Below are positions 1-64,000 of a DNA stretch of 64,000 nucleotides, in pieces. Location of the stretch: positions 1-64,000 of the forward strand of contig MU394159.1 of assembly GCA_022578605.1 (NCBI GenBank), read 5' to 3'. How positions within the stretch are numbered: the stretch's first letter is position 1; each line of letters starts with the position of its first letter. A program made the translations under genes and the position numbers. The notes under the pieces are model-generated. The model was not told the DNA's origin. It ran no database searches and saw nothing but the letters and a program-made list of their open reading frames with translations. Origin of the DNA: Camillea tinctor. Taxonomy: Eukaryota; Ascomycota; Sordariomycetes; Xylariales; Xylariaceae.

Positions 1-164
1 CTTCATGGTGTGGGGGTTTTTGTTTTGGTGGGTTTTTAATTTATTGTGGTCCAATTGGTTTTGAACGGGCAAAATTAAACCCATTTGAAACCCATTCCCC
101 CCCCCCCCCCCCCCCCCCCCTCCGGCGTTCCTTTTGACTCGACGTCCCTTTAACAAATTTACAG
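1..164. other. Low-complexity window start with C24 tract
   Basis: The first ~95 bases are T/G-rich and carry no recognisable coding sequence. A run of 24 C follows at 97-120. A TTTACAG intron acceptor lies at 158-164, immediately before the first recognisable exon of the MFSD5-like gene. The stretch is therefore best read as the end of an intron of that gene, but the homopolymer and odd composition could also mark a contig edge or a poorly assembled junction. Confidence 0.5.
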
Positions 165-941
165 ATAGAAAACTATGGTGCAGCAGCTTCGCCGAAGACC
201 GTGGACACCCCGAAGCCACAGAGCCTCTGGGCCGTTTTCAAGCAGCCCTCTATCCTGGCACTCGGGTTTGTTTCGACCATGTTCGAGGGCTCCATGTACC
301 TATTTGTCTTCTTCTGGACACCGGCGCTCAAATCAGTGCAAAAGTCCACTAGAGAGCTGCCCTATGGCTTCATCTTCTCCAGCTTTATGGCTGCGTCGAT
401 GGCAGCCGCATTGACGTTCAACATCGTCATGCAGAAACGAATTGTGAGATACTCCCGGCTACTCGTAGGCATTATGCTTGTGGCCAACTACTGCTTTGTG
501 AAACTGGCCGGCCCCAAGACGGAAGATGCGACGTTCTGGCTATTCTGCCTATTCGAAGCCTGTGTCGGGATGTACTGGCCATGCGCTGGGTATTTGAAAG
601 GACGCCTAGTCCAGGACGATGCTCGTGGTAAGGTATATGGTATCATGCGTACCCCCCTAAATATCTTCGTCGTAGTTGCTTTGTTGTTCACGAGAGATGT
701 GAACAACTTCAACAAAGTCTTTTCGGCGTGTTCTATTATGCTTACTGCGTCATTTGGGACGATGGTGAGTAATTTCTTAAGTTCCCCTATTCCTCCCTTA
801 CCCCCTCCTACGTGATTAGGGTCTCCCATTCTTATCTCAACTTATGAGCTTCATCGACTGAGGCCTAATCTCGTCCATGTACGCCAAATTACTAACTATA
901 GTTTGCAGTGGGCAGCTAGCTTAAAGGAAAGCATGCCATAG
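165..941 (+). CDS. MFSD5-like major facilitator transporter, 3' part
   Basis: This is the C-terminal half of a multi-pass membrane protein resembling MFSD5 / molybdate-anion transporters of the major facilitator superfamily. Exons are 165-764 and 909-941. The intron at 765-908 has a GTGAGT donor and a CTAAC branch site, and the last exon closes in phase 0 with WAASLKESMP. An ENYG motif just inside the first exon, then EGSMYLFVFFWTPAL and YWPCAGYLKGR, are the family-like blocks I recognise. Several hydrophobic segments follow each other, as expected for the second six-helix bundle. No start codon belongs to this part: the N-terminal exons lie upstream of the window or are lost at the C24 tract. 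Molybdate uptake is known for this family in algae and animals; the substrate here is inferred. The gene is convergent with the sirtuin gene, with 98 bp between stops. Confidence 0.7.
765..908 (+). repeat. Intron, possible decayed introner-like element
   Basis: This 144-nt intron of the MFSD5-like gene begins GTGAGTAATTT and has a pyrimidine block (CCTATTCCTCCCTTA). It ends CAAATTACTAACT...GCAG. Start, C-rich block and end match the corresponding parts of the introner family at 17425, 18375 and 21277, especially the end of the 21277 copy (CAAATACTAACT). The middle cannot be aligned by eye, so membership is tentative. Confidence 0.35.
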
Positions 942-1039
942 GCAGATGTGCCTGGTCACATTGAAATAGTCCACATAGTATGCCAAAAAAAAAATGAGGG
1001 TTCAAATCCTTTTTCATCGAGGCATCACTCGCATTCGAT

Positions 1040-2197
1040 CTACTTTTTCTCGAGGATTGGTTCAAGCATCTTAGGCAACAACTCGGCCACATCGCCGATG
1101 AATGCAAAATCCCCATGTTTCAAGTCCCGCGCCGTCCCCAACCCATCCGCACTCACGTTCACCACCGCCAATGCAGCCCCTTGCTTTCGTGCCTGAATGA
1201 CATAGCCCGCCGCTGGCCAGACCATAGCCGTCGTCCCGATAACTAGAACCAAATCGAGGGGCTCCTCATTGATCCACGCCGTAATTTCATCGAGCAGGCG
1301 CTTGTCCAACTCCTCCCCAAACAGCACCACCGCTGTACGCAGCAGCTTCCCACACTTAGGGCAGTTCGGTAGCCTCTCGACTGGCACTCGGGCCACTTCC
1401 TTCGCCGGGTCCAACAGCGGGATTCGCAGCAAGTTCTCGTAATCCACAGCCGCCGGTGCCAGCGCAGCGCACAGCGGATCGTCGAAGTTATCGCGCTCCA
1501 CGTATCCACATCCAGCAGAATCGACACACCGTAGGTCAAAGAGAGACCCGTGAAGGTTTCGTATCTGGGACACTGGGTGCCCAGCACGTGGCAAGAGCCC
1601 TAGTTGGATAGACAATATTAGTAACCTAGTTTAAGAAGTTATAGATATATACTCTCTGCGAGGCCAACTCGCTCTTGTGACTACCTAGCTAGATGAACTA
1701 CCTCGGACATGATCTTACCCTCTCCCTTTTATCCTACGACGACCCCGGAAATCCCGAAGGGGCGTTGGCTGCTGATCCCTACGGCCATTCTCCTACTCTG
1801 CCTACCGCGCCCGGCGACAAACCCCCCAAAATGAGAAAAAATACTTAGAAGAGAAGAAATACACACCGTCAATATTCTGCGTCAGACACAAGAATCCAGG
1901 CATCTCATTTGCGAGCCTCGCCAGTGCCTCGTGTGCTGGGTTTGGTTTCGCCTTCAGCGCCGCATGTCGTCGGTGTCCATAGAACAACCAGACAAGATCA
2001 GGATCCGTCTCAAAGCAGTGCGGGGATGCGAACTCTTGCGCAAGTTTGTTAGACCACAGGGTGGCTCCAGGTCCTTGGTATGTGGACAGTCCCGAGGGTT
2101 CCGAAAGCCCTGCACCACAAAGCGCTAGAATGCGCCGCGAGGTGGCGAGTTTGGCATGAAACTCAGGGATCGAGGTGCTTCCAGGTTCGAGGGGCAT
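1040..2197 (-). CDS. Class III sirtuin (SIRT5-like NAD-dependent deacylase)
   Basis: The 296-aa protein is read from exons 2197-1867 and 1599-1040; the 267-nt intron (GTGTGT...AACTAG) restores DGLLPRAGHP across the junction. Visible motifs are the NAD-binding GAGLS (residues 28-32), QNID (107-110), catalytic His in HGSLF (H127), and two zinc-binding cysteine pairs (one in LRC...GC, one in CPKCG). Y73 and R76 in LFYGHRR match the Tyr-x-x-Arg pair that in SIRT5-type enzymes binds acidic acyl groups such as succinyl-lysine, so desuccinylase/demalonylase activity is a reasonable inference. I see no obvious mitochondrial presequence. The start is the first ATG of a clean reading frame. The neighbour at 165-941 is convergent. 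Confidence 0.85.
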
Positions 2198-5100
2198 AAT
2201 TCTCGCCTAAGGGTTTCGTTTTAAGAAGTTATTTTACTTTGGGTCGGGATCGAGAGAATCTAGCTTGGAGGGATGAGCCTTGTGCCAGTCTAGGATATTT
2301 ATCATTACGACCAGACTTGTCCTGCATACCTACGATACAGCTGTTGATTTTGTCCTTGTCTATTTTTATTACGTGTCATATTATAACTACGATATTATAG
2401 TAACCCAATAGGTAACTATACCATGTGTTAGGCGTGTACAAATATCCAAGACAGCCAGTTGGTCTCAAGAATTGACCCCGGTGTTCTGTATAAAACGCAT
2501 ATGCATACTTGTCTTTTGTTGGCGGGGTGATGGATCCCTACTATGGTCGACCCAATGCCATCCTGTGAACATAATCTCTTCATATGTAGGACTTATTGCT
2601 GTACCTCAGCTCTGCAGCATACTAGCTGGGGCTGGGTGCGTGACGGATGAGGTCTCACTGGCTATTTATCCATGTAGGTAAGAACTTAGACTCCCCCACT
2701 AGAGTTAAAAGTATTGTCGGGAGTTAACATCTGGTTTGCTAGGGGGCTCTGAATATTATATAGATGGGCAAATATACGTTGTTTGGCGCCTAACACGCAG
2801 CAGTTCATGTGATCTCTTGGCTAACCCACCAACTTTAGGAATTAAATATTCAAATTAAAGTATACTTTACTAGCTACAGAGTCACTTTGGAGAAACTATC
2901 TTGAGCATTTGATCTACATGACTAGAGCCAAGATAGCCGCAACTTAGCTTTCAGTGTAGCTACTTATATGATTCAAAGTTATAGTATAACGAAAGGGGCA
3001 TACATGGTGTATGAATAGGTAGATATGCACGTAGGCTAATACCCAAGGAGAACAGAATAAATATCGAAGCTCACCTTGAGATCTTGTTAAAATGTCTACC
3101 AGATTCAGTTTGAGTGATTCTCTATCATCGTCATGATCCTTTTCCGAGAAGCGTTGAAAATTTATGTCTGAGCATATTTTGCAGTCTATCAAGCAACTAA
3201 GTTATGTACTGTAACAGAATTTAATGTAGGTTAGCTTTAAGTTTAAGCCTATGTGAGACTAGAGCCTTGGATATTCATCTTTCACGTGTCAGGCTCGCCA
3301 TCCTCCCTTTTCATATCTATCTTATTCTCTTCGTATACCTACTGGACTATATTTGCTACCAGCTTACCAACACACACTTCTAAGTCACGAGAAGATATTG
3401 AAGAGAGGGTGAAAGAAGTGACTAGGTCCGACGATCCTCGTCTCCTCGTCTCCTCGTGCGTGGTAGTACCTACTTATTACCATCATCTTAAGGAATATGC
3501 CATCTAACAGTATTCTATTATACAAGGCTAGGGAAATGAGTTGTAAAATATTCCTAGTCAATTGGTAAACTTTTTCCTGGGATAGAACACATATGAGAGG
3601 TGATAGATCAGAAGATACATGGAATCAAGGAAGTGTTTTTATGTATATATATCGGTATCGCATTTGGTTGTAACTTCAATTCCTCAAACAACAACCTAAT
3701 GATTACCTACTTAAGCTTTTACTAGACCCATCGTGACCTCACAATATGTAGATTAATATATTGTTCCCTCAAGATGAATACATCATAACCTGACGACCCC
3801 ATACATTTAGAGGATCCGTAGTGTTTAAACTCATATGTAAAGGACATACATCCTTCCTATATGTGCAAACAGGCGTACTGACCAAGCGTAAAATAATTTA
3901 TATTGGTGTCAAGTAGAAAAAGATGTATAATTAGGTAGAAAGGATGGAAAGTCGTAAAAGGTTAACATTGAGCTGAGAATAATCAGGATATCTTTTCCTT
4001 GGGGGCCTTGGGAGGTTCGCAACTCTTTTGTATTTGCCTCACGTAGGATCACCAGTCCATAGGACTATTTCCATGGAGATACTCACCTATATAATATTCG
4101 ACCTTTAGATAGTTATATGGACATCTAGACACAACTGTGTTATTATCTAAGACAATACGCCCATGATAACATATAATCTAGCTATACATCCTTCAAGTGA
4201 ATCCATGCGAGTGGCATCCAGGTTGCTTTTATGAGTGTTATAACAAAAAAAAAACCTACTCTTAAATCAAGATAGATATTGAAAACAATCGACGAGGCCT
4301 GTGTTTCTTCTTGAATAGCCACACTTCTGCACTTTACTGACACAACCCTTGGTGATAGAACTACTAGGCTGGCGATACAGCAATTCACTTCAATTCAGTT
4401 ATAAATTGGTATTACTAACTCTTTCTGTGAAAAAGGGAGAGAAGGCCTAACTTGAATGATTGCTCTCAGGCCGATGGTGCATGTTTGTTCCCACCCTTAC
4501 CAAAGTATTGTCTACTTACTCAGTATCTTAGCGGTGGAGTAGCTATAGTGACTTTAGATTGCTGGAAGCTAGTGTTTATATTGCTAGTTGAACGAGGACA
4601 GGCCACAGTCCAACCTTCATGGAAATGCATGTGCCTCGCAACAATTTAAACAAATTCATCGGTGGGAGCAACTGGTCCCATCTCGACTTCCCAAGGCTTC
4701 CTAGAAAGACTTTCGAGTAAGACGTATGTCTTCTCTTAGCATGATTATCGTTTTATTATATTATCCAAACCCATCAACTACATGACTCACTAATCTCACC
4801 CAGATCGCCAACAGACGATATACAACAATCTGCTAATTATCAACGCCCCCTCTTCCCCCCCACTAGCAACACTACGACCTGTCATAAATTCGCAACAGAC
4901 AGAAAATAATACATGCTAACGTCCTAGCTGCTCTATATGGAATCTGAACGAGATACTGGGATGTGATGTCAGTTTTCACAAGGTCATATCGAAATGAATA
5001 TGATGTTCCGAACAATAAAATTCGTAACATACCCAGGCAATCTTCATAGCCATCGACCCATTCAATCGCTCGGCGTAACAACTATTGCGCTTCGAAAACA

Positions 5101-6070
5101 TAATATCTCTATATAGTAGGTATGGGAGGGATGTGCTCAGAGTTGACTATTGTTTGAGGTTTATTTCCACAACTATTGTGTATAAACGTGTTATCCCTCA
5201 TTCGCTTGGTCCCGTCGCATCGTTATAGGGACTTTTTTTTTTCAAATTCTTGCTGTTATGCATGAATTAGTGCATTAGCCTTGCAGTGGTGTTTATGAGC
5301 AACCTACTCATAATAACCACAATCGAAAATTGAGATATTAACTACTAGAGTTGCACCCTAAAGAGTTAGTAGTTCAACTGTTACTACCGCCTCTATAGTC
5401 GCCAATAGCATCTAGAGATGTCATCTTGGTTGAGTAGTTGGTAGGTAACTTAGATGCTTATTCATGTTGTTAGTCACCTCATGGTCTATGAGATGCGATG
5501 CCGCAAATGGAAATTGGCAACCAGAAAAATTCAAGACTCGCGTTATCGAATCCAGCGTCAAACGTAAATCAAAATTTGTTCAGCTATTCGTAACTTTGAT
5601 AGGCTAACTTCGATTCTCCAATTCTATAAGACACATCATTTCATTATCATATCCATATAGGTTGAGTATATGATAACTCTATATGTTCTAGACATATGAA
5701 GTTTTCATAATATTCATGGAACTTTGAGCATATGGTGCGACATTTATGAGTGATCAATAACTTGGTGTTGTGAAACTTATTCCGAAGTCTTTTACGAATG
5801 CTTCTAGCGGCCAGCGGCGACCTCCACAACCATCTCGCCACAGCACATCGCGGGTTAGGTATTTTGTCTTTTCTACCACAAAAGGATAAACGAGAAAGGT
5901 TTTAGTCTTTTCCCCCCCTCTGGTTCTGTCTTCCGGCTGTGCCGCAATGGCTAGGGTTTCATACAATGACGACCCCCTACCCCCCCAAAAAGGGAAATCA
6001 CCAGATTCTGGCCAAATCTTGAGGCACGAGGACAAATCAACGCATGCAGGACATGTCGAAACACCACACC

Positions 6071-6103
<33 letters not shown>

Positions 6104-8500
6104 TAAAGCCAACAGAGATCCGTACGTGGCTTTACGATCGTTCGTGGCCGGTCCAAGCCAGATGAAGATTTTCTAGACTACCATTGGCGGCGGGACTTAT
6201 CCCCATATCCTTCTACTCTCAGATCTGCGTGGCTTGGACCAGTCATAATTGTCATGGTTTTCAAAACTCTAGCGCTTATCGAGTACAACGTGAGCCGTCT
6301 ATAATTCCCAGTTGTTGCGTGTGTTACGTTTAACCATCTTGGCTGAGCAGACGCCTACTTTATTTTACAGTCTATGATTTTCGGAAAGCCGTCTTGAAGA
6401 GTCTGCAGCCCAACGGCCAAAGTAAGGGGGGTGAGAGAAAGGGATCGATCTCCCCGGCTGGGCATGTAACATATCATATGTGCCCACCCCGCGCCTAGAC
6501 AAGAAAAAGGAATAAAAATAAGTATTGAAAATGAAAAGCGAACTGCGCGGGGAATTTAACCAATTCTAAGCTTGGTCCGTGGGGGGTGGACTTTGCTGCT
6601 GCAGGATCATACCCTTTAGAAGTATGTTCACACCGACGATGCGGTGACGTCTAAAGACGCAACTATATCCAATGAAGAGAAGACGGTCACATAGTCGAAC
6701 CGACGGCTGCCCGTCACCGTCAATAGGATTGCGGCTGCGGCCAATCGCATAGGCTTGAGAGGTTGGGCGCTGACTTGCAGCTTAGAAATTGGCTGTGACG
6801 CACGAAGGGAGGGGAGAGAACCCTTCTCTAGCAGCCGGCGGCGCAGATCTTGGCCTTCGCTTCTTTTCGATGCAGCCACAGGCCGATCTAGGCGGGCAGC
6901 CCAATTCCCAACCGAGGGGATCGCATAGTCCATCACCGGGGACAGTTCATCAATCGTGTGCCCCCCTGGTCTCTCTTTTACTTATCCTCTCTGTTTTTTT
7001 TTTCTGTTTCCCTTTTCCTCTCCATTGCCTACCGTCAAGGATAGATATAATCTCAAGTCTGGTGAGGACTTAAGGTAAAGTCAGGGTATCTTTCACTTCT
7101 GTAAAGAAGAGTTAGTTGCAGCTCCCGATGAGACTTAAAACACTACTTGTTCAGCACGATGATACATCATTATTCATTGCTTTAATTATTTTTATTATCA
7201 TCATTATCATTAGATTTAATATCCGAGGGAATGGTTCTCACATATACCCACAGATAACGGTGGTCTGTCCCTATAATCCCTATCAGCTTTTCCCCCATCA
7301 TTATCCCCATTATCAGATTCCTCATCCCCCTGACCCCCTGTCTCTCTCCGCCCTCGCCGTCGCGCGCTGGCCGCGGAGTAGGTGGTCTACCGTTGTCATG
7401 AAGGTCGGATCTTAAAAAGAAGTGTGGGCGAAAAGTTGTCAAACTTCCCAACTTCCCCAGTCTCTCTTACATGTGTGCATACATGTCATCCCTAATTCTT
7501 CCATATCTTGTCCCACTCTCGTAGACTATTAAACCCTGTATGACTCGGCAAGGTCGAGCCATTACGTTACAGGTATTCATAGCCCTAGCCGCATTCCGCC
7601 AAAAGCGTCTTTTCTATTTGGTAATCGCAGCATTTCTGATCCAGGCTTGCCCTGTTCACCATGCCCCAGGCAATCCATTGGTGCTCAGAGATTGGGTAGA
7701 ACGTCTGGCGTACAAGGTACGACGACGGTACTTCAAGCCAAGTCCTCTTGCTTCTCGGTCGCACTGGTCCCGACATTTTATCTTCTACGGTGACTTGGGG
7801 TGAATTAGGCTTGGCCGACTTTGGGTTGAGGCTATCTGCCAGCTCGAAGTCTCTTTCAAGTATCCCGAACCTTGAGCCTCGATCAGCAACCAACCTTCGA
7901 CGCGGTACTTACTATGTGCTAACCTAATAGAATTTCCCGAAAGCCCTCTTACCAATTCCTTTATTGTCATGATCTCAAAGATAAGATTCACGGCGTTATC
8001 AATTGCTCCATTATAATTCGTTGCTCCTGCTTTTGGTTTTCTGCAGCGGCATGTCATTCATTACCATCCTGTCTCGGTCTTTGATATCGACTATATCGCC
8101 TTAGGAAATCACCCATGAGCTTCACCTCGCGGCCTGTGCCCCCTTTCCCCCCTACACTGCATTCCATTCCTCCCTAGTGGTTGAGTTTCGACGGCCAAGG
8201 GCCTTTTTTTAGTTCCTCGCGGAACCAGCCTTCCTATGACCTTGGAATCAGCGTGTACTTGCTACATACTACATGCACTTCGAGTTATTAAACGGCCATG
8301 GCATATGTGCTGCACCGTCATTGTCGATCTGAAAAGCCGCCGTCCCACATCAACGCCATTGCTCGAGTCGGGTCCCCTCGAACCAAGGGTCCTGAGCACC
8401 GATTCGTCTTGAGCCCATTATTCCCGCCTGCCTTACGTGTATCTAATCATTCATCTATACACTCTCCTGCGTAGATCCTCCGTTACTTGTCATTTCTTCC
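2198..8500. other. Gene-free, mostly AT-rich stretch
   Basis: About 6.3 kb with no open frame that I can relate to a protein. The frames present are short, of biased composition, and lack plausible splice continuations. The part up to ~5.8 kb is rich in TA steps and resembles old, mutated sequence. The 6.6-8.5 kb part is less AT-rich and may include promoter sequence for the TamA-like gene. The only distinct element is a run of 29 A at 6073-6101. No tRNA, rRNA or intact transposon was seen. Confidence 0.5.
6073..6101. repeat. A29 homopolymer
   Basis: Uninterrupted run of 29 A preceded by CACCACACCGC and followed by GGTAAAGCC. It could be the tail of a retroposed transcript or a plain slippage tract. 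No open frame or duplicated flank is evident on either side, so no element is claimed. Confidence 0.8.
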
Positions 8501-8547
8501 CTCTTTCATTGACCACGCCGTCAAGCAGCAGCGTGCCTCAATGACGA

Positions 8548-9130
8548 CGATAAGCCAAGCTTATCTCATCTTAGTCTCCATCATCACCTAGAGAGATAGA
8601 GAGAAAGAGGGAGAGAGCGCGAGAGAGAGAGAAAGAAAGGAATTGACTTTCTCAACCTCGGCTCGCGTTCATCTGCTTACATCGTCCACCTTATTCTGAT
8701 TATAGATCGGCAGCCGTGGTCTTGTGTCGTCAAAGGGATATCCGAGTTGCATGCAGCTGTCCTTTTTCTCTTTTCTGCATATCCAACCCACGCCCTAAGT
8801 TTGCTTGCTAGCCGCTACCTAGCCGCCACCTTAGCTATCTATCTATTCATCTATCTATCTGTTTATCTATCTCCTAGGTCTCTCACGGGTTCCACTATCT
8901 TAACATCTTACTCTGTTTGGGGTATTACTTGTCTCGAGAAGCTGGGATCACCGTCCACAGGTACAACTTCCTGGTGAGACAGGCGGAAAGCTCGTGTGGG
9001 CAGTCTGCATCCCCTGGTTGTCTCTCGGCCACTAACAGTCTTATCTTCTAAGCCTCTTTATCAATATCTCTATCTGGAAGCTCCAGATCCTAGCAGATCA
9101 GCAGACCTTGTCAGCGATCTGAGCTATCTA
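8548..9130. promoter_or_regulatory. Cluster of GATA-factor type sites upstream of tamA-like gene
   Basis: The 5' flank of the TamA-like gene contains many HGATAR-type words on one strand or the other. Six overlapping or adjacent copies (CTATCT or TTATCT, read as AGATAG or AGATAA) fall in 8835-8872. Others lie at 8594-8599 (AGATAG), 9070-9075 and 9124-9129 (CTATCT), with further ones near 8550-8570. A purine-rich GA tract of about 45 bp lies at 8594-8640. HGATAR is the known binding word of fungal nitrogen GATA factors (AreA/Nit2), which cooperate with TamA. The tight block is also a CTAT tetranucleotide repeat, so function is inference. Confidence 0.4.
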
Positions 9131-9360
9131 TCATAGCAGTGGATCCTGTGGACTGTGCCTATACACGGGTTGATCCAGCCAGGTCGGTCGCACCCCCCAA
9201 GGTCTGGCCTTTGGACCGTTGCATTATACCCCAAGCGGCATTTCACGGCCGGATCACGGCTTGATATCTAGGTAGTCTCGATACGGAGGTCAGCCTCGCC
9301 GTCTATAGGTCGAAGCAGACAAGGATATTAGGTACATGCACGGAATACTTCCAGTGAACC

Positions 9361-11637
9361 ATGTCCACCCCAAGTTCCGTCCCAAGGACGGCTCCTATCG
9401 CCATTGCCCCCAAACCTTCACAGTCAGCCTTTGCCCTTCACCGAAACAACTTCGGTGGCAACGAGGCATTTATTATGAGTAGTATGAACGGTAATGATTC
9501 GGCAGACTCGGACTCTGCTCTGAGCGGGAGCGGATCTCCCTGTGAGGGTTGTTTGCTCCGGAGGTCTAAGTGCGTTGTGGGCGACGACGAGGAAAACTGC
9601 CTCTCATGTCAGGCCAACGGTATCGAGTGCTCATTAGGCCAAAGTCCGCAACCTCGAAAACGGAAATTGGCGCGTGATTCAGGTGACGAAAGCAGTGGAA
9701 AGCGAGGGTGAGTGCTCACCGATACTTCTGGTGACCCCCAACCTTACGTGATCGTTTCGCTGCATGGCTCGTCCCGACCTGGAAGAATTGTTGTCTGACA
9801 TTCCATTGGTCGATTTAGTTCGCCTGGCCGCTTTGATAACAGAAGAATACGGCAGCATCCGTCCAGCCTGTCCAGCACCGCCGCTAGCAACTCTTTGATC
9901 GAGGAGATGGCTAACTTCGGGGGACCGACTTTGCTCAAACGCACTCTCGGGCTCCAGGAAGACCGGTTCAGTCAATATATTGGTCCCACAACTGACTTCG
10001 AGCCCTCTTTGATCAACCTGTCACCCTTTGACCCCCAAGATGAGAGCCTCCTAGCTCGCGGGACCCTTAGGAAGGTCAGTGATAACGATACCTTCTTGAT
10101 GCTACCTGATTGCACGACACCAGGCCACGAGCATCAAGGAAACGATGTAGAAGAAATCGAGCGGCTCGTAGCCCCCCATGGCCGCAAGTTGATCGACTTG
10201 TATTTCGAGGTTATACATCCTGGGTTTCCAATTATTCAGAAAAATGTCTTCTATGAGAAATACGACCGCGACTGCCATGAGTTCTCTCCGCCATTGCTGG
10301 CAGCTGTCTATATTCTTGCCATCAATTGGTGGGACTACTCGGACGAGCTCTCTCAATCCCCTCGTCCGAATGTACGCGAACTGGAAAGACTGATCCGGTC
10401 TTCCCTAGCCGACTCTATGTGGCGCCCGAAACTTTCCACCGTCCAAGCTGGTCTCCTGCTCTCGCAAAGGCCCGAGGGTGATCAATGGGCCCCAACCGCC
10501 CAACTCGTAGCGATCGCGCAGGAGCTCGGATTGCATCTAGACTGCACACATTGGAAAATCCCGCCCTGGGAAAAAGGACTGAGAAAGAGACTAGCATGGG
10601 CTTTATATATGCAAGATAAATGGGGTGCCTTGGTCCATGGACGGCCATCACATATCTTCAGCTCTAACTGGGTTGTGCAGCCTCTAGGGTCTAACGATTT
10701 CCCAGAAGCAGAATGGGACGAAAACGATGTCGAGGGCAAGATGGACATAGAAAGAGGCAGAACGCTCTTTGTCCAGATGATCTATCTTTCCCAGGTCCTT
10801 GCCGAGATCTTAGACACATTCTACACGCTCCAGGCAATGCAGAATGTCACCAATGCTGGGCCACAAGGAACCCACTTGGTCTTATCTTTAGCAAAGCCTA
10901 TCCAGCTCAAACTGAAAGAGTGGTATTCCGGGTTACCAACCGCAATCCGCATGGACTCATCGTTCCAGACCAACAATGTGCCACTGACGCGGTTATCGAG
11001 TATTGGGTACCTCCACCTTGCATATTTTGCGACGGAAATCACTTTGCATCGCCGAATCATCCGATCTCTTGCCTCGGATTCCCAAGCTATTGACCCTTAT
11101 GTTCAGCACATCTGCCGAAGTGCTGCTAAAGCTCGTTTAATATCCGCTATGGATTTCGTCAACCGTCTAACCCCTCAGCACCTTAGATCGTTCTGGTACT
11201 TTGCATCGAAGACTAATTTTGCCCTTATCGGCACCTTTGGTTCTCTCCTCTGGGCCACCTCTCCAGGACGGGAAGAAGCAGAGTGGTACCGTCGGAGACT
11301 GGGAGAATATCGATGGACTCTGAGTGTTAGCAGTAAGCCTGGAGAAGGCAACCGGCTGACCGAGTTCGCGATGAGAATGCTCGATATCTCAACCGGATTG
11401 CTGAAAAAGCTACCCGAGAAACCGGAATTAAGCCGCAGCGGTAGTGCTATTGAGTTCGATCCCGGAAGACGACGGAGCCTACTTGCCATGAGCATAGGTA
11501 GTATTCCTAGAGACACATATAGTGAATTCACTAGTGCAGATATCAGCGGAAACCAGAGCCCAGGGAGTATCGACAGTAGTGAGGACGAATATGAAACATT
11601 CGCTCCGACTGCTGGCATAGCGTCTATGGGTGACTAG
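9361..11637 (+). CDS. tamA: TamA/DAL81-type Zn2Cys6 transcription factor
   Basis: The 721-aa protein is read from exons 9361-9707 and 9819-11637; the 111-nt intron (GTGAGT...TTTAG) joins KRG to SPGRFDN in phase. Residues 61-90 form a zinc cluster with spacing C-x2-C-x6-C-x8-C-x2-C-x6-C, followed by a basic patch (PRKRK). A conserved NSLIEEMANFGGPTLLKRTL block and a fungal-specific transcription factor domain follow, with HPGFPIIQKNVF, ELGLHLDCTHW and WALYMQDKWG. This arrangement matches TamA of Aspergillus and Dal81 of yeast, co-activators of nitrogen catabolism genes that act with GATA factors and pathway-specific regulators. In A. nidulans the zinc cluster is reported to be dispensable for part of TamA function. 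The C-terminus is acidic and Ser-rich. The long upstream region holds GATA-type sites. The orthology call rests on remembered motifs. Confidence 0.82.
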
Positions 11638-12651
11638 CAAAAATCAGGGAGGAAATTCGACCATATTCCGTGGACCTCTTGGGAGGTTTTTGTTTCAACT
11701 GGAAAGCACGAAGATAAAAATCAGGGGTGAGATGTGTATATGCGTGTGAGCAAATGAGGCAAAGTCACGTCATTGACACGGAATCTCACGAATGTTTTAC
11801 GTGATCATGCATTGCATCATCGGCCAGGATTTAATTATCGAGCCTCTTCTCGGTGCACTGGTTCTGGATGTTGCTCTCTGCTTTTCGTTTTCCTTTCTCC
11901 GGTCATTTCTTTTTCTTTATCCTCATCTTGGATACCCATATTTAGAGTGTCTGGCGTGTCACTTGTTAGAAAAGGGTTCAATTTACACTCACTACGGCGA
12001 GGTAGACTACCACGTCGCGGTATAGTGGCTGTGTGTTATTTATCAAGGTTTATTCACGAGGCGGGATGACTGAACGAACGATTGGAATGATTGGATGCCC
12101 AAACAATGTAAGGGGAGACTGTGCTGTAGAACTTATAGGCGGGGAATTCAAGTAGTTTTGAGTTTCAGCGGTAGATATTAGTTACTTTATGGCATTCCTC
12201 GTGCTCCCTCGTGCTCTCCTATTGAAGCTATATTCTTGACTGACTCTGTCTTAGTTAACTGTGTCTCTTATTGAGAAGCTCTTGTGTCCTGTTAGAGTTT
12301 TTTTTTTTTTTTTGCTCAGTGTAAGCCTCCTTGACGCTTCGAGCCCCCTCTATCTGACCGCCGCCGAATCCGAATCGTCCAAACCTGGTCTGATCGCATT
12401 ACTTGACTATCATACGCTTACTTGTAGACTCTATTAAACAAGATAATTAACAGCCCTTCTCTTCTGACTTTACAATCTTTAATAATAGCCCTCGAAACCT
12501 TTTGGAGAACCGACCATGTAATGTACACGCTCTACTAACTAAAGTACATGAAATCCATTAGAATCATAGTTTACAGACGAGTCGAACAGGACCCTAGCCT
12601 CCTCCATAAGAGATTAAAAAACACAGATCTTAACACATTTCAAGGTTAGAA
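11638..12651. other. Intergenic, convergent 3' ends
   Basis: About 1 kb between the stops of the TamA-like gene and the GH16 gene. It probably holds both 3' UTRs. A T17 run lies at 12298-12314. Open frames here are short and low in information; no gene is supported. Confidence 0.5.
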
Positions 12652-13644
12652 CTAGGAAGACAAGAGTTCATCGGCAATGCACACCCTAGAGCAGGAAGAG
12701 CTGTCGGCCGGCTGCTCTGTGTTATTGTACGCAAGGTCGATCCATTGGATATCCATTTGAGCGGCGCCACCGGAAGCCATCTTACCCGACCAAACACCAC
12801 CATCTCCCCAGACATTGAAGACCAGTGTGGTGGGATCGAAAGGTGCTTGATAAGTAATGGATGCTACCTTCTCCCCGTTAACGTACCATTCGCTCAAACC
12901 CGGCGTCCAGTCGTATCGATGCTCCTGCCAGTCTGTCCATGGAGAGGCCATGGCAACGACACGGGTAGCGTTTGGGTTTTCCGAGTCATCATTTCCGTTG
13001 TAGCCTGGCTGGTTCGTGTACTGCACCTCGTTCGTAGGCCGCTCCGTTCGAATCTCAAGGTCTGCCTCCTGTACAGGCGGGCCCTCAAGATACGTGAACA
13101 TTGCCGTCACGGCGCCAGGAGAACCCCGTGTTCGCGCGTACATGCGCAGAGAGAGGAACTGGTATTTCCCAGACGTAGTCTGGAATTCACTCGTCGACTG
13201 ATAGTCGTTCTGCCGCACCGTACGCATTGTCAGGTACGAGCTCTCAGTACCACTGTCTTGGGCGAAGTACATATTATTCTTCGAGTTGGTGCGAAACACA
13301 GGTCCGCTACCAGTACTCCAGCTCTGAATACTCCACGTGTCTGTCCACTCAGCCGAGGAGAAGTAGGAGTTCGTCACAGGCGCCGCGGCGTCCTTGGCCT
13401 TGTTGGTAATGGGCTGCGGGACCGAGAGGGCGGAAACCGAGACGGAGCTAGAGCTAGAACTTATGTTCCGAAAATCGAAGAATTTGTGATGAGCAAAGTA
13501 TGCTTCCGATGACGCGGACGCTTTGAAGCAATCACATGCTTTATCTCCACCGGAGACTGAGGCAGAAAGGGGCATGCCGAACACAGATTCCGATAGCATT
13601 GCCAGTGGCATAATCACAGCAAAAAAATAAGATGTGAGCGTCAT
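12652..13644 (-). CDS. Secreted GH16 glycoside hydrolase
   Basis: Intronless gene for a 330-aa secreted enzyme of glycoside hydrolase family 16 (beta-1,3/1,4-glucan or related polysaccharide cleavage or transfer). From the chosen Met the first ~23 residues form a hydrophobic signal peptide ending near SVFG. The catalytic signature E-x-D-x-E is present as EADLE (E193, D195, E197), next to QYTNQPGYNG, and HRYDWTPGLSEWYVNG follows, as in fungal GH16 proteins. An upstream in-frame ATG at 13698 is less likely as start: the TATA-like CTTTATATAT (plus strand) at 13727-13736 lies only ~30 bp before it, so the transcript probably begins downstream of it. The C-terminal region has a few cysteines but no GPI-anchor tail is obvious. 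Exact substrate cannot be told. Confidence 0.82.
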   Translation of the reverse strand: MTLTSYFFAVIMPLAMLSESVFGMPLSASVSGGDKACDCFKASASSEAYFAHHKFFDFRNISSSSSSVSVSALSVPQPITNKAKDAAAPVTNSYFSSAEWTDTWSIQSWSTGSGPVFRTNSKNNMYFAQDSGTESSYLTMRTVRQNDYQSTSEFQTTSGKYQFLSLRMYARTRGSPGAVTAMFTYLEGPPVQEADLEIRTERPTNEVQYTNQPGYNGNDDSENPNATRVVAMASPWTDWQEHRYDWTPGLSEWYVNGEKVASITYQAPFDPTTLVFNVWGDGGVWSGKMASGGAAQMDIQWIDLAYNNTEQPADSSSCSRVCIADELLSS

Positions 13645-16600
13645 ACTGGAAAGGATCTGAAAGATATACGAATGGGTTTGAGCGATTCCATGAAGCAAGA
13701 AATGTGACCAAAATTCGACTGCTTGTCTTTATATATGAGCTAATCCATGATCAACTTACATGTTACACCCTTGGAATCTGAGATAATATAAACTTGAGAC
13801 AAAGTAGGAAATATCAGGTACTCTCGCATCTAGGTTATCAATACTCATGTGCTTGATTCAGTAGGCGGAAAGCATAATCATCTCAGAGTCAATTCACCCA
13901 TTTCTCTCATCTAGTACCACTATTCATGCTGCCAGTATAAGGATCCTTCCTGTAGAATTGCCCAAGGGCATTCGTGTCGATTAGTAGCACACGGCTTCCC
14001 AATACATTCAACCATCAACTTCACAATATACATAGCTTTCATCCCTCAAACGTCACTATTTCCTCTCAATATTTCTCATATGCTTAGGTGATAGACTTAG
14101 CACTACGGTGACATAGAATACATTTATCATCAAGTAGTGGGTTTGTGCAATTGGGTACGCCACGGCACTAAAAGCCCTCCCCTCCCCCTTTCTTTACCCT
14201 TCGCTCCCTTCATTGTATGACATCGCAGGAAATTTGAGTGTTCCGTAATGATTTGCAATGAGCCTTTTTTTCCCCTAATTATTCGCTTAGACTTAGAACA
14301 AACAGTTTCATCAAGTGATTTTTCGGTAGAGAGCATAAGCGCATATAAAAGGCCTCGAAAAAATACGTCAACATCCCTAGGCATATCCCTGAGCTTATAA
14401 GCTTTCTGGAACTGGTCTCGGGTATCCCCGTCCTTTGGGAAACGATACTGCGGTCTTTTTACAGCCACGCTTCGTGCACTGCAATGGCAGCGTAACATTG
14501 CTAACCTTATTTCTATTTTCACCATGATCGAAAATGCGATTAAGTCTTAGATCCTTGGTGTTTTAATTCTAGGACCTAGTCTTCAGAGAGAACAAGTGCT
14601 TTTAGTCTGCTGTCGTACAATATTGATTAATTCGGTTTCACGGGCTCCGGAGTTCAAGTCACACACATGTCACAACAGCACTATTTGATACCTATTACAA
14701 AAGTCATCAATAAGAAATATTTCATTCATAAGATATACCAATATATTCAAGGAGTATGCTTTGGGGTCACACAATATTAAGGGTTTGTTTCCATCCCATC
14801 TGATTGTAGGGGGTGGCAAACAAAAAAACATCCTACACCCCTGAAGTGACTCCTGAACTTGGCGTTTTCGATTCATTGCCTACCTACAGCTCTCTCTAGG
14901 TTCCAATTATACTAGAATATGACTTGTTCTTTATCGACATATATTCTTGAAAGATTTAAACATAGCATAGGAACGAGTACACAATATCACCATGATATAA
15001 GTTATAGAAAGCCCCTTGCTTACTACTTCATGCCAAGTCCCTTCTAGGTTGTAGTTAGTCTAGTAGAACTGGTCGTTTACCATAAAGGCAATCACGCAAT
15101 CTGTTTGAAAGCTAAAGTGGAATATCTCAACTACCGTATGAAAAGCATGTCATACAGGACAGGTCGGAGATATGCATCAAGGTTGGCATATATCTTTTTT
15201 CGACTCATAAGCAGGGTCATGGGTAGTAGCTTAATATAGCTAGGGCACATGAACAGGTATATCATCCAAGGTTAGCTATTAATTTTGCGCAAATATAATA
15301 AGTTTGAAATATATATACCTTAGTAAATTGTTGGTGAGTTTCCTTTTTTTTTTCTCTTTATCGATTAATCCGATGTAAGCTCAAAGGACTATCAAGCATG
15401 CTTCCACCATTTAATTGGAATTAGTATACTGTCACGGGGACCAAGCAAGTGCTTTAGGTAGGTAATCAATACGTTGCTGTGGAAGGAGCTAAACTACAAC
15501 TGCAATTGTCACTGTTACCTATATACAAGAACCTTCTTTTTCCTTCCTAACCCCTGACATATAACATATCTATCTTATAGAGTGCTACTTAGAAAACCGA
15601 TCGTGATGATATTAATATTTATTCAGTAATTTCATGACTACCTAGGCTCCGATGTTTGATAGAGTAGTTCGGCGCTCTTTTCTCCCAAAGCCAGAATCTG
15701 CTTGGTCTCACGTATTCTTTATCAGGTTTGCATAAAAGCTCTCTATTCTGCCTGAAAATATATACAGAAATGCTTTTGACACTATAATGATTCCTCGGGA
15801 AATACCTCCAGAAAAGAATGATGTGCAAAGTCATCTCTCATTCTGAATAGTAAAGGTAGCACGAAGATTGAGCTTTTTAAGTTGGATTTAAGTATCTGAT
15901 CTGTGGAGTGCTATCTCATAATAAGAATATATAGGTATATGGTTGTCAAATAGCAATAAGAATTCCTTGAGGATTTCTTTCTACTTTCACGAACCGGTTT
16001 TCGTCCTAGAAGCGAACTAGCCAACCTAGAGTATCACAAGCTCAATCAGTATGCATGTAAAGTACATATAGAATCAAGTTATCGAAACAATCACGCCTTC
16101 AGTATCTATCTATAAAGCTAGTGTCAGAGATCTTTTATATACCCTTCTTCAGCGCTCTATATTAAATATAATAATTGCATTACGCGTCGCGAATTTTAGC
16201 TGCAGTTATTGTAGTCTCCCAAGTTCGGTTGTCGGGAAGCAGAATGGTGTCGTGCGCCTTGGCATTCTGACTGGACCACCGGTTTCAAGTATCGCATCCT
16301 AAGATCTTGTTAGCAATAGGAAGGCCGATGGGGAAGCCAAGTCTTAGAAGCCTGGGTTTATGGTTCTTCTATGTCCTAATTGCTCCGTTCAACCTTGGCA
16401 ATAGATCACGATATCTTGGCATTACTCATATTGTGGCCGGTAAGAAAAGGAAAGACAGCCAAAGAACCCGGATGGTCCCGCTGCTTAAGTCATGTTCCGA
16501 ATCGTTTCCTGCACCTATAACAACCTCAGGCCCATTGCTCATTCTCGTCAATATTTATATTTTATGTATTTGTTTGAACTGAGACCTCATCTGGCTTCAG

Positions 16601-17091
16601 GATTTGCTTACGATTCCGTCATGGAACATGATGGCATAGAATCATACCTATAGCACACCTGCCGGCCCTCAACCACACCGCCATTCGACAGCAGTTGCCA
16701 GTATGGACATGGAAAAGGAAAGCTACTCGAAGAGCCATTGTATTAGAGGAACAGATGGATCGCCTAGTAAAGCCATCTGTGGTTGGGATGAGGAGACGAA
16801 ACAAAACCGTGTATGGCATACAAGTCCAGTACCAGGGGTAATTGGAAATATAAATCGTCAGAATGCTTCCAACTTCACGATTAGCCGACAGTCACTGCAG
16901 CCTCAAGGTTGGACGTCATGGATTGTTTCCATCGTTCTTGGCTCCTTGTTATTGACAATGTTCCGCGAGCTTAACTATAGCACGTTCTTTCCCAGGAAAA
17001 GCTCCGAAGGGATTACTATTTTGAATGGCACAATAGAGGACTCAGCCATGATCGGTATGCTACCAGCATCATATTGCAGTCTTTGAGGTCG
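13645..17091. other. Promoter of GH16 gene and gene-free AT-rich stretch
   Basis: The first ~150 bp form the GH16 promoter, including the TATA-like word at 13727-13736. The rest is AT-rich. The longest frames (14130-14525 on the minus strand and 16703-17086 on the plus strand) show no family features. The frame at 16703-17086 lies directly before the ZIP gene and contains one hydrophobic segment, but it is out of frame with it and no credible intron joins the two. Confidence 0.5.
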
Positions 17092-18714
17092 ATGCTAACA
17101 AGAGTAGACACGGGCCCGTCACCATATAAATCAACATTACCGACACTCAGGCGCCGGACTTCCTGTGACTCCGGAGGATCGCAACACACAGACTACAACC
17201 TGTCACTGCGCATAGGTGCCGTATTCATCATTCTTTCGGTGTCCACATTAGCATGCGCGTTCCCCATTCTCGCAACTAAGTTTCCCGGGTTAAGAATGCC
17301 ATCGGATTTCTTCTTTGCTGTGCGCCATTTCGGCACCGGCGTCCTCATTGCTACGGCCTTCGTCCACCTTCTACCCACGGCATTCACTCTCCTAGGTGAC
17401 CCGTGTCTCTCATCCTTCTGGACGGTGAGTAATTTTGGGAGTCGTGTATCCCCCCTTTTGGCTTGTCTCAGCCCGGCTCGGGAGTCGAAATTGCCTATCA
17501 TGGTTAGGCGTATGAGTTGACTCCTGAGACACGGTCTCGAGGGCAAGAAAATTACCCAACATGGCAATTACTGACTCCCAGTTCCGTAGGACGACTACCC
17601 CGCAATGCCCGGTGCCATCGCTCTTGCTGGAATATTTTTCGTCACTATCATCGAGATGTTGTTACACCCAGCACGTAGCACACCGAGGTCAGAGACGACC
17701 GATTCACCTGAGCAACCTATTAGCGCCAAACGGCCATTACAGGGGAGACAGGAGAGCATTGGACGAAGTCTTTCGGGGATCGTGACGGGCGGCTATTCAA
17801 AGGACGAGATAACCCAGTGCGAGGCCTCGAACAACAATGAGAATAAAATTACGATGCAAAACGCCAAGGCTGGAGGACAAGGAAACTCTCCTGCCATCCT
17901 AACACCAGAGCAGAAGCATAAAAAAGAAATAATGCACTGTCTCCTCTTGGAGATGGGCATTTTATTCCATAGCGTTTTTATTGGTATGGCGTTAAGTGTG
18001 TCCATCGGTGGTAGCGAGTTCGTTGTTCTACTCGTAGCTATAACATTTCATCGTGAGTACCTAACTCCCCATACCTTGACAGGAATACTTAAGGGGGAGA
18101 TATTAAACATCAGCCAGAGACATTCGAAGGACTTGCTCTAGGGGCGAGGATTGCAGCTATTGAGTGGCCTAAGAAGAGCTCGCGACCTATTTTTATGGCT
18201 CTAGCTTATGGCTGCACGTATGTTTCATTCTACTTTTCTTCTACCTCCTCTTCACTTAAAATCTAATAGTATCACAGCACACCAATCGGTCAGGCTATCG
18301 GACTTGCTGCGCGGTCAGCATACAGCCCGGAGTCGGAAGTAGGTCTTATCTTGGTGGGGGTGATGAATGCAATAGTGAGTAAATTTTGGAATCGTTCATT
18401 CCCCCTTTTTGCCTGTATCGACCCAGCTCAGGAGTCAAAATTGACCATCATGGCTAAACGTATGACTTCGTACGACTTTTGACTCCTAAGACGCGGGTTT
18501 CAAGGGAACAAAAGTTACCTGATATGTCAATAGCTGACCCCCAACGTTGTAGTCATCGGGATTGCTAGTGTTCGCCTCTCTTGTTGAATTGTTATCCGAA
18601 GACCTTCTATCAGACGAAAGCTGGCGCGTATTGCGAGGGAGACGCAGAGTCTGTGCTTTCTTATTGGTCGTTGCTGGCGCGTTCGCTATGAGCCTCGTCG
18701 GAGCTTGGGCTTGA
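17092..18714 (+). CDS. ZIP-family zinc/iron transporter
   Basis: The 384-aa membrane protein is read from five exons: 17092-17424, 17590-18052, 18118-18217, 18278-18374 and 18553-18714. All phases close and the frame ends SLVGAWA. It matches the fungal ZIP permease pattern: LSLRIGAVFIILS (first helix), HFGTGVLIATAFVHLLPTAF (residues 79-98), a variable hydrophilic loop (~140-225), HSVFIGMAL (238-246), HQTFEGLALGARIA (from 265) and YGCTTPIGQAIG. The His/Glu in HSVFIG and HQTFEG are the metal-site residues known for this family. ZIP proteins bring zinc or iron into the cytosol; metal specificity is not determinable here. Introns 1 and 4 are introner-like elements; introns 2 and 3 (65 and 60 nt) are ordinary. 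The start at 17092 is the first in-frame ATG; a longer spliced N-terminus is possible. Confidence 0.85.
17425..17589 (+). repeat. Introner-like element, copy 1 (ZIP intron 1)
   Basis: Spliceosomal intron of 165 nt, phase 0, joining FWT to DDYPAMPG. It starts GTGAGTAATTTTGGGAGTC and ends ACTGACTCCCAGTTCCGTAG. It shares ordered blocks with the introns at 18375, 21277 and 43309, including ATCATGGTTAGGCGTATG. GGGAGTC near the donor and GACTCCC near the acceptor are inverted repeats; GGAGTC and GACTCC in the middle form a second, nested pair. The word GACG flanks the element on both sides, which could be a target duplication or chance. Confidence 0.88.
18375..18552 (+). repeat. Introner-like element, copy 2 (ZIP intron 4)
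   Basis: Spliceosomal intron of 178 nt, phase 0, joining VMNAI to SSGLLVFASL. It is homologous over its length to copies at 17425, 21277 and 43309. It carries a perfect 11-bp inverted repeat, AGGAGTCAAAA at 18430-18440 and TTTTGACTCCT at 18477-18487, with ATCATGGCTAAACGTATG in the loop. No flanking duplication is visible. Confidence 0.9.
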
Positions 18715-20059
18715 GTTCAAATAATAGCGTACGTGAATGTTATAACATTTATGTATACCTACCTAGGTACCTAGGTAATTATACTTATCTAAGATACCAA
18801 ATGGAGCTACTTCTAGACTGGTACACCCACCTCTTATTGCGATATTTGCATCCTTATCAACTGAGTACTCGTATCCATACACTCATTATAAAGGGACGGA
18901 ACCTCATTGATACAATACCTCATCACGATGGGTTGCTAATCAGTATTGTCTCTAATATATATTACTATATATTCCTATGTCGCCTATAAACTCTTGCAAC
19001 ATGGCAGATTAAATATCTAAAAGTCGCTCCCAATACGGAAAATGCTGCTTACAGCCCTTCGAGACATACTTAGTTGGCTTACTGAAGGGTTTAATAATGA
19101 CAGGCTACCTATGTGTATACTTAGGTCAAGCTGGTAATACAAGGTAACTTCAAGCACAAGATGGCACATATGCGTTTGAATGTCACCAATGATACCTGGT
19201 TAGTCCATAGATGTATACACAGTTGTCGGCAGAGGTGGGAGAAGGGGGATTCGATGATAACATTGCTTTTTTTTTCGTAAGTCATGGAACACTAAAACTT
19301 AAAGTATTCACGATATTATATTGAGGGGTGATGGGGTTTGATTCGAAGCACCCCCGTGAGAAGAAACGGGATATAGGAATCAGCAACACTGTGATCCCTA
19401 TATTCAGACGGGCTAATTTCTCGAATCAAGATATTGCCCTCTATATGAAGTTTTGCAGGTATAGTATAAGTAACCTAAGTTCAGTATAGTCGCACAATGT
19501 TCAAGTAATGATTACGAAGATGAATGATAATAAAATCTCCTACCTAATAAGGCCCTTGTTTTTGTGGTTAACGGCTAAGCCTGTTATCCACAATACACAA
19601 GCAGCAGCACATATACTATTGAACCTAGGTCAAGACATAAAAGGAACAGCAATTATAAACACCCAAGCATTGAAAATAAGAGAGATTATAAATCAACTGA
19701 TTTGGCGTATATATTTTCATACAATTGCTGAATAATACCCAGGCATACTGGAGTTGATTGTTATTCTCGTTGTTGTCCAGTAAAACCATGCTATCCGGGC
19801 AGCTCGTCCGCAAATTCGGCCGAACTGAGATATCCTCATTTAAGCATCGCAACCAACGTCAGCTCTTAGCCCCTGACCCTTCACCCAACGCTCCCCGCAC
19901 AGGCTTTTACATATAAATCTGGGTGCTGTTTGATATCATAACTTATACAGAGGTTAGAAGACTACTCGCACATCGATATTCTGTCTCTTGAGCACTCACC
20001 TGACAAAAATACCAATTTTGATACCCACTTCCGTTATTTCTAGAAGAGTGCCATAAACC
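18715..20059. other. Intergenic, AT-rich
   Basis: Gap of 1.3 kb between the ZIP and AIF-like genes. It contains a tandem of the palindromic word ACCTAGGT at 18761-18776, found again in many intergenic spots of the window. The frame at 19508-19735 is AT-rich and unconvincing. The last few hundred bases are presumably the AIF-like promoter. Confidence 0.5.
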
Positions 20060-21535
20060 ATGGCTCAAGATTCCCTTCCTACATTCCCTACGCCCCCCAA
20101 GGCCATTATCATTCTGGGTGGATCCTATGGTGGTATTTCTACGGCTCATTACCTACTCAAGCACGTAGTTCCTCGGCTCCCGGACAGCACTTCCTACCAA
20201 GTCATACTCGCCAGCGCCGCGACACAGGCCATGTGCCGCCCGGCCTGTCCACGGGCCCTTATATCTGACGACATGTTCCCACAGGACAAGCTCTTCGTCA
20301 ACATAAGGGAGGCCTTCGCGCAATACTCAGCCGGTGCCTTCCGCTTCATCCACGGCCACGGCCGTAGACCACGAAAACCGCACCGTGGACATCCGCCGCA
20401 CCGTGGGCGACTCCACGAAGGTAGACGCGGAGGCGGGAGAGCCGGCAACGCTTACGCTCAGCTACCATGCCCTCGTCATTGCCACCGGCGCCTCTACCCC
20501 GTCTCCGCTCCTCGGCCTCAACCGCGACGAGATCGCCCTGCGCGCGCACTAGGCCACGTTCCGGAGGGCATTGCCACGCGCGAAGCGCATCGTAATCGCG
20601 GGCGGGGGTGCCTCGGGGGTCGAGACCGCCGGCGAGCTGGGAGAGCATCTGAACGGCAGCGGCAGTAAGTCGCGAGACAAAGTCGACATCGTGCTCGTGA
20701 CGGGAGGGGCGCAGATCCTGCCGGGACTGCGCTCGAGCATTGCGCAAAAGGCCGAGTCGTACCTGGCACGGCTCGGGGTGACGGTGCAGAAGAACACGCG
20801 TGTGAAGAGTGTGGTGGTTGCTGGCGGCGATGGAGGAGCCGAATACGATACGGAGCGGGACGTCGCTTCTGCTGCGGTGGTCACGCTAGCCGACGGCGCG
20901 GTGATACAGGCCGACCTATATCTACCCGCGACAGGGACGCGGCCGAACACAGGGTTTCTTTCTCCCTCGCTGCTGGCGGTAGATGGGCGGGTCGAGACGA
21001 ATTCGGCCACACTGCGGGTTGATGGGGCAGGGCCGCGAGTGTACGCCATCGGCGACGCAGCGTCGTGGGCGCAACCTGCTGTGCATAATATATTGACCAG
21101 CGTTCCGGTGCTTTGCGCGAATGCGAAGCGCGATTTGCTTCTGGCTGCTGGAAAGGGGGGGAAGCCGGAGAATGGGAAAGTTTCGGCTAGTAGTACGGAG
21201 GACAGGGTTTTTAAGGAAGATACACGCGAAATGCAGATGGTCCCGATTGGAAGAAGTAAAGGAGTTGGTGCTGCTAGTAAGTACTTTTGGGAGCCATTTA
21301 TTCCCCTTTGCCCTGTCCTGAGAGTCAAAATTGCTTGTCATGGCTAAGCGTATGCGTTTTGACCCCTGAGACGCGATCTGAGTAAATAACTTACTTAATA
21401 TGGCAAATACTAACTCTACTCGTCACAGTGGGACATCGATTGCCTAGCTTCATGGTCTGGATGATCAAGGGGCGGGACTATTGGCTATGGTCGACTAAAG
21501 ATTTATGGAATGGGAAGCAGTGGGCTAAGGAGTGA
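20060..21535 (+). pseudogene. AIF/AMID-type FAD oxidoreductase, disrupted
   Basis: Conceptual exons are 20060-21276 and 21429-21535, separated by an introner-like intron. The N-terminus has the dinucleotide-binding IIILGGSYGGISTAHYLL. Later come YHALVIATGAS, the second Rossmann motif RIVIAGGGASGVETAGE, LPATGTRPNTGF, YAIGDAASW and a C-terminal FMVWMIKGRDYWLW typical of fungal AIF-like (AMID) proteins, NAD(P)H:quinone-type flavoproteins. Two lesions break the frame. One is a +1 shift near 20350-20365 in a repetitive ACGGCC stretch, compatible with loss of one 5-nt unit. The other is an in-frame TAG at 20550-20552 where Gln (CAG) would fit, a C-to-T change in a CpA context. The downstream part is otherwise intact with normal splice sites, so this is either a young pseudogene or two sequence errors. 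Confidence 0.75.
21277..21428 (+). repeat. Introner-like element, copy 3 (AIF-like intron)
   Basis: Intron of 152 nt, phase 1, joining GVGAA to MGHRLPSFMVW. It begins GTAAGTACTTTTGGGAGCC and ends ATACTAACTCTACTCGTCACAG. The core holds GAGAGTCAAAATTGC, GTCATGGCTAAGCGTATG and TTTTGACCCCTGAGACGCG. These are the same blocks in the same order as the other copies, with a short deletion in the middle and one between the C-tract and the core. Correct removal restores a family-typical C-terminus in the disrupted gene. Confidence 0.88.
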
Positions 21536-21789
21536 CAAGGCTGAAGGTATTAAGAAGAATATAATTGGGGGGGGAAGGGGGGTCATTGAATTTCGAAGGT
21601 TCTCGTACACGACTATAATATATCGCCCGTTGCAGTATGAAGGGCCAACCGTTAGAATAGGAGAAGGGGGGGGGGAGTTGTTCCACACATAGCTTAATAC
21701 CACTTGCTTTCATTGGATATATCTTACATCTTACACACTATTCAGTATAGACAACCATCAAAGTTCACCCATCACAAAGCAGCCTAGTC

Positions 21790-23097
21790 TCATTTTGACC
21801 GCCGCCACCGTTCGTTATTTGATTCGCCACGTCGCTCAGCTTCGAGCAGTGCATCAAAATCCCTTTGTGCTTGCTCCTTCTCGTATCCCCGTCTTTCCTT
21901 CTCCTCATCCTGACTCGAGTAGGAGAAGTCATCAGACTTAGGCGAAGCTTCCCTCACCGGATGAGTCCCATCTTCATTCAAATCTCCTCGTCCTCGATTC
22001 TGAGTAGCTACCTGAGCTTGCTTCCGAAGGCGTTCCCATGGCGACTCACTCGAGATATTCTGGGATTGCCTTGCTTCGGCGAGTCTAGCCGAGGGCGCAA
22101 CTGGTGACATATCGTCATCGTCATCGTCAAATGGATCAGAATCATCATGGGCTTCACGCTGCGTGCCGTGCTCGGGCGAGCGTGACTCTTCAGGATTTCT
22201 AGGGGTGGCCGGCGGGAAAGGGGTTCGAGCCCAATTAGGAGCTTTGTCTACCGTTGGGTTTTGCCGATCAAAAACATCTCTGGGCTGAGGGACAAATGCA
22301 TCACTATCATAATCCTGAGATGTGGAGTGTGAAGGCGAAGGCGAAGGCGAAGGCTGCCCGCTGAACTGAGGGGGCGGAAACCTGGGAGCGTCATTCCCTT
22401 GCGGGGGTCCTGCTTTCTGCGCTTGCTCCAGGACCCTGCCCCTTAACTGGCCATGTCGCGATCGATTGATGTCGTTAATCAATCCAGACAAGCGTCGGTC
22501 TCTCATCATATGTGCACGAAAGGAGGCTTCCGATGTTGAGGTAAGATAGATAGCAGTGCCAAGCCAACATAATGGACAATAGGCAATGAAACGTGCAAAA
22601 TGCCATAATGTAACTGCTCTCGGGCCGTTTACCAAGGGCCATGTCCTAGAAGGGAAAGAGTAAGGATCGAAGGTTCGCCGCTTGGGTTGGTAGAAGGGAA
22701 ATTTAAAAGTTGCACGTCTGAACCAGGCGAATCCGGCAGCGGCAGCAATGGACACGGGCTGAGTCCAGGCAAATTGACGGACGGAGCGTGCGGCGTGCTC
22801 ACTGACTGCATCTACTTCTGTAGCAGTTAAACGACGATGGGCACCGACAGAATGGCTGGTGACTTTCTTGAGCACAGATAGCACGTAGAAGCTCTCTCTA
22901 ATGAACAATAGCTGGCCCCAAAGCTGGACCCTGGGTAGTTGATCGAAGTGAATAGTGGCGCCGTCTTCAAAATACATACGTTCGATACGGCCCTGAGCAA
23001 AAGGTGTCACACCTGGCCACGGCGGGTTATGTGTAGGTTGGTCGTCGGTTGAGGACGGACCTCCCAGATCTTTGAAAAGCTCGGGATCGTCGATCAT
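21790..23097 (-). CDS. Conserved-looking fungal membrane protein, function unknown
   Basis: I do not recognise a named family. The single-exon frame gives 435 aa from the Met at 23097; an in-frame ATG seven codons upstream at 23118 is the alternative. Two hydrophobic stretches are possible membrane segments (QPVSIAAAAGFAWF and RFIAYCPLCWLGTAIYLTS). Between and before them lie aromatic and basic residues, including FKFPFYQPKRRTFDPYSF. The C-terminal half is hydrophilic: Pro/Ser-rich repeats (PSPSPSPS), an acidic run (DPFDDDDDDM), and a charged Glu/Arg-rich tail. The overall pattern, an ordered membrane part followed by a disordered charged tail, suggests an organellar or endomembrane protein. 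It is divergent from DNA2, with ~0.74 kb between starts. Confidence 0.7.
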   Translation of the reverse strand: MIDDPELFKDLGGPSSTDDQPTHNPPWPGVTPFAQGRIERMYFEDGATIHFDQLPRVQLWGQLLFIRESFYVLSVLKKVTSHSVGAHRRLTATEVDAVSEHAARSVRQFAWTQPVSIAAAAGFAWFRRATFKFPFYQPKRRTFDPYSFPSRTWPLVNGPRAVTLWHFARFIAYCPLCWLGTAIYLTSTSEASFRAHMMRDRRLSGLINDINRSRHGQLRGRVLEQAQKAGPPQGNDAPRFPPPQFSGQPSPSPSPSHSTSQDYDSDAFVPQPRDVFDRQNPTVDKAPNWARTPFPPATPRNPEESRSPEHGTQREAHDDSDPFDDDDDDMSPVAPSARLAEARQSQNISSESPWERLRKQAQVATQNRGRGDLNEDGTHPVREASPKSDDFSYSSQDEEKERRGYEKEQAQRDFDALLEAERRGESNNERWRRSK

Positions 23098-23832
23098 TTT
23101 TTGTTTTGGAGTGATCAATTACTTGATTCTATTGGGTAGGCCTCCATTTGTATGCGAAGTTTGATGTTTTACTAAGTATTAGGTAGAATGGACGGTAGAG
23201 ACGGGAAGAGAGGATAGAGGATGCAGGATGTAGAATGTATTCCATTATTAGGTAGGTTACGTAGGTGGGGTGGGGTGGGGTGATAGTAGGTGCTGTAAGT
23301 TTGGACCAATAAGAATCTTTAATTCGTAGGTTACCCTCTCTGCCTCTCTACCCCACTAACCCACCTCCAGATCCATAACCTTATTAAAGCTAAGCCACAC
23401 ATACCACAATTAAGTAAATTCATCAGGTGTGGCTTGACGCGTCTTATTGATTTCCCCACAATTTGAGGCGAGGGAGGAGGTGAATTGGATTTTTCCAATT
23501 CCCACAATCTTGAACGCGTGGGAGTCGCGTCGTTCCTATCCCAGTCCCAGTCCCAGTTCCAGTTCCAATTCCAATTCCAATTCCCGTCTCCGTCCCCATC
23601 CCCCCTCCCCATCTTTGAACATTTCCACTTACATTTGCATATTATTACCTGATCATTAACCTAAAGTTTTATTCAATTCAACCGGATAAGGCCTTCGTCC
23701 CGTCCCACACTGCCACCCATCATCATCCATTACTTACCTACCTACCCAGTGACGAGGTGTCTAGGTACATGCACATGCTATACCTAGGTAATCTCGTCTC
23801 CGCGATGGTTCAATGACTTCAACTCTGCCATC
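23098..23832. other. Shared promoter region between divergent genes
   Basis: 735 bp between the start of the unknown membrane protein (-) and DNA2 (+). It contains a tandem array of eight hexamers at 23539-23586 and ACCTAGGT at 23782-23789. No gene is seen. Confidence 0.6.
23539..23586. repeat. Hexanucleotide tandem array
   Basis: Eight contiguous 6-nt units that change stepwise along the array: three TCCCAG, one TTCCAG, three TTCCAA and one TTCCCG. Apart from the last unit the differences are C-to-T and G-to-A transitions. It lies in the divergent promoter upstream of DNA2. Confidence 0.85.
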
Positions 23833-26800
23833 ATGCCACTTCAGAAATCCTTTTCGGAGCAGAACGGCTCCTCTAGAGTACGTTAACTTATAAAAGTATG
23901 GCTGCTGAGAATCCTGGGGTATTTACTAACCCTTCCTACCGTAGAATCGCTCTCGTTGGCAGAAATCCAAGAGCTGCTCTACTGTCGGCCATTCCGTCGT
24001 AACTAATCCAAACACTAGACCCCTCGAACCCGTTTCCGATGTCACAAAAAACAAGCTCAACGCCTTCAACTTCAAGCCTCAGGCGAAGGCCTCCGCAATG
24101 CCAAGGGACGAACGCACGCGAGCCGGATCATCCCGTGGTAGCGATTCTACCGGCCCTAGCCAGCCTATCGAGCATGATACCGACGAGTCGACCCCCCCTG
24201 TAGTATCTAAGGATGCCACCACACCTGTGAGTCGCCTAGCGTGGCAGGACCTCATTGGCATGTCCGAGGTTAGGGAAGAAGAGGAAGATGTCAGTCCAAG
24301 CGACAGGTTAGGGTGGGATACCCGAGATCATTCGATCTACAAACTATCGCCCGTGATGCCACGCAAGAAAGGGAAGAAGAGAGCGCGTAGTTCCTCTCCT
24401 GCTTCATCACCCGCGACCCGGTCGAAATCAAACACTCCGGCCGTCAACATCAAGAGGCTTTCAGCAGCCCTCAAATCGCCACACGCAGACCCGGCTCTCG
24501 AACTATGGGATCGCTTCTCCCACAGCGACTCCACGTCATCCGCCTCTCTCGGCACTACGAATCCCGCCCTAGCCCAGATAATGGTGTCATGTTCGCCCCG
24601 GCCCTCCAGAGTTACAGGAGGTGCGCCGAGTGAAAGCAGTCTACGAAGAGCAATCAGCTGCGGAGAACACTGGCCAAAACGTCGCAGGATGGAACGAGCC
24701 GAATCCGGGACAACAATAATGGCTGCTATAGTCGACGGCAGTCCGAGTCGCAACTCGAAATCGTCTATGGTCAACGCCTTGCTGCAGAGCGTTACGGGGG
24801 AAATCAATAAGTCAAAGGCTATTCAGACGCGCCAGGAAGTTCTAAGGTCCCCCTCGCCACGCAAAAAGCGCCAGGGTCCAGCTGTAGAGGCTTCAGGCTC
24901 GCCTATTCGACGACGCTCCCCCGCTAAGCAGCCCCCACAATCTTTTATCGAGGAGCCTATAGAAAAGACAGGGCAGCCAAAGTCGGTCACCCATATGAAC
25001 ATGGATAACTCATCAGATTACGGTGACGAAGATTTTGACGACGACGCGCTGATGGAACTTGACGCGAAGCTAAGTTCTACTCAGCAAGAGCCTTCGCTAT
25101 TTTTGCCCCTACCTCCGGACACAGGACAAACGAAGGATCAACCCACAAACCCACAACCTATCCTAAATGACGATGATTTTGCAGACTCAGACGATGACAT
25201 ATTTGCCGCCGCCGAAGATCTTGTCTCGCAGATCGACTCGGTCCATCGTCCACAGAACATTGCAGATAGCCCGGTGGTTCCGGTTGATGAATCGATGTCA
25301 GCCGCCGGTCCCAAAGACATAGCAGAAGACATATACGAGGATGATTTCAGCGATGACTTTGATTTTGAAGCAGCCGAAATAGCCGCCACACAGTCAGTCA
25401 AACAGACCAAGGAGTCCATAACTCTTGTACGTAGGTGATGGTAGGAACGCGCTCAGACTTTTGCTAAGATGGTTCGTAGCCTGCCCACAAACCTAAAGCA
25501 ATTCAACGATATCTAGTGACTAAAGTCCTACAAAGCCAATATACCGATGCCCATGGACGAGAGGCACCGGAAAAGGTAAGATTCCGATGATAATCGTTTT
25601 GTGATCTAGCCGCTAAGAGCCTCAGATCTTGTTTATTGAACTCGACCGGACCAACATCATGAAGACCGTGCACCTTCGGGAGGATTGGGTCGATACGCCC
25701 GCGAGCCCAAAATCATACGTCCACATAATAGGCGGCTTCCAGACATCTGGGCAATGCATCATAGACAACTCCCAGAACATCCTCATATTGCATCCAGATC
25801 AGTTGATCTCCGCCACGGTAATCGCAGATAGCTTTACATGTACGCGTAGGGCGGTGCTCCAGGACCGTATCAAGGCGACAGGCGCCCCAAGCCCTCCCCT
25901 CGTCTACGGTACTTTGCTTCACGAGATATTCCAGGAGGCGCTTTTATCAAACCAATGGAGTCTAGAATTCCTAGGCAGTCTTATTTGCAAGATAACCGAG
26001 AAGCATGTGGAAGACCTCTATATGATCAAAGTGTCAATGGGCGATGCTCGCGAGCATCTTCGTTCAAAGATGGCTGAGTTGAAGTCCTGGGCAGCAGCAT
26101 TCGTCACAGCGTTCCCAAGGGTATCATTACCTCCCCAGCCATGTTTAGAAGTATTGCACTAACATGATTTAGCCCGACGCCGTCGTCCAAGGCCGAAATG
26201 GAGAGAAAGCAAATATGTGCATCACCAAGCTATTGGATGTCGAGGAACATGTGTGGTCTCCGATGTACGGAATGAAGGGTAATATCGATGCGACTGTGCA
26301 AATTATCATGAAAGATGGATCTCAAAGGCGTACACTTACTGTACCGTTTGAAGTCAAAACCGGCAAACATGCCACGCACAATCACAAAGCCCAAACATCA
26401 CTTTATAATCTACTCCTGTCGGATCGCTATGATGTCGAGATTGCGTATGGTGTACTATACTACATGGAAACATCTACGACTATTCGAATCCCCACTGCCC
26501 GAAACGAGCTCCGGCATATGATCATGCAACGCAATCAACTAGCTGGCTATATTCGAGAACGCGGTGTCCAGCTTCCGCCCATGAAACAAAACAAAAATAC
26601 CTGCGGCAAGTGTTATGCCCAGGTACCCTGCTTCATATACCACAAGCTCGCAGATAACGGTGATCAGGAGACCAGTGGGTTAAAAGAACAGTTTGACGAG
26701 GTTGTTCAACATTTGACGCCGAAACATCAGGAGTTCTTTTTAAAGTGGGAGGATCTGTTGACCAAAGAGGAGAAGGAGAGCCAAAAATTGCGACGGGAAT

Positions 26801-28980
26801 TATGGACAATGGAAAGCACTGAACGAGAGAAGGTTGGTCGTTGCTTTGCGAATGTCATCATCGAAGAGGGATCTGCGTTCGAGGATGGCGAGACCCCAAA
26901 GATCAATCGGTATCGGTACAGCTTCATCAAGGAGAATCCAGAGCCAGGGTTCTCGTTCCTAGACTCGCAGCTTGTAGTTGGCGAGCCTATAGTGGTATCC
27001 GATGAAAAGGGTCACTTCGCCCTGGCTCTTGGATTCGTCACCTCTGTGCGAAAGCAGAGAATAACCGTAGCAGTCGACCGACGCCTCCACAATGCCCGGA
27101 CCCGCCAGGCCGGGTTCGATGAAATAAATAACCAAGTCTTTGCTAGCATCATGGAAGTGGTACCTGAAGGGGCGGTGCCTGATCAGTCCCAAGGCAAGAA
27201 CAAGGAGGCGCCTTTGCGATATCGACTGGACAAGGATGAATTCAGCAATGGGATGGCAACAGTCCGAAACAATCTCGTCGAGGTGATGGCAAATGATGTG
27301 TTTGGATCAAGGGAGATTCGGCGCCTTGTAGTTGACCTGGCCCCCCCCAGATTCAAGACAACCACCACACAGTATTCAGTCACCGATCACGCAAGTCTCA
27401 ACGTCGATCAGAAGCGAGCTATTGAGAAGGTGATGAGTGCCAACGATTATGCCCTTGTTCTGGGCATGCCAGGTACTGGCAAGACCACTACGATCGCTCA
27501 TATTATCCGGGCCCTCGTAGGCCAAGGAAAGAGCGTTCTTCTAACATCATACACACATTCGGCTGTCGACAACATCTTGCTCAAGTTAAAAGCCGATCGG
27601 TTCCCAATTCTCCGCCTCGGGGCACCTGCAAAGGTTCATCCTGAAGTTCAGGAATTTGTTGTGATGGCCGGGAAACCGATGGACACCTTTGAAGAGATCC
27701 GGAGCGCTTGGCATGATACTCCCGTAGTAGCAACAACCTGCCTAGGGGTTAATCATCCTGTTTTTAACGAACGCACCTTCGACTACTGCATTGTCGATGA
27801 GGCATCACAGATTACGCTGCCTATCTGTCTAGGGCCAATTCGAATGGCACAAACCTTTGTTCTAGTTGGAGATCATAACCAGCTTCCCCCTCTTGTCCAG
27901 AACGAAGAAGCCCGACTCGGCGGGTTGGACATCAGTCTTTTCAAACTCCTTTCGGATACACACCCGGATTCAGTTGTCAACCTGGAACATCAATACCGAA
28001 TGTGTGAAGATGTCATGACCCTTAGCAACACTCTCATATACGAAGGCCGACTTAAGTGTGGCACTGAAGCCCTCCGCCATCAGAAGCTTGAAGTCCCTCA
28101 CATGGACTATTTGCGTCGTAAGCACTATGATGCCAGTAATGTTATGCGCCCCGGCACTCCTCGATCCTTCTGCACTAGCTGGGGCAATGATCAGTGTTGG
28201 CTGCACAACCTCCTAGACCCGGAAGCCCGCGTTCGGTTCGTCAATACCGACCTTCTCCCCTCAGCTCGCGAGGAGGCCAAAGGCAATCGGATCGTCAACC
28301 CATCGGAGGCGCAAATTGTTGTTCAGCTAGTCGATGCTCTCCTTACCGTCGGGGTGCCAGCGGGCGAAATTGGTGTCATGACGCACTATCGCTCCCAGCT
28401 CTCGCTACTCAAGCATGGCCTTCGTGCCCACGGAAATAGCATCGAGCTCCACACCGCCGACCGATTCCAGGGACGCGACAAGGAAGTCATCGTACTAAGT
28501 CTGGTGCGGAGCAACGATGCCCGCAGTATCGGTGATCTACTCAAGGACTGGCGCCGCATCAACGTTGCTTTCACCCGGGCTAAGACGAAGCTCCTTGTTG
28601 TCGGCAGTCGCGACACTCTCAAGGGTAGCAACAGCGACCAGCAGGAGATGATCAGCCGTTTCGTCGAGCTCATGGAGACTCGCGACTGGGTATATGATCT
28701 GCCGCCGGACGCGCTCGACAGCCACTTCTTTGAGGACAGCATGGGCGCCACGCAGATGACGGACGGTTTCTCTCCAAAGAAGATGCATAGCTCCCCCAAG
28801 AACCATAAAGTAGCGCCCGTTAATCCTTCGAAGAAGAGCAGTGCTATTACCTCTAGTCCGACCGGAAAGGAGAACCAGCGGCCCGGCCCGAAAAGAGGGA
28901 CTATCACGAGCCAGGCGCTGCTGAAGAAGAATCTTGTCTCACGCGATATTCTGAATGAAATGATGGATGGAATATTTTAA
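23833..28980 (+). CDS. DNA2: DNA replication ATP-dependent nuclease/helicase Dna2
   Basis: The 1641-aa protein is read from five exons: 23833-23877, 23945-25426, 25480-25575, 25626-26120 and 26173-28980. All junctions are in phase. Dna2 removes long 5' flaps during Okazaki-fragment maturation and resects DNA ends in the nucleus. The N-terminal third is disordered and acidic, with the short first exon MPLQKSFSE. The RecB-type nuclease holds D745 (GNIDATV) and E766/K768 (PFEVKTGKH). Four cysteines, C613, C850, C853 and C859 (TCGKCYAQVPC), fit its iron-sulfur cluster. The superfamily 1 helicase follows: Walker A GMPGTGKTTT near 1137, VDEASQ near 1245, GDHNQLPPL, and the C-terminal DRFQGRDKEVIVLSLVRSN and WRRINVAFTRAKTKL. 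The extreme C-terminus carries a Ser/Lys-rich tail. Length is normal for filamentous fungi. Confidence 0.95.
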
Positions 28981-31900
28981 ATAAGAGTCTTTTCCGCCGT
29001 CATGTCTAATTTGAAAGAGGACAAAATCATGCATGGCGATCGGAGTTGACGGCTCAAGCTTTTGGAATGAAACACAGGCATTTATATAGTATACACGCAT
29101 TTTGGTGGAAAGAAAGAGGAAGAGGGAGGGTGTATAGGTGTTTTAAAGAGATCAATCATGTTATTTTTTCCCCCCATGAACAGCCACCTGTGGAGCAGGA
29201 CATGGCACTTTTGGATGAGCGGAGCAAATCGGCATATTTGTTATATACCTAAGCCGGGAATGAGTATGTGGTCGGGAGAACAGTATGATATCCATGTTGT
29301 AGTAATTTGCATTTTGGGTTTTGGAGGAGAGAAGTAGCTGACTCTTTGAGGGTAAGGTCAGCTCTTCTAAGCAGTGTGTGAATGGACATAGATAGATAGG
29401 GGCAGTTGGCCCCATCACCATACATATTTTGCAATTCGTATACCATTCTTTCTCAACTGCGTATTCTACGAGGTTATTGTCCAACTGGGGTAAATGATAC
29501 CACAGAAATGATCTCCTGTTCTGTCTAATAGACGCACTCAAAGGTGACGTAACCATAGGTATGAGGTTGGAAGTGATATACGCCAATTCATAAACGAGAT
29601 ACCTAGGTAGGGTGTTTACGCAGGTAGTAGGTATCTAAGTTGGCCAAGTGCCGTAGACAGACCAGCCGATCAGAACTTAACGCAGCATGGCCTTCCCGCA
29701 TTCAGTCGAGCATGATCTAAGAGCTAGTCGGGGTGGTAGCAGCTACATAGGTTGACGAAAGCTAGACTTGGGGTAGGGTAGGTAAGTACCTAGGTAAGCA
29801 TGTATATCTTATATTGTTAAGGGTATAGAGTATAGTTGGAGCTATTCAGGGGAGAACGAAGCGAATGACTCGAGTCAAGACCATCTCGTATAACTCCCCC
29901 GGGGGTCCGAATTTCTTGACGAGAAGACTAAAGTTGAATGAGGGTAAGCAGATGGGTGAGGTCTTGGATAACCCTCGATCGGTAAGAGAAACAACTGCCC
30001 GCTAATCTAACAGCTATAGGTAGACACGGGTAGGTGAATGGGGTACTACTTGTATACTAGGTACCTAGGTTAGTAGCTTACTTACTAACTGACGTCAATT
30101 ATCCCACGTGAAGATAACTCCTTCCCCCCCCCTTTCTTCCCCTTTTCTCCCCCTTTTCTCTCCCCAACCCAAAATTTTTTTTTGGACGACAATGGTAAAC
30201 GACGGAATACGGAGCTGTAAGTTCTGACCCAGTGCTAGGTAGGTACTACTAATAGATAAGCTAGGGGTAGGCCTAGTAAGTGTAACAATCTTAAGCACGT
30301 GGAAAACTCATTTTCTTTTCTTTTCTTTTTTTTAAGCTTCTTAGTCATTGTATTGTCTAGTTAGGTTAGTGGAGTAGTACGTGTGTAGCATTTGCTTTTC
30401 TCAAACCAGACAGTGGTGAGCGAATCCCATCCGCCCATCTATCTATTCACATCGTAAAGTTTGACCCGTCAGAGGAGGGGTTAAATAAGAAGAAAAGAAA
30501 AGAAAAATATCACATTACATCAATGAACATAGTTTGTTTACTGCCTAGATACCCCTTACCTACTTAGGTATACATAATAACAAGAGGTGATCCTTTACAG
30601 AAATACATGGCACGTACAACTGCGCTTCTATGTTCTTCCTATTCTGACCCCTCTTGTCTTTTTGGTTTTCCATATTTGATACATCAGGCTAGAGAGAGCA
30701 TGGCATGAAGATATCTGTTTAGTCAGTCAATCGAGGAAGAGGTGTAGTGTCAGTTCCCGGATCGAGGGGAGCACTCCAAGTCTCGTTATTGTTTGACTCC
30801 CCTCCATTACAGTGATGGCTAAATTGAATGGCAGACTACAAACGTGGAAGGGGAGGGTGGTAGTACTAGGTAGTGGTGGCGGCAGCACCTAATACACAGA
30901 GAGTTTTGAGCTCATGTAGGCTGCGAGTCAGAGGGTAGCAGAGTCTAGTGTAGCGTTGAAGCCGGAGAGTTTATATTTTACTTTATTCTTCACCTTGTAT
31001 TTCATTGGTGGCTAGGTATACCTAAGGCTACGATGGGACAATAGAACAGGTCGAAGGGCAGGGGGGCAAACGGAGGCAGGCGGTTGCTGGGTGGTGTATA
31101 CCTACCTAGATACTTAACATAGTAACCTAGTGTGTAGTGAATTATATGCGGCGTGTGTAAGTCTGGCAACTCGACTATAGGTAAAGTTTCGAACCTAATA
31201 GGTTACCTTAGGTCAGTTAGCTCGCAAAGCTAGAAAAAAAAAAGAAAAGACCCGATTAGCACACACATATGTATGGGTATATAGATGGCGTGTTCTATGA
31301 ATTGACGTGAGAGAGCACGCTACCACCTAAGTACGTTCTGGGGTATGCAAGGATTAGGAACCTCTAATGACCAAAGCTAGGGCTAGGCTGGACTTGCTGA
31401 CGGGATGGATGGACGGATGGACGGGTGTAGTCTGGCAGTCTGGTTCAGGTCGAACCCGATAACCTGGGGGGCTGATGAGCAGAGAAAGGAGAATAAGGGG
31501 GGGAAGAGGGGGGGGGGAGAAGAAAAAGAAAAGGAGTTTGATCAAGATTGTTTTCTCCAAAAGACGCACTCCACAAGGGCCTTCCCTGCCCAACTGGTGC
31601 AACCATGACTCCCTATGAGGGTAGGTTGCATATGTAGACGTAGTCGACGTGCATCATATCTTACCATGAGCCAATGGAACGATGCGCCTTGAGGGAAGAG
31701 AAGTTCCGCGCGCGTGATGAGAGGCGACAGACAAGGAGAAAGAGACAATAAATATCCCGAGTTTGGGCATTGGGACATCATTGGGAAATTGATCCGAGGA
31801 AAGGAAGAATTATAAGGGGCTCATCAGGTGTTGTATTTGTATTATACACTGCATATGTAGTACCAAGTATATATATTAACGTACATGTTGGTTAAGTGTA

Positions 31901-34900
31901 AGTTGTAAGCCAACCAACTTGAAAAAAAGTCTTAACCCGGAACTTAATGATAGAACTGGCAATCCCTCTTAGCAGTATGAGCTGCATCAAGGTATCTATC
32001 TAGCCTACTGCTAGTGTACCGGCTCCTATAGCACATTTATCTACTAGGTATGTAGTAGTATAAAGATAAGTAGGTACCTTGTAAACAATATGTCAACCCG
32101 CATCACCTTTTAATGTTGATTTGTAAACCTTAGATACCTTAGACCAAGTTCATCGACCAGGGTGATTAGGCTTCTTTAGATGTCAACCTACTATGTATGT
32201 CTGTGTACGTGATCAGGTACATATGTAGATGGCAGTGCTTCTCGATACATAGGTACCAAGTATATGCAGTCATACTGCTGTATCTAGTAAGTGGTGTACA
32301 TCGTTGTAGTATCACCTTATGGAGTTCAACATTCTGCCCATTTGGACGACCCATTTCCCTATTTGTCTTCTTTTTCTTCCCCCCCTTTATTTTATTTTTA
32401 TTTATCGGATGGTATGAATTATCTGCACCACGAACGAACGCATGCGTTACGCTGATTAGCACCATAATAATTCATAACACTAGTAAACAAGTTGAGAATA
32501 TTTGCCTATGATTCTATTAGCAACGGTTTCCATCAGACTCCCCAAACTAAACCATGTAGTGTATCCCGGTACCTTTGTAGTTACAGGTTCGGCGAAAATA
32601 ACATGGAGGTTGGAGCACGGATCATCGGAAACTGCAGCAGGGTTGTTCACTAGTAGGAAAGTCACCATCGGCATTAACCATGTGGTTTTGTCACAGATCC
32701 CTGTTTTTCCTTTTTTTTTTCTCTTGTTCTTCATCATTTTATCATTTCGCTTTTTTTTTTTTTTTTTTTTTCTCCCACTTACTCCGCACGCACAAAGTTC
32801 CCACACCCAAAAACTTTTTTTCCGTTTAAAAAAATTTTTTTTTTTTCACTTTCCTTTTTGTCCCACCCCTTTCCTCCTTCCCTACTTCTGGCTTTGCTGC
32901 TGTTATTTTTTTTCTCATTCTGGAAACCCTTTTTTCATTTTTTGTCCTATTCCTTCTAATTAGTTGCATACTGCTATAACACTAGATCATTAGACTGATT
33001 TGTTGAATAATTTTTTTTTTCGTTTGCACTTGGGTTTTAACTGGTGAATTTGCAACCCACCAACAAGTTGCCGCTACCCCCCCTCATCCCTGGCTTGAAA
33101 CGGGGCCAAACCCGCACTCCCTTTTAGGTGATGAGGCCCAAGATACACCAATAGGAACGTGGCAATTCTTCTATACTGAATATGTACATCAACCGTGGCA
33201 CATACAATTGTTTGGGTCTAACCAACCCGTCCAGCCAATACTACTGCTTCTAGGACATCCTTCATGCACAATGCCTTACCTGCATTCTTACCGCCTTTTT
33301 TTTTTCTCTTCCTGTCGATGCTTTTTTTCTTTCTCCCATTCCTCGTGTGATTTCCCCTCCAAGTAAACAATGCGAGGCCACAAGGACCGAAGGATAGTCA
33401 GGAATGATCAGGAATGAAATGAAAGTTACGAGGGTTCAGCTACAAGACGCTAGCTAACAATTTGTCTAGTGACTCGTGAGATCACCTAGTGGCAACTTTT
33501 GCGTAATGATAATTAAAAGAAAACATTAAGACATTCAGAGACCAGGACCCTTAAAAACAAAACAAAACACAGCAACGAACGACAAGACAACTGTGTTAGG
33601 TTGTTCCCTATTGGCTGCAAGCTTTGGATGGGGGGGTAAGTCAAGTAGCAAGGACTGAACCCCTGTTGATGTAACGGGGGGCTAGGAACATGGATGGGGA
33701 CAAAAAGATACTTGCCTCGCTCGAGGCTGAGCTTTGGGTTTATATGAGATTTGCTTGTAAATCCAGAACATCTGCAAGGTTTAGCCATGTCACTACTAAA
33801 GTCCCTCAACTAACTAGGTACTATCCCACCACCACTGTACCTACCTTGAAGTTTTTTGAGGAAAGTTTTTTTTTTTTCGTCCATCTCATCCGTAGTAGTA
33901 CAACCCATATCCTGCCATCCCTCCCTCCTTCCTCTGTTCTGGCCATTGCCTGGCCTGATATTTACACTAGCTCGCGCTAATGTCGATGTATCGATTCGTG
34001 TGTATACGGTACTTCGACTACTAGACGTAGGACATACATCATCATGTCTACGCACCAAACTTAACATTAGTCGTGGGAAGTCAATAGAGACAGGCAACTT
34101 CTTCCTATTGTCCTATGTACTACTCGGGACACTTATCTACCTACGTACCTATAGTTACTTACACAAAGTAAAGGTATAAAGTACATATGTAAGTAATGCT
34201 TAGTACTGGTGTAGGGGAGAGAGGAGCATGTAGGTAGGTTATGGTTATGTACTGTACCTAAAGCAAAGTGTCGTGTGAATGTGTAACTTCCTTTTCCTCT
34301 TCTCTCTTTCTCTCTTTTTTTTTTCTCCCCCCCCCTTCCCACTCTTTTCTCCCCTCCCTTCTCCAATCACCTATCACACATAGGCACATAATAGGTACCT
34401 ACGTAGTATCCAGCAAAAAGCATCCACAGCACTACGTCGGTTAGAACTAGCACAATACCTAGTAGCAGCAGCAGTAATAGCGCTATGTACCTTGTATCCT
34501 TCAAGCCTCCACCATCCTCCTAGGGTCCAGCGAACTCTCCCGCTCTCTTCTTTTCCCTCCCCAATTCGTCGCATCAACAACCAACTCTCTGCACGCCATC
34601 ATCGCCGTCGCAATCTTTCGTCCCTCCTGTTCCTGTTTCTTCACTCCTTCTTCTCTTCTTCACCCTCCCACCGCCTTTCCCCCAATTCCCCTTCTCTACC
34701 TTTCGCCTCCAACCTCATCTGCCATCGAATCTAATAATACCATTCCCCTCCATCCCATCTCCCCCCCCATCTCCCCGTCTCTTGCATCATACCTCCCGCG
34801 TTTAACTCGATTCGTGACTTGGGAACCACCGCGCCCCATCCCTCTCTTCTTACTCCTCTTCTACCTCCTCCATCTCCTCCTGCTACCCGATTCATGCAAT

Positions 34901-34959
34901 ATAAGACACCCCGACACACTTGTACTTAGCCTACTTGATTCCTGCCGCGTTTGCCCATC
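28981..34959. other. Gene-free stretch with many homopolymer and pyrimidine tracts
   Basis: About 6 kb between DNA2 and the GDS1-like gene. It contains repeated ACCTAGGT-type words (29601, 29788, 30062), C/T-rich stretches (30120-30180, 32380-32400), a T21 run at 32751-32771 and other T-rich runs to 33360. The last ~500 bp before 34960 are C/T-rich, as in many fungal promoters. The frames present are made of low-complexity residues and I support none of them. It may hold non-coding transcripts that cannot be recognised from sequence alone. Confidence 0.5.
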
Positions 34960-36217
34960 ATGCCGTACAACACTCGTCGCAAATCGCTGTCTCTGCCATC
35001 TCTTGGTATACACGTCCCGGTTAACCGTTCCTCGCCAAACAACAACCATAACAATAACAACATGCCGAGTCCTAGGCCATCTTCCGAGAGCTCGCCACAC
35101 CCCAGCAAGAAGCTTAAGCGCTCTCACCATGACTCTCCCTCTGCTTCTGTTACCTTCGCGCCGAGCTCCAAGCCACCGGCCCCCTCGTCTAAGTACGGCA
35201 ACACCCCGCCGCCTTCGCCTCATCTACACGATTCTATCGAGAGCGACGACCCGGAGCCTGTCGAGATCAAGCCAGTTGATCTAGAAGGTATAAATGACGA
35301 GATTGTCTCTGCAGTGATCGTGCGGCTACAGGAAACGCGGAACCGCCCCCATCTAGTCAAGGAATTATCTGCTATCCTTATGAGCCAGGTCAAGATAGTT
35401 CAACAGTAAGCTGAGATTCCTACTCGTGACGTATAAGTCTCCTCCCGTGCTAACTCGAAGCTCTAGATCGGCGAACCCTTGCGCCATTATTTCTTCTCGA
35501 CTTTCCACATACTTGAAACGGTCATGCTGGTCTACCACCTCCCCTTGCCCTCTGGCCAAGGAGCTCGAGACTGTCCACCCAAGACGGACCTATTTCTACC
35601 TCACTACCTGCCCTCACCTACCTCTCCCAGACCCCTTGTCTGTCCAACGTTCAATCATCACCCCATCGTTGTCGAGTTCAGCCTCCACATCGGAAGACAC
35701 CGACAATGAGCGGAGAAGGGAACTCAGTCTCTCCCCTGAAGTTGACCTTTCTTCGCCCGAATTTGATGACATGGACGAAGATGTCCCGATGCCTGCTACA
35801 CCTATGGGATCTGTGTCCGGGCGTCAGCGGGGTGTGTCCAATATACCACGCAACCACAGAGGGGATGAACCCCCCCTGGAAAAAGATGAGAAGGAATTCA
35901 CACAAACCGCAGATGGGCTGCAGAAGAGGAAAGCGAGTGGCGGCCTGCTCACTGCTTCCCCAGCTGATCAGGTTTTGATCGATGATGGAATGCAGAACGA
36001 GTTTCTCTTTGGCGAACCTCACAGAAGTTTGGCGCCGAGCCTACTACCACACATGGCGTTTATGACCAGCCCAGCCATGCGCCCGAGTCTAATGCTATCT
36101 ACGAAAAGAGATGGCGAAGCAGAAAATTGGTCCAAGCTGGACGCTCTGCTGGATTGGGACAGAAGTCCTGAGACTGTCGAGCTAGAAGAGCTCGACGGAT
36201 TGCTTGATGATTTTTAG
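34960..36217 (+). CDS. GDS1-like winged-helix domain protein
   Basis: The 398-aa protein is read from exons 34960-35405 and 35467-36217. The 61-nt intron (GTAAGC...CTCTAG, with GCTAACTC upstream) restores IVQQSANPCAIISSRL. The N-terminal ~95 residues are Ser/Pro/Asn-rich and disordered with a basic KKLKR patch. A compact domain follows (about 108-200): INDEIVSAVIVRLQETRNRPHLVKEL, then SSRLSTYLKRSCW, CPLAKELE and RRTYFYLTTC, which resembles the winged-helix domain of yeast Gds1 and its filamentous homologues. The C-terminal half is acidic and Ser-rich, ending in an LDALLDWD...ELDGLLDDF acidic-hydrophobic motif like an activation domain. A nuclear regulatory role is inferred. The start ATG opens MPYNTRRKSLSLPS; longer readings use non-ATG codons. 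Confidence 0.75.
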
Positions 36218-38287
36218 GCGTCTTAGCTGGACTTATGATACCATTTTTAGTCAGGGGCTTACACAGCTGTTGTTAGACGCGGGTCTGAAAACAATGGCTG
36301 GCGCGTCGGGGAAGTATGTGTACGATGAAAAAGAGACTTCAGAATTGCGTTTAACACCAAGCGGGGAGTGGGGCGATTGGCGTATTTGTTTCTATGAAAA
36401 GAGCCCCGCTTTCTCTCTTATTCCTGCATTTGGTTTCTCTTCGTTTATCTTGTTGGTCTATCCTGAGTATAGGATGACCAAGATATCTACTCCTTTGGCA
36501 TTTATTTCGCTAGTTAGAGACAGAAGATCTGTACGACTATGCTAGATGAAGCGCTTGGGCTGGCGGTTACAGGTGTTGGGTTAGGTCGCATTAAAAAACG
36601 AGCTGCGGGACTTGTCTATAAATGGGTGGCCAATAATGGCAATCTGGGGGACCCTGCAGCATCCACGCATGCACGATCTCTTGTTTTTTTTTTTTTACAT
36701 TCTTTTTTCTTTTTTATGAGATTCGGATACCATATCATTCGATGTTACGAAAGGACGAATTAAGATGAGAGAAGACAAGAAGAAGAAAAGTTTCAAGAGG
36801 GACATCGCAGTGGATAACTAAAAGGAGCAAAAAAGCGTCTGGTTACTACAAATAAGTGTACATGTAGAGCAAAAACAGAGAGGAAGGTATTGGAGTAGAC
36901 AAAAGAAAAAAAAAAGCCAAGCTAGACGCGAGAACATGCGAATAATAGCTAGAACTCTTCTCATCTAACTAGAATCTATTTTACTACATTAGCGCCAAAA
37001 GCGCTCGTACCGAAGAGCGGTCAAGGTGAATTTATGTATACGTTGGAAGAGGCCAAAAGGAAAAGAAGAAAGAAAGGAGAGAGAGAGAGAAAAGAAAACG
37101 GAAAGGAAAACTAGGGCGTATTGGTCGGTCATCGGGCGACCTGCTCCGTTGATCGGTGTTATTACCATGAGAGTATTAGTTTGGGCGGACTGCCGAAGAA
37201 GAAAAATGCTCCAATTCTATTAGTTGTACGTATATTGTGTAGTATGGGAAATCAACGGGTCTGGGGGGAAGAAAACCTGATTTGACAATGGCTTGCCTAG
37301 TTGATGGCTTTTATTTGGCGTTTCTGATCTCGGGGGTATGTACAATGTAACCTACACACAACTGACACTACTATTGTCACTACGCACATGGCACTAGAGC
37401 CTATCTATAGATACGTACATAAAGTAAACAACTTGATACATGTATAATTAAACGAGTTCGTTGTGATATATTGGATATCTTTAGCGGACTGGGTTGCCTT
37501 TTTTTAATACTTTCTCTTATTGATTTGGTTGGGGTTTGAGTCTCGGGTTGATCAAGATGATGGATGTGTTGTACATACGTACATTTCTAAATGACGAATT
37601 ATGGATGTGCCGTACGTAAGGACTTGGAGCATAACATCAAAGAGAGTAAGGAAGAAGAAGATAGGGAGTAATGGGATAGGAATAGGGCGGCGGGTTGGAT
37701 TGGGTACTGAGACGAACCTATGAGGCGGATACACGCACTCACACTTGCATAAATTACCCAGATGGGATGGAAAGGGGGGGGGCAGTTTGAATCCTGTTTG
37801 TTTATTCGTTTATCAAGACAAATTAGACATATCGTGCGTTAGATATGGAGGCGGAAGACTACGTATGTAATTTCTATCTTATGACTGGTATAAGCTAACT
37901 TGATCCCTCTTTATTTGCGCCCATACAGTACATCAATTAGCATTTAACCCATGATGTATAGAGGGGGTGAGTAGGAGGCATGTTGGTAAGTATATAGGTA
38001 GGTACGTCATGCCTATACCTCCTTTTTCCATCTATAAGGGCACCTCTACCCCGCTACCCGCTCCCCTTTATTATATACATAGAGTAGGTACATATAAAAT
38101 ATATTTTATATACGTAGGTAAGTATGGTTATCACTTATGGCAAATGAGAAATAGGTGTAGAACATGCAAGTAGTCTTTTTGTATTCTCCCTCCTCCTTTT
38201 TGTACGTCTTACAGTGCACCAAGCCCGTTCCTACTATGGATAGTTTTAGAAATATACGACTCTTTAGTTACCTATATTTATATACAG
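36218..38287. other. Intergenic, convergent 3' ends, low complexity
   Basis: 2.1 kb between the stops of the GDS1-like and OMS1-like genes. It contains purine-rich tracts (36770-36920, 37050-37110), T-runs, and a 20-bp perfect palindrome at 38092-38111. No gene is supported. Confidence 0.5.
38092..38111. repeat. 20-bp perfect AT palindrome
   Basis: ATATAAAATA is followed directly by its reverse complement, with no spacer. It lies ~180 bp beyond the stop of the OMS1-like gene, where 3'-end signals would be expected. Its role is unknown; perfect palindromes of this size can also arise by chance in AT-rich DNA. Confidence 0.8.
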
Positions 38288-39859
38288 TTAATCTTTTGGA
38301 TCGCCATCTCGTTTCTTCACGGAGAGAAATGATCCCGAGGAGGATGTGGGAGAAGAGGTAGAAGAAGAAGACGATGATGATGAGGACGACGGTGACAAGA
38401 AAGACACCCAACCCTTCTTCTCCCCCTCCTTCCCCACCTCCACTACCTCCCCACCGCCACTCTTCTTCTCCCCCTCCATCACATGCCTAACCCCCAGTTC
38501 GATGAGGACGTGCGTACCTAAGGTGATCCACCCAGGTCTCTCTAGGCGACGGACCTCAAGACCGGGAACCCTACGTTCAGCCTCACGCACGATGGCCTCG
38601 ACATCGCGGTTCCACCAGCAACCAAAGCGCGCGAAATGACCCCGCGCGCTGCGATCTAGCATCCCATTAACGACCTCCCACCAGTTGCTGCGGCCGTGCT
38701 CGAGCAGTAGGATGCGACCCTCGTCGCCTGGGCGTACGGCACGCGCGAGGTTGGCGATCAGCGCTACCGGGTCGCGCACGCTGCAAAGGCCAAAGGTCTG
38801 GAGGATGGTGTCATAGTATTGCGGGGGAGGGGGAGAAGACAGGTTGGGAGTTGATGGGACAACGGGTGGGGAGGGAAGAGAGGGGGATTGAGCGTCGCTT
38901 TGGAAGATGCGAATGCGATTCGAGACGAGAGAGACCACAGGGGCTGTAGTAGTAGTAGTAGCCTTGTTGACACCTGTAGTAACAATTGTATTTACAGATG
39001 TCACTGTAGAGGCCAATTGTGCAAAGGAGGGCTTCTTGGGTATGCTATCTACCATGTGTGGGACGACCTGCCTTATCCGTTGCAAGGTGATGTCTAGCAT
39101 AGATGGAGAGATATCGAGGCCCGTGAAGCTTAGTATAGCACTTTGGTCCTCTTCATTTGTCTTAGGGGTCTTGTTAACGTGACCCTTCGTCTGCCACCAC
39201 AGTGCAGCCCTTTGATTCCTCTCTTCCGGAGAGACCAGTCCTTCGATTACCTTGTCCCAGTTATAGAATTCGAGGTTACGCCCCGTACCGACGGCGATTT
39301 CAAGCACGTGGCCCCGCGCTTCGGCTGCCATATGCCGACGCAGTTTTGTAATTGAATAGCGATACTCGGATTTGTCGAGATGCAGGTCAAACTCATAAGG
39401 CGACTGAACCAACGGCCTACCAGTAGGCACCTCGGGCTCGCAGCCCAGGGGGTAGCTTGGGGCAGGCTCATCAGAGAGCCAGTGTACGACTGAGCTCGCC
39501 GTAAAGAAGCCGATGCATATTGTTGCAGCGCCAACGCCAAACAATGCGAACCATCGGTTCTGTACTAATTCCGCAACAGGCTGCTTTGCGTTGGTGCTAG
39601 CTCCCTCATTACCACTGACAGCCTGAGGCTCCCTCGCAAAGGTCAACTTGAAAGGAAGGGGTTTGTGTGCGGGTGCTTTTGGCCCCCTAGCCCCTCCTCC
39701 TTTTACTGGCCGCTCTCCAGTTGATCGTGATGAGGAAACGTGGCGCCGGCAGCTTATTCTCACCGCCCGAGAGGTGCTGAAGATATCACCACCACGTAGC
39801 GCCCGGGACCAGCACCAGGCCACTTTGACAGCACGACGATGCATGCATTTAGACTGCAT
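38288..39859 (-). CDS. OMS1: OMS1-like mitochondrial methyltransferase
   Basis: Single-exon frame of 523 aa. The N-terminus is rich in Arg/Ser without acidic residues (residues 1-50), as in a mitochondrial targeting signal. A single membrane segment follows at about 103-128 (WFALFGVGAATICIGFF). The S-adenosylmethionine-binding motif VLEIAVGTGRNLEFYNW lies at 185-201, then FTGLDISPSML, YYDTILQTFGLCSV and GRILLLEHGRSNW, the order seen in class I methyltransferases of the OMS1 group. Yeast Oms1 is an inner-membrane protein linked to respiratory-chain RNA or assembly functions; the exact substrate is unknown. The C-terminus ends in a long Ser tract encoded by a TCC/TCA-type triplet microsatellite, probably variable between strains. 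It shares a ~1 kb divergent promoter with the IMPACT-family gene. Confidence 0.82.
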   Translation of the reverse strand: MQSKCMHRRAVKVAWCWSRALRGGDIFSTSRAVRISCRRHVSSSRSTGERPVKGGGARGPKAPAHKPLPFKLTFAREPQAVSGNEGASTNAKQPVAELVQNRWFALFGVGAATICIGFFTASSVVHWLSDEPAPSYPLGCEPEVPTGRPLVQSPYEFDLHLDKSEYRYSITKLRRHMAAEARGHVLEIAVGTGRNLEFYNWDKVIEGLVSPEERNQRAALWWQTKGHVNKTPKTNEEDQSAILSFTGLDISPSMLDITLQRIRQVVPHMVDSIPKKPSFAQLASTVTSVNTIVTTGVNKATTTTTAPVVSLVSNRIRIFQSDAQSPSLPSPPVVPSTPNLSSPPPPQYYDTILQTFGLCSVRDPVALIANLARAVRPGDEGRILLLEHGRSNWWEVVNGMLDRSARGHFARFGCWWNRDVEAIVREAERRVPGLEVRRLERPGWITLGTHVLIELGVRHVMEGEKKSGGGEVVEVGKEGEKKGWVSFLSPSSSSSSSSSSTSSPTSSSGSFLSVKKRDGDPKD

Positions 39860-40872
39860 TGCGATCCTGTCAGGCCAGCTAGCCAGCTCACCTCACAGCA
39901 AGGTAATCGCCCCGCCAAGCACTCAGCCAGGCCGTTACTTGTTCAATGGACCGCACGTGCGGTTCTTACACCGACTTGGAGGGGAAACAAGCCAAGCAGC
40001 CCAAGTCAAACCCGACTAATAAGAGAAGCTTCTGGTCCAAGCTCCTCCCTATACCAGGTTCCCCAAAGGCAGGCAAGACAAGACACAGGATCTGCTTGCT
40101 CAAGATGACAATAACGATGATACCGGGTAAATAGCTAACTCGTCTTCAGATTAGCATGGCTCTCGATCCATTACACGAGAACCCGATAGGCAGCAGCTGG
40201 CAGAGATCGTGGCGATCTGCTTTTGGTTCGGATCCAAGCGAACAGGCGAGGCAGTTAGGCTGGGGTGGCCCCCCCAACCGATTTCAGATCAGTGGGTTGG
40301 TTGATCTCACGGACAAATACCCATGCGGCGGTAGTGTTTGGTTTTGATATATAGTGTATAGGTATATGGAGCCCAGCCCAGTGAGACAGATTGAGTGGCG
40401 ATCGCTCGAACCAAAAGCCTTGTTGTGATTTGTTGGTGATGTTTTATAATATATCAGATACAGATCGCCATTGGGTGGAGGGAACTTGGTCCGGGAGATT
40501 TTGGAGACAAGATCAAGATACAGTATAGGTTTACTGTATGTATAGTCTATATATACTGTCGCCGCAAATACTTACCTAACCTAGTACGTAGAGAGGCTTG
40601 AGGGGGGTTCCAGGGGGAGGGGACAGGCTCCAAACTCAAAATGAGCACGGGCCAATATATGGTAGCTAGTATAATGTATTCATGCAGCTGCTCCCCCGAT
40701 GACGCACAGTCTTGGCAACATTACATAATATGCACCTACATGACCTTCCCGAGGTCCCAAGGTCCCGAGATCTTCAGCTCCTCAACGCGCCCTCCTAAAT
40801 TTGATCAATACCCACGACACCTTGATAACACCATTGATAATAACAACGTGCCGTCGCGGCCAGCCCACACCG
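39860..40872. other. Divergent promoter region
   Basis: 1.0 kb between the starts of the OMS1-like (-) and IMPACT-family (+) genes. Several short open frames are present, none with family features. Most of it is probably promoter and 5' UTR. Confidence 0.5.
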
Positions 40873-42616
40873 ATGGCTTCCCAGCAGGACCTTCAGGACC
40901 TTATCCGGCTAATGACCTTGGGCATGAGAGTTCCCATCAAAGACGCTTTGGTTCGCATCAAGGTTCTCCAGGCCGAAGACCTACGCAGGTAGGTTATGTA
41001 TGTTATAGACAAGCACAAACTTCGTCTGAGAACTAACTATATTTAATTCTATCAGCATTCAACAAATCGCCGACAGTTCTCTTGCTCATATCGAATCTGC
41101 CCTCAAAGACCCCAAAGCTGCCCGATCCCTCCACAATGCCTGCAAAGCCCGGCTGAAGAATCCCAGTGCCTCTTCTGCGATTAAAAGATCCGCATCCGAC
41201 CTCGCAAGCGATTCGAAACGCACCAAGTCGTCTAGTCGTAGCGGTCCCCTTGGCGGTCCAGACCCTCTCTCGCCTCAGGAGTTCGAAGCATCCCTAGAGC
41301 TCCCCGTAGAAATCGACGAGGATGTGATCAGCAATACCATATTATTGACGAACCGTGCCCCCTTGGTGCTCGCCTTCGCCGTAGAGCTTCTACGGTATAC
41401 AATGCCTGAGCAACCCCCTTCGAGTCGCTTAAGCTTGGCACAGGCCGTCGTCAGTGCCAATTCACGAAGTAAGGCTGTCAATTTGGGCATAGAGAAAGGG
41501 CCGAGTGCCGACGAAGAAGGCTGGGGTCGAGGGCAGCCGAAGATGAGGGTATTGGGGCGAGAAGTTACAGTATTGAAGAGGAGCGGCTACGAATGGAAGG
41601 GGGATGAAGGGGTTGACCGTGAAAAGAGTCCTTCAGGGACCAAGAGCGAGGATAATATAAAGGATACGTCGAATGCGGCAGAATCGGGAGGCATCGATAC
41701 CCAAAGCATGCCTTCTAATATACCTGCAAGTCAAGCACTGAGATGGACTGCAAGTCAGCCCGTCACTCTAAAGGGTTCAAGATTCATTGTTCGTGCGACC
41801 AGCCTAACAGAAACCTCTCAACGCCAGTCGGCGTTGCAATCTCTGTTTTCAGCCATTCCATCACTTGAGACAGCAACACACAATGCCTGGGCATATCGGG
41901 TCAAAGTGCCCACGAATTTATTCAATGCTACCACGATCAAAGAGGATTCCTTTGATGATGGCGAAACTGGATGCGGTGACTTCCTACTCAAGAATATGCG
42001 TGAAACGAATGCTGTCGATACGCTAGTCGTAATGACGCGTTGGTACGGAGGGGTAATGCTAGGGCCAGATCGCTGGAGGATCATGCGAGATTGCCTGAAG
42101 GACGCCCTAGCAGAACGCTTACGAGTCACTGGGGAGCAGGCAACACTAGGCAACGAGGCTGTCTGGGGTCTCGACCTAGAGGCCATGAAAAATAAATCTG
42201 GGTCGACCGAGCTTGCATCCAGTCGGTCTTATGGATCTGGAGTGGTGGGCATGCCAACCCACAGGCCGGAAGCAGCAAGGGCATATCTATTCAAGAGTCT
42301 CGCCACTAGAATCGAAGCTCCCGAAGAAAGCAACGCTAGTTCAGCCGGAAATGATAAAACAAGAGCACTCCCGAAGAAGAAAACGGCTAAAGTATTAGAG
42401 CTTGAAAAGGAGGAAAATGTTGCACGGCTGCTCGGGGCCATTAGACTATTATTCGAGAGTTGGGCCGGACATCTTAGTGCACCAGACCTCGACCGGCGTG
42501 CTTGGAACTGGTACGTTGCGATCCGACCAGAAGTCGAAAGTGGACCTTCAGGTTGGGGTGCCAAGGGCCAGCTCAAGTTGGCAGATATTCTAGCGTTGAG
42601 ACGGAAGGCTGACTGA
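40873..42616 (+). CDS. IMPACT (UPF0029/YIH1) domain protein
   Basis: The 558-aa protein is read from exons 40873-40988 and 41056-42616; the 67-nt intron (GTAGGT...ATCAG) joins EDLR to SIQQIADS in phase. The IMPACT signature is in the middle: FIVRATSLTETSQRQSAL, then DDGETGCGDFLL and TRWYGGVMLGPDRWRIMRDC (about 364-383). In yeast Yih1 and mammalian IMPACT this domain binds Gcn1 and restrains Gcn2, but other IMPACT proteins have unknown roles. No RWD domain is visible. Instead there is an N-terminal helical region (1-80) and a long Lys/Ser-rich linker (160-230), so this is not a simple Yih1 orthologue. A C-terminal helical part (EKEENVARLLGAIRLLFESW and WNWYVAIRPE) appears conserved-looking. 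A function in translation control is only a possibility. Confidence 0.8.
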
Positions 42617-42931
42617 TCATTGTATTTTCTTGTTTTCAACACTCGATACCCCCGGTTCATGTATGGTGTTCGGCGTTCACGAGGGTTTGGTAAAGTTCTA
42701 CATGGGATTCTAATATTAGAAATGGGATTGGTGCTAGTGAAAAGAGAACCAACATATTATCATGTCCTCAGGCTTGCTAGTCATCTATAACTGAACCATA
42801 TCCATGGTCTAGGACGCTGTTACTAAACAATAATTCTTAGGATATCGTACCTGCCTACCAGTTTTTGTAAAGCCAAAAATGTTTACGGGCCGGCCTGACT
42901 CTTAAATACCGAATCAACAATCATTAATACC
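42617..42931. other. Short convergent intergenic
   Basis: 315 bp between the stops of the IMPACT-family and MDR genes; probably only 3' UTRs. Nothing else seen. Confidence 0.6.
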
Positions 42932-44323
42932 TCAACTAGACCTACCTTCTACATCCCTTATCACTTCATCGCTGGCAATCTGGATCAGGTGAGACCCAAT
43001 ACCCGCGCCTTTGCCCCAGCCCCGGTGTGCTTCCTGGATGTCTTCCATCTGCCAGATGCTCTTGATATTGACGTCGATTTTACCCTCCTGCACCAGTGCA
43101 AACAAGGAGCGCAGGTTCGGCTGGAAAGTAGAATCGTCCCGCGTGATATAGTAAAATGATGTACGCCTCTTCGTGAACAAGTTGGTATTACGAAGTAAAA
43201 GCTTAACCATTGGACCCACGGTAGAGAAACCTGAGGGTTTGGTATTGCTGTTCCCACCTGGGGACGACGAAGAGCCGGGAAGTGATTGCAGATTCGATCC
43301 GTACCCCACTGTAATAATGGGAGTCAGCAATTGTCATATTAGGTAGCTTTTGTACTTTTAAGACCGTGTTTCGGGAGTTGAAACTCGTACGAACTTGTAC
43401 GCTTGGTCGTGATAGGAAATTTTGACTCTCGGGCCGGGTCGAGACAGGCCAAAAGGGGGGAATGGACCACTCCAAAAATTGCTTACCGAGAATGCCAGGC
43501 TCATCACCCACGGGAAGGATCTCGTACGACTCATCCCAGCTCCTAAAGCCGAGCGGATCGAAGACAGCATGCGCGCCTCCGAGCACTTGCATCGCACCTA
43601 TCCATTCCTTATTGCCGTAGTCGAAGACACCGGCTGCTCCTGCGGCTAGCACTGCCTTGTGATTCTTCGGCGATGCCGTCCCGTACACAGAGGCCCCACG
43701 CAGCCGACACAACGTGGATAGCGCGGACCCTACGGCGCCACTGAGACCGTGCACGAATACCCGCTGTTTCGACTGCACATCTGCTGTCTGGAACACCATA
43801 GCATAGGCTGTCGCCCAGTCAAGCACAAGTGCGGTAGCGTGCCGTGGGGAGATGCCCGCTGGGACGCGCACAGCGTGCTTGGCGGGCAGGTTCACGAGTG
43901 TGGCCTCGGCATCGTAGACGGTGAGGCTGGCGACAAGGTCGCCTGGCTGGAAGAAGCCAGATGTAGTCTGCACAACGAGCCCCACGAGGCAGTAGCCCGG
44001 GGTCAGGGGCGCTTTGCGCTGCACTAAAATATTGGTGTCAGTAATTATTATACCAAATAACCTCTCGACCCATGAAGCAGACTTAAAGGGGTAATAGGGG
44101 GCTTCCGAGATTACTCACTCGGGTATACACCCTGGCGCATGTTAACGTCAGCACCCGAGAAACCGGCATACAGCGGAGCGACTTGGACTTCTCCCTCGCT
44201 AGGAGCCGGAATCGTGCTCTCTTCTACGTGGACCTTGGAGGCATCGCCGAACTCTGAGATGACAACCTTGCGGATAGGCGTGACTGAGGAGTTAGAGGAA
44301 GATTTACTAGGGCAAGTGAACAT
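42932..44323 (-). CDS. Zinc-free MDR oxidoreductase (quinone oxidoreductase-like)
   Basis: The 372-aa protein is read from exons 44323-44119, 44023-43487 and 43308-42932; the phases close as YP-MQRKAPLTPGYCLVG and GIL-VGYGSNLQSL. The N-terminal GroES-like part starts RKVVISEFGDASKVHVEE, and GADVNMRQGVYP fits quinone oxidoreductase-type members. The nucleotide-binding fold has FVHGLSGAVGSAL with GLSGAVG at 161-167. The C-terminus has LFALVQEGKIDVNIKSIWQMEDIQEAHR. The catalytic-zinc ligands of alcohol dehydrogenases are not seen, so NADPH-dependent quinone or enone reduction is the likely chemistry. A TATA-like stretch (TTTTATATATAG, plus strand, near 44465) lies ~140 bp upstream. The second intron is an introner-like element and the first is a probable decayed relative. 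Confidence 0.82.
43309..43486 (-). repeat. Introner-like element, copy 4 (MDR intron 2)
   Basis: Intron of 178 nt on the minus strand, phase 1. It starts GTAAGCAATTTTTGGAGT and ends TTGCTGACTCCCATTATTACAG. Inside are ATTCCCCCCTTTTGGCCTG, CTCGACCCGG, GAGAGTCAAAATTTCC, AAGCGTAC and ACCTAATATGACAATT. These match the order of blocks in the copies at 17425, 18375 and 21277. It lies 22 kb from the nearest other clear copy and on the opposite strand, yet is in the sense orientation of its host gene. Confidence 0.9.
44024..44118 (-). repeat. Probable decayed introner-like element (MDR intron 1)
   Basis: Intron of 95 nt, phase 1. The start GTGAGTAATCTCGGAAG, the CTATTACCCCTTTAAGTCTG block and the end AATAATTACTGACACCAATATTTTAG each resemble the matching part of the clear copies. 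The central hairpin region is missing. I read it as an internally deleted member; chance similarity of intron ends is the alternative. Confidence 0.5.
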
Positions 44324-45376
44324 ATTTAATGATGAAGTACTAGATAGAATAATAATGCGATGGTCTTTGAGTGTATTCTGTGATATAGGAGTGTAGTCTT
44401 TGGGGTTGATAATGGTAACATTGTGTGAATACTAAACCCACCCACAATGTTGTCCGCCCATCCTTTTATATATAGATATCTGGCCGCTAGCAGCTTCAGG
44501 ACAGGATATTGACAATTGACATACGCATTCTAATCACTCCGAGCCCGTAACAGATGATCCGATACTAGCAGCTATGGCCATAGCAGCGCCAAAGAATAGA
44601 CTGAAACGAGAAGGAAGGAGATACAATAGGCAGTGCCCAGCCACGGTGCTTAATGCGGAGCAATTTCACTCCGCTACCATAACGCTGACTAGATGAAAGA
44701 TTCGGAGCTGAACGGTGCTATCGGCTGATGAGCGTTCGGGATAATATTTGGCGTGTATGCGCACTTTACCATAATTCGCTATATTCCGTACCACTTTAAA
44801 GACGATTATGTCTTCCTTTAGTAATGAATGAACTAGGCTAGCTACTTCATAGATATGCCATGCCAAAGAGAAAAACCAGAACCAACTCCTCTACTATTTA
44901 GTCCGCCTATTCAATTACAACATCAGGATTTCAGTATTCTTTTGTGAGGATTAAAAGCATGGTCGATAAGGGCAGCACTTCAAGGCAACCTGGGTAACCA
45001 ACATCAACAGCGGTAATGGAACTTCTAAATCAATCGCGGCGTCCAGCTACACAGATAGTCGACATGCCTATAGCCATATATTAAAAGCTTACAGAATTAG
45101 GTATTATACAGATAAGGCAGACGCCCTAAACGACGAGAATATGATGTAAGTTTACCACCATCCCTTTCTTAGATGCATTACTCAGTAGATAGTCAGTATA
45201 GGGCACGAGGAGTCCTATAATCCCAAGATCGTCATTTTCATTGGCTCGTTAACGAGGCAGTGACTCTACTGTAGTATCTGAGATTATGCGTTGAATCCCT
45301 AATAATAACACGGCCTTTCCCATAATCTATCTGGTAGTACTCCGCAGTTTCTAGAGTGTCCAGTTTCCTGGTTTAT
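44324..45376. other. Intergenic, MDR promoter and BAS2-like 3' flank
   Basis: 1.05 kb. The first ~200 bp include the TATA-like word of the MDR gene near 44465; the rest contains no supported gene. Confidence 0.5.
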
Positions 45377-45756
45377 CTAGAAGCCCTGTTCCTCAACTTG
45401 TTCCTGCGCAGCAGCGATCGTCGCGTCGGCATTGGGGTCGACGAAGCCGCATCCTGTCTTGCCATTCTGGAATTCGGCACCGATGCCAGAACAGATGCCT
45501 ACTTCGTTACCAGCCTCATCCTCAGCTCCACCGGCACAACAGCCCTCAGCACAATCGGCATCTGCAACACAGCCACCCGTAGTGAACTGGGCACCCTGCC
45601 CGTTTCCTACGTCTCTTGCACCAGCGGCATTAGGGGTGAGAGCAAGGGCCGAAGCAGCAACTTGGAAGTCATAGGTCAGTATATCATGTCGTCCAAGTAA
45701 ACTTAAGTAAAGAGTTGCTTACAGAAAAGAGCAGTGGCGAGAGTAATGCGAACCAT
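45377..45756 (-). CDS. BAS2-like small cysteine-rich secreted protein
   Basis: The 105-aa protein is read from exons 45756-45723 and 45660-45377. The 62-nt intron (GTAAGC...CCAAG, with TACTGAC as branch site) closes the frame as LF-FAASALA. A clear signal peptide covers residues 1-18. The mature part begins LTPNAAGARDVGNGQG and has six cysteines (42, 48, 52, 53, 68, 82) in GGCVADADCAEGCCAG, VGICSG and GKTGCGF. This pattern resembles the biotrophy-associated secreted protein 2 (BAS2) group known from Magnaporthe and other plant-associated ascomycetes. It would be secreted, probably with three disulfides, and could act as an effector; the function of this copy is not shown. Because of the 34-nt first exon, simple frame scans see only an antisense frame here. 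Confidence 0.8.
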
Positions 45757-48700
45757 TTTGACTAGGCTTATTGAATGATAGTGAAGTGTGGGAATGAGTG
45801 GCTGAAAACAGATGAATTTAGATTAAGGATTTGTCGTTATAACAAAAGATTCGACACCAGGTCGTTTGAGAACCGAATTTGTGCTTAGGTGATGTGTGAA
45901 GATAGGGAACATCTGGATTAGTCGGTTTGTTGCTGCTGGTCAGCGCTGTTTATATGTTCATCCGAACGGCCTCACACAGGACGATGCACTGGTGATCATT
46001 CCCCGGCGGGGAAAACGGCAAATTTCTTCAAACGAGGAGCCGGCAATTTCAGACGCGATAGATCAGACGAGACGGAGGCGATCAAACGGAGATTGTGTTT
46101 TGCACCTCACTCTCGGGTCTTGGCGTCACGGAGTGAACCGAAACGATGACTCGATTTGCCCTCCAATCTAAGCATAGTAGAGGAGCATGCGGCATTGAAT
46201 CTCATAACCCGGCACGAAAATCGTACAATATATGGTCTATGTAAGGGTCCCTCTTTCTTTACTATATATGTCTAAAATACTGAATGCAGGCGAAATTCGG
46301 TCCACGGCACGACATCCCGACCTCAACTCCCCCTTGTGAGAGAACTTCCCAATGCATGAGACACGGCATGATATTTTACCAAGTATCCATAGAATCCTTA
46401 CCAGTACTTTGAGCAGACATGCGACTAGCAATGACATATTGCCGAGCCTAATGAAACCTCCAAGTATTATCTTAAACCATCCGCACTGACATAATCACCA
46501 GTGGTGATTCGAGATCCGCCGGATCCAGAGTTATGCCGTTAAGTATGTTGCAATTTTATTCTCCGTAGTCAATAGACTCTAGCTCTCAACTATTTACTTA
46601 AATATACTATTACTACGCCCAGGTGCTCCTGAATCCTATCGCAAACGCAGCTTCTTAGACAATAACGAGCTACCTAGTCGATGGGTAAAAAGTGACAAAA
46701 CAGCCAAGATCGCATCTTAACATGATTCATGTATCAATAATTATAGATATAAAACACTGCTGTGTGAGGGAAGTTGTCTATCAAATAGGCAACGGCATAT
46801 GGAAAGAAACCCCCACGTAAAGTTATAGAATAGAACTCGACAGGGCACTTGAATTGGGTATATTTAGTGGGAAAGAGAATATGTATAAGTAGGAAATCCT
46901 TTGTCTTATAGTTCAATCCATAAACCAACCGCCCCATCACTAGATTTTTAAACACACAGACAGTTCGGTGTATAAAATTGACATTTAGGGTTGAACGAAC
47001 GAATTACTTGAATATATAGTGGAGCATGGGTAAGTTCTCCGTGGTCGTTACCAACATTCCGCCATTATTATCGACATAATCAATTTCTACTATGCGGGTT
47101 GTGCTAGATATGCAAACTATTGGTAAACCATTGGGGTGGACTGGCTGTGTAATAAGGCGCCATGCGTTCCATAATCCACACTGGAAGAAAAGGAAAGAAA
47201 AAAAGATAACTCCATTATAACGGATCGCTCAAATTATTCAAATATAATTCATCTAATAATGAATATTGTTTTCCGTAAGTAATCAGGTAGTGTCGTCAAT
47301 TTTTCCAAAGCAACCCCCCAAATTCCCGAAGTTGATCAAAGAGGTTTGTCCTTCACCTAGGGCGAAATGACCGAAGAACATGCTCAAGCGCCTGAACATC
47401 AAACCTCTATTGAAATGAAAACTCCCAGCTGGAATTTCACATAGTAGCTATATTACCATTTTTATACATTGTCGCCTCAATACACGCTATTGCCTGATAC
47501 TCTAACCCTTCCAAAGTCCATTTGTGTAGACATAATCAAAATCCCGCCTTAAGGTCATATTATATGAGGATTTTAGAAGTAGTTATGAACTCAAAATGAA
47601 CCATACTCATATGAGTGTTGTGAGTCGATTAATAGTCCTAGCCTATGGTTACTTCCATTCCGGCGTCAGCTGGAATGTTATAAACCATGTTCCTGTTCCC
47701 GATTCGTAATATGATTTACATGAGGAGGACGAAGAATACGATAGTAGTCAAGTGTCTAGGAGACTTCCATCAGGTTCTGCCCCAGACTCGTGTTGACCAA
47801 TATCATAGATTCAAGCGGATGACAAAAGTATCCAGTGCCTGGAGTTACGATGTCGTGACATCTTATTCGCGTGAAATATTGCTTTATGTGAGACCTACGG
47901 TCACTAAGACGTCGACGAGAAGAGAATATACAAGGAGAGCTAGGTAATTTCTTAGCGACAGCTTCTATTGGAGCTTAAAACATCATACCCATATCTCCTT
48001 ATCATCATCGCCCACGCCCCATAGACATTCCTACCGTATGACAATAAAAGTGGGAATAACACACAACTTCCTATATCTGTAGATGGTCATTAAAGATCAG
48101 TACAACAAACACCGAAACCGAGTTCATAGGCATGAAATCTCCGCTTCTGGATGCAATAATGTATTTATAGCACCTCCAAGTCGCGGGATGGACAATTCGT
48201 CTGGTTCTCCTGATTACCTGTTGTGCTCTCGTCACCTTTTTGTTACCCAATACTATATGAGGTTAATACTAGACCTAAGCTGATGATAGAGGATTATACA
48301 TACCGGAACTTTTGTTAAACGATAACTGTGATGGTGTCATTAATATTAAGCTGACAGAGTAGTATGCAGATATGTGTTTTTTTCTCCTGGATATCTCAAT
48401 CACTCCACATACATAGTCTAGTAGGTAATATCAATAGATGACAATAAGAATATTTCTATGGACAATTTCCATGAGTAGGTCTCTGCTTCTAGTCAACTCA
48501 AGACTATGTATGTATTGCTAACTTCCGTTCTAGTGGTATACTATAGGGAAAACTTAAGTCCATGGGAAATCACACCTGATAACTATTGGAGGGCCTATAA
48601 AGCATGTAACGACTATATACAATATTCGTTAATTACTGACAAATATCTCACCTCCTAGTGGATTTTTGCGAATAGTGTACTATACTACCCAACGGCTTTC

Positions 48701-48769
48701 TTCCTTTGTTACGTCAGTAGATGACTCAGCAGGCCTTAGTATTTAGTCCCTTTTTGGGTTTCATCATTA

Positions 48770-48770
<1 letters not shown>

Positions 48771-48810
<40 letters not shown>
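48771..48810. repeat. Compound CT/CA microsatellite
   Basis: About nine CT units run directly into about eleven CA units, 40 bp in total. Likely length-polymorphic. Confidence 0.95.
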
Positions 48811-49034
48811 AGCATATAGCACAATACAGACCATTGTGCCCAGTGCCCGTGTGTGTCATATGGGGTCATCCCCCACATCCCTAAGGAGACATTACTCGTC
48901 CTGATATCCTACATATTTGCTGTTAAGGGAAAGGCGATCCTCAGAAACTGAATCTTCCTCGTAGTTCTAATAACTAGCCTATTCTTTTAAACCAGGGGTA
49001 AACATGGTTTTCTGTTGCAGTGCCATATATATGA

Positions 49035-49058
49035 GCTAATTGTCAAAAGGCAATTAGC
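49035..49058. repeat. 8-bp inverted repeat, possible hairpin
   Basis: GCTAATTG and CAATTAGC are perfect inverted arms separated by 8 nt (TCAAAAGG). No gene is nearby; significance is unclear. Confidence 0.7.
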
Positions 49059-49838
49059 ATATGCTTTTGTCTGTGATATTTTCCGTATCCCCGTTAATGC
49101 ATTCTTAGACCTCAACGCAAGGAGTGGATTGCCTGGATTAGCGTAAAGTCTTCATAGCCGGTATGTGCTAAGTGATCATAACCTATTTTGTTATCCTACT
49201 CGTACCGGTCTCCATAACCTTGTCCCTCAACATGCTATTTGTAGTCAATGTTTGGTAGCACAATTAAAATCACTATCAGTTTAGTTTGTGCCTGGTTACA
49301 AAGTCTTGACAGCTCAAGAAAGAAGAAAAGGGATGGGTGGTTTCTACCTAGCTGCGATCCAAACTCACCACAAAGTAATTTGGACCTAAAAGCGAAGAGG
49401 TACTATAACGGACTTTCTATCTAGTGAAACCCGAGTGTCACTCAACTAACTATAACATCTTCTAGCTATTAGCTATTGACAGCTGAAGGTACACCTTACA
49501 ACTAATTAGACTTCGATATACATAGAACAGCAGAGGCTCTCTAGGAAGCCGATTTGCACGGGTAGGTAGAGCATGTAAACAGTGGTATCCACGGCAGGAA
49601 CCTGTCACTAGTAAATCCTACAGGAAGACGGTGGAAAGACTGACAAATATAAGGGAAAGAAATCATAGCTACAGCCATGATAGCAAGTTTGTTAGGTTAT
49701 AGCTGTAGGATGTGTTAGACAGTGGGAAGCTTACTACAATCGTCGACTACTGCGGGGAGTGAGTTTCCCCCATCCGATAAAACATCATAGTACATTGTCT
49801 ATACATATACTTCGTAAGTGAAGGGATGCGGCAGCCTA

Positions 49839-49875
49839 TTTCTTTCTTTCTTTCTTTCTTCCTTCCTTCCTTCCC
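49839..49875. repeat. TTTC/TTCC microsatellite
   Basis: Tetranucleotide TTTC units pass into TTCC units, consistent with point substitution followed by slippage. About 37 bp. Confidence 0.9.
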
Positions 49876-50465
49876 TGCATTGATCTGGGCCATGAGAAGA
49901 CCGTTGTGCAATTTAGATGGATGAAGTTTCTGGAGGTTGTTTCTTGAAAATCCCATTTTGGTGTCATTCTATACACCCCTTTCCGAACATTTTGCTCGTG
50001 TCTCATACGAACGAGGTGCTGAAAACATTATACAAGAACTACAGTTAAAATATATAGCAGGTTTCACATATAATTCAATAGTAACTTAGAATAGAATATC
50101 GGGTTAAAACTTGTCAGTAGAGCATGTGGTAAGTATCCTTATATATAAATGCGTTTATGCGCATTATATTATCTAGAAGGAACTTGCATAGAACAAAGTT
50201 CATGGCCTTAATTCCAAGCTAATAGACGTACTTATTCAAATAAAGTCGAAGGGTCCAGTGTTTACGAAAGCCCCTTTCCCCTTCCCGATTGCGTACACCT
50301 ACCGGACTCAAGCCTGTAATGGTTCAATACTTAGAGAGGTCTCTTCAATGTCCATGCATATCAAGGCAGGTACTTGAGATACTCCATCTATAAAAATGTA
50401 AAGCAATGCTGATCTAATAATTCTTCAAAATGTAGAATAATAGCCAGTTAAGAAACGGGATTAAG

Positions 50466-50480
50466 CCCCCCCCCCCCCCC
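50466..50480. repeat. C15 homopolymer
   Basis: Uninterrupted run of 15 C in intergenic DNA, ~320 bp upstream of the cupin gene. Length in the assembly may be inaccurate. Confidence 0.85.
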
Positions 50481-50799
50481 TTTACGTATGTCGGACTACC
50501 CCAACCATGGAGGCTTACATAGGTTCACTTATGTGCATACTGTCTTAGAATCCATTGGAGATAACGCTTGAGCTTCGGATTCCGAATATACTTGTGCATC
50601 GGGTTTGCGGCACAAGCTAGTGGCGGATGCGAACCTTACACAGATAGCATTGGATAACATTAGGTAACCCCTCAATATCACCTTCATATAGCGACCCCTC
50701 TCACTCATCATACTTCCCCATTACTACCATACATTCTTCTCCTTAGACTTCGCTTTCCAATCTGCATTTTGAGAAATATCATATAAGAATCCTCTAACA

Positions 50800-51417
50800 A
50801 TGTCAGCCACCCAAAACACCCACGATGAATCCGGCAGAGCTACTAAGCCCGTACCTTCAGCTCAACTTGCTCCTGATCTGCCTCAGCCCACCACCTATAT
50901 AACAACGCACAACGACAAAGGGCTGGCGACTGTGCATTCAGCTAGACCAGCCAAGTGGACATCTTTTGAGGGCGGTACTATGGGATTCAATCAGGTATAC
51001 ACGAATCCATCTCCCGTGGACCTCAACGACGGCACAGACATTAAATTCCACGATGATATCATTGCGGGTGGCAAACTAGGACTTGCAACTAAATCAGGAA
51101 CCGTTTGCCGCATGGTGGACTTCTCGCCGGGGTATGTGTGTATGATGCACCGAACGCAATCGCTGGATTTTGGCATCGTAGTTGAGGGAGAAGTAGATAT
51201 GCTGCTAGACGACGGTAGTTCTACCCGCATGAAACGTGGTGATATTGCCGTACAGCGTGCAACTATGCACGCCTGGAGGAACGCGAGCACAACTGGCTGG
51301 GCTCGCATGGTGTTTGTTTTGCAGGACACAAAACCATTGTTCGTTGGTGGGAAACGGTTTGGCGAGGATTATGGGAAAGGTACCGAAGGCCTGCCGCGTA
51401 GTGGGAATGACGATTAA
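50800..51417 (+). CDS. Cupin-domain protein
   Basis: Single-exon gene for a 205-aa protein. The cupin barrel is in the second half: FSPGYVCMMHRTQSLDFGIVVEGEVDMLLDDG (motif 1, with a His and the downstream VEGE) and MKRGDIAVQRATMHAWRN (motif 2, with H and W). No signal peptide is visible, so it is probably cytosolic. Some small fungal cupins of this type sit beside oxidoreductase or secondary-metabolism genes, but nothing of that sort is adjacent here. Metal-dependent oxygenase or isomerase activity is possible; substrate unknown. It is convergent with the arylsulfotransferase gene, 343 bp apart. Confidence 0.8.
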   Translation: MSATQNTHDESGRATKPVPSAQLAPDLPQPTTYITTHNDKGLATVHSARPAKWTSFEGGTMGFNQVYTNPSPVDLNDGTDIKFHDDIIAGGKLGLATKSGTVCRMVDFSPGYVCMMHRTQSLDFGIVVEGEVDMLLDDGSSTRMKRGDIAVQRATMHAWRNASTTGWARMVFVLQDTKPLFVGGKRFGEDYGKGTEGLPRSGNDD

Positions 51418-51760
51418 GGCGTCGGTACCGTGTATTAAGAACACGGCCCAATCCCCAGTACCTAAGATATCATTTTTTTGTTCCTTTTATCTCTCCTGGA
51501 GAAATATGGTATAATATGCATAAGCAGAGATTGATATATACCTTGGCTCAAAGGGGCAAGGAACTAATCGGTCTCGCGAGGCTGATGATGCCACTGGAAT
51601 AGCTGGGATAAATATGTAAAGGATATCAACCTTTAAAACGACGGGTATAAGAAATTTGATACCGTGATGATGTGTAGATTGTGACAGCTATCAGGCAGAC
51701 TTCATTGTGGGTGATATACCACTACAGTTGGCCTTTTCGTGACGTTTCGCAAACGCTAGT
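51418..51760. other. Short convergent intergenic
   Basis: 343 bp between the stops of the cupin and arylsulfotransferase genes; presumably both 3' UTRs. No further feature seen. Confidence 0.6.
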
Positions 51761-53379
51761 CTAACCCCTGATTATAGAGCCAACTGAGTCACCAGAGGAG
51801 GTATCGACGACATTAGTTGTGCCGATGACATTGCCATCGGCATCAAGAGCGTCCACACGGACAAATGATACGGGCTTAGGGGGAGCAATGGCCGTTTCAA
51901 AGCCATTTTTAGGAACTGTAACCAGATGCTCGAGTGAGATATGGGATGCGCCGCCAGACTACACAGAAAGCAATAATGTCAGTTAAAAGTCATTTGGAGC
52001 AACCTTGACGGACTGGAACTACTGACCAGGGACCATGATGCAACTTTGGTAGCACCATTCCAACTAACATAAACATTGGGATCGACGAAAGCGATGCTAG
52101 GCGACCAAGTTGGCTCTCCAACCCAGTCGAGCTTGTAGACACGATATAAAGGGCCACCGCCATCGGGAACACTGTCCCACGGTCGAATCTGAATATCCAT
52201 TATAACCTCACCAGTCGAGGTAAATTCGGTAAATGCCGGCACAACCCCCCACCCAATGACAACGTTGCCGTTTGGTAGAAGATGATATCCGCCCTGTGCC
52301 CATGCCTGCACGCTCTGTGGGTGGTAAAGCTCAGAGACAACCTTCACAGTCATAGCGTCGTAATCGAGAGCAATACGTAAACCGCGCGTACAATCCACCG
52401 AGCAACCAGATGTAGGGGAGTTCGTGTGCATATTGTGATTATCGAACAGGGTAATTTCGGTTTGAGACGAGTTGACAAAGCGCGCGTCGTGCTGAAATGC
52501 GAAGTTGGTTGCCTTTCCATCACTCAGATCCAGAAACGAGTTGTGGACGCCACCGACCTGCCAGATTCGACTGCCATCGGTACCGTTGATCAGAGCAACG
52601 GTCCTAAGATGCCTGATGGATATCAGGTAATTCCCCTCAACGGTTTTTGATATAGCGTTCATATGAAACCAATCCCACCCGTGTTGCTGGTCTGGTACGT
52701 AGCCGTCGGCCAAGTTCTCCGCCCAGTCGAAGTGATCACTCGCCTTCCACGTAAAGCGCACTTCGCCTGTTGCGATATCAACTTCCTGGAATGCACAATC
52801 TAGTACCTCGGCGTTGACAGGACCATTCACGGACGTCAAGTCGGCGAATATGGTATGATAATTGTTCATTATAGCGCCTCCGTCGTTTGTCAAGTGGAAG
52901 TCGTGACTGTCAGCACCGGTGTCGAGGTTAGATGTCGTGATATTTTTGAATAGCCTATACGAAGGATCGATCATCATACCACCTCCCGAACCATGTCCTT
53001 TCCAATCAACACCCGACCAAAAAGTCAAGTATTGGGTGCCATTATACACTTGCATCCTAGTGTCAGTACCTCCATCCCACTTCGGATCAGCGTAGACCAA
53101 GCTGAGGTCCTTGCTGTCGAGGATCATAGGGCTGCGGCCTTGACCTGGGATTCCAGGTGCTAGAAATATGTGCGAACCTACAGTGGAGGCGCTCTTATTC
53201 CATACGTTAACTTGGAACCGTGGAGAGATCAAGTCGGAAGAGTAATAGGACTGATTAGGGCGTGTCCCGAATACGCCGTCGTTGTAATCAGCATAGGTTT
53301 CAAGCAAAGGCAAATCCGCGACCACACGCGCGACTCCGTAAACAAGCGAAACGAGTGAATAGAGGCTTAGCGGAGCCAT
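51761..53379 (-). CDS. Secreted arylsulfotransferase-family protein
   Basis: The 516-aa protein is read from exons 53379-52027 and 51958-51761; the 68-nt intron (GTCAGT...GTGTAG, with AACTGAC before it) joins ASWSL to SGGASHISLEHL. The Met at 53379 opens a good signal peptide (LSLYSLVSLVYGVARVVA); an in-frame ATG eleven codons upstream is less suited. The body matches fungal arylsulfotransferase-like beta-propeller proteins: RSPMILDSKDLSLVYADP, DSHDFHLTNDGGAIM, GWDWFHMNAISK, FAFQHDARF, ITLFDNHNMHT and QGGYHLLPNGNVVIGWG. Several N-x-S/T sites suggest glycosylation. The bacterial family members transfer sulfate from phenolic sulfate esters; for fungal members the activity is mostly unproven, so the substrate is left open. 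Confidence 0.82.
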
Positions 53380-56300
53380 CTTGGTCAGATAATAGGTCGA
53401 ACACAATCGCACGAGAATTATCAGGTTGACGTCCGGGCAGGGGGAGGCGATATGAGCATGCTGAAGTACTTGTAAAATATATACTATCTATATTCCAAGG
53501 GGAAAAAACCGAATGGGGCAGCTCCCGTTCAAGACAACGCGGTTTTCCGATGCCAATACGTAATGTGTAGTGGATCGACTGGGGACGAGAACCGGGGCTG
53601 GATGGACCGGGCACTTACCAAATTCTAAGAGATGAAAATCACCATAAATTCACTAACTCGCTTGCATGGGATAAATTGCCACCCTGTAGCACATGAGATC
53701 TTCAGCTTTTATCCACTCTCGCGCTGAACCCAGCTGCCAGGTACCAGCATTAGCAGCTGATCAGTACTGAATCTAGTTATAGACGGAACAGAGGGCTATA
53801 GAATTCTAAACTGGGGATTGATCAAAGATGGAAGGAGATGTTTATGAAACTCCAGTCGCTCAATATACTCACCAAGATAGGTTGCTTTACGGCCTGAACA
53901 GTAAGATACTACATATACACACCGTAACTGGTTGTGCTAGTATATGGAGTTTTAATTGGAAGATAGCTCGACGTGCATACGCAGGTCTCGTACATGACTA
54001 GCAAGATAGGGGCTTTTCTAGGGGGAAGAGAAGTGTGGAAGTCATGGTTTTTATTAAACTACGGTTACACGCTTACAGCAAACTAGAGAGACGTCCTATA
54101 TCTCTATCCCTAGCTCTAGCAGGCCTGTGTCTCCAAAGAGAAAATAATCTACTGTCATATTCACATTCCATGGAAGACTGCTCCACATTGATATCGTGAG
54201 GAGTAATTTATAAGCTTTTTCATCCTGAGCAGGGCTGCAGGGGAGGAGGGCTACATTGATGCACTAGGTGTGTTAACGTGCGACGGAGTTTCGGTGGTGC
54301 TTAGACAACCTTGACAGAACACGCGTCCAACTGTGTGTAAGCTTGTCTCGAGCGAAACAACCAATTAAAACAACGTTAACATGATTTTCCAGTCAAGGGG
54401 GATGTTTGTATATTACGTGTGGCTCAACACCATAATATATAGCACGTCTTGGCAAGTCTCAAGAGAGCATCCTTTTGCCGAATCGTCTGCCTTCTCTATC
54501 TTCTCTTAAGGCTTGGCTTTCAATGTCATATACTCCGTACTGCCTAGTTAACCCAGGTAGAACTATTCAGTTGCCTCATATAGTAGTGAAGGAAATCCTC
54601 CTTTGATTTTTAAATCCAAGACGAGACTGGAAGGACACAACCGATTGCAACATCATCTGATCATATACACCGAAACATCTCGGCCAAACTCACGATCGGC
54701 TACTTACCTGACTGTTGGAGAAAGAGACCTCCGAGTTTTATAATGTTGATCACTCTACCCCTATCCCCAAGCAGCCAAGGCCTGTCTTCTAATCCTACCA
54801 ATGCCCGCTGAAATGACATAGTAATAAATAATATGCAACAATGACAACATCGCATTAGCAACTTACAACATTCGGGTCCTCTTGGCGTACATTTCGTTAT
54901 CTGTCATCATTTCCAAAGCTATACTTCCACGGCAATGTTCTGCCGACGTGTTGTTTCCCCTCACTCTACCTCATCCATCATCCAGCCCATTTATGCTACT
55001 TAACGGTGCCAAGCCAAAGCTAAGATTACGAGGCGATGGATCAACGTCAATCTTGTATTCAGATGCGATCGTTTCCGATCCCTAAGTACCTCTAATCAAT
55101 CTGTATGTACATACCCTCCCGAAGCTCGGTCCACTGCACATTATGTTGTACACCTCAGAGCCCCCCTGTTCGATGCTGATATCGAGTTTATAAGTCTATT
55201 CGTGGAGAATAGGAGTTTCCGATTTGAGTCAAAGTTCTATCTCAACAAGAATGCTTGTTTTACTTAAGAGCTAATTACTGTAGATAATATCAGGCGTTAC
55301 TAGGTTTGTATTTTCCCTTAGACTTCTGGTCAGCACCGACAGTACCTTCTAAATAATTAATGTACATACCTAGGCTGCTAGGTTAGGTCAATATTCTTTT
55401 AAGTTGACGCCAGTATTGCTATTCAGCCAAGACTAATTACATACTTTCCATCCCGCGTTCACCAGTATGGGACCCAATCGGGAATGAAAGTAGTACATGG
55501 TTTGTAAATACTTAGCAAAAGGCTATTAAAAAGTCAGCATGCTTCAAATTGTTTTCCCGTAAGACAAGGCTACATGCATGTAATAGGTAAGCTTATTATA
55601 ATACAAACTTTAAGACAATCATCAAACGCTAGAGCTCTCAATGGGTGTTGAAGCCCATATACAGACTAACTCTAAGCATGACTACATCTAGTAGGTCGGT
55701 ATACTCAATATAAATCTTACCTTATTTGCCTCCATGAGGCTGAACCATGGTGCATGTTCAGCACTAGACATTGAGTCTGCTCTTCAATCTGGTCTGGTAT
55801 AAGCCAACTCATCATCCTATTTACCGGTACCCCAATTACCTCCCAATTCCATGCCACAAGGAGTAAGTTGCGATGGTTTGATATAGACCAGCAAATCGAT
55901 GTTTATCATTGAGTTACTTAGACGATGAGCTTAAGATCAGTACATAGACTGTATGGAGCAGAAAACCTTTGGGTGGGCGCTTAACAGCATAAGTGAAGTC
56001 GCACAGTGCCTACATCAACTGATTATGATATATGTTACGTTCTACCTCCATCTTGGGATATCTCTTTGCTATAAAGGCTAAAATGTAGGAACTTGTCAAC
56101 ACGTACGACCATAGGACTCAGAATATTCGGCATCCCGTCCGCTCTGCCCTAGACAAGCTGGGTACCGCCAGATTAGTAGTTGGGTCGGTGACGACCAGCG
56201 AATCCCTGGTGTTGTACGTCTTCTTTTTGGCACGTTTTTGTTCCCTTTTGCCGCCAACTATATATCAACATGTCAACTCAGGTTGTTACTACTCGACGGA

Positions 56301-56572
56301 AGAGACTCTAGTATTAAAATCATTGAGATGTTTGTTTATCAACTAGCGAAAGGGGCCTAAGAGAGCCATGTGCTTGAAATAGCCGTCAATAACTTCTCAA
56401 ACTCACAAGATTAATTTTTGGTCTGTTAAGTTCAAGGTACTAAGCAACTTGTGCTGTGATCTTTTCGTAATAGAAAACCTGCAGAGCATCCGTAATTCTG
56501 GCCAAATCGACTTGCCTCCCATACCATGCCACAAGCTGGAACACTCATATCAGAACTCGCTCAATAGGCCCA
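53380..56572. other. Gene-free AT-rich stretch
   Basis: 3.2 kb between the arylsulfotransferase start and the SnoaL-like gene. The first few hundred bases are promoter. Short frames (for example at 54882-55085) have no recognisable features. An ACCTAGG word lies at 55369-55375. Nothing else is supported. Confidence 0.5.
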
Positions 56573-57187
56573 CTAAGACGTACCCCCATCTAACTCGTAG
56601 CACTTATCAGCAGGGATTCTCTCGCCCTGATCCCACTGCACCAGGAAGTTAGTATTATGCAATTTTAGTCATGGCAAGATACCTACGTGTTCGTGAACAC
56701 AACCACCAACCCAGAGCCATCTGTCCGTAGTCGAGTACTGCGCGTATGACATATTCGTGCTAGCATCGAAGCACCAAGCAGTATTTTGCTCGCTTCCTAG
56801 TTTGTTTCCACTACAGAAAAGGGGCCAGATATTATTAGGTCCTGAAGCGTACCCCGGATGGTGTTGCTGTTGTACGTTCTACTTAGTATATGTCTTCTTC
56901 TATTGTAGGAAGTAATAGGGTGAAATTAAGTAAAATCGAGAACCAACTGTATAGACTGAATCTATCAGGGAGAACATTGTTCTGGGATCACCATCAACCA
57001 CAAACGCACGATAGAAATCATACGCCCTCTGTGCAGTCTCCTCCACAGTAATAGAGTCGTCCGGCTCACAAAGAGCCGGGGGAGCTGATAGATTGCACAG
57101 GTTTTCTCTCTTGTCGTGTGCAACCGGTGCAGCAAGGCCAATGGCGGGCGCCAAGACGCCGGCGCAGAGGAATCGTGAAACCTGCAT
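56573..57187 (-). CDS. Small secreted SnoaL/NTF2-like protein
   Basis: The 160-aa protein is read from three exons: 57187-56948, 56866-56687 and 56635-56573. Introns are 81 and 51 nt, all phase 0; the second has GTAGGT, a TACTAAC branch site and a GTGCAG acceptor. The first donor, GTTGGT, is unusual. A signal peptide covers about residues 1-20. The mature protein has six cysteines (31, 40, 98, 112, 136, 152). AYDFYRAFVVDGDPRTMFSL, YTQHHPGYASGPNNIWPLF and CVHEHWDQGERIP follow the order seen in SnoaL-like NTF2-fold proteins, where His-Pro-Gly and His-Trp-Asp blocks line the pocket. Secreted fungal members are uncharacterised; enzyme activity cannot be claimed. A TATA-rich stretch lies ~70-90 bp upstream. 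Without splicing only the first exon appears, and it would end in an unrelated tail. Confidence 0.75.
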
Positions 57188-58163
57188 TTTTATCGTGATG
57201 TGAATGGCAATGTTAAACATGAGAAACTTGCGGGGTTGGTGGAATTCATGGTGATTATATATGTAGCTGTAGGATATATAACAGTCAATGATCCCTCTAT
57301 GTATTTCGAGGCGGGGAAGTTCTTCAACCAAAATTCGCCATGGCTGCATATAGATTTAGCCGCCTTGATGTCAATTTACCATCATCTATACACATCATCC
57401 GAACGAAACCTCACCAAGATAATGGAGGCAGGACTACCCATCTACAACAAACCCTTTTAGTATATGCACTAATGGATAAAGTCTGCTGCCCGGGGAATCC
57501 AATCAAGAATGCTTCAAGAGTCTTGGATATACTCAGCCAAGGTGAGACCTCCACCTCGCCCTCACACAGAGCTAGTGTTCATATCAATAGGGGTCTTCCC
57601 GAGCTCCTAGGGTTATCAGCCTGCCCCTCTCACGTTATCTGAAAATCAACGTAACTAAATTACGACGTTGTCTTTTTCTTCTTTTATTTCTCTCTCTCTC
57701 TCTCTCTTTTTTTCCTTCTTTTTTTTTTCTCGTTGCGATTAGGCATATATTGAAGACTTTCACCCCCATGCTGTTTAGTCTTTAAGTAGGAGGAGGCTTT
57801 CGGGGTAATATTATAATGTTCTTAAGGGAGCAGAGTTAAGATATGTATGATACATAATTGACTATATATACGGATGGATGATAGGAGGTAGGTTATACTT
57901 TTGGGCGTTGCGAGGATGTTGGAGAGATAAGTCCTTAGTACATACAACAGAGCTACCGAGATATTAATCTATAGTGGGATACGCCATACGCCATACCCCA
58001 CTAGTATCTGAACTAATATTGTAGGTTATGTACGTCATGGGCTCCCATTGATGCATACATGTAAAGTATCGCGGCTATGCAGGCCCCCACTAACTCCATC
58101 CCTTTCATCTCACTGTGGGGGAACGATATGTTTACTACCTACCTAACCTAGGTACTTCCACTT
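57188..58163. other. Divergent promoter region
   Basis: About 1 kb between the starts of the SnoaL-like (-) and thioesterase (+) genes. It contains a TC-repeat at 57689-57708 with T-runs after it and ACCTAGGT at 58148-58155 just before the thioesterase start. No gene is supported. Confidence 0.5.
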
Positions 58164-59667
58164 ATGACTATGTCTTGTAGGGATATAATAGCCCGGCGGC
58201 TACTTGCCTCAGGTGTCCAACCTAAGAATTTAAGACCGTTTCCTCCTCGCTTTATAGCTTCACCTTTATCTTGTAGGCGCAGGAGTCTGCATAGCACAAG
58301 CGTACGCCAGACCGATGGCGTATTCCGAGGCCTCACCGACACGCGACTACCCATGCCCTGGATAGAAGCATGGAGACTTCAGCAACAACAAGGGAACAGT
58401 GCTACAAGGGACGAACCCCAACCGAAAGAGCGCGATCTAACGCCTAAGAAGATGAGCGACAGTTACCATCGGGTTGTCCTTCCTCTCGGTCGAGACCCTT
58501 GGCTTAGCGATACCTATATAAACTCATCTGGGCACATAAGGTAGATCATATCCCACGACTCCAGACGGTGCTGGTTTCTAGACATATTATCTAAAACCGG
58601 CATAATACAGGCTAGGCACGATATTTATGGACTTAGACGCCCTATCAGGTATCATAGTCTATAAACACACCGGCCCAGGCGTAACAACCGTTACGGCAGC
58701 GCTGGACCGGATTACCATCGCGCATCCCCTAACCGAGATATGTGACCTTGAATATAGTGGGCAGGTGACATACGCATCGGGGCGGAGCAGTGTAGAGATA
58801 ACATGTAAGGTCGCCCGGGCTAGGGAAGAAGGCGAGCCAAGTAAACCCGAAGATGTGCTGCTCACTTGCACCTTTACCATGGTCGCATTGGATCCTGTTA
58901 CGAAAAAACCTGTTCACGTACCACGGCTTCTCTGGTCCACTCCTGAAGAAGAGGAGATATTCCAGGCGGGTGAGGCCAAGGCCCTGGCTAAGAAGAAGCT
59001 CCTCAAGACTTCGCTGCTCGAGACCGAGCCCAACGATGCGGAATCCGCTCTCATACACAAGATTTGGCTGAGGCAGCTCGCTTATCATGACCCGAACAAC
59101 AGTCTCCGCCAGCCTAATAACGTGATCGCCATGTCCAAGACGCAGATCTCAACTGCCTCTATAATGCAGCCGCAGTATCGTAACCGTCACCAGACCATGA
59201 TTTTCGGCGGCTTTCACCTTAAGCAGACGTTTGAGTTGGCCTTCTGCTGTGCGGCTAGCTTCGCGCACGCGCGCCCGACCTTCGTCAGCGCGGACCCGTG
59301 CACATTCCGAAACCCGGTGCCAGTAGGCAGCGTTCTCTACCTCACGGCGACGGTCGTGTACACGGACCCGCCGGTGCTAGAGGAGGACGGCAGCGAGCCC
59401 TCGCCCGCAGCGGCGACGCGGCTGCACGTGCGCGTCGACAGCAAGGTGCGTGATGTCGAACATGGCAACGCCAAGTCCACGGGCCAATTCAACTACACTT
59501 TCCTCGTTCCACGGAGCGTCAAGGTTCTACCGCATACCTACCAGGAATACATGATGTACATCGACGCGCGGCGACGTGTGCAGCAGGGCGACGACCAGGA
59601 CCGTCGCAGGCACGTAGACCCTCAGCAGCGCCTCAGATACGACGAGAATGCCAACTTGACGGAGTAA
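58164..59667 (+). CDS. Mitochondrial acyl-CoA thioesterase (ACOT9-like, double hotdog)
   Basis: The 477-aa protein is read from exons 58164-58540 and 58611-59667; the 70-nt intron (GTAGAT...ATACAG) restores SSGHIRLGTIFMDLDALSG. The first ~50 residues are Arg/Ser-rich with few acids and fit a mitochondrial presequence (RRRSLHSTSV). Two hotdog-type halves follow: DTYINSSGHIRLG, YKHTG and GQVTYASGRSSVEITCKV in the first; NRHQTMIFGGFHLKQTFELAF, ADPCTFRNPVPVGSVLYLTATVVYT and LHVRVDSKV in the second. The family hydrolyses acyl-CoA to free acid and CoA in mitochondria. It is convergent with the mL50 gene, 203 bp apart. Confidence 0.85.
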
Positions 59668-59870
59668 GAGGACTAAGAAACATACATATACATTTGTACA
59701 CAGCATCTTTGCACATACCTAGGTTAGTAGATTGGTATTATGGCCCATTTCATATTTCCCCTCTATAGGCATTCTACAATGGTACAAGAGGTTCCTGCAT
59801 GCAACCTGAGTGGTTTGTGATGACTCCATGCTTGCGAACCCTATATATCATACAGCATTCAGTACCCATT

Positions 59871-61039
59871 TCACATCCCGCCCTGCAGTTGTGCCAGTTC
59901 CCTATTCTTCCTAGCAAAACCATGACCCTCGAGAGGCAGATCCCTCTTCCTCAACTCTTCCTGCATAAGCTTGAGTCTGCCGAGGGCTTGCTCCTTGTCG
60001 CCGCGCGTGACACGCTTCGTAGCCACGGTCACATTGGGTAGGTTAATGAGATCCTTCCCCTCCTTCTGGATTTCCTCGGTCAGAGTCTTTGGTTTGGGGG
60101 GCTTCTGTACGATGTGCAGCAGGCCCACAACGTTGGTCGCATCTGAGAGCGCGTGGTCTGGTACGAGCTGACCTGTGAGTTGGAAAATTCGCTTTGTGAC
60201 CTGATCACACTCAGTCAGCTCGCTTCGTCGAATATGAGATACTAACAAAACTTCAAACGTACAGCAAATTTAATCCTCGGGTCTACCAAAGGAACCCTCT
60301 TCCAGCTAATATCCCAAGCATTCCTCAATCGCAACAATTCTGTCGAGTCAAGCCGGGGCGTGGTCTGAGCAGCCTCAGGCGCAGAAGCTTCCCATTGTAG
60401 TCCCCGTGCAACTTCGGCCACATCGCCCTCGAGAGACACATGGCCCGTCTCGGTGGATTTTAAATCTAGCTGGATAACACGACGCAGCTCTTCTACCCCG
60501 CCTACGGGCCACACCTGAGTGAGGATATCCTCTTTCCCGACCTGCTGGAGAGCGAAAGCCTCAATGACTGCACGGCGCACAGCAGCCTCAATGGACAGCG
60601 AGTCGACGACTTTCTCACGAGGCCGGAAGCCGACGAAATCGCTCGCCTCGCTCCAGTGCTCGCTCTTGTCCCACCAGCCAGCCAGGTCACCAACGGTCTC
60701 CAGGCCGGCCGAAGTAGTGGCGGGAGCATATGAGGGGTCGGAGACTTCGTCGCTTGGCGAGGCGTAGGAGCGTGGGGGTGGAGGTTTATACAGGTGGTAC
60801 TGGTGTGATGGTGTATCTTGTAGAGAATACTGGGCGGCGACATGATTCTCCTGTTCCTGGGGACTCGGGGCTAGACTCCGAGGGACAGGTTGGTTGTCGG
60901 ACGAGTAGAGGCGAGCGAGATGTGAGGGTTTGGAGGGGCTCGATGCTGATCTGGGTTGCGGGGTCGAGGAGAAAGGGTTGATAGAAGAGATAGACAGACC
61001 AGAGGCGGAGGGCCTCTTTAATCTAGGTATTCGGCGCAT
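59871..61039 (-). CDS. Mitochondrial large ribosomal subunit protein mL50
   Basis: The 368-aa protein is read from exons 61039-60263 and 60200-59871; the 62-nt intron (GTACGT...GATCAG) joins RIKFA to VTKRIFQLTG in phase. The N-terminus is basic (MRRIPRLKRPSASG), as expected for mitochondrial import, and is followed by a long Ser/Pro-rich linker. The recognisable part starts around residue 150: EAAVRRAVIEAFALQQVGKEDIL, then LRLRNAWDISWKRVPLVDPRIKFAV, DHALSDATNVVGLLHIV and LPNVTVATKRVTRGDKE. This fits the mL50 domain of filamentous fungi. It would be a structural part of the mitoribosome. The assignment is from remembered pattern; the fold is conserved but the sequence diverges fast. Confidence 0.75.
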
Positions 61040-61718
61040 GGTATTATTGTTGTTGTTGTCGTTGTTGTTATGATTATCAATTGAAGATGTTAGTTATTTA
61101 AGGTTGACGTTATTTCGCGGGTAATTGGTTTATAATGTGGCTACCTAGGGTTAGAGATAGAGAGGTTAGATATGTAGCCTAGATAGAATAGTAAATTGTT
61201 AGACAAATGCTAGAGTTTAGGTAAATTAGATGAAGCTATTTTTTTTTCTCCCTCTTCCTTTTTGGCGGCAGCCAAGATGGGGGCGGGGGAGGAGGATTAA
61301 ATGTGGGTCAGGTCTGGTACTTAGGTACCTTGCAGAAGTAAGAAGTAATAGGTAGGTTAGGTTATATGGTACCCACATGCACATAACCCAGGTGCAAGTC
61401 TACAAGTATACTATTACAGAAATATATTCTTATAACCCCTCTGCCCACCTGCCCACCTACCCACCTGTCCACCTCCATTTCGTCATGCACAAGAAGGCCG
61501 CGTGTAGGTACCGTAGAGTTATGCATTGTATCCACTGTGTGTATTAATCCCTAGGTACATACCTAGGTACCTAGTCATTGCACATTACCTAACTTCTCCC
61601 TCTTCATCAAATGCGACCGATTATCGTCGATTATCCTCTCCTCGCTTCCATTTTCCTTTGCACCTTGCCATGAAGATTCCATCCCACGCTGTATCTCTCA
61701 TGTCCGCTCGATGAGTCC
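61040..61718. other. Divergent promoter region
   Basis: 679 bp between the starts of the mL50 gene (-) and the cysteine-rich membrane protein gene (+). It contains ACCTAGGTACCTAG at 61561-61574, CCCACCTGCCCACC-like tandem words near 61442-61475, and C/T-rich sequence up to the start. No gene is supported. Confidence 0.5.
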
Positions 61719-62298
61719 ATGCCCATGATATCTCCGCACATCGTCTTGCTCCTTCTCCTGAGCATCTTTGCCTCTTGTGCAGCAGCAAACTGTAAGACAC
61801 CAAGAAAATAAAGAAGATCAAAAGAAAAAGGAAATTAAAGAATCACTGACATCCATCTCAGCTGCTCCCACATTCTGCAAATGTACCTGTTTCAAGAATA
61901 GCACCCTGATCCAGCTGGGTCCCCAAACCACCTCTTCCTCTCCCGGCACCACCACCATAAACGAGGCCGCCGCTGCGCACCACTCCTTGCGCTCGCTCCA
62001 CGACCGCGCCGCCTCCTCCTCCTGCACCCAATGCACTCGCGCCTTTTGTCTGTCCCTCAACCTCCCCATCTGCAAGGATGCCGAAGAAAACGACGCCTTG
62101 GCTATGTGCTTCCAACGGGATAGTCGCAAAGACCAGTTCATCGTTTGGGGCTTCATCCTTGGCACCACCGGTCTGCTAGGCTGGGCCACCACCAAGAGGG
62201 TCGTAGAGATGCGCGAGAACAAAAGGGCCACCGCTGCTGCTGCTGCTGCCCAGGATAGAGGCGCCTATATACCAATCAGCAGGAACAGCGAGCGATAG
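61719..62298 (+). CDS. Cysteine-rich single-pass membrane protein, fungal, function unknown
   Basis: The 169-aa protein is read from exons 61719-61791 and 61862-62298; the 70-nt intron (GTAAGA, CACTGAC branch site, CTCAG) completes a Ser codon. The first exon encodes a hydrophobic signal peptide (HIVLLLLLSIFASCAAA). The mature part has eight cysteines (30, 32, 34, 79, 82, 87, 95, 107), beginning CKCTCFKNSTL and continuing CTQCTRAFCLSLNLPICKD. A membrane segment at about 117-134 (FIVWGFILGTTGLLGWA) and a short basic, Ala-rich tail follow. The predicted topology is type I: the cysteine domain faces the lumen or outside. I recall similar CKCTCF proteins in other ascomycetes but no named function. 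A longer unspliced frame exists but lacks the signal peptide. Confidence 0.78.
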
Positions 62299-62852
62299 AC
62301 CATGCACACTGTCTTCCTTTGTTGTGTTATTGTACCAGTGTGTATATTATATACTTCGTTATGACTTTCTGAAGGACGGTCACCAATATATGAAGCAGAG
62401 GAAGAAAACCCAAATAACACCAAATTGTTTTCAAAACAAGCTATTTCCCATGCTATGGTGCTGTCATTGGGGGATTTTCTCTCCTTCTCTATTCCCTGTG
62501 AATTAGATAGGTCCCTCTCCTGACCAAAAATTGAAGTCATGCCAACCACAAGCAAAACATCTGACCTCACAACTCTTCAAGTTCAATGCTCAGATACGGA
62601 AATATCTCGTCCTGGTTCCTTCTCAAGGAGTCTGCTAGTCGAAGGCAGGAATGGATACCACGGTATGGGTATTAAGGTTTGTTAGCTCTTCAAAGGTGAC
62701 GATGCATTCTGCTGTATCTGTTTAACCTATCCCTTTCGGACAAATTTCTGTATACCTCCCCCCTTTCTTTTTTCTCTAAACCCGGTAATGCCCAAAATAA
62801 TAAACCCCCCTTGCGGAGATGACAGAAGAAATGCGCGATGAATGTGCAAGCA
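62299..62852. other. Convergent intergenic
   Basis: 554 bp between the stops of the cysteine-rich membrane protein and DAHP synthase genes; probably 3' UTRs. No gene is supported. Confidence 0.55.

Positions 62853-64000
<1,148 letters not shown>

Follow-up and report, generated by a model that had tools for sequence, protein, structure and literature searches.

The genome of Camillea tinctor (Xylariales) contains a family of introner-like elements (ILEs) whose insertion prefers YA|TG in the host sequence, that is, a CATG- or TATG-like site. It is best explained, and probably so, as an old ILE family with a preference for YA|TG and a palindromic ancestor, perhaps spread by RNA-dependent insertion and now apparently inactive. 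The origin of new spliceosomal introns is a long-standing open question; if some arise by way of RNA, fungal ILEs are among the foremost candidates. In the available text of published accounts, reported insertion motifs are either none (Hypoxylaceae, Xylariaceae) or splice-site-like (AG/GY in Capnodiales). New here is a duplication-free family that combines a strong motif unlike the splice-site consensus with a near-complete hairpin ancestor, and it is filed as a new ILE family with an unusual motif, compared with known ones by description. It offers two handles on mechanism: the recogniser of YA|TG and the possible need for a hairpin in copying.

Four copies and their host genes

The window is a 64,000-nucleotide stretch of contig MU394159.1 (GenBank assembly GCA_022578605.1), in which four homologous introns had been predicted in three unrelated genes. 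Their coordinates proved right (Table 1), and the hosts do encode unrelated proteins, namely a ZIP zinc transporter, an AIF-like FAD oxidoreductase and a zinc-binding dehydrogenase. The introns align from donor to acceptor and are homologous end to end. Of the sequence blocks said to be shared by all four, the order is kept throughout, but some blocks are missing in introns 1 and 3: both lack the TTCGTACGA stretch in the alignment of the four, and in intron 3 the C/T-rich GCCTGT stretch is incomplete as well. Allowing up to 3 mismatches, the core block was matched three times in the window, where shuffles give 0.01. The copy at 43309 has diverged too far to be caught by this pattern, and its membership is confirmed by alignment and profile; the first copy scores 154.6 bits against the profile. 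The family profile misses the two ordinary introns (18053-18117 and 18218-18277) that accompany the two family copies in the ZIP gene.

Table 1. Family copies and host genes in the window
Feature	Position	Strand	Length	Phase	Exon junction	Host or product
Introner-like element 1	17425..17589	+	165 nt	0	CG|GA	ZIP zinc transporter gene
Introner-like element 2	18375..18552	+	178 nt	0	TA|TC	ZIP gene, second copy
Introner-like element 3	21277..21428	+	152 nt	1	TA|TG	AIF-like FAD oxidoreductase gene
Introner-like element 4	43309..43486	-	178 nt	1	CG|TG	Zinc-binding dehydrogenase gene
ZIP zinc transporter gene, part read up to stop	17140..18714	+				P0121, Pfam Zip
AIF-like FAD/NAD(P)-binding oxidoreductase gene	20060..21535	+				P0241; hosts the third copy
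Zinc-binding dehydrogenase gene, part read	43000..43800	-				P0001, 372 aa; hosts the fourth copy

Splicing of the window copies rests on public gene models of C. tinctor. Removal of all four introns agrees with these model proteins (not RNA), as had been expected: the reconstructed spliced products match P0121 (496 aa, the C. tinctor match to the ZIP gene product; two junctions), P0241 and P0001 at 100% identity, with 100% of each query covered. In the FAD oxidoreductase gene, inspection by eye showed a frameshifted region with an in-frame stop upstream of the copy (about 20360-20552), which suggests either a pseudogene or an error in the assembly.

Family size and intron anatomy

Far more than four related introns are present in the genome, which bears out the predicted introner-like family, and the proposition that only these four exist therefore fails: 77 copies were verified by profile in the searched part of the genome. 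Pattern searches on both strands of the whole genome marked 149 places, 73 of them with stronger support (evidence of at least two kinds, or a match by BLAST), and the total family size is estimated at roughly 120 copies. The verified copies, in unrelated genes, resemble one another along their whole length as far as the two splice sites. Both ends were resolved in 69 of the 77; the other 8, in which the profile stops short of the 5' end, were omitted, and for 11 of the 69 the first YAG past the profile match served as the acceptor. An alignment of 45 copies comprises 43 that reach both ends of the profile at E<1e-30, together with two window copies.

The copies fall into two length classes, of about 157 nt and about 178 nt, separated by two 10-nt stretches. 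Shortened forms of 55 and 59 nt also occur. Some genes carry several family copies; copying within a gene was considered and rejected, the 11 same-strand pairs at most 3.5 kb apart being no more alike than average (mean similarity percentile 0.29; one pair spans two window genes). Four exact matches to the core in viral contigs were judged to be chance, and an Rfam search of 17300-21600 gave no match at E<=1.

Typical copies are whole, canonical introns of the U2 type, with donor GTRAGT, a branch-like CTRAY and acceptor YAG. Nearly all resolved copies (67/69) begin with GT, the distance from the branch to the 3' end is 14 nt in 50/69, and only the splice signals are invariant among the 45 aligned copies. 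Judged by these signals, the family members are predicted to be functional canonical spliceosomal introns.

Seamless insertion in the sense direction

At all ten junctions compared with homologues (4/4 in the window and 6/6 further), no gap is present, and codons are neither gained nor lost. In the ZIP gene, 29 aligned proteins (own included, as in the following counts) lack a gap at each of the two junctions. The third copy divides a Met codon, the Met being common to 24/24 aligned proteins, and the fourth divides a Val codon at which 36 aligned proteins are gap-free and have V or I. Target-site duplications of up to 8 nt were sought in any register around the 69 copies, and flank identity was not above that of shuffled flanks, no variable duplication being detected; the flank test is blind to a short duplication of fixed sequence, but the homologue alignments nonetheless show no extra codons.

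For 63/69 copies the sense direction gives a longer spliced frame than the antisense (p=4e-13), so that the predicted sense orientation is upheld as far as could be judged; the 6 exceptions were judged by eye. No antisense or intergenic copy was shown among the 69, although the pattern searches extended to both strands of the whole genome. Among 20 random junction peptides, 9 had a sense Pfam match across the junction and 10 had no Pfam match at all. A home-made codon-usage test, which scored sense above antisense in 57/69 copies and had upstream and downstream frames agreeing in 48/69, was set aside as too weak. The window copies are in phases 0, 0, 1 and 1, as the original prediction had it. 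Across the family, phase 1 accounts for 42/69 copies, above one third (p=4e-6), with the choice of frame doubtful at a few GC-rich loci (e.g., C21:492544); the excess over ordinary introns (13/31) is not clear (p=0.09).

The YA|TG motif

TG directly follows 43/69 copies against a background of 6.1%, and A|TG is found at 27/69 against 1.7%. Among predicted ordinary introns, the corresponding values are 2/31 and 1/31. This control is small and itself predicted: its 31 introns come from the two strands together, and a single reversed strand already yields 5 calls; perhaps about a third of the 31 are therefore false. Not every copy conforms, and the first in the window has a junction that differs from the preferred motif.

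That TG might be part of the element is ruled out by the third window copy: since the Met that it splits is common to all 24 aligned proteins, the YA|TG motif is host sequence. A copy at C5:501175 also splits a Met, one present in HMCES (6oe7), but it is weaker evidence because the best PDB match, 2f20, has Phe. Complementary flanks that would extend a hairpin showed no excess over permutation; YA|TG is thus a fixed motif rather than a set of covarying pairs. The target is itself close to palindromic.

A palindromic ancestor

The family consensus (177 nt) is an end-to-end palindrome, nearly its own reverse complement, with terminal inverted repeats that are imperfect and near full length. Its predicted fold has an energy of -59.2 kcal/mol (z=-5.6), and a near-terminal stem runs from donor nucleotide 5 to 2 nt before the 3' end. 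The consensus of the 157-nt subfamily is also palindromic (-62.4 kcal/mol); judging from divergence, this subfamily would be older than the form of about 178 nt.

Individual copies retain this symmetry to different degrees. Folds with z below -2 were obtained for 24/45 aligned copies, and single copies vary (z of -4.0 in L010, -1.8 in L016 and -1.6 in the window copy at 43309). Inverted-repeat symmetry fades with copy divergence, and neither a conserved RNA structure (RNAalifold) nor covariation was found in the aligned copies. Because copies lose their symmetry without covariation, the palindrome probably served copying, not splicing.

Comparison with known families

The ILEs of Dothideomycetes (Capnodiales; van der Burgt, Torriani, Collemare) are, in the available text of their descriptions (PMC4457414, PMC8469720, PMC3443670), likewise complete U2 introns in unrelated genes, seamless, in the sense direction, free of target-site duplications and endowed with a stable predicted structure. 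They come from another order, and the likeness is one of description. In contrast to them, no near-identical copies were found in the C. tinctor family, and its YA|TG motif differs from the AG/GY preference cited for the Capnodiales elements in those excerpts.

Sister stwintrons and cropped introns of Hypoxylaceae and Xylariaceae (Fekete and colleagues, 2021, 2025) come from the same order as C. tinctor. As far as the available text of these reports goes, they likewise have end-to-end or near-terminal inverted repeats with a stem near donor nucleotide 5, weaker symmetry in divergent copies, internally shortened forms, and seamless insertion with no duplications. Unlike [D1,2] sister stwintrons, the C. 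tinctor copies are single rather than nested (0/69 nested), and they show a phase 1 excess. The available portions of PMC8469720 and PMC12403724 describe the published Xylariales families without an exon motif.

Mechanism of insertion

RNA-mediated insertion appears to be the likeliest mechanism, with a chance that we put at about even. Excised intron RNA would form a hairpin and reverse-splice into a transcript or R-loop DNA, after which reverse transcription would fix the intron in transcribed coding sequence; some local recognition of YA|TG would guide insertion. The family passed through at least two master forms, probably first of about 157 nt and then of about 178 nt, and the near-complete inverted repeat of the ancestor decays after insertion of a copy. 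Reverse splicing alone does not predict YA|TG, and inverted-repeat ends with a palindromic target would equally suit a DNA transposon.

Mobile group II introns provide a precedent, in which intron RNA inserts free of duplications at a preferred short site. Tentatively, site-guided seamless insertion at YA|TG, in many cases within an ATG codon, by a hairpin ancestor might be a spliceosomal counterpart of such intron retrohoming, with the intron RNP or a partner nuclease recognising the target; if so, YA|TG would be the footprint of the insertion machinery. The analogy is mechanistic only: the C. tinctor copies have spliceosomal signals, and, unlike in group II introns, no encoded protein or ribozyme core was seen in them.

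Fekete and colleagues proposed that double-strand-break repair captures a symmetrical, debranched intron RNA, which spans the break within an exon and is then copied into DNA. In the available text of PMC8469720 and PMC12403724, the stwintron families that prompted this model share the seamless insertion and near-terminal stem of the C. tinctor copies, and symmetry fades with divergence here too. This model, however, predicts random sites, against the strong YA|TG bias, and leaves the excess of sense copies within genes unexplained unless the breaks come from transcription; we regard it as unlikely for C. tinctor.

Somewhat less likely again is a non-autonomous fold-back, MITE-like DNA transposon whose ends hold the donor and acceptor and which inserts bluntly at YA^TG. 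The self-complementary consensus and the near-palindromic target would suit it, and most introners outside ascomycetes show signs of DNA transposition (PMC9860276, available text). The DNA-transposon introners of algae and protists (Huff; Gozashti 2022) share inverted-repeat ends, internal splice sites and occurrence in many genes. The C. tinctor copies differ from these in that no duplication was detected in their flanks and none of the 69 was shown outside genes or antisense, although unbiased insertion should leave many such copies. Unverified end matches on C1-C22 are single short matches with no longer element seen; four left-end matches among them were inspected, one being a 59-nt mini copy and three looking unrelated. 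The available text of Gozashti 2022 reports ascomycete introners without TIRs and TSDs, and the C. tinctor inverted repeat therefore departs from them.

It is very improbable that the elements were once [D1,2] stwintrons, or cropped forms of them, and make up a late branch of the Hypoxylaceae type. The order is the same, and the near-terminal stem and the usual 14-nt branch distance resemble those of Xylariaceae stwintrons. The donor-splitting arrangement (G|intron|T, between nucleotides 1 and 2) is nevertheless found in 0/69 copies, which led us to reject the elements as [D1,2] stwintrons; moreover, the printed 10-nt elements look different, and the published stwintron families show no exon bias. 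Ordinary old introns, alike by chance, conversion or gene descent, are favoured only by the high divergence of some copies and can be virtually dismissed, given the donor-to-acceptor similarity across unrelated genes, the two length classes with their two 10-nt differences, adjacent copies no more alike than distant ones, and an exon motif absent from predicted ordinary introns.

Age and decay of the family

The original prediction of an active or recently active family is unsupported. The genome-wide searches did return many homologous introns, but not the near-identical ones anticipated, the best pair among the 69 copies being 88% identical and the mean 70%. For the copy nearest the consensus, the best other match is 87% (40 scored out of 79 candidates in a whole-genome search). 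Families thought to be active reach 98-99% identity, according to the available text of PMC4457414. The C. tinctor family now looks inactive, though a young subfamily may lie beyond the profile-searched part of the genome. The gap in near-identity bears on activity rather than membership, because known inactive families show it as well. One way to read the spread of copy ages, the 55- and 59-nt forms and the multi-copy genes together is as introners fading into ordinary introns; Capnodiales ILEs likewise decay towards ordinary introns in the available descriptions.

A genome-wide family of related introns

The four window introns lie where the original prediction had placed them and align from donor to acceptor with their blocks in a common order (see table), part of the first C/T-rich stretch being absent from intron 3 and the TTCGTACGA stretch from introns 1 and 3. 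The core motif matches three times in the window against 0.01 expected, which is beyond chance. Removal of the introns had also been proposed to restore protein; the spliced products are 100% identical over the full query to the public C. tinctor proteins P0121 (ZIP transporter), P0241 (FAD oxidoreductase), and P0001 (dehydrogenase), an identity that reflects agreement with the depositors' gene models and is not an independent RNA test. All four junctions are gap-free in alignments of 29 (ZIP), 24 (FAD oxidoreductase), and 36 (dehydrogenase) proteins, hand-picked from match lists and including C. tinctor's own protein in each set.

Family copies and associated features (window positions, or contig:position elsewhere)
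Feature	Position	Strand	Remarks
Intron 1	17425-17589	+	ZIP zinc transporter
Intron 2	18375-18552	+	ZIP zinc transporter
Intron 3	21277-21428	+	AIF-like FAD oxidoreductase
Fourth intron	43309-43486	-	Zinc-binding dehydrogenase
Frameshifted stretch with in-frame stop	20360-20552		FAD oxidoreductase gene, upstream of its introner; omitted from the P0241 model
ATGAGT donor	C74:52268-52443
ATGAGT donor	C20:612591-612746
Shortened copy, 59 nt	C16:486755	-	Locus L074; left end joined to right end
Shortened copy, 55 nt	C64:207412-207466		Left end joined to right end
Close pair	C65:41591-41767 and 41785-41938	same	Only 17 nt of exon between
Copy splitting a Met codon	C5:501175

Camillea tinctor belongs to the ascomycete order Xylariales. 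Its genome comprises 154 contigs totalling 44,688,122 bases, of which the window's contig, C109, accounts for 87,626. The nearest relatives of one window protein beyond C. tinctor itself belong to Biscogniauxia (75-85% identity). This genus is absent among the 120 matches listed for P0241 and present in the lists for the other two host genes.

The predicted extension of the family beyond four copies was borne out by searches of the whole genome. BLAST with the 43309 copy gave at least 41 matches (the best 40 of 50 candidates being scored). On both strands, the left-end pattern matched 73 times (3 when reversed), the right-end pattern 73 times (none when reversed), and the core pattern 85 times (23 when reversed). 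Merging all patterns yielded 149 places, 73 of them backed by BLAST or by at least two lines of support, and a profile search of the marked places on contigs C1-C22, 30 BLAST loci, and the window verified 77 copies at E<1e-6. Within C1-C22, 49 of the 63 pattern places were verified, and four further copies appeared only in fetched flanks. Scaling from the share of these contigs (about 46% of the genome, from lengths summed by hand with C12 guessed) gives an estimated total of roughly 120 recognisable copies.

Places on the same strand form nine pairs with a spacing of up to 2 kb, where 0.46 would be expected; thus, some genes took several copies. Because neighbouring copies are no more closely related to each other than average, this suggests separate insertions. 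At the C65 pair, the short exon is possibly a micro-exon made by two insertions. Local excesses were seen on C74 (seven marked places in 195 kb) and C109 (five in 88 kb), the genome average being about 3.3 per Mb.

Intron anatomy

Both ends could be resolved in 69 of the 77 copies, with the acceptor taken as the next YAG past the profile match in 11. Donors are GTGAGT (58), GTAAGT (8), GTAAGC (1), and ATGAGT (2); acceptors are CAG (46), TAG (22), and AAG (1); and in 50 copies a branch-like CTRAY stops 14 nt short of the 3' end. An alignment of 45 copies, with 75% mean pairwise identity, is invariant only at G1, T2, A4, and G5, at one T and one A in the branch motif, and at the terminal AG. Judged from sequence, such constancy of splice signals amid divergence should be expected of functional introns that drift at their other positions. 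The two ATGAGT copies may have AT-AG ends, a shifted donor, or lost splicing. The two shortened copies are the size of ordinary introns in C. tinctor.

A predicted ancestral hairpin

The 177-nt consensus comes close to being its own reverse complement, and its predicted fold (-59.2 kcal/mol; z=-5.6; none of 300 shuffles equally stable) runs from end to end apart from 4 unpaired nucleotides on the donor side and 2 on the acceptor side. The 16 shortest copies give a 157-nt consensus that is missing two 10-nt segments present in the long form and folds at -62.4. Among single copies, z falls below -2 in 24 of 45, and the more a copy departs from the consensus, the weaker its fold (rho=-0.67, a trend that the construction alone would partly produce). 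Conservation differs little between paired (85%) and unpaired (81%) columns, covariation is absent from the 45-copy alignment (paired cells 84.4% versus 84.3% predicted under independence), and RNAalifold found no conserved base pairs in it. Since the consensus folds and pairing is not conserved, the modelled hairpin is best read as a feature of the ancestors, lost once the elements were inserted.

Insertion sites

For 63 of the 69 copies, the longest open frame across the spliced junction in sense exceeds that in antisense (median 251 versus 98 codons); the other six were assessed by eye, one or two being uncertain, and no intergenic or antisense copy was shown among the 69. Half of 20 randomly drawn junction peptides have a Pfam match in sense, the other half having none. 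Nine matches cross the junction (SDR, ZIP, GST, FAD-binding, P450, BTB, tannase, Chromo, and NadN C-terminal), and the tenth, a Dyp peroxidase, starts four residues past it. Six further junctions, selected for conserved enzymes, were aligned to solved structures (SRAP/HMCES protein, S28 protease, uracil phosphoribosyltransferase-like protein, SDR, GST, and methyltransferase), and none has a gap at the junction; the phosphoribosyltransferase match is weak and shows a gap two positions beyond the junction residue.

Insertion favours a YA|TG motif. The base after the intron is T in 57 of 69 copies (21.6% in adjacent exon sequence), TG follows in 43 (6.1%), and A|TG spans the junction in 27 (1.7%), with information confined almost wholly to positions -2 to +2. 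In the window, TG follows two of the four copies (21277 and 43309). Among 31 predicted ordinary introns at the same loci, TG follows two and A|TG occurs once (Fisher p=6e-8 and p=9e-5, the control being small and partly false). As the searches drew solely on intron sequence, ascertainment does not account for the motif; nor does a codon effect, since G at +2 is frequent in phase 0 (7/11), phase 1 (27/42), and phase 2 (11/16). Met makes up 20 of the 42 codons split in phase 1, against 1.9% overall, and A|TG is more frequent in the long class (23/47) than in the short (3/16; p=0.04). The codon split at 21277 is ATG, and its Met is common to all 24 aligned proteins, by which comparison the insertion motif is host sequence. 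The Met split at C5:501175 also occurs in HMCES (6oe7), the best PDB match having Phe there.

Route of insertion and relation to known families

No target-site duplication was detected, left and right flank identity not exceeding that of shuffled pairings at any register or length tried. Together with sense placement in genes and seamless junctions, this speaks for a route that depends on transcripts or RNA rather than ordinary DNA transposition, the reading put forward for fungal introner-like elements in the portions available of PMC8469720, PMC3443670, and PMC9860276. Reverse splicing of an intron, then reverse transcription, would provide such a route, and we put its chance at about even. 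Capture of intron RNA at breaks is unlikely, and an unusual DNA transposon somewhat less likely still.

The near-terminal stem occupies a position similar to that in Xylariales stwintrons, as far as these are described in the accessible text of PMC12403724. Unlike published Xylariales families, for which the sections seen of PMC8469720 and PMC12403724 report no exon bias, the present family has an exon motif; for Capnodiales introner-like elements, an AG/GY insertion preference is cited in the text available. The papers listed on C. tinctor, Graphostromataceae genomes and introns, Xylariales introners, and (from 2022 on) introner insertion motifs and splicing held no recognisable description of the family. 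Neither PMC9860276 nor PMC12403724 mentions Camillea in its main text; their supplements may list it unnamed.

Age of the family

The family had been thought active or recently active, a view that the copies do not support: mean identity among the 69 is 70% and the best pair reaches 88%, whereas fungal families thought active reach 98-99% (PMC4457414, in the part available). For the copy closest to the consensus, the most similar other copy among the 40 candidates scored genome-wide is 87% identical; a young subfamily could conceivably lie elsewhere in the genome. In the 45-copy alignment, changes from the consensus are mainly transitions, and C-to-T changes preceding A and G-to-A changes following C each stand at 17.7%, against 7-14% in other contexts, which may reflect a mild RIP-like or methylation effect.
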